From Planotetraspora mira (GTDB lineage Bacteria; Actinomycetota; Actinomycetes; Streptosporangiales; Streptosporangiaceae): DNA of 64,000 bases. A model generated the notes under the pieces. It searched no databases and was not told the origin of the DNA. It saw only the letters and a list, made by a program, of their open reading frames with translations. Position numbers and translations under genes: made by a program. The DNA lies in the NCBI RefSeq assembly GCF_016863275.1, contig NZ_BOOO01000022.1, positions 186,001-250,000 of the forward strand, read 5' to 3'. Of the stretch, positions 1-64,000 are shown piece after piece. The stretch's first letter is position 1; every line of letters starts with the position of its first letter.

Positions 1-1
1 G

Positions 2-1150
2 ACCGCCGCCCACATCGGTGCGGGGACCGCGATCCACAACTGCGTGGGCAACGCGTTCTCCCCCGTGTACGGCACGGGCAACTCCGGCTGGAGTCCGTCC
101 TCGACCACCTGCACCGGTCAGTGGCCGACGCCGAACTACATCTACGACGGCACCGGCACCCCGCCGCCGGACACCCCCACCCCGACTCCCCCGGTGACCC
201 CGACCCCCACGCCGACTCCGACTCCGCCCACCTGTTCCGTCGGGACCGGTGACCTGGCCCGGGGCAAGCCCGCCACCGCGACCACCAGCACGCAGTCGTT
301 CAGCCCCGCGAACGCGGTGGACGGCGACGCGAACAGCTACTGGGAGTCGGCCAACAACAGCTTCCCGCAGTCGATCACCGTCGACCTGTGCGGCGTCGCA
401 TCCGTGAACCGGGTCGCGCTGAAGCTGCCGCCGAGCTCGGCGTGGGCCACCCGCACCCAGACCCTGTCCGTTCAGGGCAGCACCGACGGGTCGAACTTCA
501 CGACGCTCGCCGCGTCGGCGGGACGCACCTTCGATCCCGCGAGCGGCAACACCGTGAACATCTCGTTCAACGCGGCCGACGCCCGCTACGTCCGGATCAC
601 CGTCACGGGCAACACGGGCTGGCCGGCCGGGCAACTCTCGGCGCTCGAGGTCTACGGGTCCGGATCGACCCCGCCGCCCGTCACCCCCACGCCGACCCCG
701 ACCCCGACTCCCACGCCCACTCCTCCTGCCGGAGGGAATCTGGCCGGGGGCAGGCCGATCAGCGCGAGCAGCCACTCTGACGTCTACGTGGCCGGCAACG
801 CCGACGACCGCAACGCGAACACCTACTGGGAGTCGGCCAACAACGCCTTCCCCCAGACGCTGACCGTCGACCTCGGCTCCGCCACCAGCGTCAGCAAGGT
901 CGTGCTCAAGCTGCCGCCCGCCGCCGCCTGGGCCACCCGCACCCAGACGTTGTCCCTCCAGGGCAGCACCGACGGCTCCACCTACAGCACGATCACAGGA
1001 TCCGCGGGCTACACGTTCAACCCCGCCAGCGGCAACACCGCGACGATCACCTTCCCGGCGACCAGCAGGCGCTACCTGCGGCTGAACATCACCGGCAACA
1101 CCGGCTGGCCCGCCGGCCAGATCTCCGAGTTCGAGGCGTACGCCTCGTAG
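2..1150 (+). CDS. Secreted carbohydrate-active protein with two discoidin domains (5' end missing)
   Basis: The frame is open to the left edge, so the gene begins outside the window. About 55 residues of an unidentified upstream domain (ending near QWPTPNYIYDGTG) are followed by a Pro/Thr linker. Next come an F5/8 type C (discoidin/CBM32-like) domain, a second (PT)n linker and a second discoidin domain that ends the protein. Both domains share YWESANN, AWATRTQTLS and NTGWPAGQ, which also occur in the glucanase at 33478-37071. Such modules bind polysaccharide and usually sit on exported glycosidases or lyases; the catalytic part is not visible, so the substrate is unknown. A strong hairpin structure follows the stop. 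The family is clear, the exact function is not. Confidence 0.8.
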   Translation, partial: TAAHIGAGTAIHNCVGNAFSPVYGTGNSGWSPSSTTCTGQWPTPNYIYDGTGTPPPDTPTPTPPVTPTPTPTPTPPTCSVGTGDLARGKPATATTSTQSFSPANAVDGDANSYWESANNSFPQSITVDLCGVASVNRVALKLPPSSAWATRTQTLSVQGSTDGSNFTTLAASAGRTFDPASGNTVNISFNAADARYVRITVTGNTGWPAGQLSALEVYGSGSTPPPVTPTPTPTPTPTPTPPAGGNLAGGRPISASSHSDVYVAGNADDRNANTYWESANNAFPQTLTVDLGSATSVSKVVLKLPPAAAWATRTQTLSLQGSTDGSTYSTITGSAGYTFNPASGNTATITFPATSRRYLRLNITGNTGWPAGQISEFEAYAS

Positions 1151-1153
1151 TCG

Positions 1154-1239
1154 GAACGGAAGCCCGTTGGAGGAGTGGACGCCTCCTTCAACGGGAGGCC
1201 CGGAGAAGGAGTGGACGCCTCCTTCTCCGGGTTCCGTTC
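1154..1239. terminator. Branched hairpin terminator between convergent genes
   Basis: An 8-bp outer stem (1154-1161 with 1232-1239) encloses two hairpins. The first (1163-1195) has a 13-bp stem with one G-T wobble; the second (1199-1231) is a perfect 13-bp stem. Both have the same 7-nt loop TGGACGC. It lies between the convergent ends of the discoidin protein and the LacI gene, so a bidirectional terminator is likely. There is no long T-tract on either strand. Confidence 0.7.
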
Positions 1240-1280
1240 TCGCCGTGCCCATCCATTCTCATCCGGATTCGCCGGAACGC

Positions 1281-2273
1281 TCAGGACGTGAGAGCTCCCA
1301 TTCGCCCCGTCGACGACCGGACGACGAGCTCGGGTTCGAAGAGAAGCTCCCCCGTCGCCACGGCCGCGCCGTCGATCTGGCTGACCAGCAGCTCCACGAC
1401 GGCCCTGCCCATCGCCTCGATCGGCTGCCGGATGGTGGTCAGCGGCGGGTCGACACAGTTCATCAGCGCCGAGTCGTCGTACCCGATGACCGAGACGTCG
1501 TCGGGGACGCGCATCCCCTCACGCCTGGCCGCCCTGATCGCGCCGAGCGCGAGCGGGTCACTGCCGCAGACGATGCCGGTGACCTGCTGTCGCAGCAGCT
1601 TCACCGCCGCCGCGTGGCCGCCCTCCAGCGAGTGCATGGTGTGCTCGACCCGCTGGCCGCCCTGCCCGCGGAACGCGTCGAGCTTGCGGATCGACGGCAT
1701 GTGATCCGGCGGGCCCACGATCAGGCCGATGCGCTCGTGGCCCAGCGCGCGCAGGTGTGCCATGGACTGCTCCACCGCGATCGTGTCGTCGCAGGAGACA
1801 CGCGGGAACTCCCAGTGGTCGGCGGCCGCGTTCACCATCACGGTCGGAAGGCGCCGGTCGATCAGCCGGAGATAGTGCTCATGCACGACGCCCGACTGCG
1901 TGTACAGCCCGCCGGCGAAGACCACGCCCGAGACCTGCTGCTGGAGCAGCAGGTCGACGTAGTCGGCCTCGGAGACTCCGCCGACGGTCCGCGTGCACAA
2001 CACCGGCGTGAATCCCTGCTGGGCGAGCGCACCACCGACGACCTCCGCGAACGCTGGGAAGATCGGGTTCTGCAACTCGGGCAGGACGAGCCCGACCAGC
2101 CGGGCACGTTCGCCGCGCAGCTGGGTCGGCCGCTCGTATCCCAGCACGTCGAGGGCGGTCAGCACCGCTTCACGGGTGGCCTCGGAGACCCCCGCCTTGC
2201 CATTGAGGACGCGGCTGACCGTGGCCTCGCTGACCCCCACTTTTTTCGCAACTTCAGCAAGCCGTCGCGTCAT
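1281..2273 (-). CDS. LacI-family transcriptional regulator
   Basis: This is a 330-residue cytoplasmic repressor. The N-terminal LacI helix-turn-helix (LAEVAKKVGVSEATVSRVLN) is followed by the periplasmic-binding-like effector domain with typical PIFPAFAEVVGGAL, VIGYDDSALM and PPLTTIRQP motifs. I chose the internal ATG (MTRRLAEV) because family members start just before the HTH; an ATG four codons upstream is also possible. The gene converges on a discoidin-domain protein, so a role in polysaccharide or sugar control is plausible but inferred. Upstream (2311-2325) two TTGCG half-sites lie in direct orientation and could be part of an autoregulatory site. The effector sugar cannot be read from the sequence. 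Confidence 0.9.
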   Translation of the reverse strand: MTRRLAEVAKKVGVSEATVSRVLNGKAGVSEATREAVLTALDVLGYERPTQLRGERARLVGLVLPELQNPIFPAFAEVVGGALAQQGFTPVLCTRTVGGVSEADYVDLLLQQQVSGVVFAGGLYTQSGVVHEHYLRLIDRRLPTVMVNAAADHWEFPRVSCDDTIAVEQSMAHLRALGHERIGLIVGPPDHMPSIRKLDAFRGQGGQRVEHTMHSLEGGHAAAVKLLRQQVTGIVCGSDPLALGAIRAARREGMRVPDDVSVIGYDDSALMNCVDPPLTTIRQPIEAMGRAVVELLVSQIDGAAVATGELLFEPELVVRSSTGRMGALTS

Positions 2274-2419
2274 GGGCGCAAGCATACGACGGCTAATGCC
2301 GTACCTTTGCGATCACTTGCGTTGTCAAGCCCCGGTAAAACGCATTGTGTGGCCACGCCGCAAGGCCGGACCAGGCATTCGAACCGGTGCGGAGCCTGCG
2401 AGGCCATGCCGTCCCGGAT

Positions 2420-2665
2420 TCAGTAGTCCAGCCCCCAGTCGTGCGGGCCCAGCACGTAGGCCTCGCCTCTGCGCAGCAGCCGTCCTCCGCGGGTCAGCGC
2501 CTCCAGTCCGTCCCGCACGGTCTCCTCGGGCAGTCGCACCATCCTGGCGATCTCCCTGACCGTGGCCGCCCGCCCGTCCACGTCCATCGAGGCGACGGCC
2601 TCGTAGACGCTGATCTCGATGGCCGACATCTCCTGGACGTCGCCCAATCGCTCGTTGTCACCCAT
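2420..2665 (-). CDS. Small winged-helix-like protein
   Basis: This 81-residue protein has the pattern of a single winged-helix domain: a helix (SAIEISVYEAVAS), a turn, recognition-helix-like TVREIARMVRLPEETVRDGLEALTR cut by a turn, then a beta-hairpin wing (GGRLLRRGEAYVL). Its ATG overlaps the stop of the upstream DUF6158 gene by one base (TGATG), so the two are probably translationally coupled. It may be a DNA-binding partner or a degenerate helix-turn-helix. No specific family was recognised beyond the fold. Confidence 0.65.
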   Translation of the reverse strand: MGDNERLGDVQEMSAIEISVYEAVASMDVDGRAATVREIARMVRLPEETVRDGLEALTRGGRLLRRGEAYVLGPHDWGLDY

Positions 2666-2886
2666 CAGCGCGCCCTCGCTCCACTCCGCAGTCGTCCGGC
2701 GTCGATGTGGCGGTCGGGGAACCGTTTGAGGTACTCGCCCTCGAGTTCCTCCGTCCGGGAGGTGTGGTGCTGGAGGGCGTCGTCAGAGCCGTGGAGCAGC
2801 GTGTCGGTCCGGGTGTCGTGCAGGCTGCGCAACTCGCGGAACAGATCGTCGTCGGCGAGTTGCCGCGGATCGACTCCCATGGTCAT
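2665..2886 (-). CDS. DUF6158 family protein
   Basis: A 73-residue soluble protein. The sequence from MGVDPRQLADDDLFREL to the Arg-rich end matches my memory of the actinobacterial DUF6158 family (ordered elements DDLFREL, LHDTR, LLHGSDDAL, LEGEYLKRFP). Function is unknown. The start was placed at an ATG preceded by GAGGAG at about 5 nt; a longer open frame upstream has no ribosome site. The stop overlaps the ATG of the next gene. High charge and predicted helices suggest a small helical bundle. Confidence 0.7.
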   Translation of the reverse strand: MTMGVDPRQLADDDLFRELRSLHDTRTDTLLHGSDDALQHHTSRTEELEGEYLKRFPDRHIDAGRLRSGARAR

Positions 2887-3028
2887 GACGTCCTCCTCAT
2901 CTGGCTCCGGGCTCGCACCCGGCGACCCCGGCCACCGCCCTCGCCGTATGCCGGTCTCCTGCCCTGTCAAATTGGACCCATTCATCCGATTTGACGACCT
3001 TTATTGGGAAAAGGACATCTAAAAATGG

Positions 3029-3064
3029 CGTACGGCTTGCGCCATATCGAGCGCAAGCCGTACG
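3029..3064 (-). terminator. Rho-independent terminator of the DUF397 gene
   Basis: A perfect 14-bp stem (3029-3042 with 3051-3064) and an 8-nt loop are followed, reading on the minus strand, by CCATTTTTAG. It sits 18 bp past the DUF397 stop and ends the XRE-DUF397 operon. The arm and loop contain GCGCCATATCG, which recurs in the inverted repeat at 4788. Confidence 0.85.
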
Positions 3065-3082
3065 GGTCAGGTACGTCAGGGG

Positions 3083-3304
3083 TCAGGACAGGTCGAACTC
3101 GCCGCCCTTCACGCCGTCAACGAACGCGTCCCACTCGCCCGCAGTGAACATCAGTTTGGGACCCTCAGGGTTCTTCGAGTCGCGCACGGCGACGCCTTGG
3201 TGCAGGAGGGCCACTTCGACACACTGATTGCCCACGGTGTTGGAACGAGCCGCCTTCCGCCAGGTCGCACCGGCCAGGTCCTCCGCTGGATGGATGCCCT
3301 TCAT
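3083..3304 (-). CDS. DUF397 domain protein
   Basis: A 73-residue protein typical of DUF397. The core reads WRKAARSNTVGNQCVEVA, then VAVRDSKNPEGPKLMF and a C-terminal WDAFVDGVKGGEFD. These proteins are nearly always next to an XRE regulator in actinobacteria and include WhiJ-associated small proteins thought to act as its partner or antitoxin-like element. Here the ATG overlaps the XRE stop (ATGA), consistent with coupled synthesis and physical partnership. The exact biochemical role is unknown. Confidence 0.9.
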   Translation of the reverse strand: MKGIHPAEDLAGATWRKAARSNTVGNQCVEVALLHQGVAVRDSKNPEGPKLMFTAGEWDAFVDGVKGGEFDLS

Positions 3305-4152
3305 CGTCCTGCCATCTCCTTCTCGACCGAATCGATCTTCTCTAGGGACTTCTCCGGGCCGAGCGCGGCGGCGCGAAGATGATCGAAGACCTGGACATAC
3401 CTGCGGACCTCTTCCTGGCTCTCCAGGTAGAGCTCGCCGCCCATGTTCTCCAGGAACACCACGTCGGAATCCTCGGGGTCGGGGAAGGCGAGGATGGCCA
3501 GCGAGCTGCCCATGCCGAGGTAGGCGCCCGCCTCGAAGGGGAGCACCTGGAGGGTGACGTTCGGCTGGACGGCGATCTCCGACAGCCTGCGCAGCTGCTC
3601 GGCCATGACGGGCGGCCCCCCGACGGGCCGCCGGAGCGCGGCTTCGTCGAGGACGACCCACAGATCCAGACCATCGGGCACGGTGAGGCGCCGTTGCCGC
3701 TCCATGCGGACCGTGATCCGCCTCTCGATCTCCGCCGGGTCCTTCACCAGCGCGGCCCCCACGACCGCACGGGCGTAGGACTCGGTCTCCAGCAGCCCGG
3801 GGATGAGCAGCGGCTCGTAGTTGCGGACCGAGGCGGCCTCCGCCTCGAGCCCGACATACGGCCCGGGGAGGACGTCCCCGAACGCGTGCCACCAGCCGCG
3901 CCGGCCGGCCTCCCGAGCGAGCTCGAGGAGGGCCTGCCGTTCCGTGCCGCTCACCTGGTAGAGATCGAGCAGGTCCCGAATGGTCCGGCCCTGGGGCCGG
4001 GTGTGTCCGGTCTCGATCCGGTACACCGTGGAACTCGCCACCCCGAGGCGGCTCGCCACATCCTCTCTGCTGAGCCTCGACTCACCTCGCAGGCGCGTCA
4101 GCTCACCGGCGAGCCGGCGAAGCCGGACCGTCGGGGTGCGTCCTACCCCCAT
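3301..4152 (-). CDS. XRE-family regulator (WhiJ-like, Scr1/DUF5753 type)
   Basis: A 283-residue cytoplasmic DNA-binding protein. Residues about 8-70 are an XRE helix-turn-helix (LSREDVASRLGVASSTVYRIE). The rest is the DUF5753 (Scr1) domain, with YEPLLIPGLLETESYARAV, RQRRLTVPDGL, WVVLDEAALRR, NVTLQVLPF and YLESQEEVRRY. The start chosen is the ATG just before the HTH, with GGGAG upstream; the open frame continues without a good site. It is in one operon with DUF397 and divergent from a small ATPase gene, a layout typical of developmental or antibiotic-regulating gene sets in Streptomyces and relatives. Its target is probably its own divergent region, an inference. Confidence 0.9.
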   Translation of the reverse strand: MGVGRTPTVRLRRLAGELTRLRGESRLSREDVASRLGVASSTVYRIETGHTRPQGRTIRDLLDLYQVSGTERQALLELAREAGRRGWWHAFGDVLPGPYVGLEAEAASVRNYEPLLIPGLLETESYARAVVGAALVKDPAEIERRITVRMERQRRLTVPDGLDLWVVLDEAALRRPVGGPPVMAEQLRRLSEIAVQPNVTLQVLPFEAGAYLGMGSSLAILAFPDPEDSDVVFLENMGGELYLESQEEVRRYVQVFDHLRAAALGPEKSLEKIDSVEKEMAGR

Positions 4153-4296
4153 GAGACGACATCTCCCTACGAAAGGAACTTTGCAATAGTGCATTCGCAG
4201 TATTGCGTGGCGGAATTCCAAAGTGCAGGATGAATGAAGTCTGGCACGGACCGCACTGCCGCATTGGCTGACGGGTACACAGGGAGTTATCACAGG

Positions 4297-4740
4297 ATGA
4301 CAATTCTCAACCTCCCGGGGAGAACCGCGATCTCGCGCCCCTTCTCTGGAGATCCGTCACAGGCGGGAGCGGCCCGGCGCTTCGTCGCGGGCCATCTGGG
4401 AGAAGGTCATCCCTGCAGGGACGACGCGGTCCAGCTGATCGGCGAGCTCATCGCGGAATGCCTGCGGCACGCGGCCGCCTGCAGGAGCAGGTCCGGCTAC
4501 GCGGTGGCGGTCCGGGCCACCCCGGAGACCGCCCAGGTGACGATCGCGACGCAGGCCTGCGGATGCTGGACCTCGCCCGCCCGCACACCGGGCCGGGGCG
4601 TGCACCTCGTCGACCTGTTCACCGAGCGCTGGGGAGTCTCGGCCACCCGCACGGGGGTCTCGGTCTGGTTCGAGCTCGGGCCCGCGGACACGCGGAGCCA
4701 GGAGCAGCCGATCGACGCCCACGTCAAGTATTCGATCTAG
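4297..4740 (+). CDS. Anti-sigma-factor-like ATPase (HATPase_c_2), degenerate
   Basis: A 147-residue protein of the RsbW/SpoIIAB-like histidine-kinase ATPase fold that usually pairs with XRE/DUF397 genes. The G-box region is recognisable (GRGVHLVDLFTERWGVS). The N-box reads ELIAECLRHA, where the family has ELVTNAVRHA, so the Asn that holds Mg2+ is Glu, and the Asp of the DxG box is also absent (VTIATQACGCW). It may bind partner proteins without ATP hydrolysis. I used the ATG at 4297, with GGGAG upstream, rather than the earlier ATG at 4234, because family members begin near this point. It is divergent from the XRE gene. Confidence 0.75.
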   Translation: MTILNLPGRTAISRPFSGDPSQAGAARRFVAGHLGEGHPCRDDAVQLIGELIAECLRHAAACRSRSGYAVAVRATPETAQVTIATQACGCWTSPARTPGRGVHLVDLFTERWGVSATRTGVSVWFELGPADTRSQEQPIDAHVKYSI

Positions 4741-4787
4741 GCCGACCCGCCTGTCGATGATTCCTCGGCCCGCTGGCGGGTAGTCGG

Positions 4788-4823
4788 GCGCCATATCGTG
4801 CGATGAAGGGGACGATATGGCGC
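4788..4823 (+). promoter_or_regulatory. 12-bp perfect inverted repeat spanning the start codon of the MFS gene
   Basis: GCGCCATATCGT (4788-4799) and ACGATATGGCGC (4812-4823) are perfect inverted copies. The 12-nt loop contains the Shine-Dalgarno AAGGGG, and the ATG (4817-4819) lies in the right arm. It could be a repressor operator, or an mRNA hairpin that hides the start codon while presenting the ribosome site in the loop. Confidence 0.7.
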
Positions 4824-6259
4824 AGATCACCACCGACATTCCCGCGCGACTCGATCGCCTGCCCTGGGCCCGCTGGCACTGGCTCGTCCTCGCGGGACTC
4901 GGCACGGTGTGGGTCCTCGACGGGCTCGAGGTCACCATCGTCGGCGTCATCGGTCCCCGGATCACCCAGGCGGCCAGCGGGCTCGGGCTGACCGACAGCC
5001 AGGTGGGGCTGGCCGCCGGCGTGTACGTCGCCGGAGCCTGCCTGGGCGCCCTCATCTTCGGCCACCTGACCGACCGTTTCGGCCGTAAGAAGCTCTTCCT
5101 CGTCACGCTCGCCGTCTACCTCGTCGCCACCGTGGCGACGGCGTTCTCCACCGAGGCCTGGTACTTCTTCCTGTGCCGGTTCTTCACGGGCGCCGGCATC
5201 GGCGGCGAGTACGCCGCGATCAACTCGGCGATCGACGAGCTGATCCCCGCGCGCGTCCGGGGGACGGTCGACCTGGTCGTCAACGGCTCCTTCTGGCTGG
5301 GCACCACGGTGGGCGCCGCGATCGCCATCCCCCTGCTCAATCCGGGCGTGCTCCCCATCGACGTGGGCTGGCGCGTGCTCTTCGGGCTCGGCGCGGTGCT
5401 CGGGATCGGCATCCTGCTGATCAGGCGAATGGTGCCGGAGAGTCCCCGGTGGCTGGTCATCCACGGCCGCGAGCGGGAGGCCGAGGACATCGTCGGTGAC
5501 ATCGAGAGGCAGGTCCGTGAGGAGAGCGGCGGGGAACTGGAGCCCCCCGCCGGTGAGATCAGGATCACCCAGCGCACCCACACCCCGCTGACCGAGGTGG
5601 CCGCCACGTTGCTGCGCCGCTACCCGAAGCGGACGGTCGTCGGACTCGCCCTCTTCGTCGGGCAGGCCTTCCTGTACAACGCGGTCTTCTTCACCTACGC
5701 GCTCGTGCTCGCCACGTTCTTCAAGGTCCCCGACGGCAGCACGCCCTGGTACCTGATCCCCGTGGCCGTCGGCAACTTCCTCGGCCCGGTGCTGCTCGGC
5801 AGGTTCTTCGACTCGGTGGGCCGCCGGGCGCTGATCTCCGGCTCCTACATCGTGTCCGGCCTGCTCCTGCTGGGCACGGCGGCGCTCTTCCACAGCGGGG
5901 TTCTCTCGGCGGGGACGCTGACCGCCTGCTGGCTGGTGGTGTTCTTCTTCGCGTCGGCGGGAGCGAGTTCGGCCTACCTGACGGTCTCGGAGATCTTCCC
6001 GATGGAGACCAGGGCCCTCGCGATCGCCCTGTTCTACGCGGTCGGGACGGGGCTCGGCGGCATCATCGGCCCCGTGCTCTTCGGCCGCCTGGTGGAGAGC
6101 GGATCGGTGGGCAACGTCGCGCTGGGGTACGTGGTCGGCGCGGTCCTGATGATGGGCGCCGGCGCGGTCGAGTGGTTCATGGGGGTGGAGGCGGCCAGGC
6201 GATCGCTGGAGGACATCGCGCAGCCCTTGAGCGTCCAGGAGGAACGGGTGGCGGGATGA
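4817..6259 (+). CDS. MFS transporter, sugar-porter/aromatic-acid-like
   Basis: A 480-residue inner-membrane transporter with 12 expected membrane segments. Signature motifs are GHLTDRFGRKK after TM2 (motif A), the long central loop (PESPRWLVIHGREREAE) typical of sugar/acid porters, a second motif A-like FDSVGRRAL, and SEIFPMETRA near TM10. Asp55-like residues in TM1 (WVLDGLEVTIVG) are typical of metabolite:H+ symporters; the substrate is not readable. The ribosome site AAGGGG is 6 nt before the ATG and lies in the loop of a perfect inverted repeat, suggesting translational or repressor control. It has no clear operon partner. Confidence 0.88.
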   Translation: MAQITTDIPARLDRLPWARWHWLVLAGLGTVWVLDGLEVTIVGVIGPRITQAASGLGLTDSQVGLAAGVYVAGACLGALIFGHLTDRFGRKKLFLVTLAVYLVATVATAFSTEAWYFFLCRFFTGAGIGGEYAAINSAIDELIPARVRGTVDLVVNGSFWLGTTVGAAIAIPLLNPGVLPIDVGWRVLFGLGAVLGIGILLIRRMVPESPRWLVIHGREREAEDIVGDIERQVREESGGELEPPAGEIRITQRTHTPLTEVAATLLRRYPKRTVVGLALFVGQAFLYNAVFFTYALVLATFFKVPDGSTPWYLIPVAVGNFLGPVLLGRFFDSVGRRALISGSYIVSGLLLLGTAALFHSGVLSAGTLTACWLVVFFFASAGASSAYLTVSEIFPMETRALAIALFYAVGTGLGGIIGPVLFGRLVESGSVGNVALGYVVGAVLMMGAGAVEWFMGVEAARRSLEDIAQPLSVQEERVAG

Positions 6260-6328
6260 CAGCCTGAGTGGTGGGTATCACCCTGTCTGATGCCATAAGG
6301 GGCAACCTGTCATACATTCGGGGGAATT

Positions 6329-6451
6329 ATGGCTGAGGCGCCGAAGAAGAAGCACGCCAAGTCCACGGCGAAGGCGAAAAAGACGGCCATCAAGGAAGCC
6401 CGCTCGATCAAACAGGCCAAGAGGGACAGGCGGACCACAGAAGGCGAGTGA
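6329..6451 (+). CDS. Small Lys/Ala-rich basic protein (40 aa)
   Basis: A 40-codon frame starting MAEAPKKKHAKSTAKAKK and ending RRTTEGE, with GGGGGAA 3-4 nt before the ATG. Nearly half of the residues are Lys, Arg or Ala, in the style of histone-H1 tails or nucleoid/ribosome-associated peptides. No domain is recognisable. It stands alone between the transporter and the PH-domain operon. The good ribosome site and strongly biased composition support a real gene, but homologue conservation could not be tested. Confidence 0.5.
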   Translation: MAEAPKKKHAKSTAKAKKTAIKEARSIKQAKRDRRTTEGE

Positions 6452-6631
6452 CCCGCGCGATCCCTGTGACGGAAGTGCCCGCGTGCCCTGCTCGCGGGCA
6501 TTCCGCATCCGCCGCACGAGGTCGCCTACGGGCATCAGCGGCGGGCATCGAGACCTATATGACATTCATCCTGATAAATACAGGATCACCCCCACTGCTT
6601 GCTTTCAGGAGCTTCGGGCAGAGTTGAGGGC

Positions 6632-7123
6632 GTGGAAACCACGACCCTCCGCCCCCCTCAGCACCGGGTGAGCCGCACCGCCCGGTGGTACTGGGCCGCC
6701 CGAGCCGCCTTCGGCTGGCTGGTCCTCATCGCCGTCCAGGTCATCTGGCTGGTCGCGGACGGCGACGACGTCGCCCTTCGCCTGGCCGCGCTCATCGCCA
6801 CCGTGATCGTGGCGGTGACGCACGTCACCGTCATGCCGCTGTGGCGCTACAACGTCCACCGGTGGGAGACCACCCCCGAAGCCGTCTACACCCAGTCGGG
6901 CTGGTTCAAGCAGGAGTGGCGGATCGCGCCCGTTTCCCGCATCCAGACCGTCGACAGCGCCCGGGGCCCGTTCGAGCAGCTGTTCAGGCTGGCCAACGTC
7001 ACCGTCACGACCGCCTCCGCCGCCGGGCCGGTCCGCATCAGCGGGCTCGACCGCGAGACGGCGCAACGGCTCGTCGACGAGCTCACCGCGAACGCGCAGG
7101 CCACCGCGGGTGATGCCACGTGA
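6632..7123 (+). CDS. bPH2 (YdbS-like) membrane protein
   Basis: A 163-residue membrane protein: two N-terminal hydrophobic segments (AAFGWLVLIAVQVIWLVA and LAALIATVIVAVTHVTVM), then one bacterial PH domain (DUF304) with VHRWETTPEAVYTQSG, RIAPVSRIQTVDSARGPFEQLF and VTVTTASAAGPVRI. The start is a GTG within TTGAGGGCGTGG; an upstream TTG at 6599 is a weaker alternative. Its stop overlaps the GTG of the next gene (GTGA). Paired YdbS/YdbT proteins occur widely in Gram-positives; in Bacillus the pair is linked to resistance to a bacteriocin, but the molecular role is uncertain. Confidence 0.85.
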   Translation: METTTLRPPQHRVSRTARWYWAARAAFGWLVLIAVQVIWLVADGDDVALRLAALIATVIVAVTHVTVMPLWRYNVHRWETTPEAVYTQSGWFKQEWRIAPVSRIQTVDSARGPFEQLFRLANVTVTTASAAGPVRISGLDRETAQRLVDELTANAQATAGDAT

Positions 7124-8781
7124 CGAGCACGACAGGCGCCGAGTGGCGGCGGCTGAGCCCCCGAATGCTGGTGGTCCACCCGATCCAGGAGGTCGTCCGG
7201 CTCGCCCCGGCGCTCATCGGCCTGCTCGTGGCCGGATCGAGCAGCGGCGGCCACGGCCCCCTCTGGAGCCTCGCGGGCCTGGTGGTCGCGGTCCTGTTCG
7301 GCACGCTGCGCTGGTTCACGACCACCTACCGCATCACGCCCGAACACGTCCAGGTGCGCAAGGGCCTGGTGCATCGCAAGGTGCTGACCGTGCCCCGCGA
7401 CCGGGTCCGCACGGTCGACGTCACGGCCAACATCCTGCACCGCGTGCTCGGCCTGGCCAGGGTCGAGGTGGGCACCGGCCGATCCGACAGGAAGGGCGGC
7501 GGCGAGCTCAAGCTCGACGCGCTCGGCGCCCCTGAGGCCGCGGGCCTGCGCGGGGAGCTTCTGCACCGCGAGAGCCGTACGGCCGCCGCACCCGAGGACA
7601 GCGCTGGGGAAACGGCTGCGGACACGGCCGCCGGCGCATTCGAGGGCGCGGGCACGCCCGCCGTGCCGGCCCCGCGGCAGGCCGCCGTCGAGACGGAACT
7701 CGCCGCTCTGCGGCCCGAGTGGATCCGGTTCGGGCCCTTCACCCTCTCCGGGCTCATCACCGTGGGCATCGTCGCCGGTTTCATCTCCCGGCTCGCGTCC
7801 GAGGGCAACGTGAATCTGGGGCAGATCGCACCGGTCAAGACCACGCTGGGCTGGTTCGGATCTCTCTCCCTGCCGTTGGAGATCGCGGCGGGCGTCCTGA
7901 TCCTGACCGTCTTCGTCATGATCGCCTCGACGCTCGGCTACGTCCTCGCCTTCTGGGGATTCCGGCTGACCCGCCATTCCAGCGGGACGCTGCACGTCAA
8001 CCGGGGTCTCATCACCACGAGAGCGACGACCATCGAGGAACGGCGCCTGCGCGGCCTCGAGGTCAGCGAGCCCCTGTTGCTGCGTGCCGTACGAGGCGCG
8101 CGGCTGATCGCCGTGACGACCGGGCTGCGGGTCGGCCAGGGCGCACAACGGGGCGGCTCGATGCTCCTGCCGCCCGCCCCTCTGCGGGAGGCCCAGTCCG
8201 TGGCCACGCGGGTGCTGGGGGGCGACGCCGCCACGGTCTCCGGGCCGCTGCTCAAGCACGGGCCCGCGGCCAGGCGGCGCAGGTTCTCCCGGTCCCTCGG
8301 CGTGGTCGTCGCGTGGATCGCCGTCTGTCTCGTGTTGTGGGAGTGGTCGGACCTGCCGGCCTGGACCTGGGTGACCGGTCTCGCCCTGCTGCCGGTCACC
8401 GCGCTGATCGCGGCGGACAGGTACCGGAACCTCGGGCACGCCCTCGTGGCCGGCCATCTGGTCACCCGATGGGGTTCCCTCGTCCGCAGGCGCGTGGTCC
8501 TGGAGTACGACGGGATCATCGGCTGGAACGTCGAGCGCTCGTTCTTCCAGCGTCGTGCCGGGCTCGTCACGCTGACCGCCACCACCGCCGCGGGCCGCCA
8601 GGGATACCGCGTGCAGGACGTCGAACTGGGCGAGGCCCTCCGGCTCGCGTCGGCCGGTTCGCCCGGCCTGCTCGATCCGTTCGTGTCAGGCGGAAGGCCC
8701 TCGTCGCGACGCGAGCCGCACGTCCCGGCCGAGCCGCACGTCCCGCCCTCGGACATCGCACATCCCCTCATCTCCGGCTGA
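7120..8781 (+). CDS. bPH2 (YdbT-like) membrane protein with repeated PH domains
   Basis: A 553-residue membrane protein. Three bPH2 units each follow membrane helices: TTTYRITPEHVQVRKGL/VPRDRVRTVDV near residues 65-140, FRLTRHSSGTLHVNRGL/TIEERRLRGLEV near 285-330, and RWGSLVRRRVVLEYDGIIGW near 445-480. Membrane pairs occur near residues 25-60, 200-275 and 385-430. A charged Ala/Glu-rich linker (near 145-185) separates the first two units. It is translationally coupled to the upstream single-unit partner. It probably forms an envelope complex with that protein. No enzymatic motif was seen. Confidence 0.85.
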   Translation: MTSTTGAEWRRLSPRMLVVHPIQEVVRLAPALIGLLVAGSSSGGHGPLWSLAGLVVAVLFGTLRWFTTTYRITPEHVQVRKGLVHRKVLTVPRDRVRTVDVTANILHRVLGLARVEVGTGRSDRKGGGELKLDALGAPEAAGLRGELLHRESRTAAAPEDSAGETAADTAAGAFEGAGTPAVPAPRQAAVETELAALRPEWIRFGPFTLSGLITVGIVAGFISRLASEGNVNLGQIAPVKTTLGWFGSLSLPLEIAAGVLILTVFVMIASTLGYVLAFWGFRLTRHSSGTLHVNRGLITTRATTIEERRLRGLEVSEPLLLRAVRGARLIAVTTGLRVGQGAQRGGSMLLPPAPLREAQSVATRVLGGDAATVSGPLLKHGPAARRRRFSRSLGVVVAWIAVCLVLWEWSDLPAWTWVTGLALLPVTALIAADRYRNLGHALVAGHLVTRWGSLVRRRVVLEYDGIIGWNVERSFFQRRAGLVTLTATTAAGRQGYRVQDVELGEALRLASAGSPGLLDPFVSGGRPSSRREPHVPAEPHVPPSDIAHPLISG

Positions 8782-8872
8782 ACGTCACATACCATGACGG
8801 CGCCGCCCTCTCGCCGGAGCTGGGATGACAGCTCCGGAGCCCGGCGGACCGCACCAGCGCTGGAGGAGCCCG

Positions 8873-9886
8873 ATGACCCGTTACGGCCCCATGTTCGGCC
8901 CCGACGTCACCTTTCTCGGGGTCGAACGCTGCGACCTGGACGACGCGGAGACCTACGCCGGGGCGGACGTCGTCATCGTCGGCGCGCCCTTCGACGGCGG
9001 GACGTCGCACCGTCCGGGCGCGCGCTTCGGGTCGAGCGCCATCCGGCAGGCGTGCTACCTCCCGCACGACGGCTCCCGGCCGAGCCTCGCCCTCCGCGTG
9101 GACGCGCTCCGGGATCTCCGGGTGCTGGACGCCGGCGACGTGGAGACCTACGCCGGTGACATCGAGGGCAGCCTGCGCGCGATCGAGGACGCGGTCGCGC
9201 GCGTCTCGGCCTCGGGCGCGATCCCCATCGTGCTCGGCGGCGATCACACGGTGGCCCTGCCCGACGCCACCGGTGTGGCCCGGCACCACGGCTTCGGCCG
9301 GATCTCCATGCTGCACTTCGACGCCCACGCGGACACGGGGGACGTCGAGTTCGGGCATCTGCACGGCCACGGCCAGCCGATGCGCCGCCTGATCGAGTCC
9401 GGAGCCGTCCGCGGCGACCGGTTCCTCCAGATCGGCCTGCGGGGCTACTGGCCGGGACCCGACATCCTCGACTGGATGGCCGGGCAGAAGATGCGCTCCT
9501 ACGAGATGACCGAGATCGTCGCCAGGGGTCTGGACACGTGCCTCACCGAGGCCTACGGCATCGCGCTCGACGACTGCGACGGCGTCTACCTCTCGGTCGA
9601 CGTCGACGTCTGCGATCCCGGGCACGCCCCGGGGACGGGCACCCCCGAGCCCGGCGGCCTGTCGGCCCGGCAACTGCTCGACGCCGTCCGGAGGACCTGT
9701 TACGAACTGCCGGTCGTGGGCGTCGAGATCGTCGAGGTCGCGCCGCCGTACGACCATGCGGAGATCACGGCCTACCTGGGGAACCGCGTCGTCCTCGAGG
9801 CGCTGTCCGCCATGGCCCGCCGCCGCAGGGACGCACTGGACGGCACCCGCTGGGACCCCGCCCGCCCCCTGCTCGACGGCCGCTGA
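8873..9886 (+). CDS. Ureohydrolase, agmatinase-like
   Basis: A 337-residue cytoplasmic Mn2+ enzyme of the arginase/agmatinase family, hydrolysing a guanidino compound to an amine and urea. All metal-binding motifs are present: GGDHT, DAHAD and SVDVDVCDP, followed by GHAPGTGTPEPGG as in agmatinase and guanidinobutyrase/propionase-type enzymes. The start has GGAGGAG 5 nt upstream; an ATG 48 nt earlier lacks this. It is monocistronic, with no arginine or polyamine genes next to it, so the substrate (agmatine or another guanidino acid) is not decided. Confidence 0.88.
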   Translation: MTRYGPMFGPDVTFLGVERCDLDDAETYAGADVVIVGAPFDGGTSHRPGARFGSSAIRQACYLPHDGSRPSLALRVDALRDLRVLDAGDVETYAGDIEGSLRAIEDAVARVSASGAIPIVLGGDHTVALPDATGVARHHGFGRISMLHFDAHADTGDVEFGHLHGHGQPMRRLIESGAVRGDRFLQIGLRGYWPGPDILDWMAGQKMRSYEMTEIVARGLDTCLTEAYGIALDDCDGVYLSVDVDVCDPGHAPGTGTPEPGGLSARQLLDAVRRTCYELPVVGVEIVEVAPPYDHAEITAYLGNRVVLEALSAMARRRRDALDGTRWDPARPLLDGR

Positions 9887-9979
9887 CTCATCCGGAAACG
9901 GTTGATTTACGCGAACCCGTGCCGCACACTACTCGCATGATCGGCGACCGGCTGATCACGCTACGTCGATCTGACCGAC

Positions 9980-11116
9980 GTGCGTAGGGGTGTGCACCGG
10001 GGGCGTGTGGCGCTCCTGGCCGTCGTCGTCTCCTCCATGATGCTGACCGTGCTCGGCCGCCTCTGGTACCTGCAGGTCGTCTCGGGTCCGTACTACGCGA
10101 AGGCGGCGGCGGACTCACGTCTGCGCACGGTGCCCCTGCCCGCGCCGTGGGGCCGGATCCTCGCCGCCGACGGCCGCCCGCTGACCGCGGACACCCTCGT
10201 CGGCCGCGGCGGGCTGGAGACGTGGTACCGCGCCGACCTGGCGGGCCGCGCGGGCGTCCGCGAACTGGCCGTGGACAGCCGGGGAACGGTCACCAGGGTC
10301 CTGGGCGAGCGCGGGCCCCGACCGGGGAACACACTGACGACCAGCGTCGACCCGCGGATCCAGCGCCTGGCCGAGCGGGCGCTCGCCGCCCTCGCCGCGA
10401 AGGCGGGACGGGAGTCGACGGGCGCGGTGGTCGTGCTGGAGACCTCGACCGGGCGCGTGATCGCCCTCGCCGGCCACGCGGGCCGGGCGACGCCCGCACG
10501 GCACGGCGGCGCCATGGGGCTGGACACCGAGAGTCTCTCCGGAGCCTCCGGAGCGCTGATCGCGCAGCGGGCACCCGGGACCGCGCGTGCGATCACGTCT
10601 CAAGGAGCGGCAGCGGCCTTCGGCTTCGGGCGACGCACCGGGATCGACTTACCGAACGAGGCGACGGGCTACATTCCGGACTCCGTGCATCCGGAGCACG
10701 GTCCGGCCGCCGGCCAGGGCGAGGTCCTGGTCACCCCGCTCCAACTCGCCACGGCCTACGCCGCCGCCGTCAACGGCGGGACGCTCTTCAGCCCTCGCCT
10801 GGCCATGACCGTGCTGCGGCCCGACGGCACGGTGGTGCGCACGATCGCCCCGCCCGCCGCCGGCCGGGTGGCGGCCTCCCCCGAGACCCTGCGCGGCATC
10901 CGGCACGCCCTCGCCGCGATCCCGTCCCCGGACACGGCCCTCGACGCCCACGGTGGGCCGGGGACATCCTGGTCCGCGTGCTACGTCCCCGCCGAGACGC
11001 CCCGGTATGTCGTGGTCGTCGTGTCGTCGCGGACCGGCGGCCACGCCGCCGAGTCGGCGGCGCGGACCATGCGCGAGGGCATCCCCCGGCTCGGCGGCAC
11101 GACCCGCGGGACATGA
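9980..11116 (+). CDS. Degenerate class B penicillin-binding protein
   Basis: A 378-residue membrane-anchored protein. TM1 is near residues 10-30 (VALLAVVVSSMMLTVLGRLW), followed by a shortened PBP dimerisation region and TTSVDPRIQRLAERAL. The transpeptidase domain is truncated: GAVVVLETSTGRVIAL passes within about 55 residues to FGFGRRTGIDLPNE, so the segment that should carry SxxK and SxN is missing. The KTG triad is replaced by GGPGT before SWSACYVPAE. GQGEVLVTPLQLATAYAA and the C-terminal strands are intact. It overlaps the downstream SEDS gene (ATGA), so it probably acts as a non-catalytic activator or scaffold for that glycosyltransferase. The GTG start is weakly supported. Confidence 0.85.
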   Translation: MRRGVHRGRVALLAVVVSSMMLTVLGRLWYLQVVSGPYYAKAAADSRLRTVPLPAPWGRILAADGRPLTADTLVGRGGLETWYRADLAGRAGVRELAVDSRGTVTRVLGERGPRPGNTLTTSVDPRIQRLAERALAALAAKAGRESTGAVVVLETSTGRVIALAGHAGRATPARHGGAMGLDTESLSGASGALIAQRAPGTARAITSQGAAAAFGFGRRTGIDLPNEATGYIPDSVHPEHGPAAGQGEVLVTPLQLATAYAAAVNGGTLFSPRLAMTVLRPDGTVVRTIAPPAAGRVAASPETLRGIRHALAAIPSPDTALDAHGGPGTSWSACYVPAETPRYVVVVVSSRTGGHAAESAARTMREGIPRLGGTTRGT

Positions 11117-12240
11117 CGCCCCTCCAGGCGTGGTCGGCGCCGTTCGCCGCGCGCACGCCCATGGACCCGGGGCTGCTGGTCCCGTCGGCCGCCCTCGCGG
11201 GCATCGGCCTGCTCCTCGTGGGCTCGGCCACCCGGACCGATCCCGGCTCGGTCCTCGTCCAGCGGCAGGCGTTCGGCGTCTGCCTCGGGCTCGCCCTCAT
11301 GTGGCTCGTGTCCCGGTCGGAGCCGCGGGTCCTGAGGGCGTACGTCCCGGTGGTCTACCTGCTCGGGATCGCCGGCCTGGTCGCCGTGCTCACGCCGCTC
11401 GGCCGCACGGTGAACGGCTCGCAGGCGTGGATCGTGCTCGGCCCCGGGCTCGGGTTCCAGCCCTCCGAGTTCGCCAAGGTGTCGACGATCCTCGCGCTCG
11501 CCGGCGTGCTGGGCGGGCGGAGCGACGCCGGGCGGCCGGGCGGCCGGGCCGTGCTCCTCGCCCTCGCGCTGACGGCCGCGCCGGTGCTTCTGATCGCCCT
11601 CGAACCCGACTTCGGCACGGCGCTCGTCTTCTGCGCCGTGGCGATCGGCATGATCACACTGTCCGGCGTGCGGATGCGCTGGCTCGCCGGGCTGGCCGCA
11701 CTGAGCGGTCTCGGCCTCGTCCTGATGTGGCGACTCAGCCTCCTGCGGCCCTACCAACTGCGACGGCTGTCGGTCCTCATCGATCCCGAGGCCGATCCGC
11801 TGGGCTCGGGCTATCACGCCACCCAGGCCCGCATCGCGGTCGGCTCGGGCGAGGTGTTCGGGACTGGCCTGTTCCGTGGCGGGCAGACCGCGGGTCACTT
11901 CGTCCCCGAGCAGCACACCGACTTCATCTTCACGGTGGCCGGTGAGGAACTCGGCTTCCTCGGCGCCGCCTCCATCGTGGCGCTGGTGACCCTGCTGCTC
12001 TGGCGGGGCCTGTGGATCACGGCCTCCAGCGCCTCGTCGTACGGCACGGTGCTCGCCGGCGGGGTGATCTGCTGGCTGGCCTTCCAGGCGTTCGTGAACA
12101 TGGGCATGACGATCGGCATCGTGCCGATCACGGGCCTGCCGCTCCCCTTCGTCTCCTACGGCGGCTCCGCCATCGTCGCGGCCTTCGCGGCCGTCGGCCT
12201 GCTGGACGCCGTCAACCGGACTCGCGAGGCCGTGCCGTAG
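11113..12240 (+). CDS. FtsW/RodA SEDS peptidoglycan glycosyltransferase
   Basis: A 375-residue protein with about 10 membrane helices. SEDS signatures are VNGSQAWIVLGPGLGFQPSE, EPDFGTALVF, GSGYHATQARIAVGSGEVFGTGL, PEQHTDFIFTVAGEELGFLG and GLPLPFVSYGGSAIVA near the C-terminus. SEDS proteins polymerise lipid II glycan strands together with a class B PBP. The ATG overlaps the stop of the degenerate PBP gene. Because that partner lacks transpeptidase motifs, this pair may polymerise without crosslinking, or may have a specialised role (for example in septation or sporulation). It is short of additional domains seen in some actinobacterial FtsW proteins. Confidence 0.92.
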   Translation: MTPLQAWSAPFAARTPMDPGLLVPSAALAGIGLLLVGSATRTDPGSVLVQRQAFGVCLGLALMWLVSRSEPRVLRAYVPVVYLLGIAGLVAVLTPLGRTVNGSQAWIVLGPGLGFQPSEFAKVSTILALAGVLGGRSDAGRPGGRAVLLALALTAAPVLLIALEPDFGTALVFCAVAIGMITLSGVRMRWLAGLAALSGLGLVLMWRLSLLRPYQLRRLSVLIDPEADPLGSGYHATQARIAVGSGEVFGTGLFRGGQTAGHFVPEQHTDFIFTVAGEELGFLGAASIVALVTLLLWRGLWITASSASSYGTVLAGGVICWLAFQAFVNMGMTIGIVPITGLPLPFVSYGGSAIVAAFAAVGLLDAVNRTREAVP

Positions 12241-12255
12241 GGCAGGCTTGGGGGA

Positions 12256-13371
12256 ATGCGGAGCAAGCTGGGCAGCCGGGTGGCGGAGGCGGCGGAGATC
12301 GCGCTGGCCACCCGGAAGCATGTGACGGCCCTCGACGTGCTGACCGGGCTGCGCTGGCTGCGCGGCCGCGATGTGGACACCTGGCGGCAGGGACGGGCCG
12401 GCGACCTGGAACGGCTGGCGGCCGTGGACGCCTCCCGCATGGCGGAGGCGATCGCGCACCTTCGCGAGTGGGCGGTCAACGGCGGACTCGTCGCCAACGA
12501 GGCGGCCTACACCTCCGCGGGCCGGGACCGGCGGCCGCTGCGCTTCACGACCGCGGGCGGCGAAGAACTGGAGCGCTCGTTCCGCGTCCACTGGGTGTCG
12601 CCGGACATGAGCGAGGCGGCCCGCCGCCGCCTCGAGGAACGGCAGAACCGCGCCCCCGACCTCGTGGCCGTCGCGCCGGTCGAGTCGTGGACCTGCGCGG
12701 GCTGCGCGACCACGACGCGTGTGGACCCCACGCCGAGGACGGCGGAGCCGGCAGGGGATCGGACCGCGGACACGACCGGATTCATGATCACGGAAGCGGA
12801 CCAGCCGTTCTGCCTGACCTGCGCGGACATGGATCACCTGTTCTTCCTCCCCGCGGGCGACGCCGCGCTCAGCCGCCGGGCCAAGAAGGGCAGCGGCCTG
12901 TCGGCCGTCGTCGTCCGGTACAACCGGCGGCGCAAGCGTTACGAGCGGCTCGGCATCCTCATCGAGGAGGCGGCGCTCGCGCTGGCCGAGGAGCAGTGCT
13001 TCGCCGACGAGGAGGTACGGCTCCGCCGCCGCGGGCGCGACCGGGAGCGTCGGGCGGGTGAGGACGTGACGTTCCAGGCGGCCATGGCCGAGGAGATCCG
13101 CCGCCTGTTCCCCGGGTGCCCGCCGGATCGCGCGGAGGCCGTCGCCCTCCATGCCGGGCAGCGCGGCAGCGGCCGGGTCGGCAGGACGGCGGCCGCCCGC
13201 GTCTTCGACGAGAACGCGATCACGCTCGCGGTGGTCGCGAGCGTGCGGCATCTGGACACCGACTACGACCGCCTGCTGATGTCCGGCGTCCCCCGGATGG
13301 AGGCCCGTGACCGGATCCGTGACCGCGTCGAGGAGGTCCTGGCCGGCTGGCGGAGCGCTCCACGACGTTAG
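12256..13371 (+). CDS. DUF2293 domain protein with two CxxC pairs
   Basis: A 371-residue soluble protein. The middle has two Cys pairs (CAGC near residue 152 and CLTC near 193), a likely zinc-binding site. The C-terminal part (NAITLAVVASVRHLDTDYDRLL ... ARDRIRDRVEEVL) is the DUF2293 domain. The N-terminal 100 residues are Ala/Arg-rich and helical. Function is unknown; a nucleic-acid role is plausible from charge and zinc ribbon alone. GGGGGA directly precedes the ATG. It follows the SEDS gene by 15 bp and may be co-transcribed with it. Confidence 0.8.
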   Translation: MRSKLGSRVAEAAEIALATRKHVTALDVLTGLRWLRGRDVDTWRQGRAGDLERLAAVDASRMAEAIAHLREWAVNGGLVANEAAYTSAGRDRRPLRFTTAGGEELERSFRVHWVSPDMSEAARRRLEERQNRAPDLVAVAPVESWTCAGCATTTRVDPTPRTAEPAGDRTADTTGFMITEADQPFCLTCADMDHLFFLPAGDAALSRRAKKGSGLSAVVVRYNRRRKRYERLGILIEEAALALAEEQCFADEEVRLRRRGRDRERRAGEDVTFQAAMAEEIRRLFPGCPPDRAEAVALHAGQRGSGRVGRTAAARVFDENAITLAVVASVRHLDTDYDRLLMSGVPRMEARDRIRDRVEEVLAGWRSAPRR

Positions 13372-13379
13372 ACGCCGTC

Positions 13380-14270
13380 TCAGCGGACGCGGCCGACCAT
13401 CCTCGCGTACATCCGACCGGGGCTCGGGACCGACGACTGGTCGAGGAAGCCCGGCAACATGGGCAGGTCGACCGCGAAGGGCTGCAACCGCTGATAGAGC
13501 GTGTAGGCGTCGGAAGGCCGGTCGTCCGGATGCTTCTCCAGCAGTTCGGCGATCAGCCGGTCCAGCTCCGGCGGCACACCGGTGACGCGCGGCGGGCGCT
13601 CCTTGACCTGCTTGTCGAACACGGCGTACTCCGTGGGCCCGGTGAACAGCTGCCTTCCGGTGAGCATCTCGTGCAGGACGCAGCCGAGCGCGTAGAGGTC
13701 GCTCTTCTGGTCGGCCACGCCGCGCTCGATCTGCTCGGGCGACATGTACGCCGGAGTGCCCAGGATCTGGCCGACCCGGGTGAACTGGGCGGAGTCGCCC
13801 TCGCGGAGGATCGCGAGCCCGAAGTCGAGCACTTTGACGCTGCCGTCCGGGCAGAGCATGAGATTCGTCGGCTTGAGGTCGCGGTGACAGATGGACAGCG
13901 CGTGCGCCGCGGTGAGCACCGCGCATGCCTGGGCCGCGATCGCCGCCGCCCAGGGGACGGGGAGCGGGCCGTGCTCGCTGACGAGGTCGGCGACCGTCAC
14001 CCCCTCGATGAACTGCATGACCTGGAAGAGCCGCTGCTCGTAGGTCCCGAAGTCGTACAGCACCGGCGCACCGGGATGGTCGAGCCGGGCGAGGATCCGG
14101 GCCTCCCGGATGAAGCGGCGTTCCAGCTCGTCGTCGGGCCCGCCCGGCAGGCGGAGGAACTTGACCGCCACCCTCCGGTCGAGCCGCCGGTCGTGACCGC
14201 CGTAGACGGCTCCCATGCCGCCCTGACCCAGGGGCAGGTCGTCAAGCTCGTAACGGTCGCCGATGACCAT
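13380..14270 (-). CDS. Soluble Ser/Thr protein kinase of the methyltransferase-kinase module (copy 1)
   Basis: A 296-residue Hanks-type kinase: GQGGMGAVYGG (P-loop), AVKFL (Lys), HRDLKPTN (catalytic loop), DFG, GTPAYMSPEQ and [16 protein letters not shown]. It has no membrane segment or sensor domain; a short tail (PSPGRMYARMVGRV) ends it. The start chosen has GGAGG 5 nt upstream. It lies 41 bp downstream of the adenine methyltransferase gene in the same direction, and the same order recurs at 54142-57717 with a clearly related kinase (shared GPLPV-WAA-IAAQ and VKVLDFG segments). Targets are unknown; the methyltransferase is an obvious candidate (inference). A PP2C phosphatase is divergently encoded beyond the methyltransferase. 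Confidence 0.92.
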   Translation of the reverse strand: MVIGDRYELDDLPLGQGGMGAVYGGHDRRLDRRVAVKFLRLPGGPDDELERRFIREARILARLDHPGAPVLYDFGTYEQRLFQVMQFIEGVTVADLVSEHGPLPVPWAAAIAAQACAVLTAAHALSICHRDLKPTNLMLCPDGSVKVLDFGLAILREGDSAQFTRVGQILGTPAYMSPEQIERGVADQKSDLYALGCVLHEMLTGRQLFTGPTEYAVFDKQVKERPPRVTGVPPELDRLIAELLEKHPDDRPSDAYTLYQRLQPFAVDLPMLPGFLDQSSVPSPGRMYARMVGRVR

Positions 14271-14311
14271 GCACCCTCCAGTCGGCCTGTCCGGGGGCAA
14301 AGCTACACCTT

Positions 14312-16435
14312 TCAACTACCAGGTCGGAGATGACCCGCGGCGAGCCCCTCCACCCCCAGCCGCACGAGCGCCTCCCCCGCCGCGACCGCCTCCCGCAGAC
14401 CGTCCTCCAGGGCGAGAAGCTGCCGGAAGGCCTGGCCGTACCGGCTCTGCTCGGCGAGGGGCAGGCGCGGCACCCGCGCCCGTCGTGCGTCGACGCGGCT
14501 GGACCCGAGGTGCGGCCGCCCGGCGGTGGCGAACCTGAGGAACCCGGCGAGGAACTCCGGATCGATGCGCGTGCGATCCACCCGGTAGAGCGTGAGCTGG
14601 GGGCCCAGCACGGCTCCTGCGCCGGCGATCACCCGTGCCGTGAGGGCGGAGCCCACCACGTCGCCGTCGGCGATAGTCACCAGGCCGTCCTCCGGAGCGG
14701 CCCAGCCCGTAGGCGGCCCGCCGCCCGCCAGGTCGTCGGCCGTGAGCACAGGGAAGGCGCCCTCCCCGGAGCCGTCCGGGTCGGCCGCCTTCAACGTCGA
14801 GTGCCGTACGGTCACCAGCCCGGCCCTGACCAGCTCGGCGAGTGTCGTAGGCGGCGAGTCCCACCCGGCCGGGGCGTCGCCGGGCACATCCAGATCGCCC
14901 AGACCCTCGGTCACCGCGGCGACGAGCGCCTCCGCGACGTCTCTGAAACGGCCGCGTGCCGAGGGGAAGCCGCTCGCGTCGCCTCGCGAGGACAGGTGCC
15001 GCGCGGGGCTGAGGTCGACCTCGTCGTCGAGCAGGTCGACGATCCCGACCGCACGGCTCTCGCCCGGCGGCTCGGCCCCGGCCAGGTAGGCGTCCCAGGC
15101 GGGCTCCACGAGCGACAGGTCGTCGCCCGCCATCGTCAGCAGGATGGTCGCGGGTTGCCGCTCGCCGGGTTCGGGACGGCGCAGCAGCCACAGGTCGGGG
15201 CCGCCTGCCGCCAGGGAGAAGACGGCGCGCACGGCGCCGGCGCGCAACATGTTGGCCCGGATGCGCCTGCCCGAGCGGCGGCTCGCGGCGGCCGCGGGCA
15301 TCAGGACGGCCACCAGGCCGCCGGGCCGCACGTGGGCGAGGCAGTGCTGCACCCAGGCGAGCTCGGACTCACCGCGCGGCGGCATGCCGTACGTCCAGCG
15401 CGGATCGCCCACCAGGTCCTCGTGGCCCCACGCCCGCTCGTTGAACGGCGGATCGCAGACGACGGCGTCGGCGCCCCCCTCGGGGAAGCCGTCGTCCCTG
15501 AGGGAGTCCCCCGCGACGATCCGCGCACGCTCCCCGCGCAGCAGCAGCCGCAGCGTGGCGAGCAGCGCCACCGTCTCCCCCGCGTCCTGGCCCACAAGCT
15601 CTGTGACGCGCTGGGGCTCACGGGCCTCGTGAGTCTCCTGTGCGGCTTCGCCCGGTGCCATGGCGCCGGGGCCGGGCACCGTGGGATCCTGGCTCCGCGG
15701 CCGGGGTTCCTGGCCGGGCAGAGCGCGGTCCCCAGGCGCGACAGGCTCGTCCACCGGCTCACCGCCGGACGGCGTGGCGTCGCTCCGTCCCCGCCTCGCC
15801 CCCTTGACCGCGAGGAGAAGAGTGCCCATGCCGCAGGCCGGGTCGAGAACCGATCCCCCCTCGGAGCAGGCCAGCCGGGCCATCAGCTCCGCCACGTCCG
15901 CCCGTGTGACCGAGAGCCGGCGGCTGTGGGCCTCCACGTAGCGCTCGCAGAGGAGCTCGAAGGCCGTGGCGGGCCCATGCGCGGCGGCCAGTTCCGAGAG
16001 CGGGCCGATCAGCCCGGCGTCCAGGTGGCTCCGTCCTTCGGGTCCGATCGGCAGGTCGGGGGTCGCGGCGGCGACGGCGTCGGCCAGCCGTACGGGCAGG
16101 TCGGGACCCGCGGTGAGCCGCCGGAGGCCGTCGGGGTCCCGGAGCGTGTAGAGCAGGAACGCCCCCATGCGGCCGAGCAGGTCCCCCAGGTGCAGGTCGT
16201 CTGCCGACATCCTGAGCCGCTGCCATACCCTGTCGGCGACGGACATCTCGAATGTCTTGCCGTTACGCCTGAGCCAGGCCTCGACCTCCGGCAGGGAGAA
16301 CAGCGGGCTGGAGGTCGTCCCCCCCACGGGCTCGGGGAAGTCGTCGTAGCGGCGGCGCCAGTTGCTCACCGCAGCCCGCCCGACGTCGGCCATCCGCGCG
16401 ATGTCACCCGCGTTAACCGTCTCATCGAGGCTCAT
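14312..16435 (-). CDS. HTH-fused N6-adenine DNA methyltransferase with HsdS-like C-terminus (copy 1)
   Basis: A 707-residue protein. Residues about 8-60 are a helix-turn-helix (GDIARMADVGRAAVSNWRRR) with a following winged segment (SLPEVEAWLRR). A helical domain is followed by a type I HsdM-like catalytic core with LDPACGMGT (SAM motif I, about residue 195) and CDPPF (motif IV, about 327). A roughly 65-residue Pro/Gly/Glu-rich insert between them is absent from copy 2. The C-terminus resembles an HsdS half-subunit (LGPQLTLYRVD ... RRARVPRLPLAEQSRYGQAF). No restriction subunit is nearby. It is likely to methylate adenine in DNA at a site chosen by its own C-terminal domain; the HTH could also make it a regulator. 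Confidence 0.88.
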   Translation of the reverse strand: MSLDETVNAGDIARMADVGRAAVSNWRRRYDDFPEPVGGTTSSPLFSLPEVEAWLRRNGKTFEMSVADRVWQRLRMSADDLHLGDLLGRMGAFLLYTLRDPDGLRRLTAGPDLPVRLADAVAAATPDLPIGPEGRSHLDAGLIGPLSELAAAHGPATAFELLCERYVEAHSRRLSVTRADVAELMARLACSEGGSVLDPACGMGTLLLAVKGARRGRSDATPSGGEPVDEPVAPGDRALPGQEPRPRSQDPTVPGPGAMAPGEAAQETHEAREPQRVTELVGQDAGETVALLATLRLLLRGERARIVAGDSLRDDGFPEGGADAVVCDPPFNERAWGHEDLVGDPRWTYGMPPRGESELAWVQHCLAHVRPGGLVAVLMPAAAASRRSGRRIRANMLRAGAVRAVFSLAAGGPDLWLLRRPEPGERQPATILLTMAGDDLSLVEPAWDAYLAGAEPPGESRAVGIVDLLDDEVDLSPARHLSSRGDASGFPSARGRFRDVAEALVAAVTEGLGDLDVPGDAPAGWDSPPTTLAELVRAGLVTVRHSTLKAADPDGSGEGAFPVLTADDLAGGGPPTGWAAPEDGLVTIADGDVVGSALTARVIAGAGAVLGPQLTLYRVDRTRIDPEFLAGFLRFATAGRPHLGSSRVDARRARVPRLPLAEQSRYGQAFRQLLALEDGLREAVAAGEALVRLGVEGLAAGHLRPGS

Positions 16436-16491
16436 GCGGCCCAGAATATCTACGCTTGTGAAGTGATTCAACCAATGATTTACTCGAAACC

Positions 16492-17253
16492 ATGACGCAC
16501 AACCGCATTCGGTATGCCGCGGGATCGGACATCGGGCGGTCCCGGACGAAGAACGAGGACTCGGTGTACGCGAGCGAGCACCTGCTCGCCATCGCCGACG
16601 GCATGGGCGGGCACGGACACGGGGATGTCGCCAGCGCCGCGGCCATCGAGGCGCTGTCCGCGATCGACGGCGGCGCTCCACCCGAGGACCTCATCACCAC
16701 GCTGGAGAGCGGCGTGCGGGAAGCGGCCCGCAGGCTCAGCGAACTGGCCGAGCACGATCCCACGCTGGAGCGGATGGGAACCACGATCACCGCGATGTTG
16801 TGGGACGGCGAGAGCCGGTTCGCGGTGGCGCACGTCGGCGACTCCCGGGCGTACATGTTGCGGGACGGCGGTCTCTACCAGATCACCCGTGACCACACCC
16901 TGGTGCAGTCTCTGGTCGACGACGGGCACATGAGCCCCGACCAGGCCGCCAAGCATCCGAACCGGTCGCTGCTGTTGCGGGCGCTGGAGACGAGCGGGCT
17001 TGCCGACCCCGACCTGTCCCTGCGCGACGCGCATCCGGGAGACCGCTACCTGCTCTGTTCGGACGGGCTGACCGCCGTGCTGGAGCCGGAGACGCTTCAC
17101 CAGGTGCTGACCGCGATCGAGGAGCCCGCCGAGGCCGTCCGCCGCCTGATCGAGCTCGCCAACGAGGGGGGCGGGCCCGACAACATCACCTGCATCGTCG
17201 CCGACGTCGCCTTCGACAACCAGAACGGCGACGGCCCGCAGCCCACCGTGTGA
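16492..17253 (+). CDS. PP2C-family Ser/Thr phosphatase
   Basis: A 253-residue soluble phosphatase with SDIGRSRTKNEDS, ADGMGGHGHGD (metal), GTTITAML, VGDSRAYMLRDG, LLCSDGLTAVL and GGGPDNITCIVADV, so all metal-binding Asp motifs are intact. It removes phosphate from Ser/Thr. It is divergent from the methyltransferase-kinase pair with only 56 bp between the starts, so the three could form one regulatory unit with kinase and phosphatase acting on shared targets (inference). No Shine-Dalgarno is visible before the ATG, suggesting a leaderless transcript. Confidence 0.9.
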   Translation: MTHNRIRYAAGSDIGRSRTKNEDSVYASEHLLAIADGMGGHGHGDVASAAAIEALSAIDGGAPPEDLITTLESGVREAARRLSELAEHDPTLERMGTTITAMLWDGESRFAVAHVGDSRAYMLRDGGLYQITRDHTLVQSLVDDGHMSPDQAAKHPNRSLLLRALETSGLADPDLSLRDAHPGDRYLLCSDGLTAVLEPETLHQVLTAIEEPAEAVRRLIELANEGGGPDNITCIVADVAFDNQNGDGPQPTV

Positions 17254-17264
17254 GCGGCCCTGTG

Positions 17265-17320
17265 TGATCAGCACTGCATGATCAGCTCTGCGTGATCAGC
17301 TCCGCGTGATCAGCTCCGCG
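17265..17320. repeat. Four 14-bp tandem repeats with TGATCA cores
   Basis: Units start at 17265, 17279, 17293 and 17307 with consensus TGATCAGCTCCGCG (the first is TGATCAGCACTGCA). Each has the palindrome TGATCA. The array starts 11 bp after the phosphatase stop. The 10-mer TGCATGATCA at the first junction recurs, inverted, in the repeat set at 21368-21485. Confidence 0.85.
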
Positions 17321-17511
17321 TGACGACCCGCGATGTACGGCCGGCCCCGGCGGCGGCCGTACGAGCGAGTGCACCCTTCGCCTGGCCCACCCGTGCAGTT
17401 TTGCCCCTATTTTGTCATTGATCCGTTACTTTCAGTAATCAATGCGGAATATCACCGCATTAAGGGATCTCGCCAATTCGGGGGCACGATCACCGGGCGA
17501 AGGGAGTACGC

Positions 17512-17916
17512 ATGCTCGGCACCTGGGCGTCGGGGAGGAAGACCACGCGGTCCGGCTGGCTGGACTTCGCCTCCGTCCTGACCTTGCTGGTGGGCGTCTA
17601 CAACGTGATCGAGGGCCTGACCGCGCTGATCCGGCCCGAGTACTTCCTGGTGACGACCGAGAAGATCCTGGTCTTCAACTTCACCGCATGGGGATGGATC
17701 ATGCTGCTCCTCGGCCTCGTGCAGATCGCCGTGGGCCTGGGCATCGCCGTCGGCCGACCGTGGGCACGGATGGCCGGCATCGCCCTCGCGTTCCTCATCG
17801 CCATCGTGCACCTGGCCTTCCTCTCGGCCTATCCCGTGTGGTCCATCGTCTCCATCGCGATGTGCGTGCTCGTCATCTACGGCCTGATCGTGGCGCCGAG
17901 GAACGCCACGGCCTGA
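17512..17916 (+). CDS. DUF7144-like four-helix membrane protein
   Basis: A 134-residue integral membrane protein with four hydrophobic helices (WLDFASVLTLLVGVYNVIEG, WGWIMLLLGLVQIAVGLGI, ARMAGIALAFLIAIVHLAF and VWSIVSIAMCVLVIYGLIV). The N-terminal Trp/Gly motif, the RPEYFLVT loop and the WGWIMLLLG segment match my recollection of DUF7144 proteins, common in actinobacteria and of unknown role. GGGAG lies 6 nt before the ATG. The 258 bp upstream hold the 14-bp repeats, a short GC hairpin (TACGGCCGGCC...GGCGGCCGTA) and an AT-richer likely promoter near 17400-17460. Confidence 0.75.
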   Translation: MLGTWASGRKTTRSGWLDFASVLTLLVGVYNVIEGLTALIRPEYFLVTTEKILVFNFTAWGWIMLLLGLVQIAVGLGIAVGRPWARMAGIALAFLIAIVHLAFLSAYPVWSIVSIAMCVLVIYGLIVAPRNATA

Positions 17917-17950
17917 GACCTCGCGGATCCCGCAGGCCCGAGCTGCCCGC

Positions 17951-18520
17951 TCACGTGTTGCGGGCACGGAAGGCGGCGGTCTTGACGCGGTTCTGGCACG
18001 CGGTCGAGCAGAACCTGCGCGTCCCGTTGCGCGAGACGTCGACGTAGACCCGATCGCAGTGCGGCGCCGTACAGACCCCGAGCCGGTCGAACAGGTCACC
18101 GCCCAGCACGACGGCGAGCGCCGTCGCGCAACTCGCCGCCCAGTCGCCGGCGCGGGTGCCGCCGGTCCCGTGGAAGTGCAGGTGCCAGGGCTCACCGTCG
18201 TGCCGGTCGAGATGCGGGCGGGCGTCCGTCTCCTCCAGCAGTTCGTTGACCTGACGCGCGGCCTCGTCCGCGTCGCCACGCGCCACGGACTCGAAGACCA
18301 CGCGCAGCGCCGCCGCGACGACGGTCAGTTCGGCCGCCTCCCCGGCGGTCACCTCGGGGTAATGCCGCCCGCCGCTCCGCAGGGCCTGCGTGGCGGCGGA
18401 CGCCTGCTCCTCGCCGTCCGGCGCAGGGTGGGGCCTGCCGCGGGCCTCGCCGGCGGTCAGTGCGTTGACCAGCCCGACGGCGACCGCCACGACACCATCT
18501 GTGTGACTGTTGAAGTTCAC
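17951..18520 (-). CDS. CGNR zinc-finger protein (ABATE domain regulator)
   Basis: A 189-residue protein. The C-terminus has the CGNR-type zinc finger: CTAPHC, then FCSTACQNRVKTAAFRAR (the CGNR motif appears as CQNR). The N-terminal ABATE-like domain includes VAVAVGLVNALT and DADEAARQVNELL. These are putative stress-related transcription regulators. I chose the GTG (VNFNSHTDG) because family proteins start with a similar short strand; there is no strong ribosome site. It is divergent from an SAM methyltransferase (72 bp between starts), possibly its target. Confidence 0.85.
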   Translation of the reverse strand: MNFNSHTDGVVAVAVGLVNALTAGEARGRPHPAPDGEEQASAATQALRSGGRHYPEVTAGEAAELTVVAAALRVVFESVARGDADEAARQVNELLEETDARPHLDRHDGEPWHLHFHGTGGTRAGDWAASCATALAVVLGGDLFDRLGVCTAPHCDRVYVDVSRNGTRRFCSTACQNRVKTAAFRARNT

Positions 18521-18592
18521 TTGACCAGTTACCGACTCTCGCTCTATGTTGTGACTGCCAAAAGCATATAAGACAGTTACAAGGAGAACGGC

Positions 18593-19366
18593 ATGCTGAC
18601 CTTCGACGTGGCACGGGACTGGATCGACCGCTGGGACCGCCAGCAGGAGGGCTACCTCCCCGACCGCGAGGAGAGGTTCACCGCGCTGATCGACGCCGTC
18701 GAGGCGGGGACCGGCCGGCCCGACCCGTTGGTGATCGACCTCGGATGCGGTCCCGGCTCCCTGTCGGCCCGGTTGCTCCACCGCCTCCCGCAGGCCACCA
18801 TCGTCGCCGTCGACACCGACCCGCTGCTGCTGTCGCTCGGCCGGGCCCGTTACGGCGACACCGCCGGGCTGCGCTTCGCCGACCTCGACCTGCGGACACC
18901 GGGATGGACGGCGGGCCTGGGACTCGACCGCCCCGCGGACGTCGCCGTGAGCACGACGGCGCTGCACTGGCTGCCCGAACATCACCTGCGCGCCGTCTAC
19001 CGGGAACTCGCCGGTGTACTTCGGCCGGGCGGCCTGTTCCTCAACGGCGACCATCTCGGTGTCGACGACACGACGCCCGGCATCGGCCGACTCGAGATCG
19101 CGGTTCACCAGATGGAGGAGCGACGGCGCTTCGCCGAGGGACGCCCTGAGGACTGGCGGCAGTGGTGGGACGCGATCGCCGCCGACCCCGCGCTGGCGGA
19201 CGCCAACGCCGCTCGAGACAGCCGGACCTCCGCCGCGAACCACAGCGGATCGGAGTCCGCCCACCTTTCCACCCATGTGGGCGCGCTGCGGGAGGCGGGT
19301 TTCGGCGAGATCGGCACGCTGTGGCAGCGCGGCAACGACCGTCTGCTGTGCGCGATCCGGTCGTGA
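18593..19366 (+). CDS. Class I SAM-dependent methyltransferase
   Basis: A 257-residue cytoplasmic methyltransferase. It has SAM-binding motif I VIDLGCGPGS, acidic loop VAVDTDP, motif III-like ADVAVSTTALHWLPEHHL and ELAGVLRPGGLFLNGDHLG, typical of methyltransferase_25/11 small-molecule enzymes. AAGGAGA lies 7 nt before the ATG. The substrate is unknown. It is divergent from the CGNR regulator, which may control it. Confidence 0.85.
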   Translation: MLTFDVARDWIDRWDRQQEGYLPDREERFTALIDAVEAGTGRPDPLVIDLGCGPGSLSARLLHRLPQATIVAVDTDPLLLSLGRARYGDTAGLRFADLDLRTPGWTAGLGLDRPADVAVSTTALHWLPEHHLRAVYRELAGVLRPGGLFLNGDHLGVDDTTPGIGRLEIAVHQMEERRRFAEGRPEDWRQWWDAIAADPALADANAARDSRTSAANHSGSESAHLSTHVGALREAGFGEIGTLWQRGNDRLLCAIRS

Positions 19367-19418
19367 GCGCCCGGCGCTGAGCCGGTTTGCCGCCCACCCC
19401 CCAGGGGAGACGGCACCT

Positions 19419-20537
19419 ATGACTCCGGTGGTCCTCACGGTCAACGCCGGCTCCTCGAGCCTGCGACTCCATCTGATCCGAGACGGTCGGGTGCTCCGCG
19501 TCGCGCACAGCGAGCACAGTCCCGACCCCGCGAAGGCCGAGCGTACGATCGCGGACTTCCTCGGCCATGCGGGTGAGCAGGACGGCGGCCGGGTGACCGT
19601 GGGGCTCGTCGGGCACCGGCTCGTGCACGGCGGCGACGCCGTGCTCGCTCCGACGGTCGTCGACGACGGCGTGCTGAAGGCGGTGCGCAGGTTCGCCGAC
19701 CTGGCGCCGCTGCACGTGCCGCCCGCGTTGGCGCTCGTGGAGGCGGCCCGGCGCGTGCTCCCATCGGTGCCACATGTGTTGTGCCCGGACACGGCCTTCC
19801 ACGCGGGGCTGCCGGCAGAGGCCGCGACATATCCCCTCCCCTCCGAGTGGCGCCGGCGATACGGCCTGCGCAGGTTCGGCTTCCATGGGCTGTCCTACGC
19901 CAACGCCACCGGCCGGGCGGCCGAGTTGCTCGGCCGCCCTGCCGGCGAGTTGCAGATGGTCGCCGCCCATCTCGGCGGCGGGTCGTCGGTCTGCGCGGTG
20001 CGTGAAGGACGCAGCGTGGACACCTCCATGGGCTTCACTCCGCTGGAGGGCGTGCCGATGAGCACACGGTCGGGCAGCGTCGACCCGGGCATGCTGCTCT
20101 GGCTTCTCGCGGACTCGCGGCTGTCGCTCGACGAGCTCAGGGACGGCCTGGAGCACGGTTCCGGGCTGCTCGGGCTGTCGGACGGGCTCTCCGGCGACAC
20201 CCGCGACCTGGTCGCCTCTCCGGAGCCGGCCGCCGCGCTGGCCCTTGCGGTGTTCGCCCACCGGGTCGGCCGGGAGATCGCGGCGGCCGCGACCAGCCTC
20301 GACCGGCTCGACGCGCTGGTCTTCACCGGCGAGATCGGCTGGGACCAGCCCGAGGTGCGGGAGGCCGTATGCCGCAGGCTCGGCCTGCTCGGCCTCGACC
20401 CGCCGGTCCGCGGGAACCTCGACGTCGACGGGTTCGTCAGCGCGCCGGGGGCACGGGTGCCCGTCGTGGTGGTCGAGACCCGCGAAGAATTGCAGGTCGC
20501 CCGTGAGGCCCTCGCCGCCGTCGGACACGCGCCCTGA
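19419..20537 (+). CDS. ackA: Acetate kinase
   Basis: A 372-residue ASKHA-fold enzyme that interconverts acetate plus ATP with acetyl phosphate plus ADP. Visible motifs: VNAGSSSLRLHLI at the N-terminus, GHRLVHGG, DTAFHAGLP, FGFHGLSY, AHLGGGSSVCAV, DTSMGFTPLEGVPMSTRSGSVDPG and the adenosine loop FTGEIGWDQPEVRE. It is somewhat shorter than the usual 395-400 residues. The ATG has GGGGAGA 9 nt upstream. No phosphotransacetylase or phosphoketolase gene is adjacent, which is unusual for ackA, so the acetyl phosphate source must be encoded elsewhere. Confidence 0.93.
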   Translation: MTPVVLTVNAGSSSLRLHLIRDGRVLRVAHSEHSPDPAKAERTIADFLGHAGEQDGGRVTVGLVGHRLVHGGDAVLAPTVVDDGVLKAVRRFADLAPLHVPPALALVEAARRVLPSVPHVLCPDTAFHAGLPAEAATYPLPSEWRRRYGLRRFGFHGLSYANATGRAAELLGRPAGELQMVAAHLGGGSSVCAVREGRSVDTSMGFTPLEGVPMSTRSGSVDPGMLLWLLADSRLSLDELRDGLEHGSGLLGLSDGLSGDTRDLVASPEPAAALALAVFAHRVGREIAAAATSLDRLDALVFTGEIGWDQPEVREAVCRRLGLLGLDPPVRGNLDVDGFVSAPGARVPVVVVETREELQVAREALAAVGHAP

Positions 20538-20579
20538 CGCGAGGCGCGCCCGTCGTGCCGGCTCGTAGAATCCGCAAAT

Positions 20580-21371
20580 ATGCGCCTCTACACCGTTGAT
20601 TCGTTCACCGACCGGCCCTTCCGCGGCAATCCCGCCGGGGTATGTCTCCTTGACGCCCCGGCGCCGGACGAGTGGATGCAGGCCGTCGCCGCCGAGATGC
20701 GCCACTCCGAGACGGCCTTCGTCCTCGAGCAGGACGGCGGGCCGCGCTCTCTGCGCTGGTTCACGCCCACGGTCGAGGTCGCCCTCTGCGGGCACGCCAC
20801 TCTCGCCACGGCGCACGTCCTGTACTCCCTCGGAGCCTCAGGACGGTTGGAGTTCTCCACCCTGAGCGGCGTCCTGACGACGGACCAGGCGGGAGACGGC
20901 CTCATCACGATGGACTTCCCGGCCTCCCGGCCCACGGAGGCGCAGGCTCCCGAGGGCCTGGTGGAGTCCCTCGGGGTGAAGCCCGTCTGGGTGGGGCGCA
21001 GCCGATTCGACTTCCTCGTGGAGGTCGAGAACGCCGATGTCGTACGGTCGCTGACGCCCGATCTCGACCTGCTGAGCACCGTCGAGACCCGGGGCGTCAT
21101 GGTGACCGCTCCCGGGGACGACGGGGAGGCCGACTTCGTGTCCCGTTTCTTCGGCCCCCGGGCGGGCGTCCCCGAGGACCCGGTCACCGGATCCGCCCAC
21201 TGCGTGCTCTCGCCGTACTGGTCGGAGAGGTTCGGCCGTGACACTCTCGTCGGCGCGCAACTCTCCGAGCGGGGCGGAATCGTGCGCACCACTCTGCGCG
21301 GAGACCGCGTCGAGTTGGCCGGCCGTGCCGTGACCATCTGGTCCGGCGACCTCACCGCCCTCCCGTCGTGA
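20580..21371 (+). CDS. PhzF-family isomerase/epimerase
   Basis: A 263-residue cytoplasmic protein of the PhzF/diaminopimelate-epimerase fold. The N-terminal YTVDSFTDRPFRGNPAGVCLL, the catalytic Glu motif MRHSETAFV, LCGHATLATAHVLY, and the second-half EDPVTGSAHCVLSPYWSERF are all conserved. PhzF itself isomerises a phenazine precursor, but most relatives have unknown substrates; no phenazine genes are nearby. It runs 42 bp after ackA, and its TGA stop lies inside the first copy of a GTGATCATGCAC repeat. Confidence 0.9.
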   Translation: MRLYTVDSFTDRPFRGNPAGVCLLDAPAPDEWMQAVAAEMRHSETAFVLEQDGGPRSLRWFTPTVEVALCGHATLATAHVLYSLGASGRLEFSTLSGVLTTDQAGDGLITMDFPASRPTEAQAPEGLVESLGVKPVWVGRSRFDFLVEVENADVVRSLTPDLDLLSTVETRGVMVTAPGDDGEADFVSRFFGPRAGVPEDPVTGSAHCVLSPYWSERFGRDTLVGAQLSERGGIVRTTLRGDRVELAGRAVTIWSGDLTALPS

Positions 21372-21485
21372 TCATGCACAGGTTCGGCGGCAGCCCCTCT
21401 GGCCTGCACGAACATCGGGCGTGATCATGCACACATTCGGTGATCACGGCGCTGACCCGGGCATTCGCACTTCGTGATCATGCAC
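21368..21485. repeat. Three GTGATCATGCAC repeats spaced exactly 53 bp, spanning two convergent stops
   Basis: Identical 12-mers start at 21368, 21421 and 21474; a partial GTGATCACG lies at 21440. The first contains the stop of the phzF-like gene and the last contains the stop of the convergent AhpD-like gene, because TGATCA reads TGA on both strands. The first two units continue to match at TTCGG. Confidence 0.85.
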
Positions 21486-22587
21486 GGGCCTTCCTGCTCA
21501 GGCCCGCCTCGATGTGGTTCACGGCCGTGATGGCGCCGTACGCCAGCAGGCGCACCAGATCGGCGTCGCCGTCCGGGGTGGCGGTCCGGGTGGCGGAGCG
21601 CCACGCGGCCACGTCCGCGTCGGCGATCCGGTACGGCGCGACCGCGGCGAGCAGGGCAAGCCGGGCGGCGGGACGATCGGCCTCCGGCAGGCAGGCCGTC
21701 TGATCGGACGGCCAGCCGCCCACCAGAGGCGGATGCGCGCCGTCCCACTCCTCTACCTGGGCCTCGACGACCCGGCGGGCCTCGGGACCGAGCAACTCCC
21801 CGCCACACCCTGCGGCGGCGCGCAGGGCGGCGAACGCGGCGGCTATCGCGGAGCCGCCCGGCGAGCCCGCCGTCCATGCGGGCGCCATGTCGATCGAAGA
21901 GCCCGAGCCATCCGGCGAGCCCGAGCCGGTCGAGGAGCCCGATCCGTCCGGATAGCCCTCGAGCAGCGGAAGGCTCCGGCCCGGCGTCCGCCGCCGCCGC
22001 GTCGTGCGGGCCACCGCACGCCCGCCGGCCCGGCGCACGAGCCGCCACCGCTGGACGCCGCCGGGGAGCAGGTCGTCGGTCAGGAGCGCCGACACCATGC
22101 GGTTGATGAAGTGGAAGGCCAGTGCGGTCCCGATGTGCTCGGCCGCGAGGGCGACGGGGAAGGGCGGCTCCGCGGAATCGGCCGCGCCGGCCTCGTGGGC
22201 TGTGCGGGTGGCCATGGCCCACGCGAGCAACCGCGCGTGCCGGGGGTCGGTGGGCGTGCCGCCGCGCGCGACCGTCTCCGCGAGTTCGTGGGCGCCGGTC
22301 GCGTGGAGCAGCACCGTGTGCGCGTCGACGCAGAAGGGACATCGGTTGGCCAGAGACACCGCGACGGCCACGACCTCCTTGTCCGTCCTGGAGGCGTCTC
22401 CGGCGACCAGCGACTCACGCAGCATGGCCCACGTGGCGGCCAGCAGATCGGGCGCGGGCGAAAGGGTCATGAACAGCGGCATGCGGGCGAGGCCGAAGTC
22501 CTCGGCCAACTGACGGTAGACGCCGGCGACCTGGCCGGTGGCCGCTCCCGTCGTGATCGGGGTGATGTATCGGAACGGCATGGACAT
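21478..22587 (-). CDS. AhpD-like carboxymuconolactone decarboxylase-family protein
   Basis: A 369-residue protein. The first half is an AhpD/CMD alkylhydroperoxidase domain with the CxxC-plus-His active site (NRCPFCVDAHTVLLHATG near residue 80). A Gly/Ser/Asp-rich linker made of PDGSGSS-type repeats (near residues 225-245) leads to a C-terminal helical domain without Cys pairs. The start has GGAGG 6 nt upstream; an earlier frame extension is unsupported. It may act as a thiol peroxidase; no AhpC partner is adjacent. Its stop lies inside the third GTGATCATGCAC repeat. Confidence 0.82.
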   Translation of the reverse strand: MSMPFRYITPITTGAATGQVAGVYRQLAEDFGLARMPLFMTLSPAPDLLAATWAMLRESLVAGDASRTDKEVVAVAVSLANRCPFCVDAHTVLLHATGAHELAETVARGGTPTDPRHARLLAWAMATRTAHEAGAADSAEPPFPVALAAEHIGTALAFHFINRMVSALLTDDLLPGGVQRWRLVRRAGGRAVARTTRRRRTPGRSLPLLEGYPDGSGSSTGSGSPDGSGSSIDMAPAWTAGSPGGSAIAAAFAALRAAAGCGGELLGPEARRVVEAQVEEWDGAHPPLVGGWPSDQTACLPEADRPAARLALLAAVAPYRIADADVAAWRSATRTATPDGDADLVRLLAYGAITAVNHIEAGLSRKARA

Positions 22588-22859
22588 GGCGGGCCTCCAG
22601 TGCCTGCGGGACGGTGCGATCGGCGCATACGTGCGGCGACGGTTCGCCGGCGGCGCAGTGGCCCTGGTGCCTCGCCATCGGCTCGCCGGCGTCCTCATCG
22701 ATGCTGCTCGCCGGACTGCCGCGTGTCGTCGGGCGAGGGGAGGCCGTCGCCGTCACTCCCTCACGGTCCCCGGCGTGGGGGCGTACTCCACGGGAAGTAG
22801 CGCCGGATCGGTCCCGTGGGAGGAGGACCGCAGCCCCGGAGGCGGATTATGGTGCGTTC

Positions 22860-24152
22860 ATGAACGGTGATCGCGGCTTACGTGCCCACGCGCCGGACCT
22901 CGCGCTCGCCGTCGCGGTCGGGGCTCTGCTGGCGATCGGTGGCGCGATCATTCCCTCGCAGGTGGTCGGGACTTCGGACCTGCTCGGGTACGCCGCCACC
23001 GTCGTGGGGGCCCTGGGTCTCGCCGTCTGCCGCCGCGCCCCTGTCGTGGCACTGGTCGTCACCTCCATCGGCATGCTGGTCTACCTTCTGCAGTGGGGCG
23101 CGACGACGTCCGCGGCCTTCCCCGTGCTGATCGCCGTCTTCATCGCCGTGCAGGCCGGCCACCGCGTGCCGGCGATCGTCACCAGTGCGGTCTTCCTGGG
23201 CGGCAGCCTGGCGATCGCCCTGTCGTCCACCACGGCGCCCGGGACGGCGCCGCCGGTCCTCCGCGACATCGCCGATCGCACGGGCCTGCTCCTCGGCTGG
23301 TTCGTGGCCGCCAACGTGGCGGGCGTGGTCACCCGGCACCGCCAGGCGTATCTGCAGCAGGTGGAGCAGCGGGCGATCGAGGCCGAGCGGACGCGCGAGG
23401 AGACCGCCCTGCGCCGGGCCGGAGAGGAGCGTCTGCGGATCGCCCGCGAGCTGCACGACTCGCTGACGCACAGCATCTCCATCATCAAGGTCCAGTCGGG
23501 CGTGGCCGTTCACCTCGCGCGCAAGCGCGGCGAGGAGGTGCCCGACGCCCTGGTCGCCATCCAGGAGGCGAGCGGCGAGGCGATGCGCGAGCTGCGGGCG
23601 ACGCTCGAGGTGTTGCGCGTCCCCGGCGACGAGACGGCCGGGGGCGGGGTGGACCGGATCGCCGAACTGGCCGAGCGCGCGCGGTCGACCGGCGTGCCCA
23701 CCGATCTCGAGATCAGCGGGACTCCTCGGGCGCTGCCCTCCGACGTCGACCGCGCGGTCTACCGCATCGTCCAGGAGTCACTCACCAACATCACCCGGCA
23801 TGCGGGCCCCGCGACGGCCAGCATCCGGGTCCGCTACACCCCGGACGGCCTGGTCGTACAGGTCGACGACGACGGGCAGGCGAAGCCGGGGGCCGCCCCG
23901 ACGCCCGGCTTCGGGCTCACCGGCATGCGCGAACGGGTCGCCGCGCTCGGCGGGAGGCTCCAGGCGGAGCCACGCGCAGGGGGTGGTTTCAGCGTCCGCG
24001 CGGAGATCCCGCTGCCCCCTCCACAACAGACCGACGCACAGACCGGCGCACAACAGGCCGGCGCTCACCTGGACCGCACGGGCACGCGGCTGGACGGAAC
24101 GCGACAGAACGGCACGCGGCCTCACGCGCCGGTCGGCGAGGGAACGGCGTGA
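22860..24152 (+). CDS. Two-component sensor histidine kinase (NarL/DesK class)
   Basis: A 430-residue membrane kinase. Four to five N-terminal helices (residues about 15-165) form the sensor. A coiled segment leads to HisKA_3 with RIARELHDSLTHSISIIKVQ (phospho-His), then an HATPase domain with VYRIVQESLTNITRHAG (N-box) and TPGFGLTGMRERVAALGG (G-box). The tail (residues 385-430) is Gln/Thr/Arg-rich and unusual. The ATG at 22860 has GGAGGCGG farther upstream than normal. The stop overlaps the GTG of the response regulator (GTGA). The signal is unknown. Confidence 0.92.
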   Translation: MNGDRGLRAHAPDLALAVAVGALLAIGGAIIPSQVVGTSDLLGYAATVVGALGLAVCRRAPVVALVVTSIGMLVYLLQWGATTSAAFPVLIAVFIAVQAGHRVPAIVTSAVFLGGSLAIALSSTTAPGTAPPVLRDIADRTGLLLGWFVAANVAGVVTRHRQAYLQQVEQRAIEAERTREETALRRAGEERLRIARELHDSLTHSISIIKVQSGVAVHLARKRGEEVPDALVAIQEASGEAMRELRATLEVLRVPGDETAGGGVDRIAELAERARSTGVPTDLEISGTPRALPSDVDRAVYRIVQESLTNITRHAGPATASIRVRYTPDGLVVQVDDDGQAKPGAAPTPGFGLTGMRERVAALGGRLQAEPRAGGGFSVRAEIPLPPPQQTDAQTGAQQAGAHLDRTGTRLDGTRQNGTRPHAPVGEGTA

Positions 24153-24823
24153 ACCGCGCGATCCGCGTGCTCCTCGTCGACGACCAGGCGCTCATCCGCG
24201 CCGGGTTCCGCGCGCTGCTCGAGGCCGAGGACGACATCGAGGTGGTCGGCGAGGCCCGCGACGGCCAGCAGGGCGTGGCGCTGGCGGAACAGCACCTGCC
24301 GGACGTCGCCCTGGTCGACGTCCAGATGCCCGGGATGGACGGCATCGAGACCACCCGCCGGATCGCCGCCGACCCCCGCCTGGAAGGCGTGCGCGTGGTG
24401 ATCCTCACCAACTTCGGCCTGGACGACTACGTCTTCCAGGCCCTGCGCGCGGGCGCGAGCGGGTTCCTCCTCAAGGACACCGAGCCGGCGGAGTTGCTGC
24501 GAGCCGTCCGGGTCGCCTCCCTCGGCGAGGCGCTCCTGTCGCCCGCCATCACCCGCAGGCTCATCAGCGAGTACGTCTCCCGCCCGCCGGACACCATCAG
24601 GCCGTCGGCCCTGGAGGTCCTCACCAACCGTGAGCGTGAGGTCGTCGCGCTGGTCGCGCGCGGGCTCACCAACGACGACATCGCCGGGCGCATGGTGATC
24701 AGCCCGTACACCGCCAAGACCCACGTCAGCAGGGCCATGACCAAGCTCGGGGCACGCGACCGGGCGCAGCTCGTCGTCTTCGCCTACGAGTCGGGCCTCA
24801 TCGCCGCGCGGGACCCTCTCTGA
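24149..24823 (+). CDS. LuxR/NarL-family response regulator
   Basis: A 224-residue cytoplasmic regulator: receiver domain with DDQALIRAG, phospho-acceptor VDVQMPGMDG, ILTNF and LLKDTEP, then a GerE/LuxR helix-turn-helix (LTNREREVVALVARGLTNDDIAGRM cut at the turn; TAKTHVSRAMTKLGARDRAQ). It starts with GTG overlapping the kinase stop, so the pair is coupled and forms one two-component system. Its 3' end overlaps the convergent M20 amidase gene by 26 bp. Confidence 0.94.
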   Translation: MNRAIRVLLVDDQALIRAGFRALLEAEDDIEVVGEARDGQQGVALAEQHLPDVALVDVQMPGMDGIETTRRIAADPRLEGVRVVILTNFGLDDYVFQALRAGASGFLLKDTEPAELLRAVRVASLGEALLSPAITRRLISEYVSRPPDTIRPSALEVLTNREREVVALVARGLTNDDIAGRMVISPYTAKTHVSRAMTKLGARDRAQLVVFAYESGLIAARDPL

Positions 24824-26030
24824 CGGGGTCCGCCAGCAGGTCCTCCAGGACGCGGGCGAGTGCGGCCACCCCGGCCAGGCAGTCGGCCCGCTCGGCATGC
24901 TCCTCCGGGGAGTGCGAGACACCCGTCGGGTTGCGCACGAACAACATGGCCGTAGGGATGGCGGAGGCGAGGATGCCCGCGTCGTGACCCGCGCCGGTGG
25001 GCAGGACGGGAGCCCCGCCGAGCAACCCCGCCAGACGGTCCCTGAGCGGGCCGTCGAAGTCCACCACCGGCGTGTACGACTCGCGGGTCACCTCCGCTCC
25101 CGACGCGCGGGTGATCTCCGCCACGAGCGCGTCGAGGACGCCGGGATCGGCGGCCCGGGAGTCCAGCCAGGCGGTGACCCGCGACGCGATGGCGTTGGTG
25201 CCGTTGGGCTCCACCGCGACCTTCCCGAAGGTGGCGAGCGCGCCGGCACGACGCGCCCGCTCCTGGGCGTCCAGTACGGCGGCGGCGAACGCCGGCATCG
25301 GGTCGCGGCGGTCCTCCATGCGCGTCGTGCCCGCGTGGTTCGCCTGGCCGCGGAAGTCGAACCGCCAGCGGCCGTGCGGCCAGATCGCGGAGGCGACCCC
25401 GATCGGGGCGTCGCCCAGATTCCTGCCCTGCTCGACATGGAGCTCCACGAAGGCGGCGATCCTCGACAGCCGTTCCTCGTCACGCCCGAGCGCCGAAGGG
25501 TCCCGCCCGGCCCTCTCCACGGCGGTCGCCAGGGTCACACCGCCGTCGTCCGTGAGGGCCCGGGCCCGGCCGGGATCGAGCACTCCGGTCATGAGCCGTG
25601 ACCCGACGCAGGCGACGCCGAACCTGGCGCCCTCCTCGTCGCCGAAGTTGACGATCCCGAGCGGACGCGATCCGGTCGCGTCGTGCTCCCGCAGCAGGTC
25701 GAGCGCCGCGAAGGCCGACACCACCCCGAGGGGCCCGTCGAAGGCGCCCCCGTCCGGCACCGAGTCGAGGTGGGAGCCGGTGACGACGGCGCCGCCGGCG
25801 GCCGGGTCCCCCGACCAGGCCCACTGGTTGCCGTTGCCGTCGACCTCGTAGGCGAGCCCCCTGGTACGCGCCTGCTCCTCGAACCAGGCCCGGCACTCGG
25901 CGTCGGCGGCCGTCCACGCGTGGCGGCGGTAGCCGCCGCTCCCGCCGTGCCGCCCCACCGGGAGCAGCTCCGCCCACATGCGGCGGAAGCCGTCCTCGGC
26001 CTGTGCCGAGGCCTCCTCCGGATCGATCAC
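24798..26030 (-). CDS. M20-family amidase (allantoate amidohydrolase / carbamoylase-like)
   Basis: A 410-residue dimetal hydrolase. Metal and catalytic motifs are [37 protein letters not shown], the lid-domain [20 protein letters not shown] and the C-terminal GVSHSPEEH. It is annotated in relatives as allantoate amidohydrolase or N-carbamoyl-L-amino-acid hydrolase. The GTG start overlaps the hutU stop (GTGA), so it works with histidine degradation; a role in hydrolysing N-formimino- or N-formyl-glutamate in place of HutG is a reasonable inference. It converges with and overlaps the LuxR regulator gene by 26 bp. Confidence 0.85.
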
Positions 26031-27691
26031 TCGCCCTCGCTCATCGGGATCCGCACGCCGCGCTCCTGCGCGACCTCGGCCGCACGGTCGTAGCCGGCGT
26101 CGACGTGCCGGATGACGCCCATCCCCGGGTCGTTGGTCAGGACCCGCCGGATCTTCTCTCCGGCCAGAGCCGTGCCGTCGGCGACGGTGACCTGGCCCGC
26201 GTGGATCGATCGGCCGATCCCGACGCCGCCGCCGTGGTGGATGGACACCCATGACGCGCCGGACGCGACGTTGACCATCGCGTTGAGCAGCGGCCAGTCG
26301 GCGATCGCGTCGGAGCCGTCGAGCATGGCCTCGGTCTCCCGGTACGGCGAGGCCACGCTGCCGGCGTCGAGATGGTCGCGGCCGATCACGATCGGGGCCT
26401 GGAGCTCGCCCGAGGCGACCATGTCGTTGAACCGCTCACCGGCTCTGTCCCGCTCGCCGTACCCCAGCCAGCAGATCCGGGCGGGCAGCCCCTGGAACTT
26501 GACCCGCTCGCCCGCCATCCTGATCCAGCGGGCCAGCGGCTCGTTGTCGGGGAAGAGCTCGAGGATCGCCTTGTCGGTCTTCGCGATGTCCTCGGCCTCG
26601 CCCGACAGGGCCGCCCAGCGGAACGGGCCCTTGCCCTCGCAGAACAGCGGCCGGATGTAGGCGGGCACGAAACCGGGGAAGTCGAAGGCCCGGCCGTAGC
26701 CGGCGAGCTCCGCCTCGCCGCGGATGGAGTTGCCGTAGTCGAAGACCTCGGCGCCCGCGTCCTGAAAGCCCACCATGGCCGCCACGTGCCTGGCCATCGA
26801 CGCGCGGGCCCTTTCCGTGAAGCCCTCGGGGTCCTTGGCCGCCTCGGCCGCCATGTCCTCGAACGCCATGCCGACCGGCAGGTAGCTCAGCGGGTCGTGC
26901 GCGGACGTCTGGTCGGTCACGACGTCGATCTCCGCGCTGCGGGCCAGCAGTTCCGGTACGGCCACCGCGGCGTTGGCCTCGACGCCGATCGACAACGGGC
27001 GGCGCAGGTCGCGTGCCTCATAGGCCAGGCGCAGGGCCTCGTCGAGGTTCGCGGCCTTGACGTCGAGGTAGCCGTGCTCGATGCGCCGGTCGATCGAGCG
27101 AGGATCACAGTCGACGCAGATCGCCACGCCGCCGTTCATCGTGACCGCGAGCGGCTGGGCGCCGCCCATGCCCCCGAGCCCGGCGGTGAGCGTGATCGTG
27201 CCGGCCAGCGATCCGCCGAACCTCTTGGCCGCGACGGCCGCGAACGTCTCGTAGGTGCCCTGAAGGATGCCCTGCGTGCCGATGTAGATCCACGATCCCG
27301 CGGTCATCTGGCCGTACATGGTCAGGCCGAGCTGCTCCAGCCGCCTGAACTCGGGCCAGGTCGCCCAGTCGCCGACCAGGTTGGAGTTCGCGAGGAGCAC
27401 GCGGGGCGCCCACTCGTGCGTGGTCATCACCCCCACCGGACGGCCGGACTGCACGAGCAGCGTCTCGTCGGCCCGCAACGTGCCGAGGGTCCGGACGATC
27501 GCGTCGAACGACCGCCAGTCACGGGCCGCCCTGCCGGTCCCTCCGTAGACCACGAGCTTGTCGGGATGCTCGGCGACCTCCGGGTCGAGGTTGTTCATCA
27601 ACATCCGCAGGGCGGCCTCCTGCTGCCATCCCTGAGTGTTCAGCGACGTGCCCCGCGGCGCCCTCACCGGGCGTGGACCGCTCTGCTCCAT
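26027..27691 (-). CDS. hutU: Urocanate hydratase
   Basis: A 554-residue cytoplasmic NAD+-dependent enzyme converting urocanate to 4-imidazolone-5-propionate, the second step of histidine degradation. The sequence is of full family length, with [39 protein letters not shown] (NAD+ binding), [10 protein letters not shown]-like [25 protein letters not shown] and the C-terminal [17 protein letters not shown]. The chosen ATG has GGAGG 8 nt upstream. It leads an operon with the M20 amidase; hutH, hutI and regulators are not in the window. Confidence 0.96.
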
Positions 27692-27773
27692 GTTCACGAC
27701 CTCCTCGACGGCCATCGCGTGCGGCCGCCACGTTCATTCATATCCAAGACATCGACTGGAGCGCGAGAGCGGG

Positions 27774-28325
27774 TCAGGCCCCTTCGGCCAGCCACTCCTG
27801 CACCTGCTTGCGCGCGTGGTGCAACCGGGACTTCAGGGTGCCCAGCGGGATCTCGAGCCGCTCGACGATCTCGGAGTACTCCATCTCGCCGATGTCGCGG
27901 TAGACCAGCGGGGCCACCAGATGAGGGCTCTCGCGCTCGAGCCTCTCCAGGGCCTCCAGCAGGTCGAGGCGCGAGCCGGCGATCACGCTGGTGGTGCGCG
28001 GGTCGGGAAGGAGATTCTCCTCGGAGGTGATGTGCTCCTCCCCTGCCCGCCTCTTGAGCTCCCGGTACTTCTGACGTGAGCAGTTCGCGATCACGGTGTA
28101 CAGCCAGGTGTTGAACTTGCTGCGCCCCTCGAAGGTGTGGATCTTTCTCGCCACCTGCAGCAGCACGTCCTGCGCGGCCTCCTCCGCGTCCTCCCGGTAC
28201 GGCAGGAAGCGGCCGCAGCGCCGTACGACATCGGGCTGGATGCGCCGGAGCAGAAGATCAAGTGAGGCGGCGTCGCCTGCGGCCGCCTGCGCGGCGAGGG
28301 CGTCCGTCTCCGATGCGGGCGGCAC
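27774..28325 (-). CDS. ECF-type RNA polymerase sigma factor
   Basis: A 183-residue sigma factor. Region 2 is YREDAEEAAQDVLLQVARKIHTF and FNTWLYTVIANCSRQ; region 4 is YRDIGEMEYSEIVERLEIPLGTLKSRLHHAR. The GTG start has AGGAGT about 10 nt upstream. No anti-sigma gene is adjacent; instead a membrane Ser/Thr kinase with an extracytoplasmic domain is divergently encoded 138 bp away. Control of the sigma factor by that kinase is an inference from position, with precedents for kinase-linked ECF factors in other phyla. Confidence 0.93.
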   Translation of the reverse strand: MPPASETDALAAQAAAGDAASLDLLLRRIQPDVVRRCGRFLPYREDAEEAAQDVLLQVARKIHTFEGRSKFNTWLYTVIANCSRQKYRELKRRAGEEHITSEENLLPDPRTTSVIAGSRLDLLEALERLERESPHLVAPLVYRDIGEMEYSEIVERLEIPLGTLKSRLHHARKQVQEWLAEGA

Positions 28326-28463
28326 GGGGGCGACTCCTTCTGTGGCTTCCTGTGGCTTCGTCCGAAGATTCAGCCGACTCGTCCGCCGCTCCTGCTGCCG
28401 GTTCGCCGAGGGGTTATGGGGTGGGTCGACGGGCGGCGCGTCGGGCGAGCGGAGAACCCGGGC

Positions 28464-30161
28464 ATGATATACGGCATGCCCCCTCCCCCGCAGATAGGCC
28501 GCTACCGGCTAGAACGACGTCTGGGCTCCGGCGCGTTCGCCACCGTGTGGCTGGCCCACGACGATCTGCTGGAAGCACCCGTCGCGGTCAAGGTCATGGC
28601 GGAGAACTGGGCCTACCGCATGGACATCCGGGAGCGGTTCCTCTCCGAGGCCCGGCTGCTGCGCCGGGCCGCGTCCAGCAGCGTGGTGCAGGTCTTCGAC
28701 ATCGGCCAGCTTCCGGACGAGCGGCCGTATTTCGTGATGGAGCACGCCGACCGCGGCACGCTGGAAGACCGGCTGGCCGAGGGCCCGATGCCCCTGGTGG
28801 AGGCGCTGCGACTGGCGGCGGAGACCGCTCACGGGGTGGCCGCCCTCCATGAGGCGGGGATCGTGCACCGGGACATCAAACCGTCCAACGTGCTGATCAG
28901 GAGCGCGGCGGGTGGCCGCGAGCGGGTGCTGGTGGCCGATCTCGGGCTGGCCAAGAGCCTCGCGCAGGCCTCCGGTCTCACCATGGCCGCGGGATCGGCC
29001 GGCTACATGGCGCCCGAACAGGCCGAACCGACCGCGGGCATCGACGCGCGGGCCGACGTGTACGGCCTGGGAGCGCTCGTCTACCACCTGGTCACGGGAA
29101 GCGTTCCCGGATCCCCCGGGAAGGTCGTCCCCGCCGGCGACCTACGCCCTGACCTGCCGGAAGGCGTCCAGCAGACCATCCAGCGCGCCATGGAACCCGA
29201 CAGGGAGCGGCGGTGGCCGACAGCGGCGAGCCTGGCGGCCGAGCTTGAGGCCCAGCTCAGCGGGCTGGTCGACGCACCGGCCGGAGAACCGGTCGGCGAG
29301 CCTGCCGACGTGCCCGCTCATGGACAGGGCGATGAGCAGGGCGGCGAGCCTGGCCGCACGCGGCTCCTCGATCCCCACGGTGAAACAGGCATCACGCGGC
29401 TGGGCGGAGGTCAGCACGTGGAGCCGGCCGTCACGGAGATCGGCCAGGAGGCGGCCCGGCGATACAACGGGCAGGGCGACGAGACGGCCGGCGAGTCAGG
29501 CGCGGGACAGGCCGACGAGACGGCCAACGATACGAGTGACGGGACGAGTGACGGGACGGGCGTGCGACCGGCGGGCCGACCAGCCGCGCCGCCACGACGC
29601 CGTGGCCGGCGGGCTCCGCTGGCCGCCGCGCTCGCCGCCGCCGTACTGGTGCTCGCCGGGGCGGGGGTCGCCACCTACCTGGCGTCCTCCGGTCCCCCCG
29701 CGGGTCTGATGGAAGTGAGCGACGCAACCGGGCGCATCAAGCTGAAGGTGCCCGCGGCATGGGGACGTCAGGTGGTCACCGCGGGCTGGAACCCGAAAAG
29801 CCTGGGGCTGGCCGACGCCCAGGAGCCCGGTCTCACCGTGGCTGACGATCTGGAAGACTGGCAGGACCTGAAGGCCCAGGTCAGCGGCGTGCTCGTGGGG
29901 CTCACCTCGCAGGCCGCCCTGGCCGGCCGGATGACGACGATCACCCACGACGACTGCCGGTACGACGGCGACCGGCCGTACGCGGACGGCGAGTGGAGAG
30001 GCCAGGTGCGGCGCTGGACCGACTGCGCGTCCGGCAGCCTCGAAGAGATCTACCTGACCGGAGCGGGCGAAGGCGCTCCCTGGATATACGTGCAGATCCG
30101 CCAGCACGGCGGCGCGGACGCGACCGACCAGATCATCGGCGACCTCGAGGTCAAAGGATGA
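28464..30161 (+). CDS. Receptor-type Ser/Thr protein kinase
   Basis: A 565-residue PknB-like kinase. Residues about 9-260 are the kinase domain (LGSGAFATVWLAHD, AVKVM, HRDIKPSN, ADLGLAKS with DLG in place of DFG, GSAGYMAPEQ). A 120-residue acidic Gly/Glu/Thr-rich juxtamembrane linker follows. One membrane helix (about 385-412, LAAALAAAVLVLAGAGVATYL) leads to a roughly 150-residue exported domain with one CRYDGD/TDCASG Cys pair. The extracellular domain matches no PASTA repeat. The ATG at 28464 has GGAG 9 nt upstream; ATG 28476 is an alternative. It is divergent from the ECF sigma gene. Confidence 0.9.
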   Translation: MIYGMPPPPQIGRYRLERRLGSGAFATVWLAHDDLLEAPVAVKVMAENWAYRMDIRERFLSEARLLRRAASSSVVQVFDIGQLPDERPYFVMEHADRGTLEDRLAEGPMPLVEALRLAAETAHGVAALHEAGIVHRDIKPSNVLIRSAAGGRERVLVADLGLAKSLAQASGLTMAAGSAGYMAPEQAEPTAGIDARADVYGLGALVYHLVTGSVPGSPGKVVPAGDLRPDLPEGVQQTIQRAMEPDRERRWPTAASLAAELEAQLSGLVDAPAGEPVGEPADVPAHGQGDEQGGEPGRTRLLDPHGETGITRLGGGQHVEPAVTEIGQEAARRYNGQGDETAGESGAGQADETANDTSDGTSDGTGVRPAGRPAAPPRRRGRRAPLAAALAAAVLVLAGAGVATYLASSGPPAGLMEVSDATGRIKLKVPAAWGRQVVTAGWNPKSLGLADAQEPGLTVADDLEDWQDLKAQVSGVLVGLTSQAALAGRMTTITHDDCRYDGDRPYADGEWRGQVRRWTDCASGSLEEIYLTGAGEGAPWIYVQIRQHGGADATDQIIGDLEVKG

Positions 30162-30295
30162 CGCGGCGATCCGCGAGAACTTTTCGCGCCCGGGACCCCA
30201 TCTCACCGGGTGAAGAGAGTTCGCACATGATCCAGGAAATGAGTGAAGACGTGGCTGACCATCGGGAATCCGGCATCGAGCGGCGCGGGGAGTCG

Positions 30296-30976
30296 ATGCT
30301 CCCGAGTGCGGGCGTGCCGCGAGCCCTGCTGTACACGCTGACCGCGGCCGCCTCCATCGCCGTCCTGGCCGGCTGCACGAGCGTCACCAACGCGTCCGGC
30401 GCCCAGAGCCCGCAGACACTCCCGGGGTCGGCTCAGCCCGCGGACGTGCCCACAGACGACGCACCCGCCGCACCTGAGACGCCCTCCGCACCCGAGGCGC
30501 CCTCCCCGCCGTCCGTCGACCCGGCCCAGAAGCCGAGCCCCCCGGCGAAACCGCCGGCGATTCCCGCCTGCGCCACGAGCCAGTTGAAGATCACCCAGAA
30601 GGCGCCGGATGTGGGGGCAGGTCAGCTGAACATGGTGCTGATCTTCACCAACGCGTCCAAGTCCGTCTGCACCCTCAGCGGCTATCCCGGCGTCTCGTAC
30701 GTCGCGGAGGACGGTGTCCAGTCGGGCAACGCCGCCGAGCGCAGCGGAGGCTCCGCGACCACCGTGATGCTCAAGCCCGGCGCCGCGGCGGTCTCCAAGC
30801 TGCACGACAGCAACGGCGTCGGCGGATACGACCCGAAGCAGTGCGCGCTGTCCCCTGCCCAGGGGCTGCGGATCTATCCGCCGAACCAGAAGGCCGCGGT
30901 GTTCCTCCCCTGGAAGACCACGCACTGCGCCGGCAAGACCATCCACTCGCTGACCGTCGGGCCCGTCGGGAGCTGA
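30296..30976 (+). CDS. DUF4232 lipoprotein
   Basis: A 226-residue exported lipoprotein: signal helix ALLYTLTAAASIAVLAGC with the lipobox LAGC, a long Pro/Ala/Ser linker, then a beta-rich DUF4232 domain with CATSQLKITQKAP, LIFTNASKSVCTLSGYPGV and the C-terminal TTHCAGKTIHSLTVGP (three or four Cys that could form disulfides). The chosen ATG has GGGGAG 4 nt upstream; an in-frame ATG at 30227 would add 23 residues before the signal. It lies 134 bp downstream of the receptor kinase gene in the same direction. Function is unknown. Confidence 0.8.
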   Translation: MLPSAGVPRALLYTLTAAASIAVLAGCTSVTNASGAQSPQTLPGSAQPADVPTDDAPAAPETPSAPEAPSPPSVDPAQKPSPPAKPPAIPACATSQLKITQKAPDVGAGQLNMVLIFTNASKSVCTLSGYPGVSYVAEDGVQSGNAAERSGGSATTVMLKPGAAAVSKLHDSNGVGGYDPKQCALSPAQGLRIYPPNQKAAVFLPWKTTHCAGKTIHSLTVGPVGS

Positions 30977-31010
30977 AATCAGCTGGCCTCCGGAGACGGG
31001 AACCGGCACA

Positions 31011-31592
31011 GTGACGACGGTGTCGAAGATCGTGAGACTCCCCCGCTCCGTCGATGAGGCGGTCGCCGCCGAGCAGGCCGGCGAGAGATTGCGTTACGTG
31101 TTCTTCTGGGGTCACCAGCCCGCTCCGGACGGAAGCGCCGGAGCCGGGTGCCTCAGCCAGTGGTGGCCCGTGGAGTTCACCGAGGACGGCCACGTCTTCC
31201 GGTCGGCCGAGCACTACATGATGGCGCACAAGGCCTGGCTGTTCGGCGACGAGGAGACGGCGACCGCGATCCTCGCGGCGGACCATCCCGCCGAGGCCCA
31301 GAAGCTGGGCCGTAGAGTCCGCGGGTTCGACGACGCGACGTGGACCGCGCACCGGTTCGCGATCGTGACGCGAGGCAATGTCGCGAAGTTCGGGCAGCAT
31401 CCCGAGCTTGGCGCGTTCCTGCTCGGCACACGCGCCAGAGTCCTGGTCGAGGCCAGCCCGCGCGACCGGATCTGGGGCATCGGGCTCGGCGCGGCCGACG
31501 AACTGGCGGCCTCTCCCGCCACCTGGCGGGGCCTGAACCTGCTCGGTTTCGCCCTCATGGACGCCAGAGACGCGCTCGAACCCTCGACCTGA
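31011..31592 (+). CDS. NADAR-domain protein (YbiA-like)
   Basis: A 193-residue soluble protein of the NADAR/YbiA family, which cleaves N-glycosidic bonds of ADP-ribose-related or riboflavin-pathway compounds; some members remove ADP-ribose from guanine in nucleic acid. Diagnostic parts: YVFFWGHQPAPDG, CLSQWWPVEF, FRSAEHYMMAHKAWLFGD, VTRGNVAKFGQHPELGAFLLGT and RIWGIGLGAADELA. It starts with GTG and has a GGAG farther upstream than usual. It abuts the convergent DUF6247 gene and is near kptA, another gene of ADP-ribose chemistry. Confidence 0.88.
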   Translation: MTTVSKIVRLPRSVDEAVAAEQAGERLRYVFFWGHQPAPDGSAGAGCLSQWWPVEFTEDGHVFRSAEHYMMAHKAWLFGDEETATAILAADHPAEAQKLGRRVRGFDDATWTAHRFAIVTRGNVAKFGQHPELGAFLLGTRARVLVEASPRDRIWGIGLGAADELAASPATWRGLNLLGFALMDARDALEPST

Positions 31593-31595
31593 CGA

Positions 31596-31880
31596 TCAGC
31601 GCTGGATCTCCTGTGCCTGCTCCACCATGACCGCGTAGGCGAGAGGATCCGCCTTTAGCACCGCCTGCCGCCACCAGGACTCCACGCACTCGTGGAGCGG
31701 AGTCAGATCCAGTTCGTCCGCCGCGCTCCGGAGGGCTTCGCGATACTCGCGGTCGAAGGCGTCCAGATCTTCCACGGGGAGGGCCGCACGAATGGCACGA
31801 GGACTGCGATCTTCTCGAAGCGACGCACGGATCTCGGCGGGCGTGCGCCCGCGGTGTGGCTCGTGAGGTTGTGCCGTCAT
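31596..31880 (-). CDS. DUF6247 family protein
   Basis: A 94-residue protein with the DUF6247 pattern: RTPAEIRASL near residue 12, DLDAFDREYREAL, ELDLTPLHECVESWWRQAV and DPLAYAVMVEQA. The family is common in actinobacteria and often sits beside a small toxin-like or RelE-type partner; none is seen here. The ATG is preceded by GGAGAGG. It probably forms one transcription unit with kptA, 103 bp upstream. No function is known. Confidence 0.75.
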   Translation of the reverse strand: MTAQPHEPHRGRTPAEIRASLREDRSPRAIRAALPVEDLDAFDREYREALRSAADELDLTPLHECVESWWRQAVLKADPLAYAVMVEQAQEIQR

Positions 31881-31983
31881 GACCAGTTCCTCTCCCTCGA
31901 CTAGAGGATACCGAGGCGGACGCTCCTGGTTCGTGGACGAACCCGGGCCGGTGGACAACTCTCCACCTCGCAGAACGCCCGGG

Positions 31984-32526
31984 TCAGCCGGGGAGGCGGA
32001 TGAACGCCGGCGGGACATGGTCCACCAGCCACACCCCGTTGTCGCTGCGGTAGAAGACATGCCCGGCGGCGTGCATCGAGCCCGAGTCGACCGACAGGAC
32101 GACGGGCCTGCCCCGGCGGGCGCCCACGCGGGTGGCGGTCTCCCGGTCGGGCGACAGGTGCACGTGGTGCCGGTTCATCGGGCGCAACCCGTCGGCTGTG
32201 ATCGACGGCAGGACGGCGGCCACCGTGCCGTGGAAGAGATACGCGGGCGGCTCGATCGGCGGCAGGTCCAGGTCGACGGTCACCGAGTGCCCCTGGTTCG
32301 CGCGGATCCGGCCGTCCACGACCGAGTACCGCCGCTTGTCGTTGTTCGCAACCACCTCGGCGAGTTCGGACTCCGAGACCGGGAACCCGTGCGCGGCGAC
32401 CGCCCGCAGCAGGTCGTCGACGTCCACCCAGCCGTGGGGATCGAGCGTGATGCCGATCCGGTCCGGCTGGTGCCGTAGGTGCTTGGAGAGATACTTCGAG
32501 ACCTTCTTCAATCTTTGTTCGTCCAT
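31984..32526 (-). CDS. kptA: RNA 2'-phosphotransferase (Tpt1/KptA)
   Basis: A 180-residue enzyme that moves an internal 2'-phosphate from RNA to NAD+, giving ADP-ribose 1'',2''-cyclic phosphate and nicotinamide. The core is intact: VSKYLSKHLRHQP, GWVDVDDLL, NNDKRRYSV, RANQGHSVTVDL, YLFHGT, PMNRHHVHLS and the GRPVVLSVDS strand, including the Arg-His-Arg-Arg residues used in catalysis. Bacteria lack the yeast splicing pathway, so the native substrate (damaged or modified RNA, perhaps ADP-ribosylation targets) is unclear. Its neighbour, the NADAR protein, also handles ADP-ribose products. Confidence 0.95.
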   Translation of the reverse strand: MDEQRLKKVSKYLSKHLRHQPDRIGITLDPHGWVDVDDLLRAVAAHGFPVSESELAEVVANNDKRRYSVVDGRIRANQGHSVTVDLDLPPIEPPAYLFHGTVAAVLPSITADGLRPMNRHHVHLSPDRETATRVGARRGRPVVLSVDSGSMHAAGHVFYRSDNGVWLVDHVPPAFIRLPG

Positions 32527-32598
32527 CAGCTCGCAGTGTGACGCACGCCTCGCGTGCCGCGCACCGGAATTATCCGGGCAACCGCCCTTCGTCTCAGG

Positions 32599-33309
32599 TC
32601 ACGCGTTCTCCGCCGTCGCGGGCTCCTGCGGGTGCACGAGCAGCATGAACGTCCGGGCGTATGACAGGCCGTCCTGCTTCCTGGGCCAGTCCAGCCCGGC
32701 CAGGGCGAGCGACGCGCCTTCGTGGACGCCACCGTTGACTCGCACCTCCGCGATCTCGCGACCGGCGCTGCCGCCGAAGAACACCTTGACCCCGATCAGG
32801 GAGCCGCGATCCAGCGCGTCGTGCAAGGCGGGGGCGAGTCTGGGGAGCAGCGGATTGTCGATCAGCCACTGCTGTACGACGTCATGGCCCTCGCCCGCGC
32901 CCCATCCCGAGATCCCGCCGTGGATGGTGTGCCAGCCGGGGAACCCCTCCGGGTCGTCCGCGGGAAAGTGCGCGGCGAAGGAACCGTCGCGCCTGAGCAG
33001 TTCCAGCAGGGCGGCTCCCGTCGTGCCGAGCCACATCTCGATGGCCCGGTCCACCGCCTCCTCCACCGTGGATCCGAGCCCTGTCGTGCAGTCGGATATC
33101 AACGTCTCCACCGGACGGTCCAGGTTGAAGACGAAGTTCAGATCGAGGTGCCTGGCCGAACCCGTGTGATCCTCCCCGAGGAAGATCCCCAGCGTGCCCG
33201 GCCCCTTGATCATGCTTTCCCTGACGGCCCAGGGGTCGCCTGTCGCGGCCGACAGGCGTCGCGCCAGCTTGTCCAGCACGACCTCGTCGGGCAACCGCAC
33301 GTCGTCCAT
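32599..33309 (-). CDS. Conserved hypothetical protein
   Basis: A 236-residue soluble protein with no recognised catalytic motif. Sequence features include a central DCTTGLGSTVEEAVDRAIEMW, FPGWHTIHGGISGWG and C-terminal VRVNGGVHEGASLALAGLDWPR. These suggest a mixed alpha/beta fold, perhaps of the DUF6348 type; I am not certain of that name. Start ATG 33309 lies after an acceptable GGCTCC-type leader. It is transcribed with kptA and DUF6247 on the minus strand. Confidence 0.6.
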   Translation of the reverse strand: MDDVRLPDEVVLDKLARRLSAATGDPWAVRESMIKGPGTLGIFLGEDHTGSARHLDLNFVFNLDRPVETLISDCTTGLGSTVEEAVDRAIEMWLGTTGAALLELLRRDGSFAAHFPADDPEGFPGWHTIHGGISGWGAGEGHDVVQQWLIDNPLLPRLAPALHDALDRGSLIGVKVFFGGSAGREIAEVRVNGGVHEGASLALAGLDWPRKQDGLSYARTFMLLVHPQEPATAENA

Positions 33310-33420
33310 TCCGGAGCCACCTTGCTTCTCGACCGGCTATTCACCCCGAATTAGGGCGCATCCGGATTATTTGGCATATCCGGTCCGCGCCGCAGGGCAT
33401 TTTCCGGCAGGAGAAACGGC

Positions 33421-33453
33421 GGTGCCGCCGGGAGTCGGACTCCCGGCGGCACC
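33421..33453 (-). terminator. Terminator of the GH87 gene
   Basis: A perfect 15-bp stem (33421-33435 with 33439-33453) and a 3-nt loop, 25 bp past the glucanase stop on the minus strand. It is followed by GCCGTTTCTCC, a weak T-run. The rest of the 33310-33477 gap shows no gene. Confidence 0.75.
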
Positions 33454-33477
33454 TGTCTCCGTATGGCCTCTAGAGGT

Positions 33478-36400
33478 CTACGGGTTCTGGACGATGGTGA
33501 AGGTGGAGGTCGTGTTCTTGATGTTCTGAGCGTTGTTGCTCATCGTCAGGTGGTTGAACGTCGCGGAGCCGACCGCCGGCCCCTGGCCCGCCTCCGGCAT
33601 CTCGTTGACCCAGATGCCGAATCCGGACTTGGCGTCGAAGGCGTCTCCGCTCTTCTGCGCACCCGTGATCGAGACGTTCGTGAGGATCGTGTCGGTGACG
33701 GGGTTCTGCGGCTGGTTCCCGACGTAGTTCGTCTGGAACATGATGCCGCTGTAGGTCGGGTCCACGATGTCCACGTTGCTCACGCGGATGCCCTGGAACA
33801 CCTTGGAGGCCGAGAAGATCCAGATTCCGGGGAAGGTCTGCGCGCCCCAGAAGTGGCCACCCGCGCGGACGATCGAGATGTTGTCGAACGTCGTGGGCGG
33901 GCTGGCGCCGAACCCGTTCATCGGGTACCCGAAGTCGAGCGAGCTGATCGTGATGCCCGAGTAGGTCAGGGTGTCGGCGATGTAGATGTTCTTGAACGTG
34001 TTGGCGTAGCCGCCGTAGACCGCGACACCGGCCGCACGCCAGGGCAGGATCGCCGTCAGGTTCTCGTAGACGTTGTTTATCTCGTCGGCGCCTCCCGCGT
34101 CGATCGCCGAGAACAGCGCGAAGCTGTCATCGCCGGTCGTGCGAGCCTCGTTGTTGCTCACGAGGTTGCCGGTGCTCCCGTTGGTCATGTTGACGCCGTC
34201 CGCGAACGTGTCACGGATGCGGGAGTTCTTGATCGTGACGTTGTCGGTGTTCGCGCCCCAGTACATGCAGACCGTGTGCTCGACCCAGACGTTGTCGATC
34301 GTCATGTTCGCGACGTTGGACCAGTTGAACACCTTGCCGGGGCCGTCGATGCGGGTGACGTAGTTGCCGAAGTAGGCGAAGCCGGAGAACGACGAGCCGT
34401 TCGCCGACGACTGCGCGTCGAAGCCGACGTCGGTGTTGTCCTGCGTCGTGGGCGCGTAGAACCGCGTGTACCACGGGCCCGCTCCGACGATCTTGAGGGC
34501 CTTGCCGTACACGTTGAACTTGCCCGTCGTCTGGTAGTCGCCGGTAGGCAGGTAGACACCGACGAGGTTGGCGTCCTGGCGCGCCCTGTCGAGCGCGTTC
34601 TGCACGTCCTGGTGGGAGAAACCGGTCGGCACCGCGTAGTGGGCGGCGTCGGGGTTGGCGATCGGCGAGACCTGCTCGAGGTCGATGAAGTCGATCGCGT
34701 AGTTGGTGGTGTTGGCGGCGTCCTTCTGCAGCCTGATCGTGCTGCCGGCCGGGACGGTGGTCCCGAGCAGGACGTTGGCCTCGTCGTAGATGTGACGCGG
34801 CCCCGCTGCCGGCGAGTTCTGCGGCCCGGTCTCGTTGCCGTACAGCCAGGCGTACTTGGACGTCAGGTTGATGGGCTTGAGGAAGGTGCCGTTGACGTAG
34901 ATGTTCAGCGTCGAGTTGATGCCGCCGCCGCCCGCGGAGTCCGGGATGGAGAAGCGGGTGACGAGGGTGTTGGTGCTCGCCTTGGTGGTGAACTCGACGT
35001 AGCTGCCGGTGCTGTTCAGCGTGACGGCCCTGCGGCCGGACGCCTCACCCGCGAGGGTGCCGATGTCCCTGCTCGGGCCGACGACCTGCGCGCCGCCGCC
35101 GACGACGCCGCTCTCCGCCTCGTAGGTGTCGTACGGCATGTTCGCGCCGCGGCCGACGAAGAACGGCTGGGACAGGGTGTTGTTGCCCTGCTTGACCGGC
35201 AGTTCGTTGGTGTCGTTGGCCAGCACGGTCTTGACGGTGTACTTGCCGTTGGCGGCCGTCCACGTCCCGAGGTTGACGGGGCTCGTGGTGGCGCCGGCGG
35301 CGATCGCGCCGCTGTAGGAGCTGGTCAGCGTCCTGACGACGGTGCCGGAGTCGTTGGTGACGGTGAGGGTGATCGCGTGGGCGCCACCCGCCGAGGCCAC
35401 GGTGCCCTGGTTCTTGAGGGCGACGGAGAAGGTGACGACGTTGCCGCTCGCCGGGTTGCTGGGGGTCCAGCTCGCCGTCGGGACCAGGTCGGAGCTGTCG
35501 ACGGGCCTGACGACCACCGAGGTCGAACTGGCGAAGGAGTTGTTGGTCTCGTTCTGCTCGATGACGCTGTTGGCCTCGTCGACCTTGGCGCTCAGGGCGT
35601 AGGTGCCGGCGTCACGGGGACCGATGTTCGCGGTGACCGTGGTGGACGCTCCTGCGGCGAGTGCGCCGACGGAAGCGGTGCCGACCTTCGTGGTGCCGAA
35701 GTAGAAGTTGACGTTCGTCGCGCCGGAGTTCGCCGATCCCTGGTTCTTGACGGTCGCCGACAGGGTGACGGCGTCGGTCTCGACCGGGTTGGCGGGCGAC
35801 GACGACAGGCCCGTGACCGTGAGGTCCGGGTTCGGGGCCGGAGTGCCGAATACCTGGAACTCGGCGGCCTGACCGGCGGGGGCGCCGGTGTTGGAGGTGA
35901 TCTTGAGCTGGACGTCGGCGACCCTGGCGCTGACCGGGATCGTCACCGAGTTGCCGGAGCCGGGGTTGAAGACGTACGGCGTCGGGCCGGACAGGCTGGT
36001 GAATCCGGTCGCGCTCTGCTCGCGGCCGAGGATCTCGATCGTCTGGGTGCGCTGACCCCACGCGTTGTCGGGGTTGAGCTTGATCACGACCCGGTTGATG
36101 TCGGCGTTGGCGCCGAGCGGCACGGTCAGCGTGCTGGGGTAGGCGCCGCTCGCGCCTTCCCAGTAGGTGGCCACGTTGTCGTCGACGGCGTTGCCCGGCA
36201 CGAACGTGAAGACCGAGCCCGACGCGGTGACCGACTTGCCGACGGCCAGGTTGGTGCCGCCGCCGGTGCCACCGGAGCCGTTGCGCGTGACGGTGTTGCT
36301 GTTCCCCGACTGCTTGCCGGAGGCGTCCTTGGCCTTGACGAAGTAGGACACCGTGGCCGTGGTCGGCTGGGTGTCGGTGTAGGTCAGGACGTTGCCCGCG

Positions 36401-37071
36401 ACGCTCCCGCGGAGCGCGTTGTTGGCGTAGACGTCGTAGCCGGTCACGCCCACGTCGTCGGTGGACGCGCCCCAGGTCAGCTTGATCTGGCCGGAGGCGG
36501 GCTCGGTGTAGGACAGGTTCGACGGCGCGCTCGGCGGCGTGACGTCACCACCCGTGACCGGGCCGTAGACCTCGAACTCGGAGATCTGGCCGGCGGGCCA
36601 GCCGGTGTTGCCGGTGATGTTCAGCCGGATGTACCGCGCGGTCGTCGCGGTGAAGTTGATCGTCACGGTGTTGCCGGTGGCGGGGTTGAAGGTGTAGCCC
36701 GCAGAGCCGACGGCCGTGGTGGCCGGGGGGGACGAGGTCCCGGTCAGGACCGACAGGGTCTCCGTACGGGTGGCCCACGCGCTCGGCGCGGGAACCTTCA
36801 GGACGACCTGGTTGACGCTGACGGCGGACCCGAGGTCCACCTGGATCCACTGCGGGAAGGCGTTGTTGGCGCTCTCCCAGTAGGTGTTCTGGTTGCCGTC
36901 GTTGGCGTTGCCCGCGCCGTAGACGTCGGCGAAGCTGCTCGCCGTCACAGTCTTTCCCGCCGCCAGGTTGGGGCCCGCGGCCGAGGCCGGGAGTATCGGT
37001 CCGGCGAGGACGAGCAGGCTGGTCGCCAGCATCGCCCCTATCAGCCGTAACCCTAATTTCTTGCTTTTCAT
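33478..37071 (-). CDS. Secreted alpha-1,3-glucanase, GH87 family
   Basis: A 1197-residue exported enzyme. A signal peptide (MKSKKLGLRL... ending ASA-AG near 31) is followed by discoidin domain 1 (about 33-165), FN3 (175-260), discoidin 2 (275-405), two CARDB domains (410-515, 520-640), a CBM6/35-like domain (650-800) and a right-handed beta-helix (820-1197). In the helix, DTFADGVNM and TTGDDSFALF place Asp residues 23 and 24 positions apart, as in GH87 mutanases (AglFH1 D1045, D1068, D1069 from memory). It should hydrolyse alpha-1,3-glucan of fungal walls or dental polymer. A strong promoter and a LacI-type palindrome lie upstream. Confidence 0.88.
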   Translation of the reverse strand: MKSKKLGLRLIGAMLATSLLVLAGPILPASAAGPNLAAGKTVTASSFADVYGAGNANDGNQNTYWESANNAFPQWIQVDLGSAVSVNQVVLKVPAPSAWATRTETLSVLTGTSSPPATTAVGSAGYTFNPATGNTVTINFTATTARYIRLNITGNTGWPAGQISEFEVYGPVTGGDVTPPSAPSNLSYTEPASGQIKLTWGASTDDVGVTGYDVYANNALRGSVAGNVLTYTDTQPTTATVSYFVKAKDASGKQSGNSNTVTRNGSGGTGGGTNLAVGKSVTASGSVFTFVPGNAVDDNVATYWEGASGAYPSTLTVPLGANADINRVVIKLNPDNAWGQRTQTIEILGREQSATGFTSLSGPTPYVFNPGSGNSVTIPVSARVADVQLKITSNTGAPAGQAAEFQVFGTPAPNPDLTVTGLSSSPANPVETDAVTLSATVKNQGSANSGATNVNFYFGTTKVGTASVGALAAGASTTVTANIGPRDAGTYALSAKVDEANSVIEQNETNNSFASSTSVVVRPVDSSDLVPTASWTPSNPASGNVVTFSVALKNQGTVASAGGAHAITLTVTNDSGTVVRTLTSSYSGAIAAGATTSPVNLGTWTAANGKYTVKTVLANDTNELPVKQGNNTLSQPFFVGRGANMPYDTYEAESGVVGGGAQVVGPSRDIGTLAGEASGRRAVTLNSTGSYVEFTTKASTNTLVTRFSIPDSAGGGGINSTLNIYVNGTFLKPINLTSKYAWLYGNETGPQNSPAAGPRHIYDEANVLLGTTVPAGSTIRLQKDAANTTNYAIDFIDLEQVSPIANPDAAHYAVPTGFSHQDVQNALDRARQDANLVGVYLPTGDYQTTGKFNVYGKALKIVGAGPWYTRFYAPTTQDNTDVGFDAQSSANGSSFSGFAYFGNYVTRIDGPGKVFNWSNVANMTIDNVWVEHTVCMYWGANTDNVTIKNSRIRDTFADGVNMTNGSTGNLVSNNEARTTGDDSFALFSAIDAGGADEINNVYENLTAILPWRAAGVAVYGGYANTFKNIYIADTLTYSGITISSLDFGYPMNGFGASPPTTFDNISIVRAGGHFWGAQTFPGIWIFSASKVFQGIRVSNVDIVDPTYSGIMFQTNYVGNQPQNPVTDTILTNVSITGAQKSGDAFDAKSGFGIWVNEMPEAGQGPAVGSATFNHLTMSNNAQNIKNTTSTFTIVQNP

Positions 37072-37297
37072 CGCGTTTCTCTATCTCTCGTCTGGAACGA
37101 CAGGGAGTGGCGAGGAGACCGCGATCTCCACGCGCGACGCACACGGCCGAGCCGGTCAGCGTGACTCCAGGGGGCGCCGAGCGCCCTCCGGCCGCTGTGA
37201 GCTGGCGGCGAGCGTGCGGGCACTGCCAATGCCGACATCACCGAAGGCCTCTCCGTGGATGGGCCGGGGCGGATGCACGGACGCAGTGCTTTCCTGC

Positions 37298-37308
37298 CGC
37301 AAGTTGCG
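37298..37308. promoter_or_regulatory. LacI-type operator palindrome (CGCAAGTTGCG)
   Basis: A perfect palindrome CGCAA-G-TTGCG lies about 50 bp downstream of the predicted start of transcription and 227 bp before the ATG of the glucanase gene. It is of the half-site type used by LacI-family repressors. The LacI at 1281-2273 or the one at 61648-62643 could bind it, an inference only. Confidence 0.55.
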
Positions 37309-37364
37309 AAAAATTGCAGAGAAACTAACAGGGCTTTGATGGGATCTTGCACCGGACTGGCCAA

Positions 37365-37393
37365 ATGTTACATACGCGCTACGGAGTCGTCAA
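37365..37393 (-). promoter_or_regulatory. Sigma-70-like promoter of the GH87 gene
   Basis: On the minus strand, TTGACG (37393-37388), a 17-nt spacer and TAACAT (37370-37365) match housekeeping -35/-10 elements closely. Transcription would start near 37358, leaving an approximately 285-nt leader with the CGCAAGTTGCG palindrome. The remaining 37394-37586 stretch shows no gene; it contains the 3' flank of the condensation gene. Confidence 0.65.
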
Positions 37394-37586
37394 CGGTTAG
37401 ACAGGACCGATGTCAACACAGCTCACAAGGGGGGAGGCGACCTCGGCGGAAACGACTTCACGGCCTGCCGGACCGCACGCGAGACGACGCCCTACGCGAT
37501 GACCGCGCGCGACGCGTACGCGCACTCGGGGCGAAATTTCGCCCCATTCATAATTTCGGGCGGAATTATGTGCACGTCCTGAAGGA

Positions 37587-38951
37587 CTAATCCGTCCGGC
37601 CGAATTCCGGCGGCGGGCCCTCGTGGCCGGACGCCGCCCAGACCATCACGTCCTCGATGTGCCAGAGCATCGCCGCGGCGACGTCCCCCCAGCCGGTGTC
37701 CTCGTGCCACGCGAGGGTGAGCAACGCTCCGGAGACCCGGTGCTGGACCGTAAGGATGTACCGCGAGCCGCCGGGACGGGGCGGGGAGAAGCGCACGACC
37801 CCCTGATGGGCCGGATCCCCGAAGGGGAAGCTGTCCCTCCCCCACGACCTGCTGTTGGCCGCGCTGCCGACCAGTGCGTTGTCGATGTAGTTGAACCGCG
37901 CGGAACTCGCGCCGGTGCCCCGCAGGCTCCCGAGCACGTCGTCCTCGAGAGGGCCGGCCACACCGGGATCGAAATTGGCGAAGCGGTGGCCCTGCAGTTG
38001 CCGGGCGGCGCACACGGCGAGCCTCTCGCGGTAGGCACCCGCGCGGGGGCCGGGCACGACGACCGGTACGGGCATCACGGCCTTGCGCACCGACCCCTGG
38101 ACCCCCGCGGAGAGCCGGTTGGCGGACAGGGCGAAAACGCCGGCCGAGGGAGTCTCCTCCACCTCGCACACCGCGGCCCCGAACGCGAGGAGGTAGCCGG
38201 TCGAGACCGACGTCCCGGCCGTCGCGGCGATGGTCTCCGCGGCCTCAGCCGCACGGCGCGAGGCCAGCCTGCAGGTGTGCAGCACCGGGAAGTCGTCGCG
38301 CTTCACGGTCTTCGGTGACCAGTCCCCGAGCGAGTCCCTGAGCGTGACCAGTTGCCGCCGCCAGTGGGTGCGAGCCCGCTCCTGGTGGCGCGTCCCGCCG
38401 GGACCCTCCTCCCACAGGGCCGTGTCGAGGGGTTGCTCGACGCTCTCCAGCGGACCGCCGAACGGCTCCCGCCCCTTCGCCCTGGCCTTGATCGCCCGCT
38501 CCAGGTCGCGGCAGAGCACGCGCATGCCCCACCCGTCGACGGCGGAGTGGTCGACGACCACGCCGATGCGCCGGACGCGACCGCCGGCGGTGAGCAGGAC
38601 GAACAGAACGGGCCACTGTTCGTGCAACCGGAACGACGTGCGCGCGGCCGCCTGGAACGCCTCGCCGGCGGGGTCGTCGGGGGCCACGCGGATCACCTCG
38701 GCCAGGCCCTCGCCGACCGGGCAGACGTCCTGCCGGCTCGCCCGCACGATGAGCGAGCGCAGACCCTCGTGGCGGACGAGCAGGTCGGCGATGCCGGCCG
38801 TGACCTCTCCCTGGGTGAAGTCGTGACCGGGCAGGACGGCGCTGAAGTTGGCCTCGAACGACCATTCGCTCTCGGAGTCGGCGCCGAGGTCTTCGAACCA
38901 TTCACGCTGGGCCCAGTTGAGGCGCCCACCTCGTTCAACGGTCATTGACAT
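37587..38951 (-). CDS. Free-standing condensation-domain protein
   Basis: A 454-residue protein of the NRPS condensation superfamily without any carrier or adenylation domain. The active-site motif reads DHSAVDG (VVVDHSAVDGWGMRVL, near residue 145), so the second, catalytic His and the Asp are kept and the first His is Asp. C-terminal features include SARFNYIDNALVGS and HRVSGALLTLAWHED. The start has GGAGGG 4 nt upstream (MSMTVERGG). It is divergent from the free-standing carrier protein and the NRPS genes, sharing their 229-bp promoter region, so it could add a starter or transfer the product to an acceptor. Confidence 0.85.
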   Translation of the reverse strand: MSMTVERGGRLNWAQREWFEDLGADSESEWSFEANFSAVLPGHDFTQGEVTAGIADLLVRHEGLRSLIVRASRQDVCPVGEGLAEVIRVAPDDPAGEAFQAAARTSFRLHEQWPVLFVLLTAGGRVRRIGVVVDHSAVDGWGMRVLCRDLERAIKARAKGREPFGGPLESVEQPLDTALWEEGPGGTRHQERARTHWRRQLVTLRDSLGDWSPKTVKRDDFPVLHTCRLASRRAAEAAETIAATAGTSVSTGYLLAFGAAVCEVEETPSAGVFALSANRLSAGVQGSVRKAVMPVPVVVPGPRAGAYRERLAVCAARQLQGHRFANFDPGVAGPLEDDVLGSLRGTGASSARFNYIDNALVGSAANSRSWGRDSFPFGDPAHQGVVRFSPPRPGGSRYILTVQHRVSGALLTLAWHEDTGWGDVAAAMLWHIEDVMVWAASGHEGPPPEFGRTD

Positions 38952-39180
38952 GTCGCCCTCCCCGTTCGCAAGCGATGGGAGATTATTATCGGGATATTGC
39001 AGGGATGTATATAACCATGTCAGTCTTTCACCGGGATTATTGCGGCTTGCGCACCCGATATTGCGCCACGCCGTCAAACGATCTCGCCGACCTGCCATTT
39101 CGCGGCTGCTCTGAACCCCTGCCGCGCGCCGTATCCAGGACGGGGATCCTGGCCGATCGGGGGAGCATGCCATTCACGAC
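38952..39180. promoter_or_regulatory. Divergent promoter region of the NRPS locus
   Basis: This region is much more AT-rich than the surroundings between about 38980 and 39065, including GATGTATATAACCATG. A direct repeat GATATTGC appears near 38993 and 39056. The 5-codon frame ATGCCATTCACGACATGA (39167-39184) overlaps the carrier gene start as ATGA and is preceded by GGGGGAGC. No exact -35/-10 pair could be fixed for either direction. Confidence 0.4.
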
Positions 39181-39453
39181 ATGAGAGAGCCTCAAACTCG
39201 GGCGGACGGGGTGGCGAATGCCGCCGAACGGGGAGAAGATCTCGTCGAGCAGGTGCGCCGGATCTGGGAGGAGGTCCTGGGGATCTCCCCCATCGACACC
39301 GACGACGACCTCTTCGATCTAGGAGGGCACTCGCTGACCATCACCCAGATCATCGCGAGGATGCGCAAGCGACTCGGTGTCGAGGTGCCTCTGGACGTGT
39401 TCTTCGACGAGCCCACCATCGCGGGGGTGGTCGATGCGGTCCGGAACGGCTGA
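39181..39453 (+). CDS. Free-standing peptidyl carrier protein
   Basis: A 90-residue T domain: helix I VEQVRRIWEEVLG, the phosphopantetheine site DLFDLGGHSLTITQII (Ser near 51) and helix III/IV VPLDVFFDEPTIAGVVDAV. The Ser needs modification by a phosphopantetheinyl transferase encoded elsewhere. It leads the NRPS operon and has no adenylation domain in cis, so it probably carries a starter unit or a modified amino acid loaded in trans. Initiation at ATG 39181 may be coupled to the five-codon frame just upstream. Confidence 0.88.
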   Translation: MREPQTRADGVANAAERGEDLVEQVRRIWEEVLGISPIDTDDDLFDLGGHSLTITQIIARMRKRLGVEVPLDVFFDEPTIAGVVDAVRNG

Positions 39454-39480
39454 CCTGCGGCCCGGGCGGCTCGCCCGGGC

Positions 39481-39651
39481 ATGACCCGCCATTCGGCCCG
39501 CACGCTCAGGTCCACGCGCATGCCCAAGTCCACCCGCATGCCCGAGTCCACCCGCATGCCCGAGTCCACCCGCATGTTCAAGTCCACCGGCACGCACAGG
39601 TTCACCGCCAGGCACAGGTTCACCGGCACGCTCAGGGAGGCGTCGCGATGA
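39481..39651 (+). CDS. Small repetitive ORF overlapping the NRPS start
   Basis: A 56-codon frame with hexapeptide repeats STRMPK/E, then STGTHR and FTARHR. It is produced by the 18-bp tandem array. Its TGA overlaps the ATG of the NRPS gene (ATGA), and GGGAGG inside it would serve as the NRPS ribosome site. No Shine-Dalgarno precedes its own ATG; instead an 8-bp hairpin (39460-39467 with 39473-39480) touches it. It may be a coupling leader or only a by-product of the repeat. Confidence 0.35.
   Translation: MTRHSARTLRSTRMPKSTRMPESTRMPESTRMFKSTGTHRFTARHRFTGTLREASR
39493..39636 (+). repeat. Eight-unit 18-bp tandem repeat
   Basis: Units start at 39493, 39511, 39529, 39547, 39565, 39583, 39601 and 39619; the core copy is TCCACCCGCATGCCCGAG. 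The third and fourth units are identical and the outer ones drift. The 18-bp period is a multiple of three. It fills the gap between the carrier-protein gene and the first NRPS gene and ends 11 bp before the NRPS start. Confidence 0.95.
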
Positions 39652-42600
39652 CCGGGTTGACTCTCGCCCAGGAACGGCTGTGGATCCTCCACCGCCTCAA
39701 CCCCGACGACGCCTCCTACAACCTGCCGATGATGTTGCGGGTGCGAGGCGCGCTGAACGCCGAGGCGCTCGAACGCGCGCTCGCGGTCGTCCTCGATCGG
39801 CACGAGATGTTGCGCTGCCGGTTCGCCGAGCACGGAGGCACGCCGGTGCGGGTCCCCACGGACCCCGCCCGGGTCGAGCTCGCCCACTGCGCGGACATCG
39901 AGGAGGCCCGCGCGTTCGCGGGGGAGATGGCCGGCCGGCCGTTCGACCTCGAACGCGGGCCGATGATTCGCATGGCCCTGCTCACGCTTGCTCCCGAGGA
40001 CCACATCCTGGTCATCGTCGTCCATCACATCGTGGCGGACGGCTGGTCGCTCCAGGTGCTGAGGCGGGACATCTCAGACGTGTACGCGGCGTTCGAAGCC
40101 GGCAAGCCGTCGCCACTGGCGCCCCTGCCGATGACCTACGACGACCACGTGCGCCGCCGGCACGAGAACACCGGCGACGAGGCGTCGACGGCCTACTGGA
40201 CCTCGACGCTGTCCGGCTCCCAGCCGCTGGAACTGCCCACCGACCGCCCCCGGCCCCCGGTGCGGTCGGGCCGGGGCGACCACATCGACTTCGACATGCC
40301 CGCCGACCTGCTCGCCCGGCTCGAGCGAGTCGCCCGCGCGGAACGCTGCACGCTCTTCATGGTGCTGCTGACGGCCTTTCAGGTGCTGCTCGCCCGGCAC
40401 AGCGGCCGGCAGGACATCTGCGTCGGAACCCCCACGAGCGGCAGGGACCTCGTCGAGGAAGAGGCGATGGTCGGCTACTTCGCCCAGACGCTGGTCCTGC
40501 GCGGCGACCTCAGCGGCGACCCGTCCTTCCGCGAACTGCTGCGGGCGACCCGCGGCCGCGTCCTGGGCGCGCTCGCGCACGCCGACGTCCCGCTGGAGCG
40601 GATCGTCACCGAGTTACGGGTCGAGCGCGACCCGAGCAGGACGCCGCTCTTCCAGGCGATGTTCAACTTCCTGCGTGAGGAGCATGACGGGCCGGGGCTC
40701 GGAGACACCCGAATAGAGCCCTTCGACCATCCCTTCGCGCAGTCCAGGACCGACATCTCCCTGGACATCGTCCAAAAGCCCTCGGGCACCGCGGCCATGC
40801 TCACCTTCGACGACGCGCTGTTCACGCGGGCGAGCGCCGAGCGGATGCACCGGCACCTGCTGACGCTGCTCGCCGACATCGCCGCCCGTCCCGGCGCCCG
40901 GATCGGCGACCTGGAGCTGATCGACGACGAGGAACGGGCCGACCTGCTCGGCCGGTGGAACGACACCGCGGTCCTGTCCGCACCCGCCTCGGTGCTCAAG
41001 CGGTTCGACGCGCAGGTCGCCCGCACACCTCACGCGGTCGCGGTCGCCTGCGAGGGCCGCGAGCTCACCTATGCGGAGCTCGACGCGCGCTCCCACCAGA
41101 TCGCCGCCCTGCTGTCCGGCCTCGATCAACACGGGCCCGATCAACACGGACCGGGTGCGCTCGGCGGCCTGGTGGCCGTCTGCCTGCGCCGCTCCCCTGA
41201 CATGATCGCGGCGCTGTTCGCCGTGTGGCGGGCGGGCGCGGCCTACCTGCCGATCGACCCCGAGCATCCGCGGAACCGGATCGCCCTCGTCCTGGACGAC
41301 TCGCGGGCCACCGCCGTGCTCACGGATCGCACCCTCGCCGGCCTGTTCCCCGAAGACCGCGTGCTGCTCATCGAGGACGTCGCCGGCCCCGAGGACGCAG
41401 GCGAGGACACAGGCACGGTTCACGACACGGGCGCAGGCGAGGACGCGTGGGAACCGGCCGACCTGGAACGGGCCGCCTACGTGCTCTACACGTCAGGCTC
41501 GACCGGGCGGCCCAAGGGCGTGGCGGTGCCCCATCGGGCTCTGGCGCGCTTCCTCGACGCGATGGCCGAGATCCTCGGCGAGCAGGAGGGGCGCACCTGG
41601 CTAGCGCTGACGTCGCTCTCCTTCGACATCTCCGCCCTGGAGATCTTCCTGCCGCTGACGCGCGGCGGCCGGGTGGAGATCACCCCTGACCACCTGCTGC
41701 GCGACGGCCCCGCGCTGACCCGGCTGATCGACGCGACGGGCGTCACGAACGTCCAGGCCACGCCGTCGGGCTGGCGCATGCTCGCCGAGGCCGGGCTCCG
41801 CGACACGCGGCTGGACGCGCTCGTCGGCGGCGAGGCGCTCCCCCTCCCCCTCGCCGGCGACCTGCGCGGACGGGTGCGCAGGCTCGTCAACATGTACGGT
41901 CCGACCGAGACCACGATCTGGTCGTCGTTCTGGGAGGTGCCGGAACACCCGGAGGAGGTCACGATCGGCGGCCCGATCGCGGGCACCCGGCTGCACGTGC
42001 TGGACGAGCGTCGCATGCTGGCGCCGGTCGGCGTGCCGGGCGAGTTGTGCATCGCGGGTGACGGCGTGGCCATCGGCTACCTCGGCCGCCCGTCGCTCAC
42101 CGCCGAGCGGTTCGTGCCGGACCCGTACGGGCCGCCCGGCTCACGCCTCTACCGCACAGGCGACAGGGTCAGGCGGCTCCCCGACGGGCGGGTCGTCTTC
42201 CTCGGTCGCGACGACGGCCAGGTGAAGCTCCGCGGCCACCGCGTCGAACTCGGGGAGATCGAAGCCGTCCTCGAGGCGCATCCGGGCGTCCGCGCCGCGG
42301 CCGTCGTCGTCAGGAACGACGCGCTGGTGGCCTTCGTGGTGGGCGACGCCCCCGATCTGGCGGCCCACGCGGCGGCCGCGCTGCCGTCGTACATGGTCCC
42401 GGCGGTGGTCGTGGACATGGACGCCCTGCCGCTCACGCCGAACGGCAAAGTGGACCGGCTCGCCCTGCCCTCGGCGGTCGCGGTGCGCCCGGCCGCCGCA
42501 CCCTCGCGGACCCCGCCGCGCACCTGGGCGGAGCGGAGGGTCGCCGCGGTCTTCGCCGAGGTGCTGGGAGTCGAGGAGGTCGGCGTCGAGGACGACTTCT

Positions 42601-45600
42601 TCGCACTTGGCGGCCACTCGCTGCTGGCCGCCAAGGTCGTCGCCCGGATGGACGCCGTGCCGATCCGCGAGTTGTTCGACCACCCCACCGTCGCCGGCTT
42701 CGCCGCGCGCCTGGCCGACGGCGTGGGCCCCGCGCCGCTGCATCGCAGGCCGGAGGGCGCGGTGGTCCCGCTGTCACGCGCGCAGGAACGCCTGTGGTTC
42801 CTGCAACGGCTGGATCCGGGTGACGCGTCCTACAACATGTACAACGTCTGGCGGCTGCGCGGCGCCCTCGACGCCGAGGCCCTTCAGGGTGCGCTGCGCG
42901 ATCTGGCGGCGAGGCACGAGACGCTGCGGACCGGCTATCCGGAAGCGGACGGCAGGCCCGTCACCGCCGTGTCGCCCGAGGCGGGTCCCGACATCGAGCA
43001 CCTCACCGTCGCCTCCGCGGCCGAGGCCGGGCGACTCGTCGCCGAACGCACCAACGCCCCGTTCGACCTGGCCGCCGGGCCACCCTTCCGGGTGAGCCTG
43101 CTCAGACTCGCCGAGGACGACCACGTGGTGTGCCTCGTCCTCCACCACATCGCGGGAGACGGCTGGTCGCTGAACATCCTCAGGGAGGAGTTGGACCTCC
43201 TCTACACCGCCCGGCGTGACGGCGTCGCCGCCGGCCTCGCCGAACCGCCGATTCAATACGGCGACGTCGTCCACGGCCTCTCCGGCCAGGACGACGGCCC
43301 GGAGATCGCCTACTGGCGCGAGCGGCTGGCCGACCCGCCGACACTCGATCTGCCGACCGACCGTCCCCGGCCCGCCGTTCCCGCGCACCGGGGCGCCTTC
43401 CACGGCATGCGCCTGGCCGCCGAACCCGTCGCCGCCCTGGAACAGGTGGCCGGAGAACACCGCTCGACGTTGTTCATGGTCCTGCTCGCGGCCTACCAGG
43501 TCCTGCTCGCCGGCCACACCGGCAAGCACGATCTGCTGGTCGGCTCCACCTTCGCCGGACGGGACAGGGTGGAGCTGGAACGGATGGTCGGCTACTTCGC
43601 CAACACGCTCGTGCTGCGCGGCGACCTGTCGGGAGACCCATCCTTCGACGCCCTTCTCGCCCGCACCCGCGACACCGTGCTGGGGGCGATGGCGCACCAG
43701 CGGCTGCCGTTCGAGGAACTCGCGGCCGAGACCGGGAGGGAGCACGGGCCGCACCTGGACGCGATGTTCCGGACCATGCTCATCCTGCACACCCAGGACG
43801 AGACCGAGACCGCCGGGACCTTCGCCGACCTGGACCTGGAGTTCTTCGACTCCGGATACCGGCAGGCCAAGTTCGACCTCATGCTCGACGCCTGGCGCGA
43901 CGGCGAGGGGCTGACGATCTCCTTCGGCTACGACAGCGACCTCTTCGACCCCGGGACGATCTCCCGGCTGGCCGAACGCTTCGCCGTCCTGTGCGAGGCC
44001 GTCGCCGCCGACCATCGCCGCCCCCTCTCCCGACTGCCGCTGCTGACCCCGGCCGACGAGGCGCTGCTGGCCGAGTTCGAGGCCCAGGAGACCGGCGTCG
44101 CCGACGGCCCGATGGTCCCCGGGCTGATCGGGGCGGCGACGGAGGCGACGCCCGACGCGGTGGCGTTGAGCTGCGGCGACGAATCGGTCACCTACGCGCA
44201 GCTCGACCGCCGGGTGGGCGCGCTCGCGGCCCGCCTGCGCGCCGAAGGCGTGGGGCCGGAGAGCGTCGTCGGCGTCTGTCTCGATCGTTCCGCCGACGCC
44301 GTCGTGAGCCTGCTGGCCGTCTGGCGGGCGGGCGGCGCGTACCTGCCGATCGACCCCGACCTCCCGGCCGGACGGATCGACTGGCTGCTGTCCGACAGCG
44401 GCGCCACGCTCGTGATCACCCGTCATGAGGGGCTCTCCGGTGACATCCCGGTGCTCCACCCCGGCGAGGCCGGAGACGGCCCACCGCACGACGGCGTCCT
44501 CCCGGCGCCCGATGACGCGGCCTACGTGATCTACACCTCGGGTTCGACGGGACTGCCCAAGGGCGTGGTGGTCGAGCACTGCGCCCTCGCCGCTCGGGTC
44601 GCGTGGATGCGCGCGGACTACGGGCTCGGGCCCGGCGACCGCGTCGTCCAGTTCGCCTCACTCGGATTCGACACCCACGCCGAGGAGGTCTACCCCGCGC
44701 TCGCGGCCGGCGCGACGGTGGAACTGCTCCCCGACGGAGCCCTCAGCCTGCCCGAACTGCTCGCCGGGCCGCGCGGGCGGGACGTCACGGTGCTCGACCT
44801 GCCGACGGCGTACTGGCACCGACTGGTGGACCAGATCGACGACATGACCTGGCCCGACCGCCTGCGGCTGGTGATCCTCGGCGGGGAGCAGGTCCACGCC
44901 GCGGCGGTGGCGCGATGGCGGGAGCATTTCGGCGACCGGGTCCGGCTCGTCAACACCTACGGGCCGACCGAGGCCACGATCATCGCGACCGCGGCCGACC
45001 TCGGCGCCGCGGATGCCGTGCCGTCGGACGGGCGCCCGCCCATCGGAGTGCCCGTCGGCGGGGCGCGCGCCGCCGTCGTGGACGAACACGGGCGGCGGGT
45101 GCCGCCCGGCGCCGCCGGCGAGTTGCTGCTCGGCGGGGCGGGACTCGCCCGCGGCTATCTCGGCCGCCCCGACCTGACCGCCGAGAGGTTCGTGACCGGC
45201 CCTGACGGCGGGCGCGCCTACCGCACCGGCGATCTGGTCCGCTGGCGCGGCGACGGGCGGCTGCAGTTCCTCGGCCGGGCCGACGACCAGCTGAAGGTGC
45301 GCGGCTTCCGCATCGAACCCGGTGAGATCGAGGGCCGCCTGGCCGCCCTCCCCGACGTGCGCGAGGCGGCGGTGACCGCCCACGACGGCGCCCTCGTCGC
45401 CTACGTCACCGGGACGGCCGACACCGACGCGCTGCGGGGGCACCTGGCGGAGACGCTCCCGCCGTACATGGTGCCGGACGTCTGGGTGCCGCTCGACGAG
45501 CTGCCCATGACCCCGAACGGCAAGGTCGACCGGCGGGCGCTCGCGCCGCCGGACAAGCCCGCGGAGCGGCCGTTCGTCGCGCCGGAGACCGACGCCGAGT

Positions 45601-45869
45601 TCCTGGTGGCCGAGGTCTGGGAGGAGGTCCTGCGCGTCGACAGGGTCGGCGTGCACGACGACTTCTTCGCCCTCGGCGGCCATTCCCTGCTCGCCGTCCA
45701 GGTCGCGGCCCGGCTTCGCGCCAGCGCGCAGGTGGACGTGCCCATCCGTGAGCTCTTCGCCCACCGCACGGTGGCCGCTCTGGCCGTACTGGTCGAGGAG
45801 CTTGTCATGCGAGAGCTGTCCGAGCTCAGCGACGACGAGGTCGCCCGGCTCCTGGAGACGGAGGCCTGA
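39648..45869 (+). CDS. Nonribosomal peptide synthetase, C-A-T-C-A-T
   Basis: A 2073-residue two-module synthetase. C1 (about 5-440, HHIVADG at 126) leads to A1 (460-930), T1 (DFFALGGHSLL, Ser991), C2 (1040-1460, HHIAGDG at 1166), A2 (1490-1950) and T2 (Ser2013). Reading the Stachelhaus positions by alignment to GrsA gives A1 D-I-L-Q-L-G-M-I-W, one change from the glycine code, and A2 D-T-E-D-I-G-T-I-I, which I do not recognise; its acidic residues hint at a basic side chain. Having a C domain first, it needs a donor, probably the free carrier protein. No epimerase or thioesterase is present. The stop overlaps the next gene by one base (TGATG). Confidence 0.95.
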   Translation: MTGLTLAQERLWILHRLNPDDASYNLPMMLRVRGALNAEALERALAVVLDRHEMLRCRFAEHGGTPVRVPTDPARVELAHCADIEEARAFAGEMAGRPFDLERGPMIRMALLTLAPEDHILVIVVHHIVADGWSLQVLRRDISDVYAAFEAGKPSPLAPLPMTYDDHVRRRHENTGDEASTAYWTSTLSGSQPLELPTDRPRPPVRSGRGDHIDFDMPADLLARLERVARAERCTLFMVLLTAFQVLLARHSGRQDICVGTPTSGRDLVEEEAMVGYFAQTLVLRGDLSGDPSFRELLRATRGRVLGALAHADVPLERIVTELRVERDPSRTPLFQAMFNFLREEHDGPGLGDTRIEPFDHPFAQSRTDISLDIVQKPSGTAAMLTFDDALFTRASAERMHRHLLTLLADIAARPGARIGDLELIDDEERADLLGRWNDTAVLSAPASVLKRFDAQVARTPHAVAVACEGRELTYAELDARSHQIAALLSGLDQHGPDQHGPGALGGLVAVCLRRSPDMIAALFAVWRAGAAYLPIDPEHPRNRIALVLDDSRATAVLTDRTLAGLFPEDRVLLIEDVAGPEDAGEDTGTVHDTGAGEDAWEPADLERAAYVLYTSGSTGRPKGVAVPHRALARFLDAMAEILGEQEGRTWLALTSLSFDISALEIFLPLTRGGRVEITPDHLLRDGPALTRLIDATGVTNVQATPSGWRMLAEAGLRDTRLDALVGGEALPLPLAGDLRGRVRRLVNMYGPTETTIWSSFWEVPEHPEEVTIGGPIAGTRLHVLDERRMLAPVGVPGELCIAGDGVAIGYLGRPSLTAERFVPDPYGPPGSRLYRTGDRVRRLPDGRVVFLGRDDGQVKLRGHRVELGEIEAVLEAHPGVRAAAVVVRNDALVAFVVGDAPDLAAHAAAALPSYMVPAVVVDMDALPLTPNGKVDRLALPSAVAVRPAAAPSRTPPRTWAERRVAAVFAEVLGVEEVGVEDDFFALGGHSLLAAKVVARMDAVPIRELFDHPTVAGFAARLADGVGPAPLHRRPEGAVVPLSRAQERLWFLQRLDPGDASYNMYNVWRLRGALDAEALQGALRDLAARHETLRTGYPEADGRPVTAVSPEAGPDIEHLTVASAAEAGRLVAERTNAPFDLAAGPPFRVSLLRLAEDDHVVCLVLHHIAGDGWSLNILREELDLLYTARRDGVAAGLAEPPIQYGDVVHGLSGQDDGPEIAYWRERLADPPTLDLPTDRPRPAVPAHRGAFHGMRLAAEPVAALEQVAGEHRSTLFMVLLAAYQVLLAGHTGKHDLLVGSTFAGRDRVELERMVGYFANTLVLRGDLSGDPSFDALLARTRDTVLGAMAHQRLPFEELAAETGREHGPHLDAMFRTMLILHTQDETETAGTFADLDLEFFDSGYRQAKFDLMLDAWRDGEGLTISFGYDSDLFDPGTISRLAERFAVLCEAVAADHRRPLSRLPLLTPADEALLAEFEAQETGVADGPMVPGLIGAATEATPDAVALSCGDESVTYAQLDRRVGALAARLRAEGVGPESVVGVCLDRSADAVVSLLAVWRAGGAYLPIDPDLPAGRIDWLLSDSGATLVITRHEGLSGDIPVLHPGEAGDGPPHDGVLPAPDDAAYVIYTSGSTGLPKGVVVEHCALAARVAWMRADYGLGPGDRVVQFASLGFDTHAEEVYPALAAGATVELLPDGALSLPELLAGPRGRDVTVLDLPTAYWHRLVDQIDDMTWPDRLRLVILGGEQVHAAAVARWREHFGDRVRLVNTYGPTEATIIATAADLGAADAVPSDGRPPIGVPVGGARAAVVDEHGRRVPPGAAGELLLGGAGLARGYLGRPDLTAERFVTGPDGGRAYRTGDLVRWRGDGRLQFLGRADDQLKVRGFRIEPGEIEGRLAALPDVREAAVTAHDGALVAYVTGTADTDALRGHLAETLPPYMVPDVWVPLDELPMTPNGKVDRRALAPPDKPAERPFVAPETDAEFLVAEVWEEVLRVDRVGVHDDFFALGGHSLLAVQVAARLRASAQVDVPIRELFAHRTVAALAVLVEELVMRELSELSDDEVARLLETEA

Positions 45870-48800
45870 TGACTGTCGAGGATTCCCGCAGGGCCCTCGC
45901 GGCGCGACGACTGCGCCGCAGGGCGGCCGCGCCGACCGTGCCGGCGCGCCCGCCCGGGGAGGAGCCGCCGCTGTCGTTCGCCCAGGAGCGACTGTGGTTC
46001 ATGGAGCAGTACACCCCCGGCAGCCGTGCCTACATCATCCCGGTCGCCCGGCGGTTCCGGCACGAACTCGACGCCGAACGCCTGCGGGAGGCGCTGCGTC
46101 AGGTGGTCGAGCGGCACGAGACGCTGCGGACGCGCTTCCCCGCGACCGCCGACGGCGCTCCCGCCCTCGAGGTCGTCCCTTCCGGGAGCCCCGAACTCGC
46201 CGTCGAGCTCACCCTGGCCGAGGTCGACGACGAGGAGGCCGCACGCGCGCTGGTGGACGAGTTGCAGGCACGCCCGTTCGACCTGGCCGCCGGCCCGCCG
46301 ATCCGCGCCCTCCTCGTACGGCTCGCGCCCGACGACCACGTCCTGGGACTCGCCGTCCACCACATCGCGGCGGACGGCTGGTCGGTGAACATCCTCCTGG
46401 GCGAGCTCATAACGCTGTACGAGGGCAGGGCCGTGCCCGACCTCACGGTCCAGTACGGCGACTACGCCCTGTGGCAGCGCGGCCTGCCGGCGACGGGCCT
46501 CGACCACTGGCGCGAGCGCCTGGCCGGCGTGGAGGCGCTCGCGCTGCCCACCGACCGGCCGCGCCCTCCGGAGGTGACGTACGGCGGGGCGAGTCACCCG
46601 GTGCGGATCGACACCGACCTGGCCCAGGGGCTGCGCAGACTCGGCGAGGACCACGGCGCCTCCCTCTACATGGTGCTGCTGGCCGGGTTCTCCGCGCTGC
46701 TCGGGAGATACGCCGGTCAGGACGACGTGACCGTCGGATCCCCCGTCGCGGGCAGACCGGCCGCCGAGCTGGAGACGCTCGTCGGCTGCTTCGTGAACAT
46801 GCTGGCGATGCGGTCGGACCTGTCCGGCGACCCGTCGTTCGCCGAGCTCCTGCTGCGCGTGCGGGAGACCGCGCTCGACGCCTTCACCCACCAGGACGTG
46901 CCCTTCGAGCAGCTCGTCTCGGCGCTCAACGTGACCAGGGACGTGTCGCGGTCGCCGCTCTTCCAGGTCATCCTCGCCATGCAGAACTACGACTCGGCGG
47001 GCGCGGACGCCGAGGGCTTCGACCTCAAGTCATGGGCGACGCGCTTCGACCTGGAGCTCTATTTCGCCGACGACGGCAGCGAGCTGTCCGGCTCCGTCAT
47101 CTACAACACCGACCTGTTCGACGCGGCGACCGTCGAGCGGCTCTGCCGGCACCTGGTCGCGCTGCTGCGCGCGGCGGTGGACGACCCGGCCAGGCCACTG
47201 TCGGCCCTGGACCTCCTCGACGCGGGCGAGCGGGCGGCCCTGGATTCGTGGAACGACACGAAGGTGGACCACGGCCCGCCCGCCACGCTGCTCGAACTGG
47301 TCGAGGCGCAGGTCGCCCGCACTCCGGAGGCGCCCGCGGTGACGTTCGAGGGCGTCACCCTCTCCTACGCCGAGATCGACGAGCGGGCGTCACGCGTCGC
47401 GGCGGCCCTGCGGGCGCACGGCGTCACCCCGGGCTCCCGGGTCGGCGTGTGCGCCGAACGCTCGCCCGAGCTCGTCGCGGGCCTGCTCGGCGTGCTGAAG
47501 GCCGGCGGCGCCTACGTTCCCCTCGACCCCGAGTATCCGGCCGACCGGCTCGCCTTCATGGCGACCGACGGCGCCCTGTCCGCCGTCCTCACCTTCGGCG
47601 CGTCCGACGGTCTCACCGCCCTCGCCTCCACCCTCGAGGCCGGCCTGACCAGCTGCCCGCTGCTGCCCCTCGACAACGTGGGCGAGCCGTCCTCGGCGGA
47701 GCCCGCGTGGCGAGCCGGCCCCCTCGACGCCGCGTACGTGATCTACACCTCCGGGTCGACCGGCAGGCCCAAGGGTGTGCCGAACACGCACAGGGGCATC
47801 GTCAACCGGTTGCGGTGGATGCAGGACCGGTTCGGGTTGACTTCCGGCGACGTGGTGCTGCAGAAGACACCGGCGGGCTTCGACGTCTCCGTGTGGGAGT
47901 TCTTCTGGCCCCTGATGGTGGGCGCGCGGCTCGTCCTCGCCCGCCCCGGCGGGCACAAGGACGCGGCCTACCTGCGCGACCTGATCGTCGCCGAGGGCGT
48001 CACCACGCTGCACTTCGTGCCGTCCATGCTGGCGATGTTCCTGGCCGAGGAGGGCGTCGCCGCCTGCGGCACGCTCGAACGGGTCATCTGCTCCGGCGAG
48101 GAGCTGCCCGCCGACCTCGCCCGCCGCTGCGTCGAGACGCTGCCCGCCGAGCTGCACAACCTGTACGGCCCCACCGAGGCCGCCGTCGACGTCTCCGCGT
48201 GGCACTGCACGGCGGAGGCGCTGCGCGACCTGGCCAGGGTGCCGATCGGCGCACCCGTCGCCAACACCACGCTCCACGTGCTCGGGCTGGGCATGCGGCG
48301 GGTCCCCGTCGGCATGCCGGGCGAGCTGCACATCGGCGGCGCGCAGGTGTCGCTCGGCTACCTCGGCAGGCCCGGCCTCACTGCGGAGCGGTTCGTCCCC
48401 GACCCCTTCGGCGAGCCGGGAGCCCGGCTGTACCGCACGGGCGACCAGGCTCGCTGGCGCCCGGACGGCACGCTGGAGTTCCTCGGCCGGCTGGACACCC
48501 AGGTGAAGCTGCGCGGCCTGCGCATCGAGCTCGGCGAGATCGAGACGGTGCTGCGCGAACAGCCGGGTGTCGCCGACGCGGCGGTCATCGTGCGGGAGGA
48601 CCGGCCGGGAGACCAGCGGCTGGTCGCCTACGTCGTCGGCACGACACCGGACAGGGCGGTCCTGAAGCAGGTGCTGCCCGACTACATGGTCCCCGCCGCT
48701 TTCGTCGAGCTCGATCTGCTGCCGCTGTCCCCCAACGGCAAGCTCGACAGGAGCGCGCTGCCCGCGCCCGCCCGGCAGGGGCCCACGGCCTCCGAACCCC

Positions 48801-51319
48801 CGTCCACCCCGACCGAGCTGGCGGTGGCGGCGATCTGGACGGAGATCCTCGATCTCGACCAGGTCGGGGCCGACGACGACTTCTTCGACCTGGGCGGCCA
48901 CTCCCTGCTGGCCACGCAGCTCGTCACGCGGCTGCGCCGTATGGCAGCCGAGACGGGTGGCGGCGGGGTGAGCGTCATGGACGTCTTCAAGAACCCCACG
49001 GTCCGCGAGCTCGCCGCACTCATCGACACTCCCGCCGACCAGCGGGCGCCCCGTGGGCTGCTGCACGAGCTCACGCCCCGTCGTACGGCCGAGCTGAGCT
49101 TCGTCTGCGTGCCGTACGGCGGGGGAAGCGCGGTGGTCTACCAGCCGCTCGCCGACGCCCTCCCGGAGCGGTACTCCCTCTGGGCGGTGGCGATCCCCGG
49201 CCATGACGTCGGGCTCGACGAGGAGCATCTGCCGTTCGAGGAGCTGGCCGCCCGCTGCGTGGCCGAGATCCAGGAGAAGGTGCGCGGCCCGATCGCGCTG
49301 TACGGCCACTGCGGCGTGGGCTCGGCACTGATCATCGACATCGCCCGGCGGCTGGAGCAGGCCGGGCGGACGGTCGAGATCGTCTACATCGGCGCGATGT
49401 TCCCGTTCGCCCGCCCCAAGGGACGCGTCGCCTCCATCCTGTCCAAGATCGCCAGGATGGAGGCGCTGCGCGGAGACCGGGGGTACGCGAACTGGCTCAC
49501 CGGTCTGGGCGTCGACCTGAGCGACCTGGATCCCGCGCAGGCCCGCTCGATCATCCAGAACATGCGCGAGGACTCCACGGCGGCCGAGGACTACTACACG
49601 CGCCTGTTCGACGAGGGCACCGATCGCCTGCGCGCCCCGATCGTCACCATCGCCGGCGGCAAGGACCCGACGACGGACTACTACCAGGAGCGCTACCGAG
49701 AGTGGCACTTCCTGACCGACACCTCCGCCGTGGTGGTGCTGGAGGAGGCCGGCCACTTCTTCCTGAAGTACCGCGCGGCCGAGCTCGCCGAGATCGTCAC
49801 GCTGCCGCTGCTCACCGAGCAGCCGCCCCCGCGGGAGACCTGGCGGCTGCACGAGGTGTCCCGCGGGAACGCCATCGAGGGCACCGTCTCCCACGGCCAC
49901 TCCACCGGACCAGAGCCCAGCATGCGCAGGTTCGCCGCCGTGGCCGGCGGGCAGCTCGTGTCGATCACCGGCTCGGCTCTCACCGAGTTCGCCATCCCGA
50001 TCTGGATCTACCTGACCACCGGGTCCGTCGCGCGCTTCGCGCTGTTCACCGTGCTGGGGCTGGTCCCCGGCCTGGTGGTCTCGCCGCTCGCCGGAGCGAT
50101 CGTCGACCGGTACGACCGCCGGAAGGTGATGCTCGGGGGCGACATCGCGGCCGGCGGCGTCCAACTCATGCTCGGGCTCCTGGCCTGGACCGGCAACCTG
50201 CAGGTCTGGCATCTGTACCCGTCGATCGTGTTCCTGTCGCTCGCGCTGACGTTCCAGCGGCTGGCCTACGGCTCGGCCATCCCGCAACTGGTGCCCAAGC
50301 GCTATCTGGGGCACGCGACGGGCATCGGCCAACTCGGCGGCGGGCTCGCCCAGCTCCTCACCCCGCTGCTCGCTGTCGGCCTGCTGTCGGCCATCGGCCT
50401 CGGCGGCATCCTCGCCCTCGACGTCGCCAGCTACGCGGTCGCCATCACGCTCATCGTGTTCGTACGGTTCCCCACCTCGATGGCCTGGCGCCGCAAGGAG
50501 TCGCTCACCGCCGAGATCGCGAACGGCTTCCGCTACGTCTGGGGCAACCGCGACTTCCGCAAGATGTTGTCGTTCTTCGCGATCCTCAACCTCCCGCTCT
50601 CCCCCCTGTTCCTGATGATCTCGCCGCTGGTCCTGTCGTTCGCCACGCTCAGCGAGGTCGGCACGGTCTCCTTCCTGTCCGGACTGGGAGTCACGATCGG
50701 CGGGCTGGCGATGTCGATGTGGGGAGGACCGCGCCATCTCCGGATGCGCGGCGTGCTGCTGTCGACGCTCGTCCTTGCCGCCTTCTGCTTCGTCACGGGC
50801 CTGCGGGCGGAGCTGTGGGTGGTCGCCGCGGGCGCCTTCGGCATGGCGCTGTGGCTCACGTTGCTCAACGGCATCTACACCACGATCGTCCAGGTCAAGG
50901 TGCCGCAGCGGTTGCACGGCCGGGTCTTCGCCCTGAACACGATGATCGCCTGGTCCACCCTGCCCGTCGGCTTCGGTCTCATCGCGCCGTACGGCACGGA
51001 CCTGTTCGAGCCCCTGATGGCGCCGGGAGGCGCGCTCGCGCCCACGGTCGGCGCGGTCATCGGGACGGGTGAGGGGCGCGGCATCGGGTTCATGTATCTG
51101 CTGTTCGCCCTGCTCATGGCGGTGATCGCACTGGTGGCGCTGCGCTGGCTGGCCGGATTCGACGACCGGGTGCCCGACGCCGTCGCCGACGACCTCATCG
51201 GCCTGGAGAGCGTCAGCGCCGCGAGCACCGGCAAGGACACCGGCTCCGGCGCCGCCGACGGCGTCCGCCGCCCCTCCGACGCCTCACTCGTGAGCGTCCG
51301 ATCTCGAGGAGAGAGATGA
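45869..51319 (+). CDS. NRPS-exporter fusion: C-A-T-TE-MFS
   Basis: An 1816-residue protein in one uninterrupted frame. C (30-440, HHIAADG at 164), A (470-965), T (DFFDLGGHSLL, Ser1012) and a thioesterase (1060-1300) are followed after a short linker by a full MFS exporter from about 1352 (MRRFAAVAGGQ) with motif A DRYDRRKVM, like EntS/MefA-type drug exporters. The A code D-V-W-H-I-S-L-V-D is a serine code. The TE nucleophile position is Cys1148 (GHCGVGS), with later GGKDP Asp and AGHFF His. No ribosome site precedes Met1352, so a separate exporter gene is unlikely. The design would tether release of the peptide to its export. Confidence 0.92.
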   Translation: MTVEDSRRALAARRLRRRAAAPTVPARPPGEEPPLSFAQERLWFMEQYTPGSRAYIIPVARRFRHELDAERLREALRQVVERHETLRTRFPATADGAPALEVVPSGSPELAVELTLAEVDDEEAARALVDELQARPFDLAAGPPIRALLVRLAPDDHVLGLAVHHIAADGWSVNILLGELITLYEGRAVPDLTVQYGDYALWQRGLPATGLDHWRERLAGVEALALPTDRPRPPEVTYGGASHPVRIDTDLAQGLRRLGEDHGASLYMVLLAGFSALLGRYAGQDDVTVGSPVAGRPAAELETLVGCFVNMLAMRSDLSGDPSFAELLLRVRETALDAFTHQDVPFEQLVSALNVTRDVSRSPLFQVILAMQNYDSAGADAEGFDLKSWATRFDLELYFADDGSELSGSVIYNTDLFDAATVERLCRHLVALLRAAVDDPARPLSALDLLDAGERAALDSWNDTKVDHGPPATLLELVEAQVARTPEAPAVTFEGVTLSYAEIDERASRVAAALRAHGVTPGSRVGVCAERSPELVAGLLGVLKAGGAYVPLDPEYPADRLAFMATDGALSAVLTFGASDGLTALASTLEAGLTSCPLLPLDNVGEPSSAEPAWRAGPLDAAYVIYTSGSTGRPKGVPNTHRGIVNRLRWMQDRFGLTSGDVVLQKTPAGFDVSVWEFFWPLMVGARLVLARPGGHKDAAYLRDLIVAEGVTTLHFVPSMLAMFLAEEGVAACGTLERVICSGEELPADLARRCVETLPAELHNLYGPTEAAVDVSAWHCTAEALRDLARVPIGAPVANTTLHVLGLGMRRVPVGMPGELHIGGAQVSLGYLGRPGLTAERFVPDPFGEPGARLYRTGDQARWRPDGTLEFLGRLDTQVKLRGLRIELGEIETVLREQPGVADAAVIVREDRPGDQRLVAYVVGTTPDRAVLKQVLPDYMVPAAFVELDLLPLSPNGKLDRSALPAPARQGPTASEPPSTPTELAVAAIWTEILDLDQVGADDDFFDLGGHSLLATQLVTRLRRMAAETGGGGVSVMDVFKNPTVRELAALIDTPADQRAPRGLLHELTPRRTAELSFVCVPYGGGSAVVYQPLADALPERYSLWAVAIPGHDVGLDEEHLPFEELAARCVAEIQEKVRGPIALYGHCGVGSALIIDIARRLEQAGRTVEIVYIGAMFPFARPKGRVASILSKIARMEALRGDRGYANWLTGLGVDLSDLDPAQARSIIQNMREDSTAAEDYYTRLFDEGTDRLRAPIVTIAGGKDPTTDYYQERYREWHFLTDTSAVVVLEEAGHFFLKYRAAELAEIVTLPLLTEQPPPRETWRLHEVSRGNAIEGTVSHGHSTGPEPSMRRFAAVAGGQLVSITGSALTEFAIPIWIYLTTGSVARFALFTVLGLVPGLVVSPLAGAIVDRYDRRKVMLGGDIAAGGVQLMLGLLAWTGNLQVWHLYPSIVFLSLALTFQRLAYGSAIPQLVPKRYLGHATGIGQLGGGLAQLLTPLLAVGLLSAIGLGGILALDVASYAVAITLIVFVRFPTSMAWRRKESLTAEIANGFRYVWGNRDFRKMLSFFAILNLPLSPLFLMISPLVLSFATLSEVGTVSFLSGLGVTIGGLAMSMWGGPRHLRMRGVLLSTLVLAAFCFVTGLRAELWVVAAGAFGMALWLTLLNGIYTTIVQVKVPQRLHGRVFALNTMIAWSTLPVGFGLIAPYGTDLFEPLMAPGGALAPTVGAVIGTGEGRGIGFMYLLFALLMAVIALVALRWLAGFDDRVPDAVADDLIGLESVSAASTGKDTGSGAADGVRRPSDASLVSVRSRGER

Positions 51320-51756
51320 ACCATCGCGTCGTCGTCAACCGCGACGGCCAGTATTCGATCTGGCCGTCGGAGACGGATCTGCCCGCCGGGTGGGCGGCCG
51401 AGGGGCCCGCCGGCTCGCGGCAGGAGTGCCTGGAGCGGATCGACACGATCTGGACCGACATGCGGCCCTACCGGAGCCGCCTGCGGGAATCGCTGGCGGC
51501 CGCTCTGGAGAAGGCGTCGGACGGACAGCTGACGGCAGCCGAGGTGCTGAGAGCGGACACGTCGTTCGTCGCGATGGGCGTGACGTCGCTCACCATGGTG
51601 CGCCTGATCGACGTGATCGAGACGGAGCTCGACGTCATCGTGGACATGGACCACGACCCGCGCGTCCTGGAGGACCTCGGCTCCCTGGTCGACCACATCG
51701 CCGGGCAACGGCTGTCGTCCGGCACGAGCGACGGCGGCCCCGCGTCCGGTTTCTGA
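51316..51756 (+). CDS. MbtH-like protein fused to a carrier domain
   Basis: A 146-residue protein. Residues 1-52 are an MbtH-like protein (VVNRDGQYSIWPSE, LPAGWAAEG, ECLERIDTIWTDMRP), the small chaperone of adenylation domains. From residue 57 a carrier-protein domain follows: LRADTSFVAMGVTSLTMVRLIDVIE, where the Ser of GVTSL is the likely phosphopantetheine site, then DVIVDMDHDPRVLEDLGSLVDHI. Normal MbtH proteins are about 70 residues and have no such domain. The ATG overlaps the synthetase stop (ATGA). It may activate the A domains and carry an intermediate. Confidence 0.88.
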   Translation: MNHRVVVNRDGQYSIWPSETDLPAGWAAEGPAGSRQECLERIDTIWTDMRPYRSRLRESLAAALEKASDGQLTAAEVLRADTSFVAMGVTSLTMVRLIDVIETELDVIVDMDHDPRVLEDLGSLVDHIAGQRLSSGTSDGGPASGF

Positions 51757-51761
51757 TCGGC

Positions 51762-51790
51762 GGCCCGCCGGGCGGGGCTTCCGGCGGGCC
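51762..51790 (+). terminator. Hairpin after the NRPS operon
   Basis: GGCCCGCCGG (51762-51771) and CCGGCGGGCC (51781-51790) form a perfect 10-bp stem with a 9-nt loop, 5 bp past the MbtH-carrier stop. A near-copy of GGGCTTCCGGCGGGC follows at about 51828. A separate palindrome GGAACGTTCC (51852-51861) could regulate the next gene. Confidence 0.6.
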
Positions 51791-51927
51791 GGACCTGATT
51801 GGCGGGCCCCCGAGCGGTCTCCGGCGCGGGCTTCCGGCGGGCTTCGAGACTGGAACGTTCCGCCTGAAACGTGGTCGAATGGCTCAGCACGACCGAGCCG
51901 CTCACACCTTCGCGATAATGTGCCGGA

Positions 51928-52404
51928 ATGACATACTTTTTCCTCTTATGTCTGATATTTGCGCCCTTTGTCTTTCTGTTGCTGGCCATTCGGCTGTCCT
52001 GGCGCGCCGTCCGCGCGCTCAAACGGCGGAGACTGCCGGGGCCGACACATGACTCGTCGCTGAAAGCGGCCATCGAGGTGGCCGCGATGTCGGTGATCGG
52101 CGCGGGCCTGTGCTGGACGGCGGGCGTGGGATCCGGTTTCTACCTTCTCGACCCCGACGAGATCTGCGACAGATCGCGGCTGTCTGGCTCCGCGGCGGGT
52201 TCGGACGTGGTCACCATCGAGGAGCACCTGTCGCTGCCCGTGCGCCAGACCTGCGTGTGGGCCGACGGCACCCGTTACGACCTCGTCCCCTCGTGGGTGA
52301 ATCCGATGATCGCCGTATTCCTCGTGGTGCTGGCCCTGAGCCTGGTGGTGTGCGTCGCCGGTCTCGTGACGCACCGGCGGCGCCTGCGGGCCGTACCGGA
52401 ATGA
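51928..52404 (+). CDS. Small membrane protein, three helices
   Basis: A 158-residue protein of unknown family: TM1 at the N-terminus (FFLLCLIFAPFVFLLLAIR), a basic RRRLPG loop, TM2 (AAMSVIGAGLCWTAGVGSGF), an exported loop with two Cys (near 80 and 108), TM3 (MIAVFLVVLALSLVVCVAGLV) and a basic tail. It follows the NRPS operon by 171 bp but may be independent of it. Ribosome site weak (GGA directly before ATG). Confidence 0.6.
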   Translation: MTYFFLLCLIFAPFVFLLLAIRLSWRAVRALKRRRLPGPTHDSSLKAAIEVAAMSVIGAGLCWTAGVGSGFYLLDPDEICDRSRLSGSAAGSDVVTIEEHLSLPVRQTCVWADGTRYDLVPSWVNPMIAVFLVVLALSLVVCVAGLVTHRRRLRAVPE

Positions 52405-52455
52405 CGAGAACCGACAAGCCCTCCACACCGGGAGCCTTTCAGAAGCCGGAACCTC

Positions 52456-53106
52456 TCACTGCGCGACTCGGATGCCGAGGGTCTGGGCGAGCATCGGCGC
52501 CAGGTCGAGCAGTTGCACGCCGCTGATCGTCGCACCGGCCAGCGAGTCGTACCCGTCCTTCACCCCCAAGCCCGTCGCCTGGGTGAAGTCGACCTTGCTC
52601 ATCCGCGCCTTGTCGAACCTCGTGCCCTCGAGCAGCGAGCCGGGGAAGGTCACATCGGTGAGCGTCGCGCCGGCGAAATCGACCTCGGCCATCCTGCAGT
52701 TCACGAACGACACCTCCCGCAGCGTCGCGCCGCGGAAGTTGAGCGAGTCGAGCTTGCAGTCGTGGAACACGACGCGGGTCATCTCCGCGCCGAACAACTG
52801 GATCCCCGCGAGCGCGCTCGCGACCACCTCGGCGTCCAGCCAGGTCGTCTCGCCGAGGTCGGAGCCCACCCATCTCACGGTGTGCATCCACACGTCGGCG
52901 AACCGCGCCCGCCGGTATCGGCCACTCGTGAAGGTCACCCCGGAGAACGCGCACTCGATGAACCGGGCGTCACCGGCGTCCGTCTCGTCGAAGGCGTTCC
53001 CGTCGAACAGTGCGGTGTCGTAGTCGCCGGAGGGGACCAGGCGCCCCGCGTGCGGTTCGAGATGCGCCGCGAACGGCAGGTCGTCACGTTCACGCGGTCG
53101 CGGCAT
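52456..53106 (-). CDS. Pentapeptide-repeat protein
   Basis: A 216-residue soluble protein with consecutive A(D/N)Fxx-type repeats (for example ARFIECAFSGVTF, LFGAEMTRVVF, LNFRGATLREVSF, VDFAGATLTDVTF, RFDKARMSKVDF) across residues about 35-190, expected to form a quadrilateral beta-helix. Some such proteins (Qnr, MfpA, AlbG, McbG) mimic DNA and protect DNA gyrase from inhibitors. Its position beside an NRPS locus is compatible with self-protection, but the family is large and mostly uncharacterised. GGAGGT lies 7 nt before the ATG. Confidence 0.88.
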   Translation of the reverse strand: MPRPRERDDLPFAAHLEPHAGRLVPSGDYDTALFDGNAFDETDAGDARFIECAFSGVTFTSGRYRRARFADVWMHTVRWVGSDLGETTWLDAEVVASALAGIQLFGAEMTRVVFHDCKLDSLNFRGATLREVSFVNCRMAEVDFAGATLTDVTFPGSLLEGTRFDKARMSKVDFTQATGLGVKDGYDSLAGATISGVQLLDLAPMLAQTLGIRVAQ

Positions 53107-53207
53107 GACCTACCTCCGTGCGGTCGGGGAAGACGTGGATCGATCGTAGTGACCGGCCGCGCCGGAGGTGATCGCAGGGCGGCCTGCACGGCAGGCCGCC
53201 GAGGGGG

Positions 53208-53930
53208 TCACTGGGCGGATTCGACGCCCTCCACGATGGCCTTGGTCATCTTCACCCCTGCCGCGCCCTTGTCCTTGCCGCTGGAGTTGTACAGCGTGGT
53301 CACCACGGCGTTGCCCACCCGCGCGGCGACGAGCGTGGTGCCGCCCTGCCAGGCCGGGGAGGTCTCGACCGCCTTGATCGCCTCGTCGCCCATGCCGGGG
53401 ACGGCGGTCCTAACGATCTTGACCTTGGCCGTCATCCCATCCGATTTGTCGGTGAAGGAGGCACATGAGCCGAACGCCTTCCGGAGCGCCGACATCACCT
53501 TCTTGGCGTTGTCGCCGTGGAAGGTGTCGATCTCCTGCGCGAACTGCCCGCTCTGGCCGGGGCCCGTGTAGTCGTTCTGCGCGAAGCCGGCGCCCTCGAT
53601 CCCGGAGGCCCGGATCCATGCGGTCTGCAAGAGGATCCCGCACACCTTGCTCCGCGGCACGGTGCTGGTCGAGTCCTCCGTGAGAATGTCGCCGGAGTTG
53701 CGCGCGCCGTCGGAGTTGAGCTTGAAGCCCTTCGGCATCGCGTCGGCGGCGAGCAGCATCGCGTTCAGCTCGGTCCCCGTCAGGACTTTCTCGACCGGCG
53801 CCTTGGCCGGGGGCGTGGCCGGGTTCTCGCTGCCGGCGGTGCCCCCGCAACCGCCTGCAGCGAGAACGACCAGGCCGGCGGCGGCGAGGAGCGCGCCCAT
53901 CCGGAGGGGGTTGTCGGCGAAGGTCTTCAT
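53208..53930 (-). CDS. Secreted lipoprotein, sensor-domain-like
   Basis: A 240-residue lipoprotein: signal helix MGALLAAAGLVVLAAGGC with lipobox (LAAGGC), a Thr/Pro/Ala linker, then a domain with one Cys pair (KVCGIL near 105, GSCASF near 160) and PGMGDEAIKAV ... VAARVGNAVVTTLYNSSG. This resembles the extracellular domain of mycobacterial PknH-type kinases, a sensor fold. GGAGA lies 9 nt before the chosen ATG; the longer frame lacks support. Ligand unknown. It is divergent from the second methyltransferase. Confidence 0.75.
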   Translation of the reverse strand: MKTFADNPLRMGALLAAAGLVVLAAGGCGGTAGSENPATPPAKAPVEKVLTGTELNAMLLAADAMPKGFKLNSDGARNSGDILTEDSTSTVPRSKVCGILLQTAWIRASGIEGAGFAQNDYTGPGQSGQFAQEIDTFHGDNAKKVMSALRKAFGSCASFTDKSDGMTAKVKIVRTAVPGMGDEAIKAVETSPAWQGGTTLVAARVGNAVVTTLYNSSGKDKGAAGVKMTKAIVEGVESAQ

Positions 53931-54141
53931 TTCGGGTTCTCCAGACGTACGACCGCCGTTGACGAGATCAACCGGGCGCTTTATTCGTTGCTGTGATTGC
54001 CTAGCCAAGCAGATGTGCATTGAATTTACAACTATCCCGCTTGTTCCTTCAATGTGCGCTTACGGGTAGGCTTCCCGACATCCGACGCGAATTGAGGACC
54101 GGATACAGCGGGACGAGCGCCGGAGCGGAGAGGGGCCGAGC

Positions 54142-56043
54142 GTGCAGGACGAAGCGACGGTGAGCGCCACGGACATCGCCCGGCTCGCAGGAGTCGGCCG
54201 GGCGGCGGTGAGCAACTGGCGTCGCAGGCATCCCGACTTCCCGCAGCCCGTGGGCGGTACGCCGATCAGTCCTGTCTTCGCCCTGCCCGAGGTGGAGACG
54301 TGGCTTCGCGACCAGGGCAAGCTCCGCGAGCTTCCGGTCGAGGAGTGGGCCTGGCAACAACTGCGCGCGGAAGCCGGCGACGATCTGCAACTGGGCGGGG
54401 TGCTCGCCGCCGCGGGAGACGCGCTGGTGAAGGAACATGCCGGTGAGACGGTTCCCGGCCCGTCCGCGGCACCGCCCCCGAGGAGCGGCGCGGCCGAGGC
54501 GGTGGCCGACCTGGCGGCCGAGTGGGGGGCCTCCCCGGCGTTCGAGTTCCTCCTGGGCCGCTACTGGGAGGCGCAGGGCCGTCGTGCCTCAGCCACTCCC
54601 CCGGAGGTCGCCGCGGTGATGGCGGCGCTCGCCGGTGACGCCGCGACCGTCCTCGATCCGGCCTGCGGGACCGGCGAACTACTCGTGGCCGCCGCCGAGA
54701 ACGGCGCCGCGCGTCGGTTGCTCGGGCAGGAGGCCGACTCCGGCACCACTGCCCTGGCCACCGTACGGCTGGCCCTGCGGCACGACGACGCGGCCATCCG
54801 GACGGGGGACTCCCTGCGTGCCGACGCCTTCCCGGACGTGCTGGCCGACGCGGTGTTGTGCGACCCGCCCTTCCACGTGCGGACCTGGGGACACGAGGAA
54901 CTGACCGCGGACCCGCGCTGGGAGTACGGCCTGCCTCCCCGCCTGGAGCCCGAACTGGCCTGGGTGCAGCACGCGCTGGCCCACGTGGCCCCCGGCGGAC
55001 GGGCCGTGGTCCTGATGCCCGCGGTGGCGGCGGGCCGCAGATCGGGCCGCAGGATCCGGGCCCAACTGCTGCGCACGGGGGCGCTGCGCGCCGTCATCGC
55101 GCTCTCCGCGGCCCAGCACGTGTGGGTGCTGCAGCGCCCGGAGGGCGGCACACCGGCCACCCTCCTCATGATCGACGACGCCGACCAGGAGACGATCGTC
55201 TCGACCTGGGAGACCTACCGGAACGACCCGGAGCACGACGAGCCGGGAGTCAGCCGGGCCGTGCCGATCATCGACCTCCTCGACGAGGACGTGGACCTCA
55301 CCCCGGCCCCTCACCTGTCCGCCACCGGATCGGAACGGACGGCGGAGCGGTTCCTGGAGACCCACGACCGGCTGACCGCGCTGCTCGAGAGGCTCGGCGG
55401 GCTGCTGCCCGCCGTACGTCCGTCGGTGGATCAGGAGGAGTCGCCGTCCGTCCTGATCGCCGAACTCGCCCGGATCGGATATCTCACGATCCACCAGGCG
55501 CCGTTGCGCAGGGACCAGGAAGAGGTCGCCGGCGACGGGCAACCGCTGCTCACCGTCGAGGACGTCATCGAGGGACGGGCCGCCTCGGCGCGTGCGACGC
55601 CCGCGGACGGACGCTGGATCGCGACCCGTGCCGGTGACATCGTGATCGCGGCGGCCGCCCACCGCTTCGCGGCCCGGGTCGTGGAGGGCGACGGCGCCCT
55701 GCTCGGTCCGCAACTGTCCTTGCTGCGGGTAGACCCGGAACGGCTCGACCCGTACTTCCTCGCCGGAGTGCTGGGCAGTTCCGCCAACGCGCGCACGTCG
55801 ACCGTGCAGACGACGGGGACCACCGGCCGGGTGGACATCCGGCGCGCGCGGATGCCCCGGCTGCCGATCGAAGAGCAGCGCCGCTACGGCGTCGCGTTCC
55901 GGCGGATGGCGGAGTTCGAGTCCGCCCTGCGGTCCAGCGTCGCCCTCGGGGAGGAGATGGCCCGGCTCCTGGCCGACGGAACGGCCGACGGAACGCTCGT
56001 CCCTGCTCCGGGTGAGGTCCCCGTCCACTGGCCGTCGATCTGA
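54142..56043 (+). CDS. HTH-fused N6-adenine DNA methyltransferase (copy 2)
   Basis: A 633-residue paralogue of the protein at 14312-16435. The N-terminal helix-turn-helix (TDIARLAGVGRAAVSNWRRR) and FALPEVETWL segment are nearly the same as in copy 1. Catalytic motifs are LDPACGTGE (SAM, about 172) and CDPPF (about 240). The insert of copy 1 is absent. The C-terminus again resembles an HsdS half (LLGPQLSLLRVD ... RRARMPRLPIEEQRRYGVAFRRM). The GTG start was chosen as GAGAGGGG lies just upstream. A Ser/Thr kinase gene follows 216 bp later in the same direction. No restriction gene is present. Confidence 0.88.
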   Translation: MQDEATVSATDIARLAGVGRAAVSNWRRRHPDFPQPVGGTPISPVFALPEVETWLRDQGKLRELPVEEWAWQQLRAEAGDDLQLGGVLAAAGDALVKEHAGETVPGPSAAPPPRSGAAEAVADLAAEWGASPAFEFLLGRYWEAQGRRASATPPEVAAVMAALAGDAATVLDPACGTGELLVAAAENGAARRLLGQEADSGTTALATVRLALRHDDAAIRTGDSLRADAFPDVLADAVLCDPPFHVRTWGHEELTADPRWEYGLPPRLEPELAWVQHALAHVAPGGRAVVLMPAVAAGRRSGRRIRAQLLRTGALRAVIALSAAQHVWVLQRPEGGTPATLLMIDDADQETIVSTWETYRNDPEHDEPGVSRAVPIIDLLDEDVDLTPAPHLSATGSERTAERFLETHDRLTALLERLGGLLPAVRPSVDQEESPSVLIAELARIGYLTIHQAPLRRDQEEVAGDGQPLLTVEDVIEGRAASARATPADGRWIATRAGDIVIAAAAHRFAARVVEGDGALLGPQLSLLRVDPERLDPYFLAGVLGSSANARTSTVQTTGTTGRVDIRRARMPRLPIEEQRRYGVAFRRMAEFESALRSSVALGEEMARLLADGTADGTLVPAPGEVPVHWPSI

Positions 56044-56259
56044 CGGTCCGGCGCCCACCCGGCCCACGGGTGAACCGCGTCGCGTGAGCGGTTCGCGCCC
56101 GTTCGCCGGCCGGGTCTCGACGGCTGGGTGAACGGTGAGTGACGCCACCGCGGAGCGCGATACCGTCTGTGCAGGCTTCGGGCGATTCGCCCCGCCGCGT
56201 GCCTCGGCGGCCGCGACGAAGCCGGGCTGGACGACGCCTCTGCGGTGAGGAGACGGAAC

Positions 56260-57717
56260 GTGGGGCACCACACGGTTCTGGCCGGACGCTACGCACTGCT
56301 GACGCCGATCGGCCGCGGCGGCATGGGCCAGGTCTGGGAAGGGCAGGACCAGCGGCTCGGACGCCGGGTCGCGGTCAAGATCCTCACCCGTGAAGTCCTC
56401 GCGGACCGCGCCGAGCCGAACGACCTGGTGCGCAGGTTCGCCCGCGAGGCGGCCGTCATGGCGGGTCTGCAACACCCCGGCGTCCCCGCCGTGTACGACG
56501 CGGGGACCTACGACGGCGGGCTCTTCCTCGTCCTGGAGTTGATCGACGGCTGCACGCTCGGCGACCTCATCGCGGAGCAGGGGCCGCTCCCGGTCGCCTG
56601 GGCGGCCGGGATCGCGGCCCAGATGGCGGCGGTGCTCACCTCGGCCCACGAACGCGGGTTCGTCCACAGGGACGTGAAGCCGCAGAACGTCATGCTCACC
56701 CGGGACGGAACCGTCAAGGTCCTCGACTTCGGCGTCGCCGCCGTGCTCGACCAGGCCGGGATGTTACGGATCACGAGCACGGGAGAGACCATCGGCACTC
56801 TCGCGTACATGGCGCCCGAGCAGTTGCACAGCCGGGACGCCACCCCGCGCACCGACCTCTACGCCCTGGGCTGCGTCCTGTACGAGATGCTCGCCGGCGC
56901 GCCGATGTTCGAGGCGACCTCGCCTGGCGCCCTGATCCACAAGCATCTCTCGCAGGTCCCCGCGCCCCTGCTCCGCGAGGACGTGCACCCCGAGTTGGAG
57001 ACGCTGGTCATGCAGTTGCTGGAGAAGGAACCGGCGCAGCGGCCCGCGGACGCCGAGGAGACCTACGGCCGGCTCCTGCCGTACGTGGCGGAACCGGGGC
57101 CGCTCGGCGACGTCGATCCGGTCGCGAACGGGCAGAGCGGCATGCACCTCTACTCGCGCGTGCTCGTCCGGCTCTCCGGGGCGGCGGGCGCTCCGCACGC
57201 CGGGAGTGTGCACGACGCGGGTTCATCGGGCTCGGGATACGCCGGTCGCCCGTGGCCCGGGCCGGACGAAGTCCCTTCGGCTCCCCGGGCGCGGAGAGCC
57301 GCCAGGACGACGCGCGATCCGTACGGCACGAGCTCCCGCTGGTACGGGGCCGAACCGTCGGTCCCCCGCGGCGCCCGCTGGACGTTCACGCACAGCCTGT
57401 GGATCGCCCCGACCCTGCTGTTCGGCGCGGGCGCCTGGATGTCCTTCGCGTACATCGCGGCCCGGCACCGGCGGTTGTCGTGGCTGGTCGTCACGGCCGT
57501 CTATCTCGTGTTGCCGGTCACCGCGTTCGCGCTGATCGACACCGGACCGGAGCCGACGAACCCGCTCGAGAACGACCCTCTTCAGACCACGATCGGCGTG
57601 GTCATGATCCTCCTGCTGTGGCCCGCCGGATTCATCCACGCCCTCTGGGTCAACGTGACCGTCCGATTGCCGCTGCGCGGTCGCATGGAGGATGAGGCGT
57701 CACGGCGCCGCATGTGA
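56260..57717 (+). CDS. Ser/Thr protein kinase with C-terminal membrane segment (copy 2)
   Basis: A 485-residue kinase: [37 protein letters not shown] and [15 protein letters not shown] within residues 1-270. It is closely related to the kinase at 13380-14270, including a shared tail motif ([15 protein letters not shown] versus PSPGRMYARMVGRV). Unlike copy 1 it continues with a Pro/Arg/Ser-rich linker and three membrane helices ([56 protein letters not shown]). The GTG start has GGAG 7 nt upstream. It probably works with the preceding methyltransferase gene. Confidence 0.9.
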
Positions 57718-57799
57718 ACGGCGTCCGCGGATCCGCGACGACGGCGCGCAGACGGTCGCGGCGGTCGTCGGCCAGGAGGCCGGCCTTTAGAGTTCATGG

Positions 57800-58543
57800 A
57801 TGCGGCTGACGATCCTGGGCGGATGCGGCGTGTGGCCGGGGGCGGGCCAGGCCTGCAGCGGTTATCTCGTGGAGCACGACGGGTTCACGCTACTCGTCGA
57901 TCCCGGATATGCGACGGTGCCGCGACTGCTGGAACGGATCACCGCCGATCAGGTGGACGCCGTGTTCATCAGTCACGGACATCCCGATCACTGCGCCGAC
58001 CTGAACCCGCTGTTGCGGGCGCGTGCGTTGCGTGAGGACCCGCCGGCGCCACTGCCGGTGTACTCGCTGCCCGCCGCCCTGGATGCGGTACTCGCGCTGG
58101 ACCGCCCGGGGATGCTGACCGACGCCTACGCCCTGCGCGAGTTCACCGCCGGAGACCGGCTCGACATCGGCCCGTTCCACGCGCAGACCCGTCTGCTGCC
58201 GCACTCGGCGCCCAACGCCGGCATACGGCTGACCGCGGACGAGCGGGTGCTCGCGTACACCGGCGACACCGGCCCGAGCCCCGAGGTGGTGAATCTGGCG
58301 CGCGGAGCCGACCTGCTTCTGGCCGAGGCCACCTATGTGGACCGGGTCCCGGAGGATTCGCGGCGCCACCTGTCGAGCGCCCGCCAGGCGGCCCGGCACG
58401 CCAGGGAGGCAGACGCCCGGCACCTGTTGCTGACTCATCTGCAGCCGGGAACAGACGTCGCAGCCGCGCGAGCCGCAGCCGGAGCCGAATACGACGGCGA
58501 GATCGGCATCGCCGCTTCCGGCCTCGTCGTCGATCTTTCCTGA
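57800..58543 (+). CDS. Metallo-beta-lactamase-fold hydrolase
   Basis: A 247-residue cytoplasmic metal-dependent hydrolase. The metal site HGHPDHCADLNPL is complete (HxHxDH), with later LLPHSAPNAG, TGDTGPS and the C-terminal LLTHLQPG supplying the remaining His/Asp ligands. It resembles tRNase Z-like and cyclic-nucleotide phosphodiesterase-like members, but substrate is unknown. It lies 82 bp after the copy 2 kinase in the same direction and may be in the same transcription unit. Confidence 0.85.
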   Translation: MRLTILGGCGVWPGAGQACSGYLVEHDGFTLLVDPGYATVPRLLERITADQVDAVFISHGHPDHCADLNPLLRARALREDPPAPLPVYSLPAALDAVLALDRPGMLTDAYALREFTAGDRLDIGPFHAQTRLLPHSAPNAGIRLTADERVLAYTGDTGPSPEVVNLARGADLLLAEATYVDRVPEDSRRHLSSARQAARHAREADARHLLLTHLQPGTDVAAARAAAGAEYDGEIGIAASGLVVDLS

Positions 58544-58629
58544 GCACGGCGTGGGCGTCGGAGATGACCAACCGCACCCCCGACAGGCCGCGGTCGTACT
58601 GTCGACCCCGTTATCGAGGAGGACCTCTG

Positions 58630-59295
58630 ATGCGCAGCGTGACCTGTTCGATGAGCGTCTCACTTGACGGCTACATCGTCGGTCCGGACGGCGGCTTCGA
58701 CTGGACGGCGCCCGACGAGGAGGTCTTCCGCTTCGTCACCGACGAGATACGACAGGTCGGCGTCCACCTGTTGGGACGGCGGCTGTACGAGACGATGTTG
58801 TACTGGGAGACCGCCGACCAGGATCCGTCGCTCGACGAGTCGATGCTCGTGTGGGCCGCGCTCTGGAAGCCGCTCCCGAAGGTGGTGTTCTCCACCACGC
58901 TGTCGGCGGTGCAGGGCAATGCCCGCCTGGCCTCCGGCGGCCTGGCGGAGGAGATCGAACGGTTGCGCGCCGAGCCGGGAGAGGGTGACATCGCGATCGG
59001 CGGCGCGACTCTCGCCGCCGAGGCGGCCGCATCGGGTCTGATCGACGAGTACCGGGCCCGGGTCTGTCCGGTGCTGGTCGGCGGTGGCATTCCGTTCTTT
59101 CCCCAGCGCGAGCGCCGGGTTGATCTCGAACTCGTCGAGACCCGCACCTTCGACTCAAGAGTCGTCTACCTGCGCTACCGCGTGGCGCGATTGGTCCTTT
59201 GGTCCACGACTGGCCCACAGACAGTGAGCGTCAATGAGAACGGGCGGGACTCCATGAGATTGGAGACCCGCCCGTTTATACGTTGTTCGCCCTGA
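58630..59295 (+). CDS. Dihydrofolate-reductase-fold protein (RibD C-terminal type)
   Basis: A 221-residue protein of the YwjB/RibD_C class: MRSVTCSMSVSLDGYIVGPDG, VHLLGRRLYETMLYWET, KVVFSTTLSAVQGNARL, DIAIGGATLAAEAAASGLIDEYRARVCPVLVGGG and PFFP. The start has GAGGAGG 6-7 nt upstream. Typical proteins end near VVYLRYRVAR; here the frame continues about 30 more codons through a terminator hairpin, so the natural stop may be lost. It would be a reductase of unknown substrate. Confidence 0.82.
   Translation: MRSVTCSMSVSLDGYIVGPDGGFDWTAPDEEVFRFVTDEIRQVGVHLLGRRLYETMLYWETADQDPSLDESMLVWAALWKPLPKVVFSTTLSAVQGNARLASGGLAEEIERLRAEPGEGDIAIGGATLAAEAAASGLIDEYRARVCPVLVGGGIPFFPQRERRVDLELVETRTFDSRVVYLRYRVARLVLWSTTGPQTVSVNENGRDSMRLETRPFIRCSP
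59239..59276 (+). terminator. Hairpin with TTT tail at the end of the reductase-like gene
   Basis: AACGGGCGGG (59239-59248) pairs with CCCGCCCGTT (59267-59276); an inner TCCA/TGGA pair extends it. It is followed by TATACGTTGTT. The reading frame of the upstream gene runs through it and stops at 59295. Confidence 0.7.
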
Positions 59296-59323
59296 TCAGC
59301 AGCTGTTTTCGCTGGTCAGGATC

Positions 59324-59398
59324 TGGTGCCCCCTGCAAGATTCGAACTTGCGCTCCCGGCTCCGGAGGCCGGTGCTCTATCCCCTGAGCTAAGGGGGC
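59324..59398 (-). tRNA. tRNA-Arg (anticodon CCG)
   Basis: On the minus strand the cloverleaf is complete: acceptor GCCCCCT pairing with AGGGGGC, D arm GCTC/GAGC, anticodon stem CCGGC/GCCGG with loop CTCCGGA (anticodon CCG), T arm GCAAG-TTCGAAT-CTTGC, discriminator A and an encoded CCA (59326-59324). It decodes CGG, a frequent codon in this genome. Confidence 0.95.
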
Positions 59399-59540
59399 TC
59401 AACAACGTGACAAGGCTACCAGCACTCGCGGGGCGATCTCACCACGATATGAGGCCCTCAGGGGCTCCCCCACATTCAGATCCTCAAAACGACACGCCAA
59501 CCCCCGCGCAGGGGTTAGCTTGGCGGCCGTGGGTGAGCTT

Positions 59541-59921
59541 ATGGGGCGAGTGCTGGTCGTGGATGACGACGAGGTCATCCGGCAGCTGATCGCGGTCAAC
59601 CTGACCTTGGAAGGGTTCGAGGTCGAGACCGCTTACGACGGACAGGACTGCCTGGATCGTGTCCACGACGTCGATCCGGACGTCATCACCCTCGACGTCA
59701 TGATGCCGCGCCTCGACGGCTGGGAGACCGCGACCAGGCTGCGGGCCGATCAGAGCACCCGCCACATCAAGGTCGTCCTGATCACCGCCCGCGCGCAGGA
59801 GGACGACAGACGGCGGGGCCTCGGCATCGGCGTCGACGCCTACCTCACCAAGCCGTTCGACCCGGCCGAGCTGATCGAGCTCGTGCGTGACCTCGCCAAG
59901 GGCGCCGGCCCGGCCGAGTGA
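59541..59921 (+). CDS. Single-domain response regulator (CheY-like)
   Basis: A 126-residue receiver domain with no output domain: VLVVDDDEVIRQL (acidic pair), the phospho-acceptor TLDVMMPRLDGWE, VVLITARAQ (Thr switch) and YLTKPFDPAEL (Lys). Such proteins are phosphorylated by a histidine kinase and relay the signal by protein contact. No kinase is adjacent. The start is the ATG at 59541 with GGTGAG just upstream; a GTG four codons earlier is possible. It is divergent from the tRNA gene. Confidence 0.93.
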   Translation: MGRVLVVDDDEVIRQLIAVNLTLEGFEVETAYDGQDCLDRVHDVDPDVITLDVMMPRLDGWETATRLRADQSTRHIKVVLITARAQEDDRRRGLGIGVDAYLTKPFDPAELIELVRDLAKGAGPAE

Positions 59922-60129
59922 CGAGTCGCATTCCGGCAATCAGCACTTGAGATGCCTTTACCGGCAATACGGTGAATAAGGCGATTAATAGGGTAGGCCC
60001 GCAACAAAGGGACTGAGGCAGCCGACCATCGCATTCCGGCGGCTGACCCTGCGATCCCGATGCCTCTGCACGCCCTTCGAGCCAGCTCACGTCAGCAGAG
60101 CCCATTCCAGCTTGATTCAGCTCCGCACA

Positions 60130-60209
60130 CCTCCGAGCGCCTCTGAGCATCTCTGAACATCTCTGAAACATCTCTGAGCGCCTCGGAGCACTCTGAGCAC
60201 CTCTGGATG
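60130..60209. repeat. Eight 10-bp direct repeats in the 59922-60286 gap
   Basis: Units of about 10 bp (one 11, one 9) with consensus YCTCTGAGCR start at 60130 and end near 60209, for example CCTCTGAGCA, TCTCTGAACA, TCTCTGAGCG. The 365-bp gap between the response regulator and the next gene holds no convincing ORF. An AT-richer stretch near 59965-60000 (TACGGTGAATAAGGCGATTAATAGG) may be the promoter. Confidence 0.75.
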
Positions 60210-60286
60210 CGAACCGCACAGGTCAGTGGCGTACAGGGCTGTGGCCGTGAGCCGGTGACCGAACCAGCGACGGGGAGGGAATCTCG

Positions 60287-60997
60287 ATGCCTGAGCCCGG
60301 AATCCGCCCACCTGAATTCCCTGGTAGACGGCCCACGCGGCGGAAAGCGCCGCACAAGCTCATCCTCGGAGTCGCCACGGCTCTCGTCGTCGCCACGGGT
60401 GTCGGCGTGGCGGCCGCGGGCAACCTGGCGAGCCAGGCCCAGCCGACTCCCAGCCCGTCCGGCATGGAGACGGGAGGCCCAGGAGCCCCGTCCGAGCCGG
60501 CTACCGGCGCTCCCACCCCCGCCACCACCCCGGGCGCGACGTCCGGACCGTCCCAGCAGATGCAGGGCCCGTTCAACGCCATCCACGGCCAACTCGTGGT
60601 TCCGAAGCAGGGGGGCGGCTACCAGACCGTCACCACGCAGACCGGCGTCGTGACCTCGATCCAGCAGAACTCCGTCTCGGTCAAGAGCGAGGACGGCTTC
60701 GCCCGTACCTACTCGATCGATGCCAACACCCGCATCTGCGCCGGGCGAGAAGGACTGAGCGGGGTCAAGTCGGGACACAAGGTCTGGGTGATCAGTGCCG
60801 CCCAGGGCAACTCGTCCACGGCGATCCTTCTCGCGGACCTGACGCAGCCTCCGTGGCCCCCGTGGGCCGGCGGCGCGGTGACCTCACCGCAGCCCACCAC
60901 GCCGGTGCCGTCCGGCTACGAGTCCGGGGCGCCGTCGGAGTCACCGGCGCCGGGTGAGTCCGCGCCGGTTGTGCCCACGGAGGAGCCGACCGACTGA
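60287..60997 (+). CDS. Membrane-anchored or secreted protein with DUF5666-like domain
   Basis: A 236-residue protein: a basic N-terminus, one hydrophobic helix (LILGVATALVVATGVGVAAAG, residues 26-46), a Pro/Thr/Ser/Gly linker, then a compact beta domain (residues 90-190: VTTQTGVVTSIQQNSVSVKSEDGFARTY cut at the turn, DANTRICAG, VKSGHKVWVISA) typical of DUF5666, and a disordered Pro/Ser-rich tail. It is probably exported and attached by the uncleaved helix. GGGGAGGGAA lies 6 nt before the ATG. Function unknown. Confidence 0.75.
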   Translation: MPEPGIRPPEFPGRRPTRRKAPHKLILGVATALVVATGVGVAAAGNLASQAQPTPSPSGMETGGPGAPSEPATGAPTPATTPGATSGPSQQMQGPFNAIHGQLVVPKQGGGYQTVTTQTGVVTSIQQNSVSVKSEDGFARTYSIDANTRICAGREGLSGVKSGHKVWVISAAQGNSSTAILLADLTQPPWPPWAGGAVTSPQPTTPVPSGYESGAPSESPAPGESAPVVPTEEPTD

Positions 60998-61260
60998 CCC
61001 CACCGAACGCGGAGGGAGCACAGAAGGAGCACGGGAGGGATGGAGCGGCCTGCGCGGGGAGGATGAGTACCCGCGCAGGTCGCTCGTCCATGATGATCCC
61101 CGATTCCGTTTCGGATTCCCCGCCCGCCCCCTCCATGTCCCCCAGGACGAGGCTCGTCGCGGGGCAGGGCGCGCCGGAAGAGCGAGCGCCGCCGGGAACG
61201 CTCTCAGCGCGATGGGGCTGATTCGCGTAGAACCCGTGTAGACCCGGTTTCAACAGATAG

Positions 61261-61293
61261 AAAATCTTTCTGCAAGATTTTGAGAGCGCTCTC
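61261..61293. promoter_or_regulatory. Inverted repeats upstream of the LacI gene, including GAGAGCGCTCTC
   Basis: AAAATCTT-TCTGC-AAGATTTT (61261-61281) is a perfect 8-bp-arm repeat and GAGAGCGCTCTC (61282-61293) is a 12-bp palindrome of the CebR/LacI class (family consensus near GGGAGCGCTCCC). They abut. The rest of the 60998-61647 gap (650 bp) shows no ORF with good start or codon pattern. The start of the LacI gene lies 355 bp further right. Confidence 0.65.
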
Positions 61294-61647
61294 CATCGGC
61301 CGCCCCTCGCCTGTCGTGGGCGCTTGGTGGACAGGACCGGCCTGACGTGCGCGTTCACCCGGCCGGCAGCCCGATGACACGCCCGGAAAGATCCGGACCA
61401 GTCGGGTCTGAGGTGATCTGCTACCTGCAGCCGCACGGCCTCCGGGGCTCCCGTACACGGCCGGCTCGGCCGACAGCGTCGTGACCATCTCGTATGGTCA
61501 CTCCAGGAGAATCTCAAGCGGGCCCCAGGTCCCGCACGAACAATCGGGATCGTCGGGCACCGGCTTCGGGACGCATTGGCGCGTTCCCGAGGACGCGCTC
61601 CGTGATATCCGGGAGGTCATCACATGCAACGGTCGGCAGGGGGGCGC

Positions 61648-62643
61648 ATGAAGCGACCGACTCTGGAGGCGGTCGCCGCACGGGCAGGGGTCTCCCGCGC
61701 CACCGTTTCCCGGGTCGTCAACGGCCAGATGACCGTGACCCCGCAGATCAGGGATGCCGTGATGCGCGCCGTCGACGAGCTCGGCTACGTGCCCAACTCC
61801 GCGGCGCGCAGTCTGGTGACCCAGCGGACCGACTCGATCGCGCTGGTCGTCTCCGAGCCGTCGACCCGGGTGTTCTCCGACGACCCGATGTTCTCCACGG
61901 TCATCAGGGCGGCCAGCCTGGAACTCGAGGCCTCCGACAAGCAGGTCGTGCTCATGTTGGCCGGCTCTCCCGAGAGCCACTCCAGGATCGAGCGTTACAT
62001 CGCCAGCGGCCACGTCGACGGGGTCATGCTGATCTCGATGCACGGCGCCGACCCCCTTCCCGCCGCCATCGCGCGGATGGGCGTCCCCACCGTCTCGTAC
62101 GGCAGGCCCGCCGTCCCCGTGCCCCTGCCGTACGTCGACAACGACAACATCGGCGGCGCGGAGAAGGCCGTCCGGCACCTGCTCGAGCGGGGTCGGCGGC
62201 GCATCGCCACCATCGCCGGGCCGCAGGACATGATCGGCGGCCAGGACCGGCTGACCGGCTACCGCAACGCGCTGCGCGACTCCGACCGGCGCTCGATCGT
62301 GGCGATCGGGGACTTCACCCGTGAGTCCGGCGCCATCGCCATGCGGCAGCTTCTCGAGGACGACCCGGGCCTGGACGCCGTGTTCATCGGCAACGACCTC
62401 ATGGCCATCGGAGCCCTGCAGTCGTTGCGGCTGTCCGGCCGGCGCGTCCCCGACGACGTGGCGGTGGTCGGCTTCGACGACATCGAGGCCGCCCGCTACA
62501 CCGAACCACCGCTGACCACGGTCAGGCACCCGATCATCGAGCAGGCCAACGCGATGGTGCGGCTGCTGCTCGGCCTGTTCCAGGGCGGTCCGGCGGATCC
62601 GGTGATCCTCCCCACCGAGCTCGTGGTCCGCGAGTCGGCCTGA
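61648..62643 (+). CDS. LacI-family transcriptional regulator
   Basis: A 331-residue repressor. The HTH reads TLEAVAARAGVSRATVSRVVN, and the effector domain has typical SIALVVSEPSTRVFSDDPMF, HVDGVMLISMHG, FIGNDLMAIGALQSL, DDVAVVGFDDIEAARYT and PPLTTVRHP. The chosen ATG has AGGGGGG 4-6 nt upstream. It converges on the minus-strand gene at 62684-63898 with 40 bp between stops. The palindrome GAGAGCGCTCTC upstream fits autoregulation. The sugar effector is not readable. Confidence 0.92.
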   Translation: MKRPTLEAVAARAGVSRATVSRVVNGQMTVTPQIRDAVMRAVDELGYVPNSAARSLVTQRTDSIALVVSEPSTRVFSDDPMFSTVIRAASLELEASDKQVVLMLAGSPESHSRIERYIASGHVDGVMLISMHGADPLPAAIARMGVPTVSYGRPAVPVPLPYVDNDNIGGAEKAVRHLLERGRRRIATIAGPQDMIGGQDRLTGYRNALRDSDRRSIVAIGDFTRESGAIAMRQLLEDDPGLDAVFIGNDLMAIGALQSLRLSGRRVPDDVAVVGFDDIEAARYTEPPLTTVRHPIIEQANAMVRLLLGLFQGGPADPVILPTELVVRESA

Positions 62644-62683
62644 GCAGGACCCTCTCCCCCGCCTGTGACTCCGGCCAGACCGG

Positions 62684-63898
62684 TCAGGCGAGCGCGGCCG
62701 GAATGTGGTCGAGCACCTCGAGCGATGCCAGGCCGTACGCGTGGAAGTCGACGGCCTGCGCCCCGGCGGCCCTGGCCGCGCGGACCTTGGCGGCCAGCCG
62801 GTCGGCGGAGTCGCTGTCCGGCACGCCCGGCCTGAGCACGGCCCGCAGCTCACGGTCCTTGCCGATCGACCTCTGGTAGGCCCCGATGTCGTCGGCCACC
62901 CGGGCCGCGTCCCTGGCGTAGGCGGGCACCGCGAACGACGGCACGAGGTCGCCCAAGGCGACCACGTCCACGCCGATCTGCCATGCGTCATGTGCCGCGA
63001 GTCCCGCCGACGGCAGGCCGTCCGCATGTCCCTTCAGGGCGCCGGTGGCGTCGACGAAGGTCAGCTTCGAGCCCTCGACGGTGACGGCGTCCGAGACCTC
63101 GGCCACCAGTGAGGTCACACTCTCCGACCGCGCCCGGGCGTAGGCGACCACTTCCGGGCCCGCGTACGCGGTCAGGGCCGCCCGGGTCACCTCACCCTGC
63201 GCGGGCGGGTCGCCGCCCAGGACGCCCGCGACGATCCGGCCGCATTCCTCGCGCGCGACCTCGCCGTTCACGCCGAGGTCCACCGCACGCCGCATGCAGT
63301 GACGGCAGAAGCACAACCCGAACAGGAACGTGTCCATGGGCCCGAGAGGCACGAAGCTGCGCTCGTGATGGTAGCCGTGGGCGAACGTGCCGAAGTGCAG
63401 CGATTCGGCCACGACGCTGTCCACGCCCTGGCGGGCGACCGACCGCGCGAGCGCCACCGCGTACAGCCGGGCATCGGGATGGGACGGGCACAGGTCGGCG
63501 GGCGATCCCCTGTCGCCGAAGCAGTTCTGCACGGTGACGTCGAGATTCGTCATCCCGATGGACGAGTTGTGCAGGAAGACCGTCCAGCCGCGAAGCTTCA
63601 GGCCACGCTCGGTGCATGCCTGACGGATCTCGGCAAGCGGTTCGTCCTGGGCGCCCTCCTGCATCGGAGGGACCAGTCGCAGCCCGCCGAAGACGTCCTC
63701 CGGCGGGAGGAAGTGCACACCGTCCCGGCGGACCGTCAGCCGGGAGGAGCCGTGCGGCGTGACGTCCCTCGCCTGGTGATAGGCCGCGGCGATGGTCACG
63801 CCTCCCACGCCGTAGGCCGAGACACGGTCCAGGACCTTGTCCACACCCTCGCCCCGGAAGTCCTCGACAAAGGCGTAAAGAGAGCTCTCCATCCTCAT
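62684..63898 (-). CDS. Unrecognised protein, likely TIM-barrel
   Basis: A 404-residue soluble protein of no recognised family. Alternating strands and helices (VGGVTIAAAYHQARD, LKLRGWTVFLHNSS, VDSVVAESLHFG, AVTVEGSKLTFVDATG, VDVVALGDLVPSF and AAGAQAVDFHAYGL) suggest a beta/alpha barrel like glycosidase or amidohydrolase-type enzymes. CFCRHCMRRA near residue 200 has three Cys. AAGGG lies 3 nt before the ATG. It follows a RidA-family gene by 19 bp on the same strand; a catabolic role is plausible (inference). Function unknown. Confidence 0.65.
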   Translation of the reverse strand: MRMESSLYAFVEDFRGEGVDKVLDRVSAYGVGGVTIAAAYHQARDVTPHGSSRLTVRRDGVHFLPPEDVFGGLRLVPPMQEGAQDEPLAEIRQACTERGLKLRGWTVFLHNSSIGMTNLDVTVQNCFGDRGSPADLCPSHPDARLYAVALARSVARQGVDSVVAESLHFGTFAHGYHHERSFVPLGPMDTFLFGLCFCRHCMRRAVDLGVNGEVAREECGRIVAGVLGGDPPAQGEVTRAALTAYAGPEVVAYARARSESVTSLVAEVSDAVTVEGSKLTFVDATGALKGHADGLPSAGLAAHDAWQIGVDVVALGDLVPSFAVPAYARDAARVADDIGAYQRSIGKDRELRAVLRPGVPDSDSADRLAAKVRAARAAGAQAVDFHAYGLASLEVLDHIPAALA

Positions 63899-63917
63899 CG
63901 ACCCTTCTCAGCTGCGC

Positions 63918-64000
63918 TTATCGGCCCTTGTAGGCGACGAAGTCGATTTCGACGAGGATGTCCATCAGATCCGAGCCGACCGTCGTCCGGACGGGATACG
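63918..64000 (-). CDS. RidA/YjgF-family protein (5' end missing)
   Basis: Only the last 27 codons lie in the window: YPVRTTVGSDLMDILVEI followed by DFVAYKGR and a TAA stop. This is the typical C-terminus of RidA proteins (RTTVG, VEID), which deaminate reactive 2-aminoacrylate-type imines. The start lies outside the window. It is followed 19 bp later by the unrecognised barrel protein in the same direction. Confidence 0.85.
   Translation of the reverse strand, partial: YPVRTTVGSDLMDILVEIDFVAYKGR

Follow-up and report, generated by a model that had tools for sequence, protein, structure and literature searches.

Genes at the two loci

The window, by which we mean the whole stretch of 64,000 nucleotides of Planotetraspora mira DNA that was analysed, contains two gene pairs in which a methylase-like gene (M) is followed by the gene of a Ser/Thr kinase (K). 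Copy 1 lies on the minus strand: M1 (14312..16435, 707 aa) joins a helix-turn-helix (HTH), an N6-methylase core and an HsdS-like tail, as read from the ORF, from Pfam and from a family profile, and has its motif IV DPPF at 15443..15454 (residues 328-331, numbered via the alignment), while K1 (13380..14270, minus strand, 296 aa) has no C-terminal extension and belongs, according to the ORF, Pfam and the tree, to the partner clade of kinases described below. A PP2C-type phosphatase gene (16492..17253, plus strand; ORF and Pfam, in a context conserved in relatives) diverges from M1 across a gap of 56 bp, and the motif scan places in this gap an operator-like inverted repeat of 17 bp, TGTGAAGTGATTCAACC (16457..16473). 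Copy 2 lies on the plus strand: M2 (54142..56043, 633 aa), with the same three parts assigned by the same means, has its DPPF at 54862..54873 (residues 241-244, numbered likewise), and K2 (56260..57717, 485 aa; ORF, Pfam, tree), the longest ORF of which begins at 56245 in the ORF list, ends in an extension which by eye looks membrane-spanning. The scan found an operator-like site TGTGCATTGAATTTACA (54014..54030) 111 bp 5' of M2 and a second one, CGTTGACGAGATCAACC (53957..53973, 14.5 bits), ahead of a divergent ORF (53208..54020, minus strand, start likely near 53930) judged lipoprotein-like by eye; it is possibly a co-regulated neighbour of copy 2, and its link to the module is inferred.

The Pfam profile search gave N6_Mtase matches for M1 (3.5e-26) and M2 (6.9e-32), Pkinase matches for K1 and K2, and a PP2C match for the phosphatase ORF. 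The two methylase-then-kinase pairs and the divergent PP2C lie where the original prediction, made from the sequence alone, had placed them. BLASTP aligns M1 with M2 in two segments, at 46-48% identity, and K1 and K2, rightly called related, are 49% identical across the kinase domain. The HTH regions, described earlier as nearly identical, agree at 41 of 55 positions, including the stretch VGRAAVSNWRRR which is identical in both; that wording is a little too strong. M1 and M2 are paralogues, but they fall in separate clades, each with close relatives from other genera, and this placement rules out the recent event that the word "duplicated" might suggest: the copies are old paralogues. Moreover, the two pairs of the window are real but the genome holds three, the third (M3, K3) being on a different contig next to HerA-, Mre11-, Rad50- and NurA-like genes. 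K1 and K2 directly follow M1 and M2; K3 is upstream of M3 at a distance of about 1.7 kb, and another kinase lies between them.

Association of the methylase-like gene with its kinase

Relatives of M were collected in two samples. The first comprises the loci of the best 80 of at least 565 relatives and is biased toward M2 for this reason; the second, "even" sample is drawn from 107 places in a match list with four scored candidates per genome at most; own-genome rows and short partial matches were left out, and two pieces in one genome were merged. The two samples overlap, as is seen from loci whose contigs have the same length in both, and the 192 M genes which they provide are not independent.

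At a threshold of E 1e-10, Pkinase matches in the P. mira genome number 42 in 9.03 Mb, yet each M has a kinase of the partner clade close by, which is more than chance would give. In a tree of 181 kinase rows thinned to 91 at 80% identity, the partner clade contains 41 of the 56 rows adjacent to an M gene, the 15 others including the kinase located between M3 and K3. From P. mira itself it contains only K1, K2 and K3, i.e. 3 of 35 rows (these are the 30 best of the 42 matches, some rows being one domain seen in two overlapping loci). The divergence of M is correlated with that of K over 86 dereplicated pairs (r 0.83), the maximum over 500 permutations being 0.15. Wherever a PP2C gene stands just upstream of M, a kinase follows M on the same strand after 10-188 bp (33 of 33 loci, which are related and partly overlapping). 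These figures support the view, already held in the original prediction, that the pair is a real functional unit. Co-occurrence in other genomes, which had been proposed as a check, is partial: in the even sample a kinase is found at 9 kb or less from M in 65 of 108 relatives and is absent within that distance in the 43 others, which means that M can work alone.

The methylase core and its motif IV

The alignment shows DPACG and CDPPF in both M1 and M2, as had been claimed; both proteins thus carry SAM motif I and a motif of the form [N/D/S]PP[F/Y/W]. The profile of the M family matches HsdM-type chains over positions 143-460 approximately and the solved HsdS chains 5ybb_D and 3okg_A over positions 499-634 approximately, which bears out the HsdS-like tail; in the NCBIfam search the window proteins do not reach the hsdM equivalog cut-off. 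Conservation is highest in the HTH (mean identity 0.71), followed by the core (0.60) and the tail (0.46).

Of the 192 relatives in the two overlapping samples, 113 begin motif IV with N, D or S; the 79 others have H (53 of them), A, V, I, G, T, E or Y at this place. All 15 named Streptomyces loci among the best 80 relatives combine this H with a partner-type kinase downstream. Catalysis looks lost in many relatives. On the other hand, D is retained in 32 of the 33 loci with PP2C upstream of M, which suggests a constraint on catalysis or on base contact, and N is found in 14 of 20 type I restriction loci, 13 of these having NPPF or NPPY. For M1 and M2 themselves, some methylation activity is possible, given their DPPF, although in the related HsdM of EcoKI the change from NPPF to DPPF reportedly abolishes activity.

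An inverted repeat at the promoters

The promoters of M genes have in common a 17-bp inverted repeat, TGTKnAC-N3-GTnMACA. In P. mira it occurs in the gap between PP2C and M1, 5' of M2 and, for copy 3, at the promoters of M3, K3 and HerA. Expectation maximisation (EM) on 128 dereplicated M upstreams arrived at one and the same motif from six seeds, all chosen among enriched words. When seeded at random, it reached a log-likelihood of 693 at best (12 starts); three control sets, each of 128 other upstreams, gave 190, 226 and 219, and shuffled sequence gave 57 and 53 (8 starts each).

Of 188 M genes, 118 have an upstream site scoring at least 13, as against 41 of 1740 other genes, regions overlapping an M upstream having been removed from the other gene classes; the former frequency is partly circular, since the same upstreams trained the motif. 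The other 70 M upstreams have no site with this score, and 17 of 20 M genes in DrmA/B/C loci, like several other copies, have no site scoring 8 or more just upstream. Outside the training set, sites are found before HerA (1 of 1, copy 3), before DrmA (7 of 18, six of them with equal score and probably of one lineage) and before DrmD (3 of 15). Sites of their own are rare among partner kinases (1 of 107) and HsdM genes (3 of 23). The consensus varies with the HTH helix class of the linked M, in a comparison which ignores relatedness. A large genome-wide regulon was not seen: the loose pattern occurs 47 times in the genome and its reversed control 40 times. Strong matches also occur away from M genes, and part of the repeat resembles the -35 box TTGACA; both points weigh against the motif as an operator of M. 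The position of the repeat suggests a transcriptional role for M, mainly as a gene switch.

Relatives in defence loci

The M-K pair recurs across Actinomycetes alone, with PP2C, or inside DISARM or type I restriction loci, and this far above chance: DrmA lies within 10 kb of an M in 11 of 59 cases (0.19 expected) and HSDR_N in 21 of 97 (0.24 expected), partial M matches being taken as M places in these counts. Relatives of both M and K are located inside DrmA-DrmB-DrmC operons, and in type I loci M relatives stand immediately before the genes of HsdM and HsdR. The best reading of these arrangements is that, in such relatives, M would govern the defence cargo. The surroundings of the two window copies showed no defence cargo and gave no match to Drm genes or HsdR; in the whole genome there is no HSDR_N match at 1e-10 and no DrmA match at 1e-40 among the 3 of 9 candidates scored (at most three per genome). 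The PP2C-M-K arrangement also recurs without such cargo. The statement that there is no restriction subunit holds for the window copies, but relatives are located in type I and DISARM loci.

Recent spread by plasmids or phages was considered and rejected: 8 plasmid records match M2 at 1e-20, each with less than 80% coverage of M2, and no phage record does.

A putative phosphorylation-dependent switch

Our preferred reading, to which we give a probability of roughly 0.6, is that M derives from a methylase and serves as an autoregulating DNA-binding switch, the state of which is probably set by the kinase, with PP2C where present. The N-terminal HTH would bind the 17-bp repeat at M's own promoter and so control the M-K operon together with the divergent neighbour, which is the PP2C gene in copy 1 and the lipoprotein-like gene in copy 2; in relatives, this control would extend to attached cargo for DNA processing or defence. 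The part that resembles HsdM and HsdS keeps the SAM motif and the target-recognition region and is probably a sensor, either of SAM or of how the target DNA is methylated. M is probably a substrate of its dedicated kinase, phosphorylation altering its DNA binding, and in copy 1 PP2C would reverse this. In this scheme the gene unit, the partner-kinase clade, the promoter motif and the altered motif IV of many relatives are supported by the sequences, while we infer the binding of the motif by M, repression rather than activation, the action of K on M and the signal sensed.

Three other explanations have to be weighed. M1 and M2 might be active N6-adenine methylases which work singly, carry their own specificity and serve as epigenetic regulators under the control of K and PP2C. 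The N6_Mtase core of the two window copies, the DPACG and DPPF present in each, the HsdS-like tail, the D of PP2C loci and the N of type I loci would all fit, but the altered motif IV of 79 relatives, the Streptomyces loci which have H yet keep a partner-type kinase, and the effect reported for EcoKI weigh against it, and we consider it unlikely. The phosphorylation-controlled DNA methylation of the original prediction is partly supported, as to the pair being a unit and the window copies keeping DPPF, but not as to methylation being the general output. About half as probable in our opinion is that the repeat belongs to another regulator, e.g. a CRP-family protein, M being merely one target while M and K have another role. 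As TGTGA-N7-TCACA, the repeat resembles the CRP-family site TGTGA-N6-TCACA, and there are the matches away from M genes; the spacer, however, is off by one, the sites are concentrated at M promoters, and the motif changes according to which HTH class the M beside it belongs to (relatedness again ignored).

Finally, the pair might defend against phages by itself, in the manner of Pgl/BREX-2 or MADS, with infection sensed by the kinase, which would then switch M on; this we hold to be improbable, only slightly less so than another regulator. In Pgl, a kinase (PglW) is coupled to a methylase (PglX) and kinase activity is needed for phage resistance (PMC4365076). The likeness lies in having a methylase and a protein kinase in one system, and it is an analogy only. 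K1 and K2 score 48.6 and 71.5 bits with the PglW model, far under its cut-off of 990, and the genome profile search gave no PglZ match beside the copies, which agrees with the earlier statement that pglZ is absent here; the only PglZ-family match of the genome is partial (29.9 bits for a cut-off of 25, profile positions 87-175 of 179) and lies on another contig. Membership in Pgl/BREX-2 was rejected on these grounds. As for MADS, the PADLOC models mad1 (HTH; 1.5e-5 and 1.8e-4 with the N-termini of the window M proteins), mad2 (methylase; 3.4e-17 and 1.2e-20) and mad6 (kinase) match window proteins, and mad8 matches the HerA-like protein of copy 3 (1.4e-8; HerA 4e-6), there being no MAD8 candidate at the other copies. 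In M1 and M2, however, the HTH is fused to the methylase, and scores stay under the NCBIfam cut-offs: 18.7 and 21.7 bits for MAD2 (cut-off 720), 129.5 and 145.5 bits for MAD6 (cut-off 460). The relatives in DISARM and type I loci speak for an anti-phage role; the window copies without visible cargo, the recurrence of PP2C-M-K without it and the plasmid and phage searches speak against a stand-alone system.

Comparison with other known systems

The switch which we prefer has a parallel in the M.SsoII-type methyltransferases, where an N-terminal region fused to the methylase regulates transcription in its own restriction-modification system (PMC3978073); M likewise has an N-terminal HTH fused to a DNA methylase. 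M.SsoII-type enzymes are cytosine-5 methylases, with no partner kinase mentioned in that source, whereas M has an HsdM-type core, an HsdS-like tail and an often changed motif IV. With type I restriction-modification M shares the HsdM-like core and the HsdS-like specificity region, and differs by the extra HTH and the partner kinase; with DISARM the likeness is the location of M and K relatives within its operons. Our literature search, largely outside subscription journals, found no paper describing the M-K module, and nothing on the S. coelicolor relatives, whose gene numbers were guessed from gene order.

A wider reading, tentative and in our estimate somewhat less than an even bet, is that of a widespread actinobacterial module, made of a methylase-derived DNA-binding protein and its own kinase, sometimes with PP2C, and plugged into systems as unrelated as DISARM, type I restriction and HerA-Mre11-Rad50-NurA; the retired methylase would read SAM or target methylation, and phosphorylation would switch the attached operon. 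How costly defence systems are silenced until needed is an open question for most of them. If this reading is true, many actinobacterial DISARM and type I loci have one common dedicated switch with a kinase input, and a DNA methylase has repeatedly become a regulator without losing its SAM motif or its target-recognition region; the switch can be tested directly through the operator sequences.

The duplicated module and its third copy

The two gene pairs, each made of a helix-turn-helix (HTH) methylase (M) and a Ser/Thr kinase (K), lie where the original prediction placed them: M1 at 14312-16435 and K1 at 13380-14270 on the minus strand, with a divergent PP2C gene (P0005) at 16492-17253 on the plus strand, and M2 at 54142-56043 and K2 at 56260-57717 on the plus strand. 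A domain search found an N6_Mtase domain in M1 (3.5e-26) and M2 (6.9e-32), a protein kinase domain in K1 and K2, and a PP2C domain in P0005. M1 and M2 are 46-48% identical over two segments; K1 and K2, rightly called related, are 49% identical in the kinase domain. Our M-family profile (A3), built from 37 relatives, matches solved HsdM-type structures at about 143-460 (best 7vru_A, 1.8e-48) and the HsdS chains 5ybb_D and 3okg_A at about 499-634. Hence the predicted architecture, an HTH, an HsdM-like core and an HsdS-like tail, holds.

Mean pairwise identity over 86 M is 0.71 in the HTH, 0.60 in the core, 0.46 in the tail and 0.34 in the linker regions; for the kinase domain it is 0.50. K is better conserved than M in copy 1 (for instance 0.89 versus 0.67 against locus L067), while in copy 2 they are closer (0.98 versus 0.96 against L007, 0.67 versus 0.56 against L011). 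One can notice in M1, at residues 212-278 or so, after motif I, an insertion rich in proline and charge that M2 and M3 do not have. A DUF2293 gene (12256-13371) faces K1, as it does in six relatives (L067, L136, L141, L143, L150 and L223), and genes resembling nonribosomal peptide synthesis by eye stand between the two pairs (39181-51756).

The module proved to be larger than predicted: a third family member, M3, lies on contig C19 (locus L006) of the P. mira genome (9.03 Mb, 100 contigs). Upstream of M3 are a different kinase on the opposite strand and then K3 on the strand of M3; 3' of it, on the same strand, are genes for a HerA-like ATPase, SbcD/Mre11, SbcC/Rad50 and a last protein that, from its position and sequence, appears NurA-like. 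The HerA-like protein matches mad8 (1.4e-8) and HerA (4e-6) in PADLOC and nothing in Pfam; the NurA-like protein has no match in either. A secreted-looking protein with DUF4352 is encoded at L006:12220-12948, and the K3 promoter site is common to both genes; secreted-looking proteins divergent from M are found in L006 and in ten other loci, clustered with L047.

Association with kinases

The family was found at E 1e-60 or better in 70 of 296 genomes drawn evenly from the class, and we took from these 108 M genes in 107 places. A kinase begins within 1.5 kb downstream on the same strand for 47 of the 108, any kinase lies within 9 kb for 65, and one of the partner type seen in K1-K3 for 57. In the best-matching 80 of the 565 relatives listed (81 M genes), the corresponding numbers are 64, 70 and 66. 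Since 43 of the 108 and 11 of the 81 M genes have no kinase within 9 kb, the pairing is common but not universal. At least one gene counted without a kinase, in L118, has its contig end just 3' of M, inside a frame starting like a kinase.

We built a kinase tree (FastTree, which warned of long branches) from 56 M-adjacent rows, after thinning, and 35 rows from P. mira, the latter taken from the 30 best kinase loci, some being the same domain twice; that genome has 42 Pkinase matches. A clade of 44 of the 91 rows contains 41 M-adjacent rows and exactly three from P. mira: K1, K2 and K3. Outside it fall 15 of the 56 M-adjacent rows, among them the kinase standing between M3 and K3, and a further Ser/Thr kinase of the window (28416-30161, L116). 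M and K identities are correlated over 86 dereplicated pairs (r 0.83, permutation maximum 0.15), a value to which kinship of the genomes contributes. A C-terminal extension resembling TPR repeats by eye is found in many partner kinases; in L078 the kinase match lies inside an open frame of 2097 aa, the end of which by eye resembles a nuclease.

Motif IV and methylation

In motif I, DPACGxG is mostly conserved. Motif IV, compared among 192 M genes (two overlapping samples, the window and L006), opens with N (46), D (59), S (8), H (53), A (10), V (5), G (4), E (3), T (2), I (1) or Y (1); some N or D rows are also altered further along (NPQF, NLPF, DPPA). At least 13 changes of this residue are needed on an 84-row M tree, whose H rows belong to Streptomyces (15), Micromonospora (5), Dactylosporangium (1) and others (5). 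Amino-methylases are known to start motif IV with N, D or S, and other residues are not expected to work; judged by this residue, 79 of the 192 relatives would not be expected to be catalytic. These changes make methylation unlikely as a function common to the whole family, so that the proposed phosphorylation-controlled methylation is doubtful in general. We do not extend this to M1 and M2, which both keep D; M3 has CSPPF. In EcoKI HsdM, related to M, changing N to D at motif IV reportedly abolishes activity. In L048 an HPPF-type and an NPPF-type M share a strand, with about 3.5 kb between them.

Genomic contexts

A PP2C gene lies within 400 bp upstream of M in 33 of the 192 cases, all with a same-strand K 10-188 bp after M; the PP2C gene is divergent in 32 cases, and in L079 it shares the strand of M. 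Type I restriction genes are near M in 20, DrmA, B or C in 20, DrmD or DrmMI without these in 15, only a UvrD helicase in 18, and the HerA set in one; DrmD or DrmMI also occurs once together with type I genes and once together with UvrD. Among the 83 with none of these are the Streptomyces loci, in which the kinase begins at a greater distance after M. For the DrmA, B, C, D, DrmMI, HsdR and UvrD labels, one representative each was matched in PADLOC or Pfam and other loci were labelled by blastp to it; the HsdM reference was picked by reading its translation. Uniform placement in a 7.5-Mb genome would put 0.19 DrmA places and 0.24 HSDR_N places within 10 kb of an M; the observed numbers in these 296 genomes are 11 (of 59) and 21 (of 97). 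A UvrD-type helicase occurs near the kinase in L028 (14784-16889) and 13 other loci, on the M strand in three of the 14.

An inverted repeat upstream of M

Among 128 dereplicated M upstreams, 66 contain TGTGAA, where the frequency in 1443 control upstreams would predict 17. Such enriched words prompted an EM search, in which all six seeds, picked among them, gave one motif, GTTGACtnnGTTCACA, most aptly given as the inverted repeat TGTKnAC-N3-GTnMACA. Started from random seeds, the search reached a best log-likelihood of 693 on M upstreams, 57 and 53 on shuffled sets, and 190, 226 and 219 on three control sets of 128 upstreams. Whole loci (3.81 Mb, partly overlapping) contain 175 sites scoring at least 15, against 14 in shuffled sequence, and 120 of the 175 precede an M by no more than 350 bp.

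Leaving regions that overlap M upstreams out of the other classes, we found a site of at least 13 upstream of 118 of 188 M genes versus 41 of 1740 other genes. The counts are 7/18 for DrmA (six sharing the score 20.6), 3/15 for DrmD, 1/1 for HerA, 3/23 for HsdM, 1/107 for partner kinases and 4/22 for other kinases. Of the 20 M genes in DrmA/B/C loci, 17 have no site of at least 8 just upstream; for six of these a 20.6 site stands before the DrmA frame, 6.2-7.0 kb ahead of M, L197 has a 23.3 site 585 bp upstream of M, and others show no comparably strong site. The consensus varies with the HTH helix class (GRAAVS, TRATVS, SRTTVS, KPTAVS, TRAAVS; the comparison ignores phylogeny), which is what binding of M to the site would predict.

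A regulatory role for M is better supported than a methylation output. We propose that M would be an autoregulating DNA-binding switch, repressor or activator, whose methylase-derived half would act as sensor of a presumed signal, with K giving the input, presumably by phosphorylation. The nearest precedent is M.SsoII, a methylase whose N-terminal region regulates transcription (PMC3978073); Pgl (PMC4365076) is one for a methylase under kinase control. The word DISARM is absent from a BREX survey (PMC12839542), in which a kinase passage deals with PglW and DndF.

Sites in the window and the genome of P. mira

Listing window sites scoring 11 or more, we found candidates between M1 and the PP2C gene (16457-16473, 15.6), before M2 and a divergent lipoprotein-like gene (54014-54030, 16.9, and 53957-53973, 14.5), and away from any M (37411-37427, 16.0); about 0.24 sites of at least 15 are expected in 64 kb at the shuffled-sequence rate. 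In copy 3 the promoter sites score 18.8 (M3), 14.8 (K3) and 19.9 (HerA). The match at 37411-37427, which may be a chance occurrence, stands about 340 bp before a large secreted-looking gene on the minus strand, and strong matches (19.1-19.7) away from M genes are also present in the P. mira loci L241, L230 and L235.
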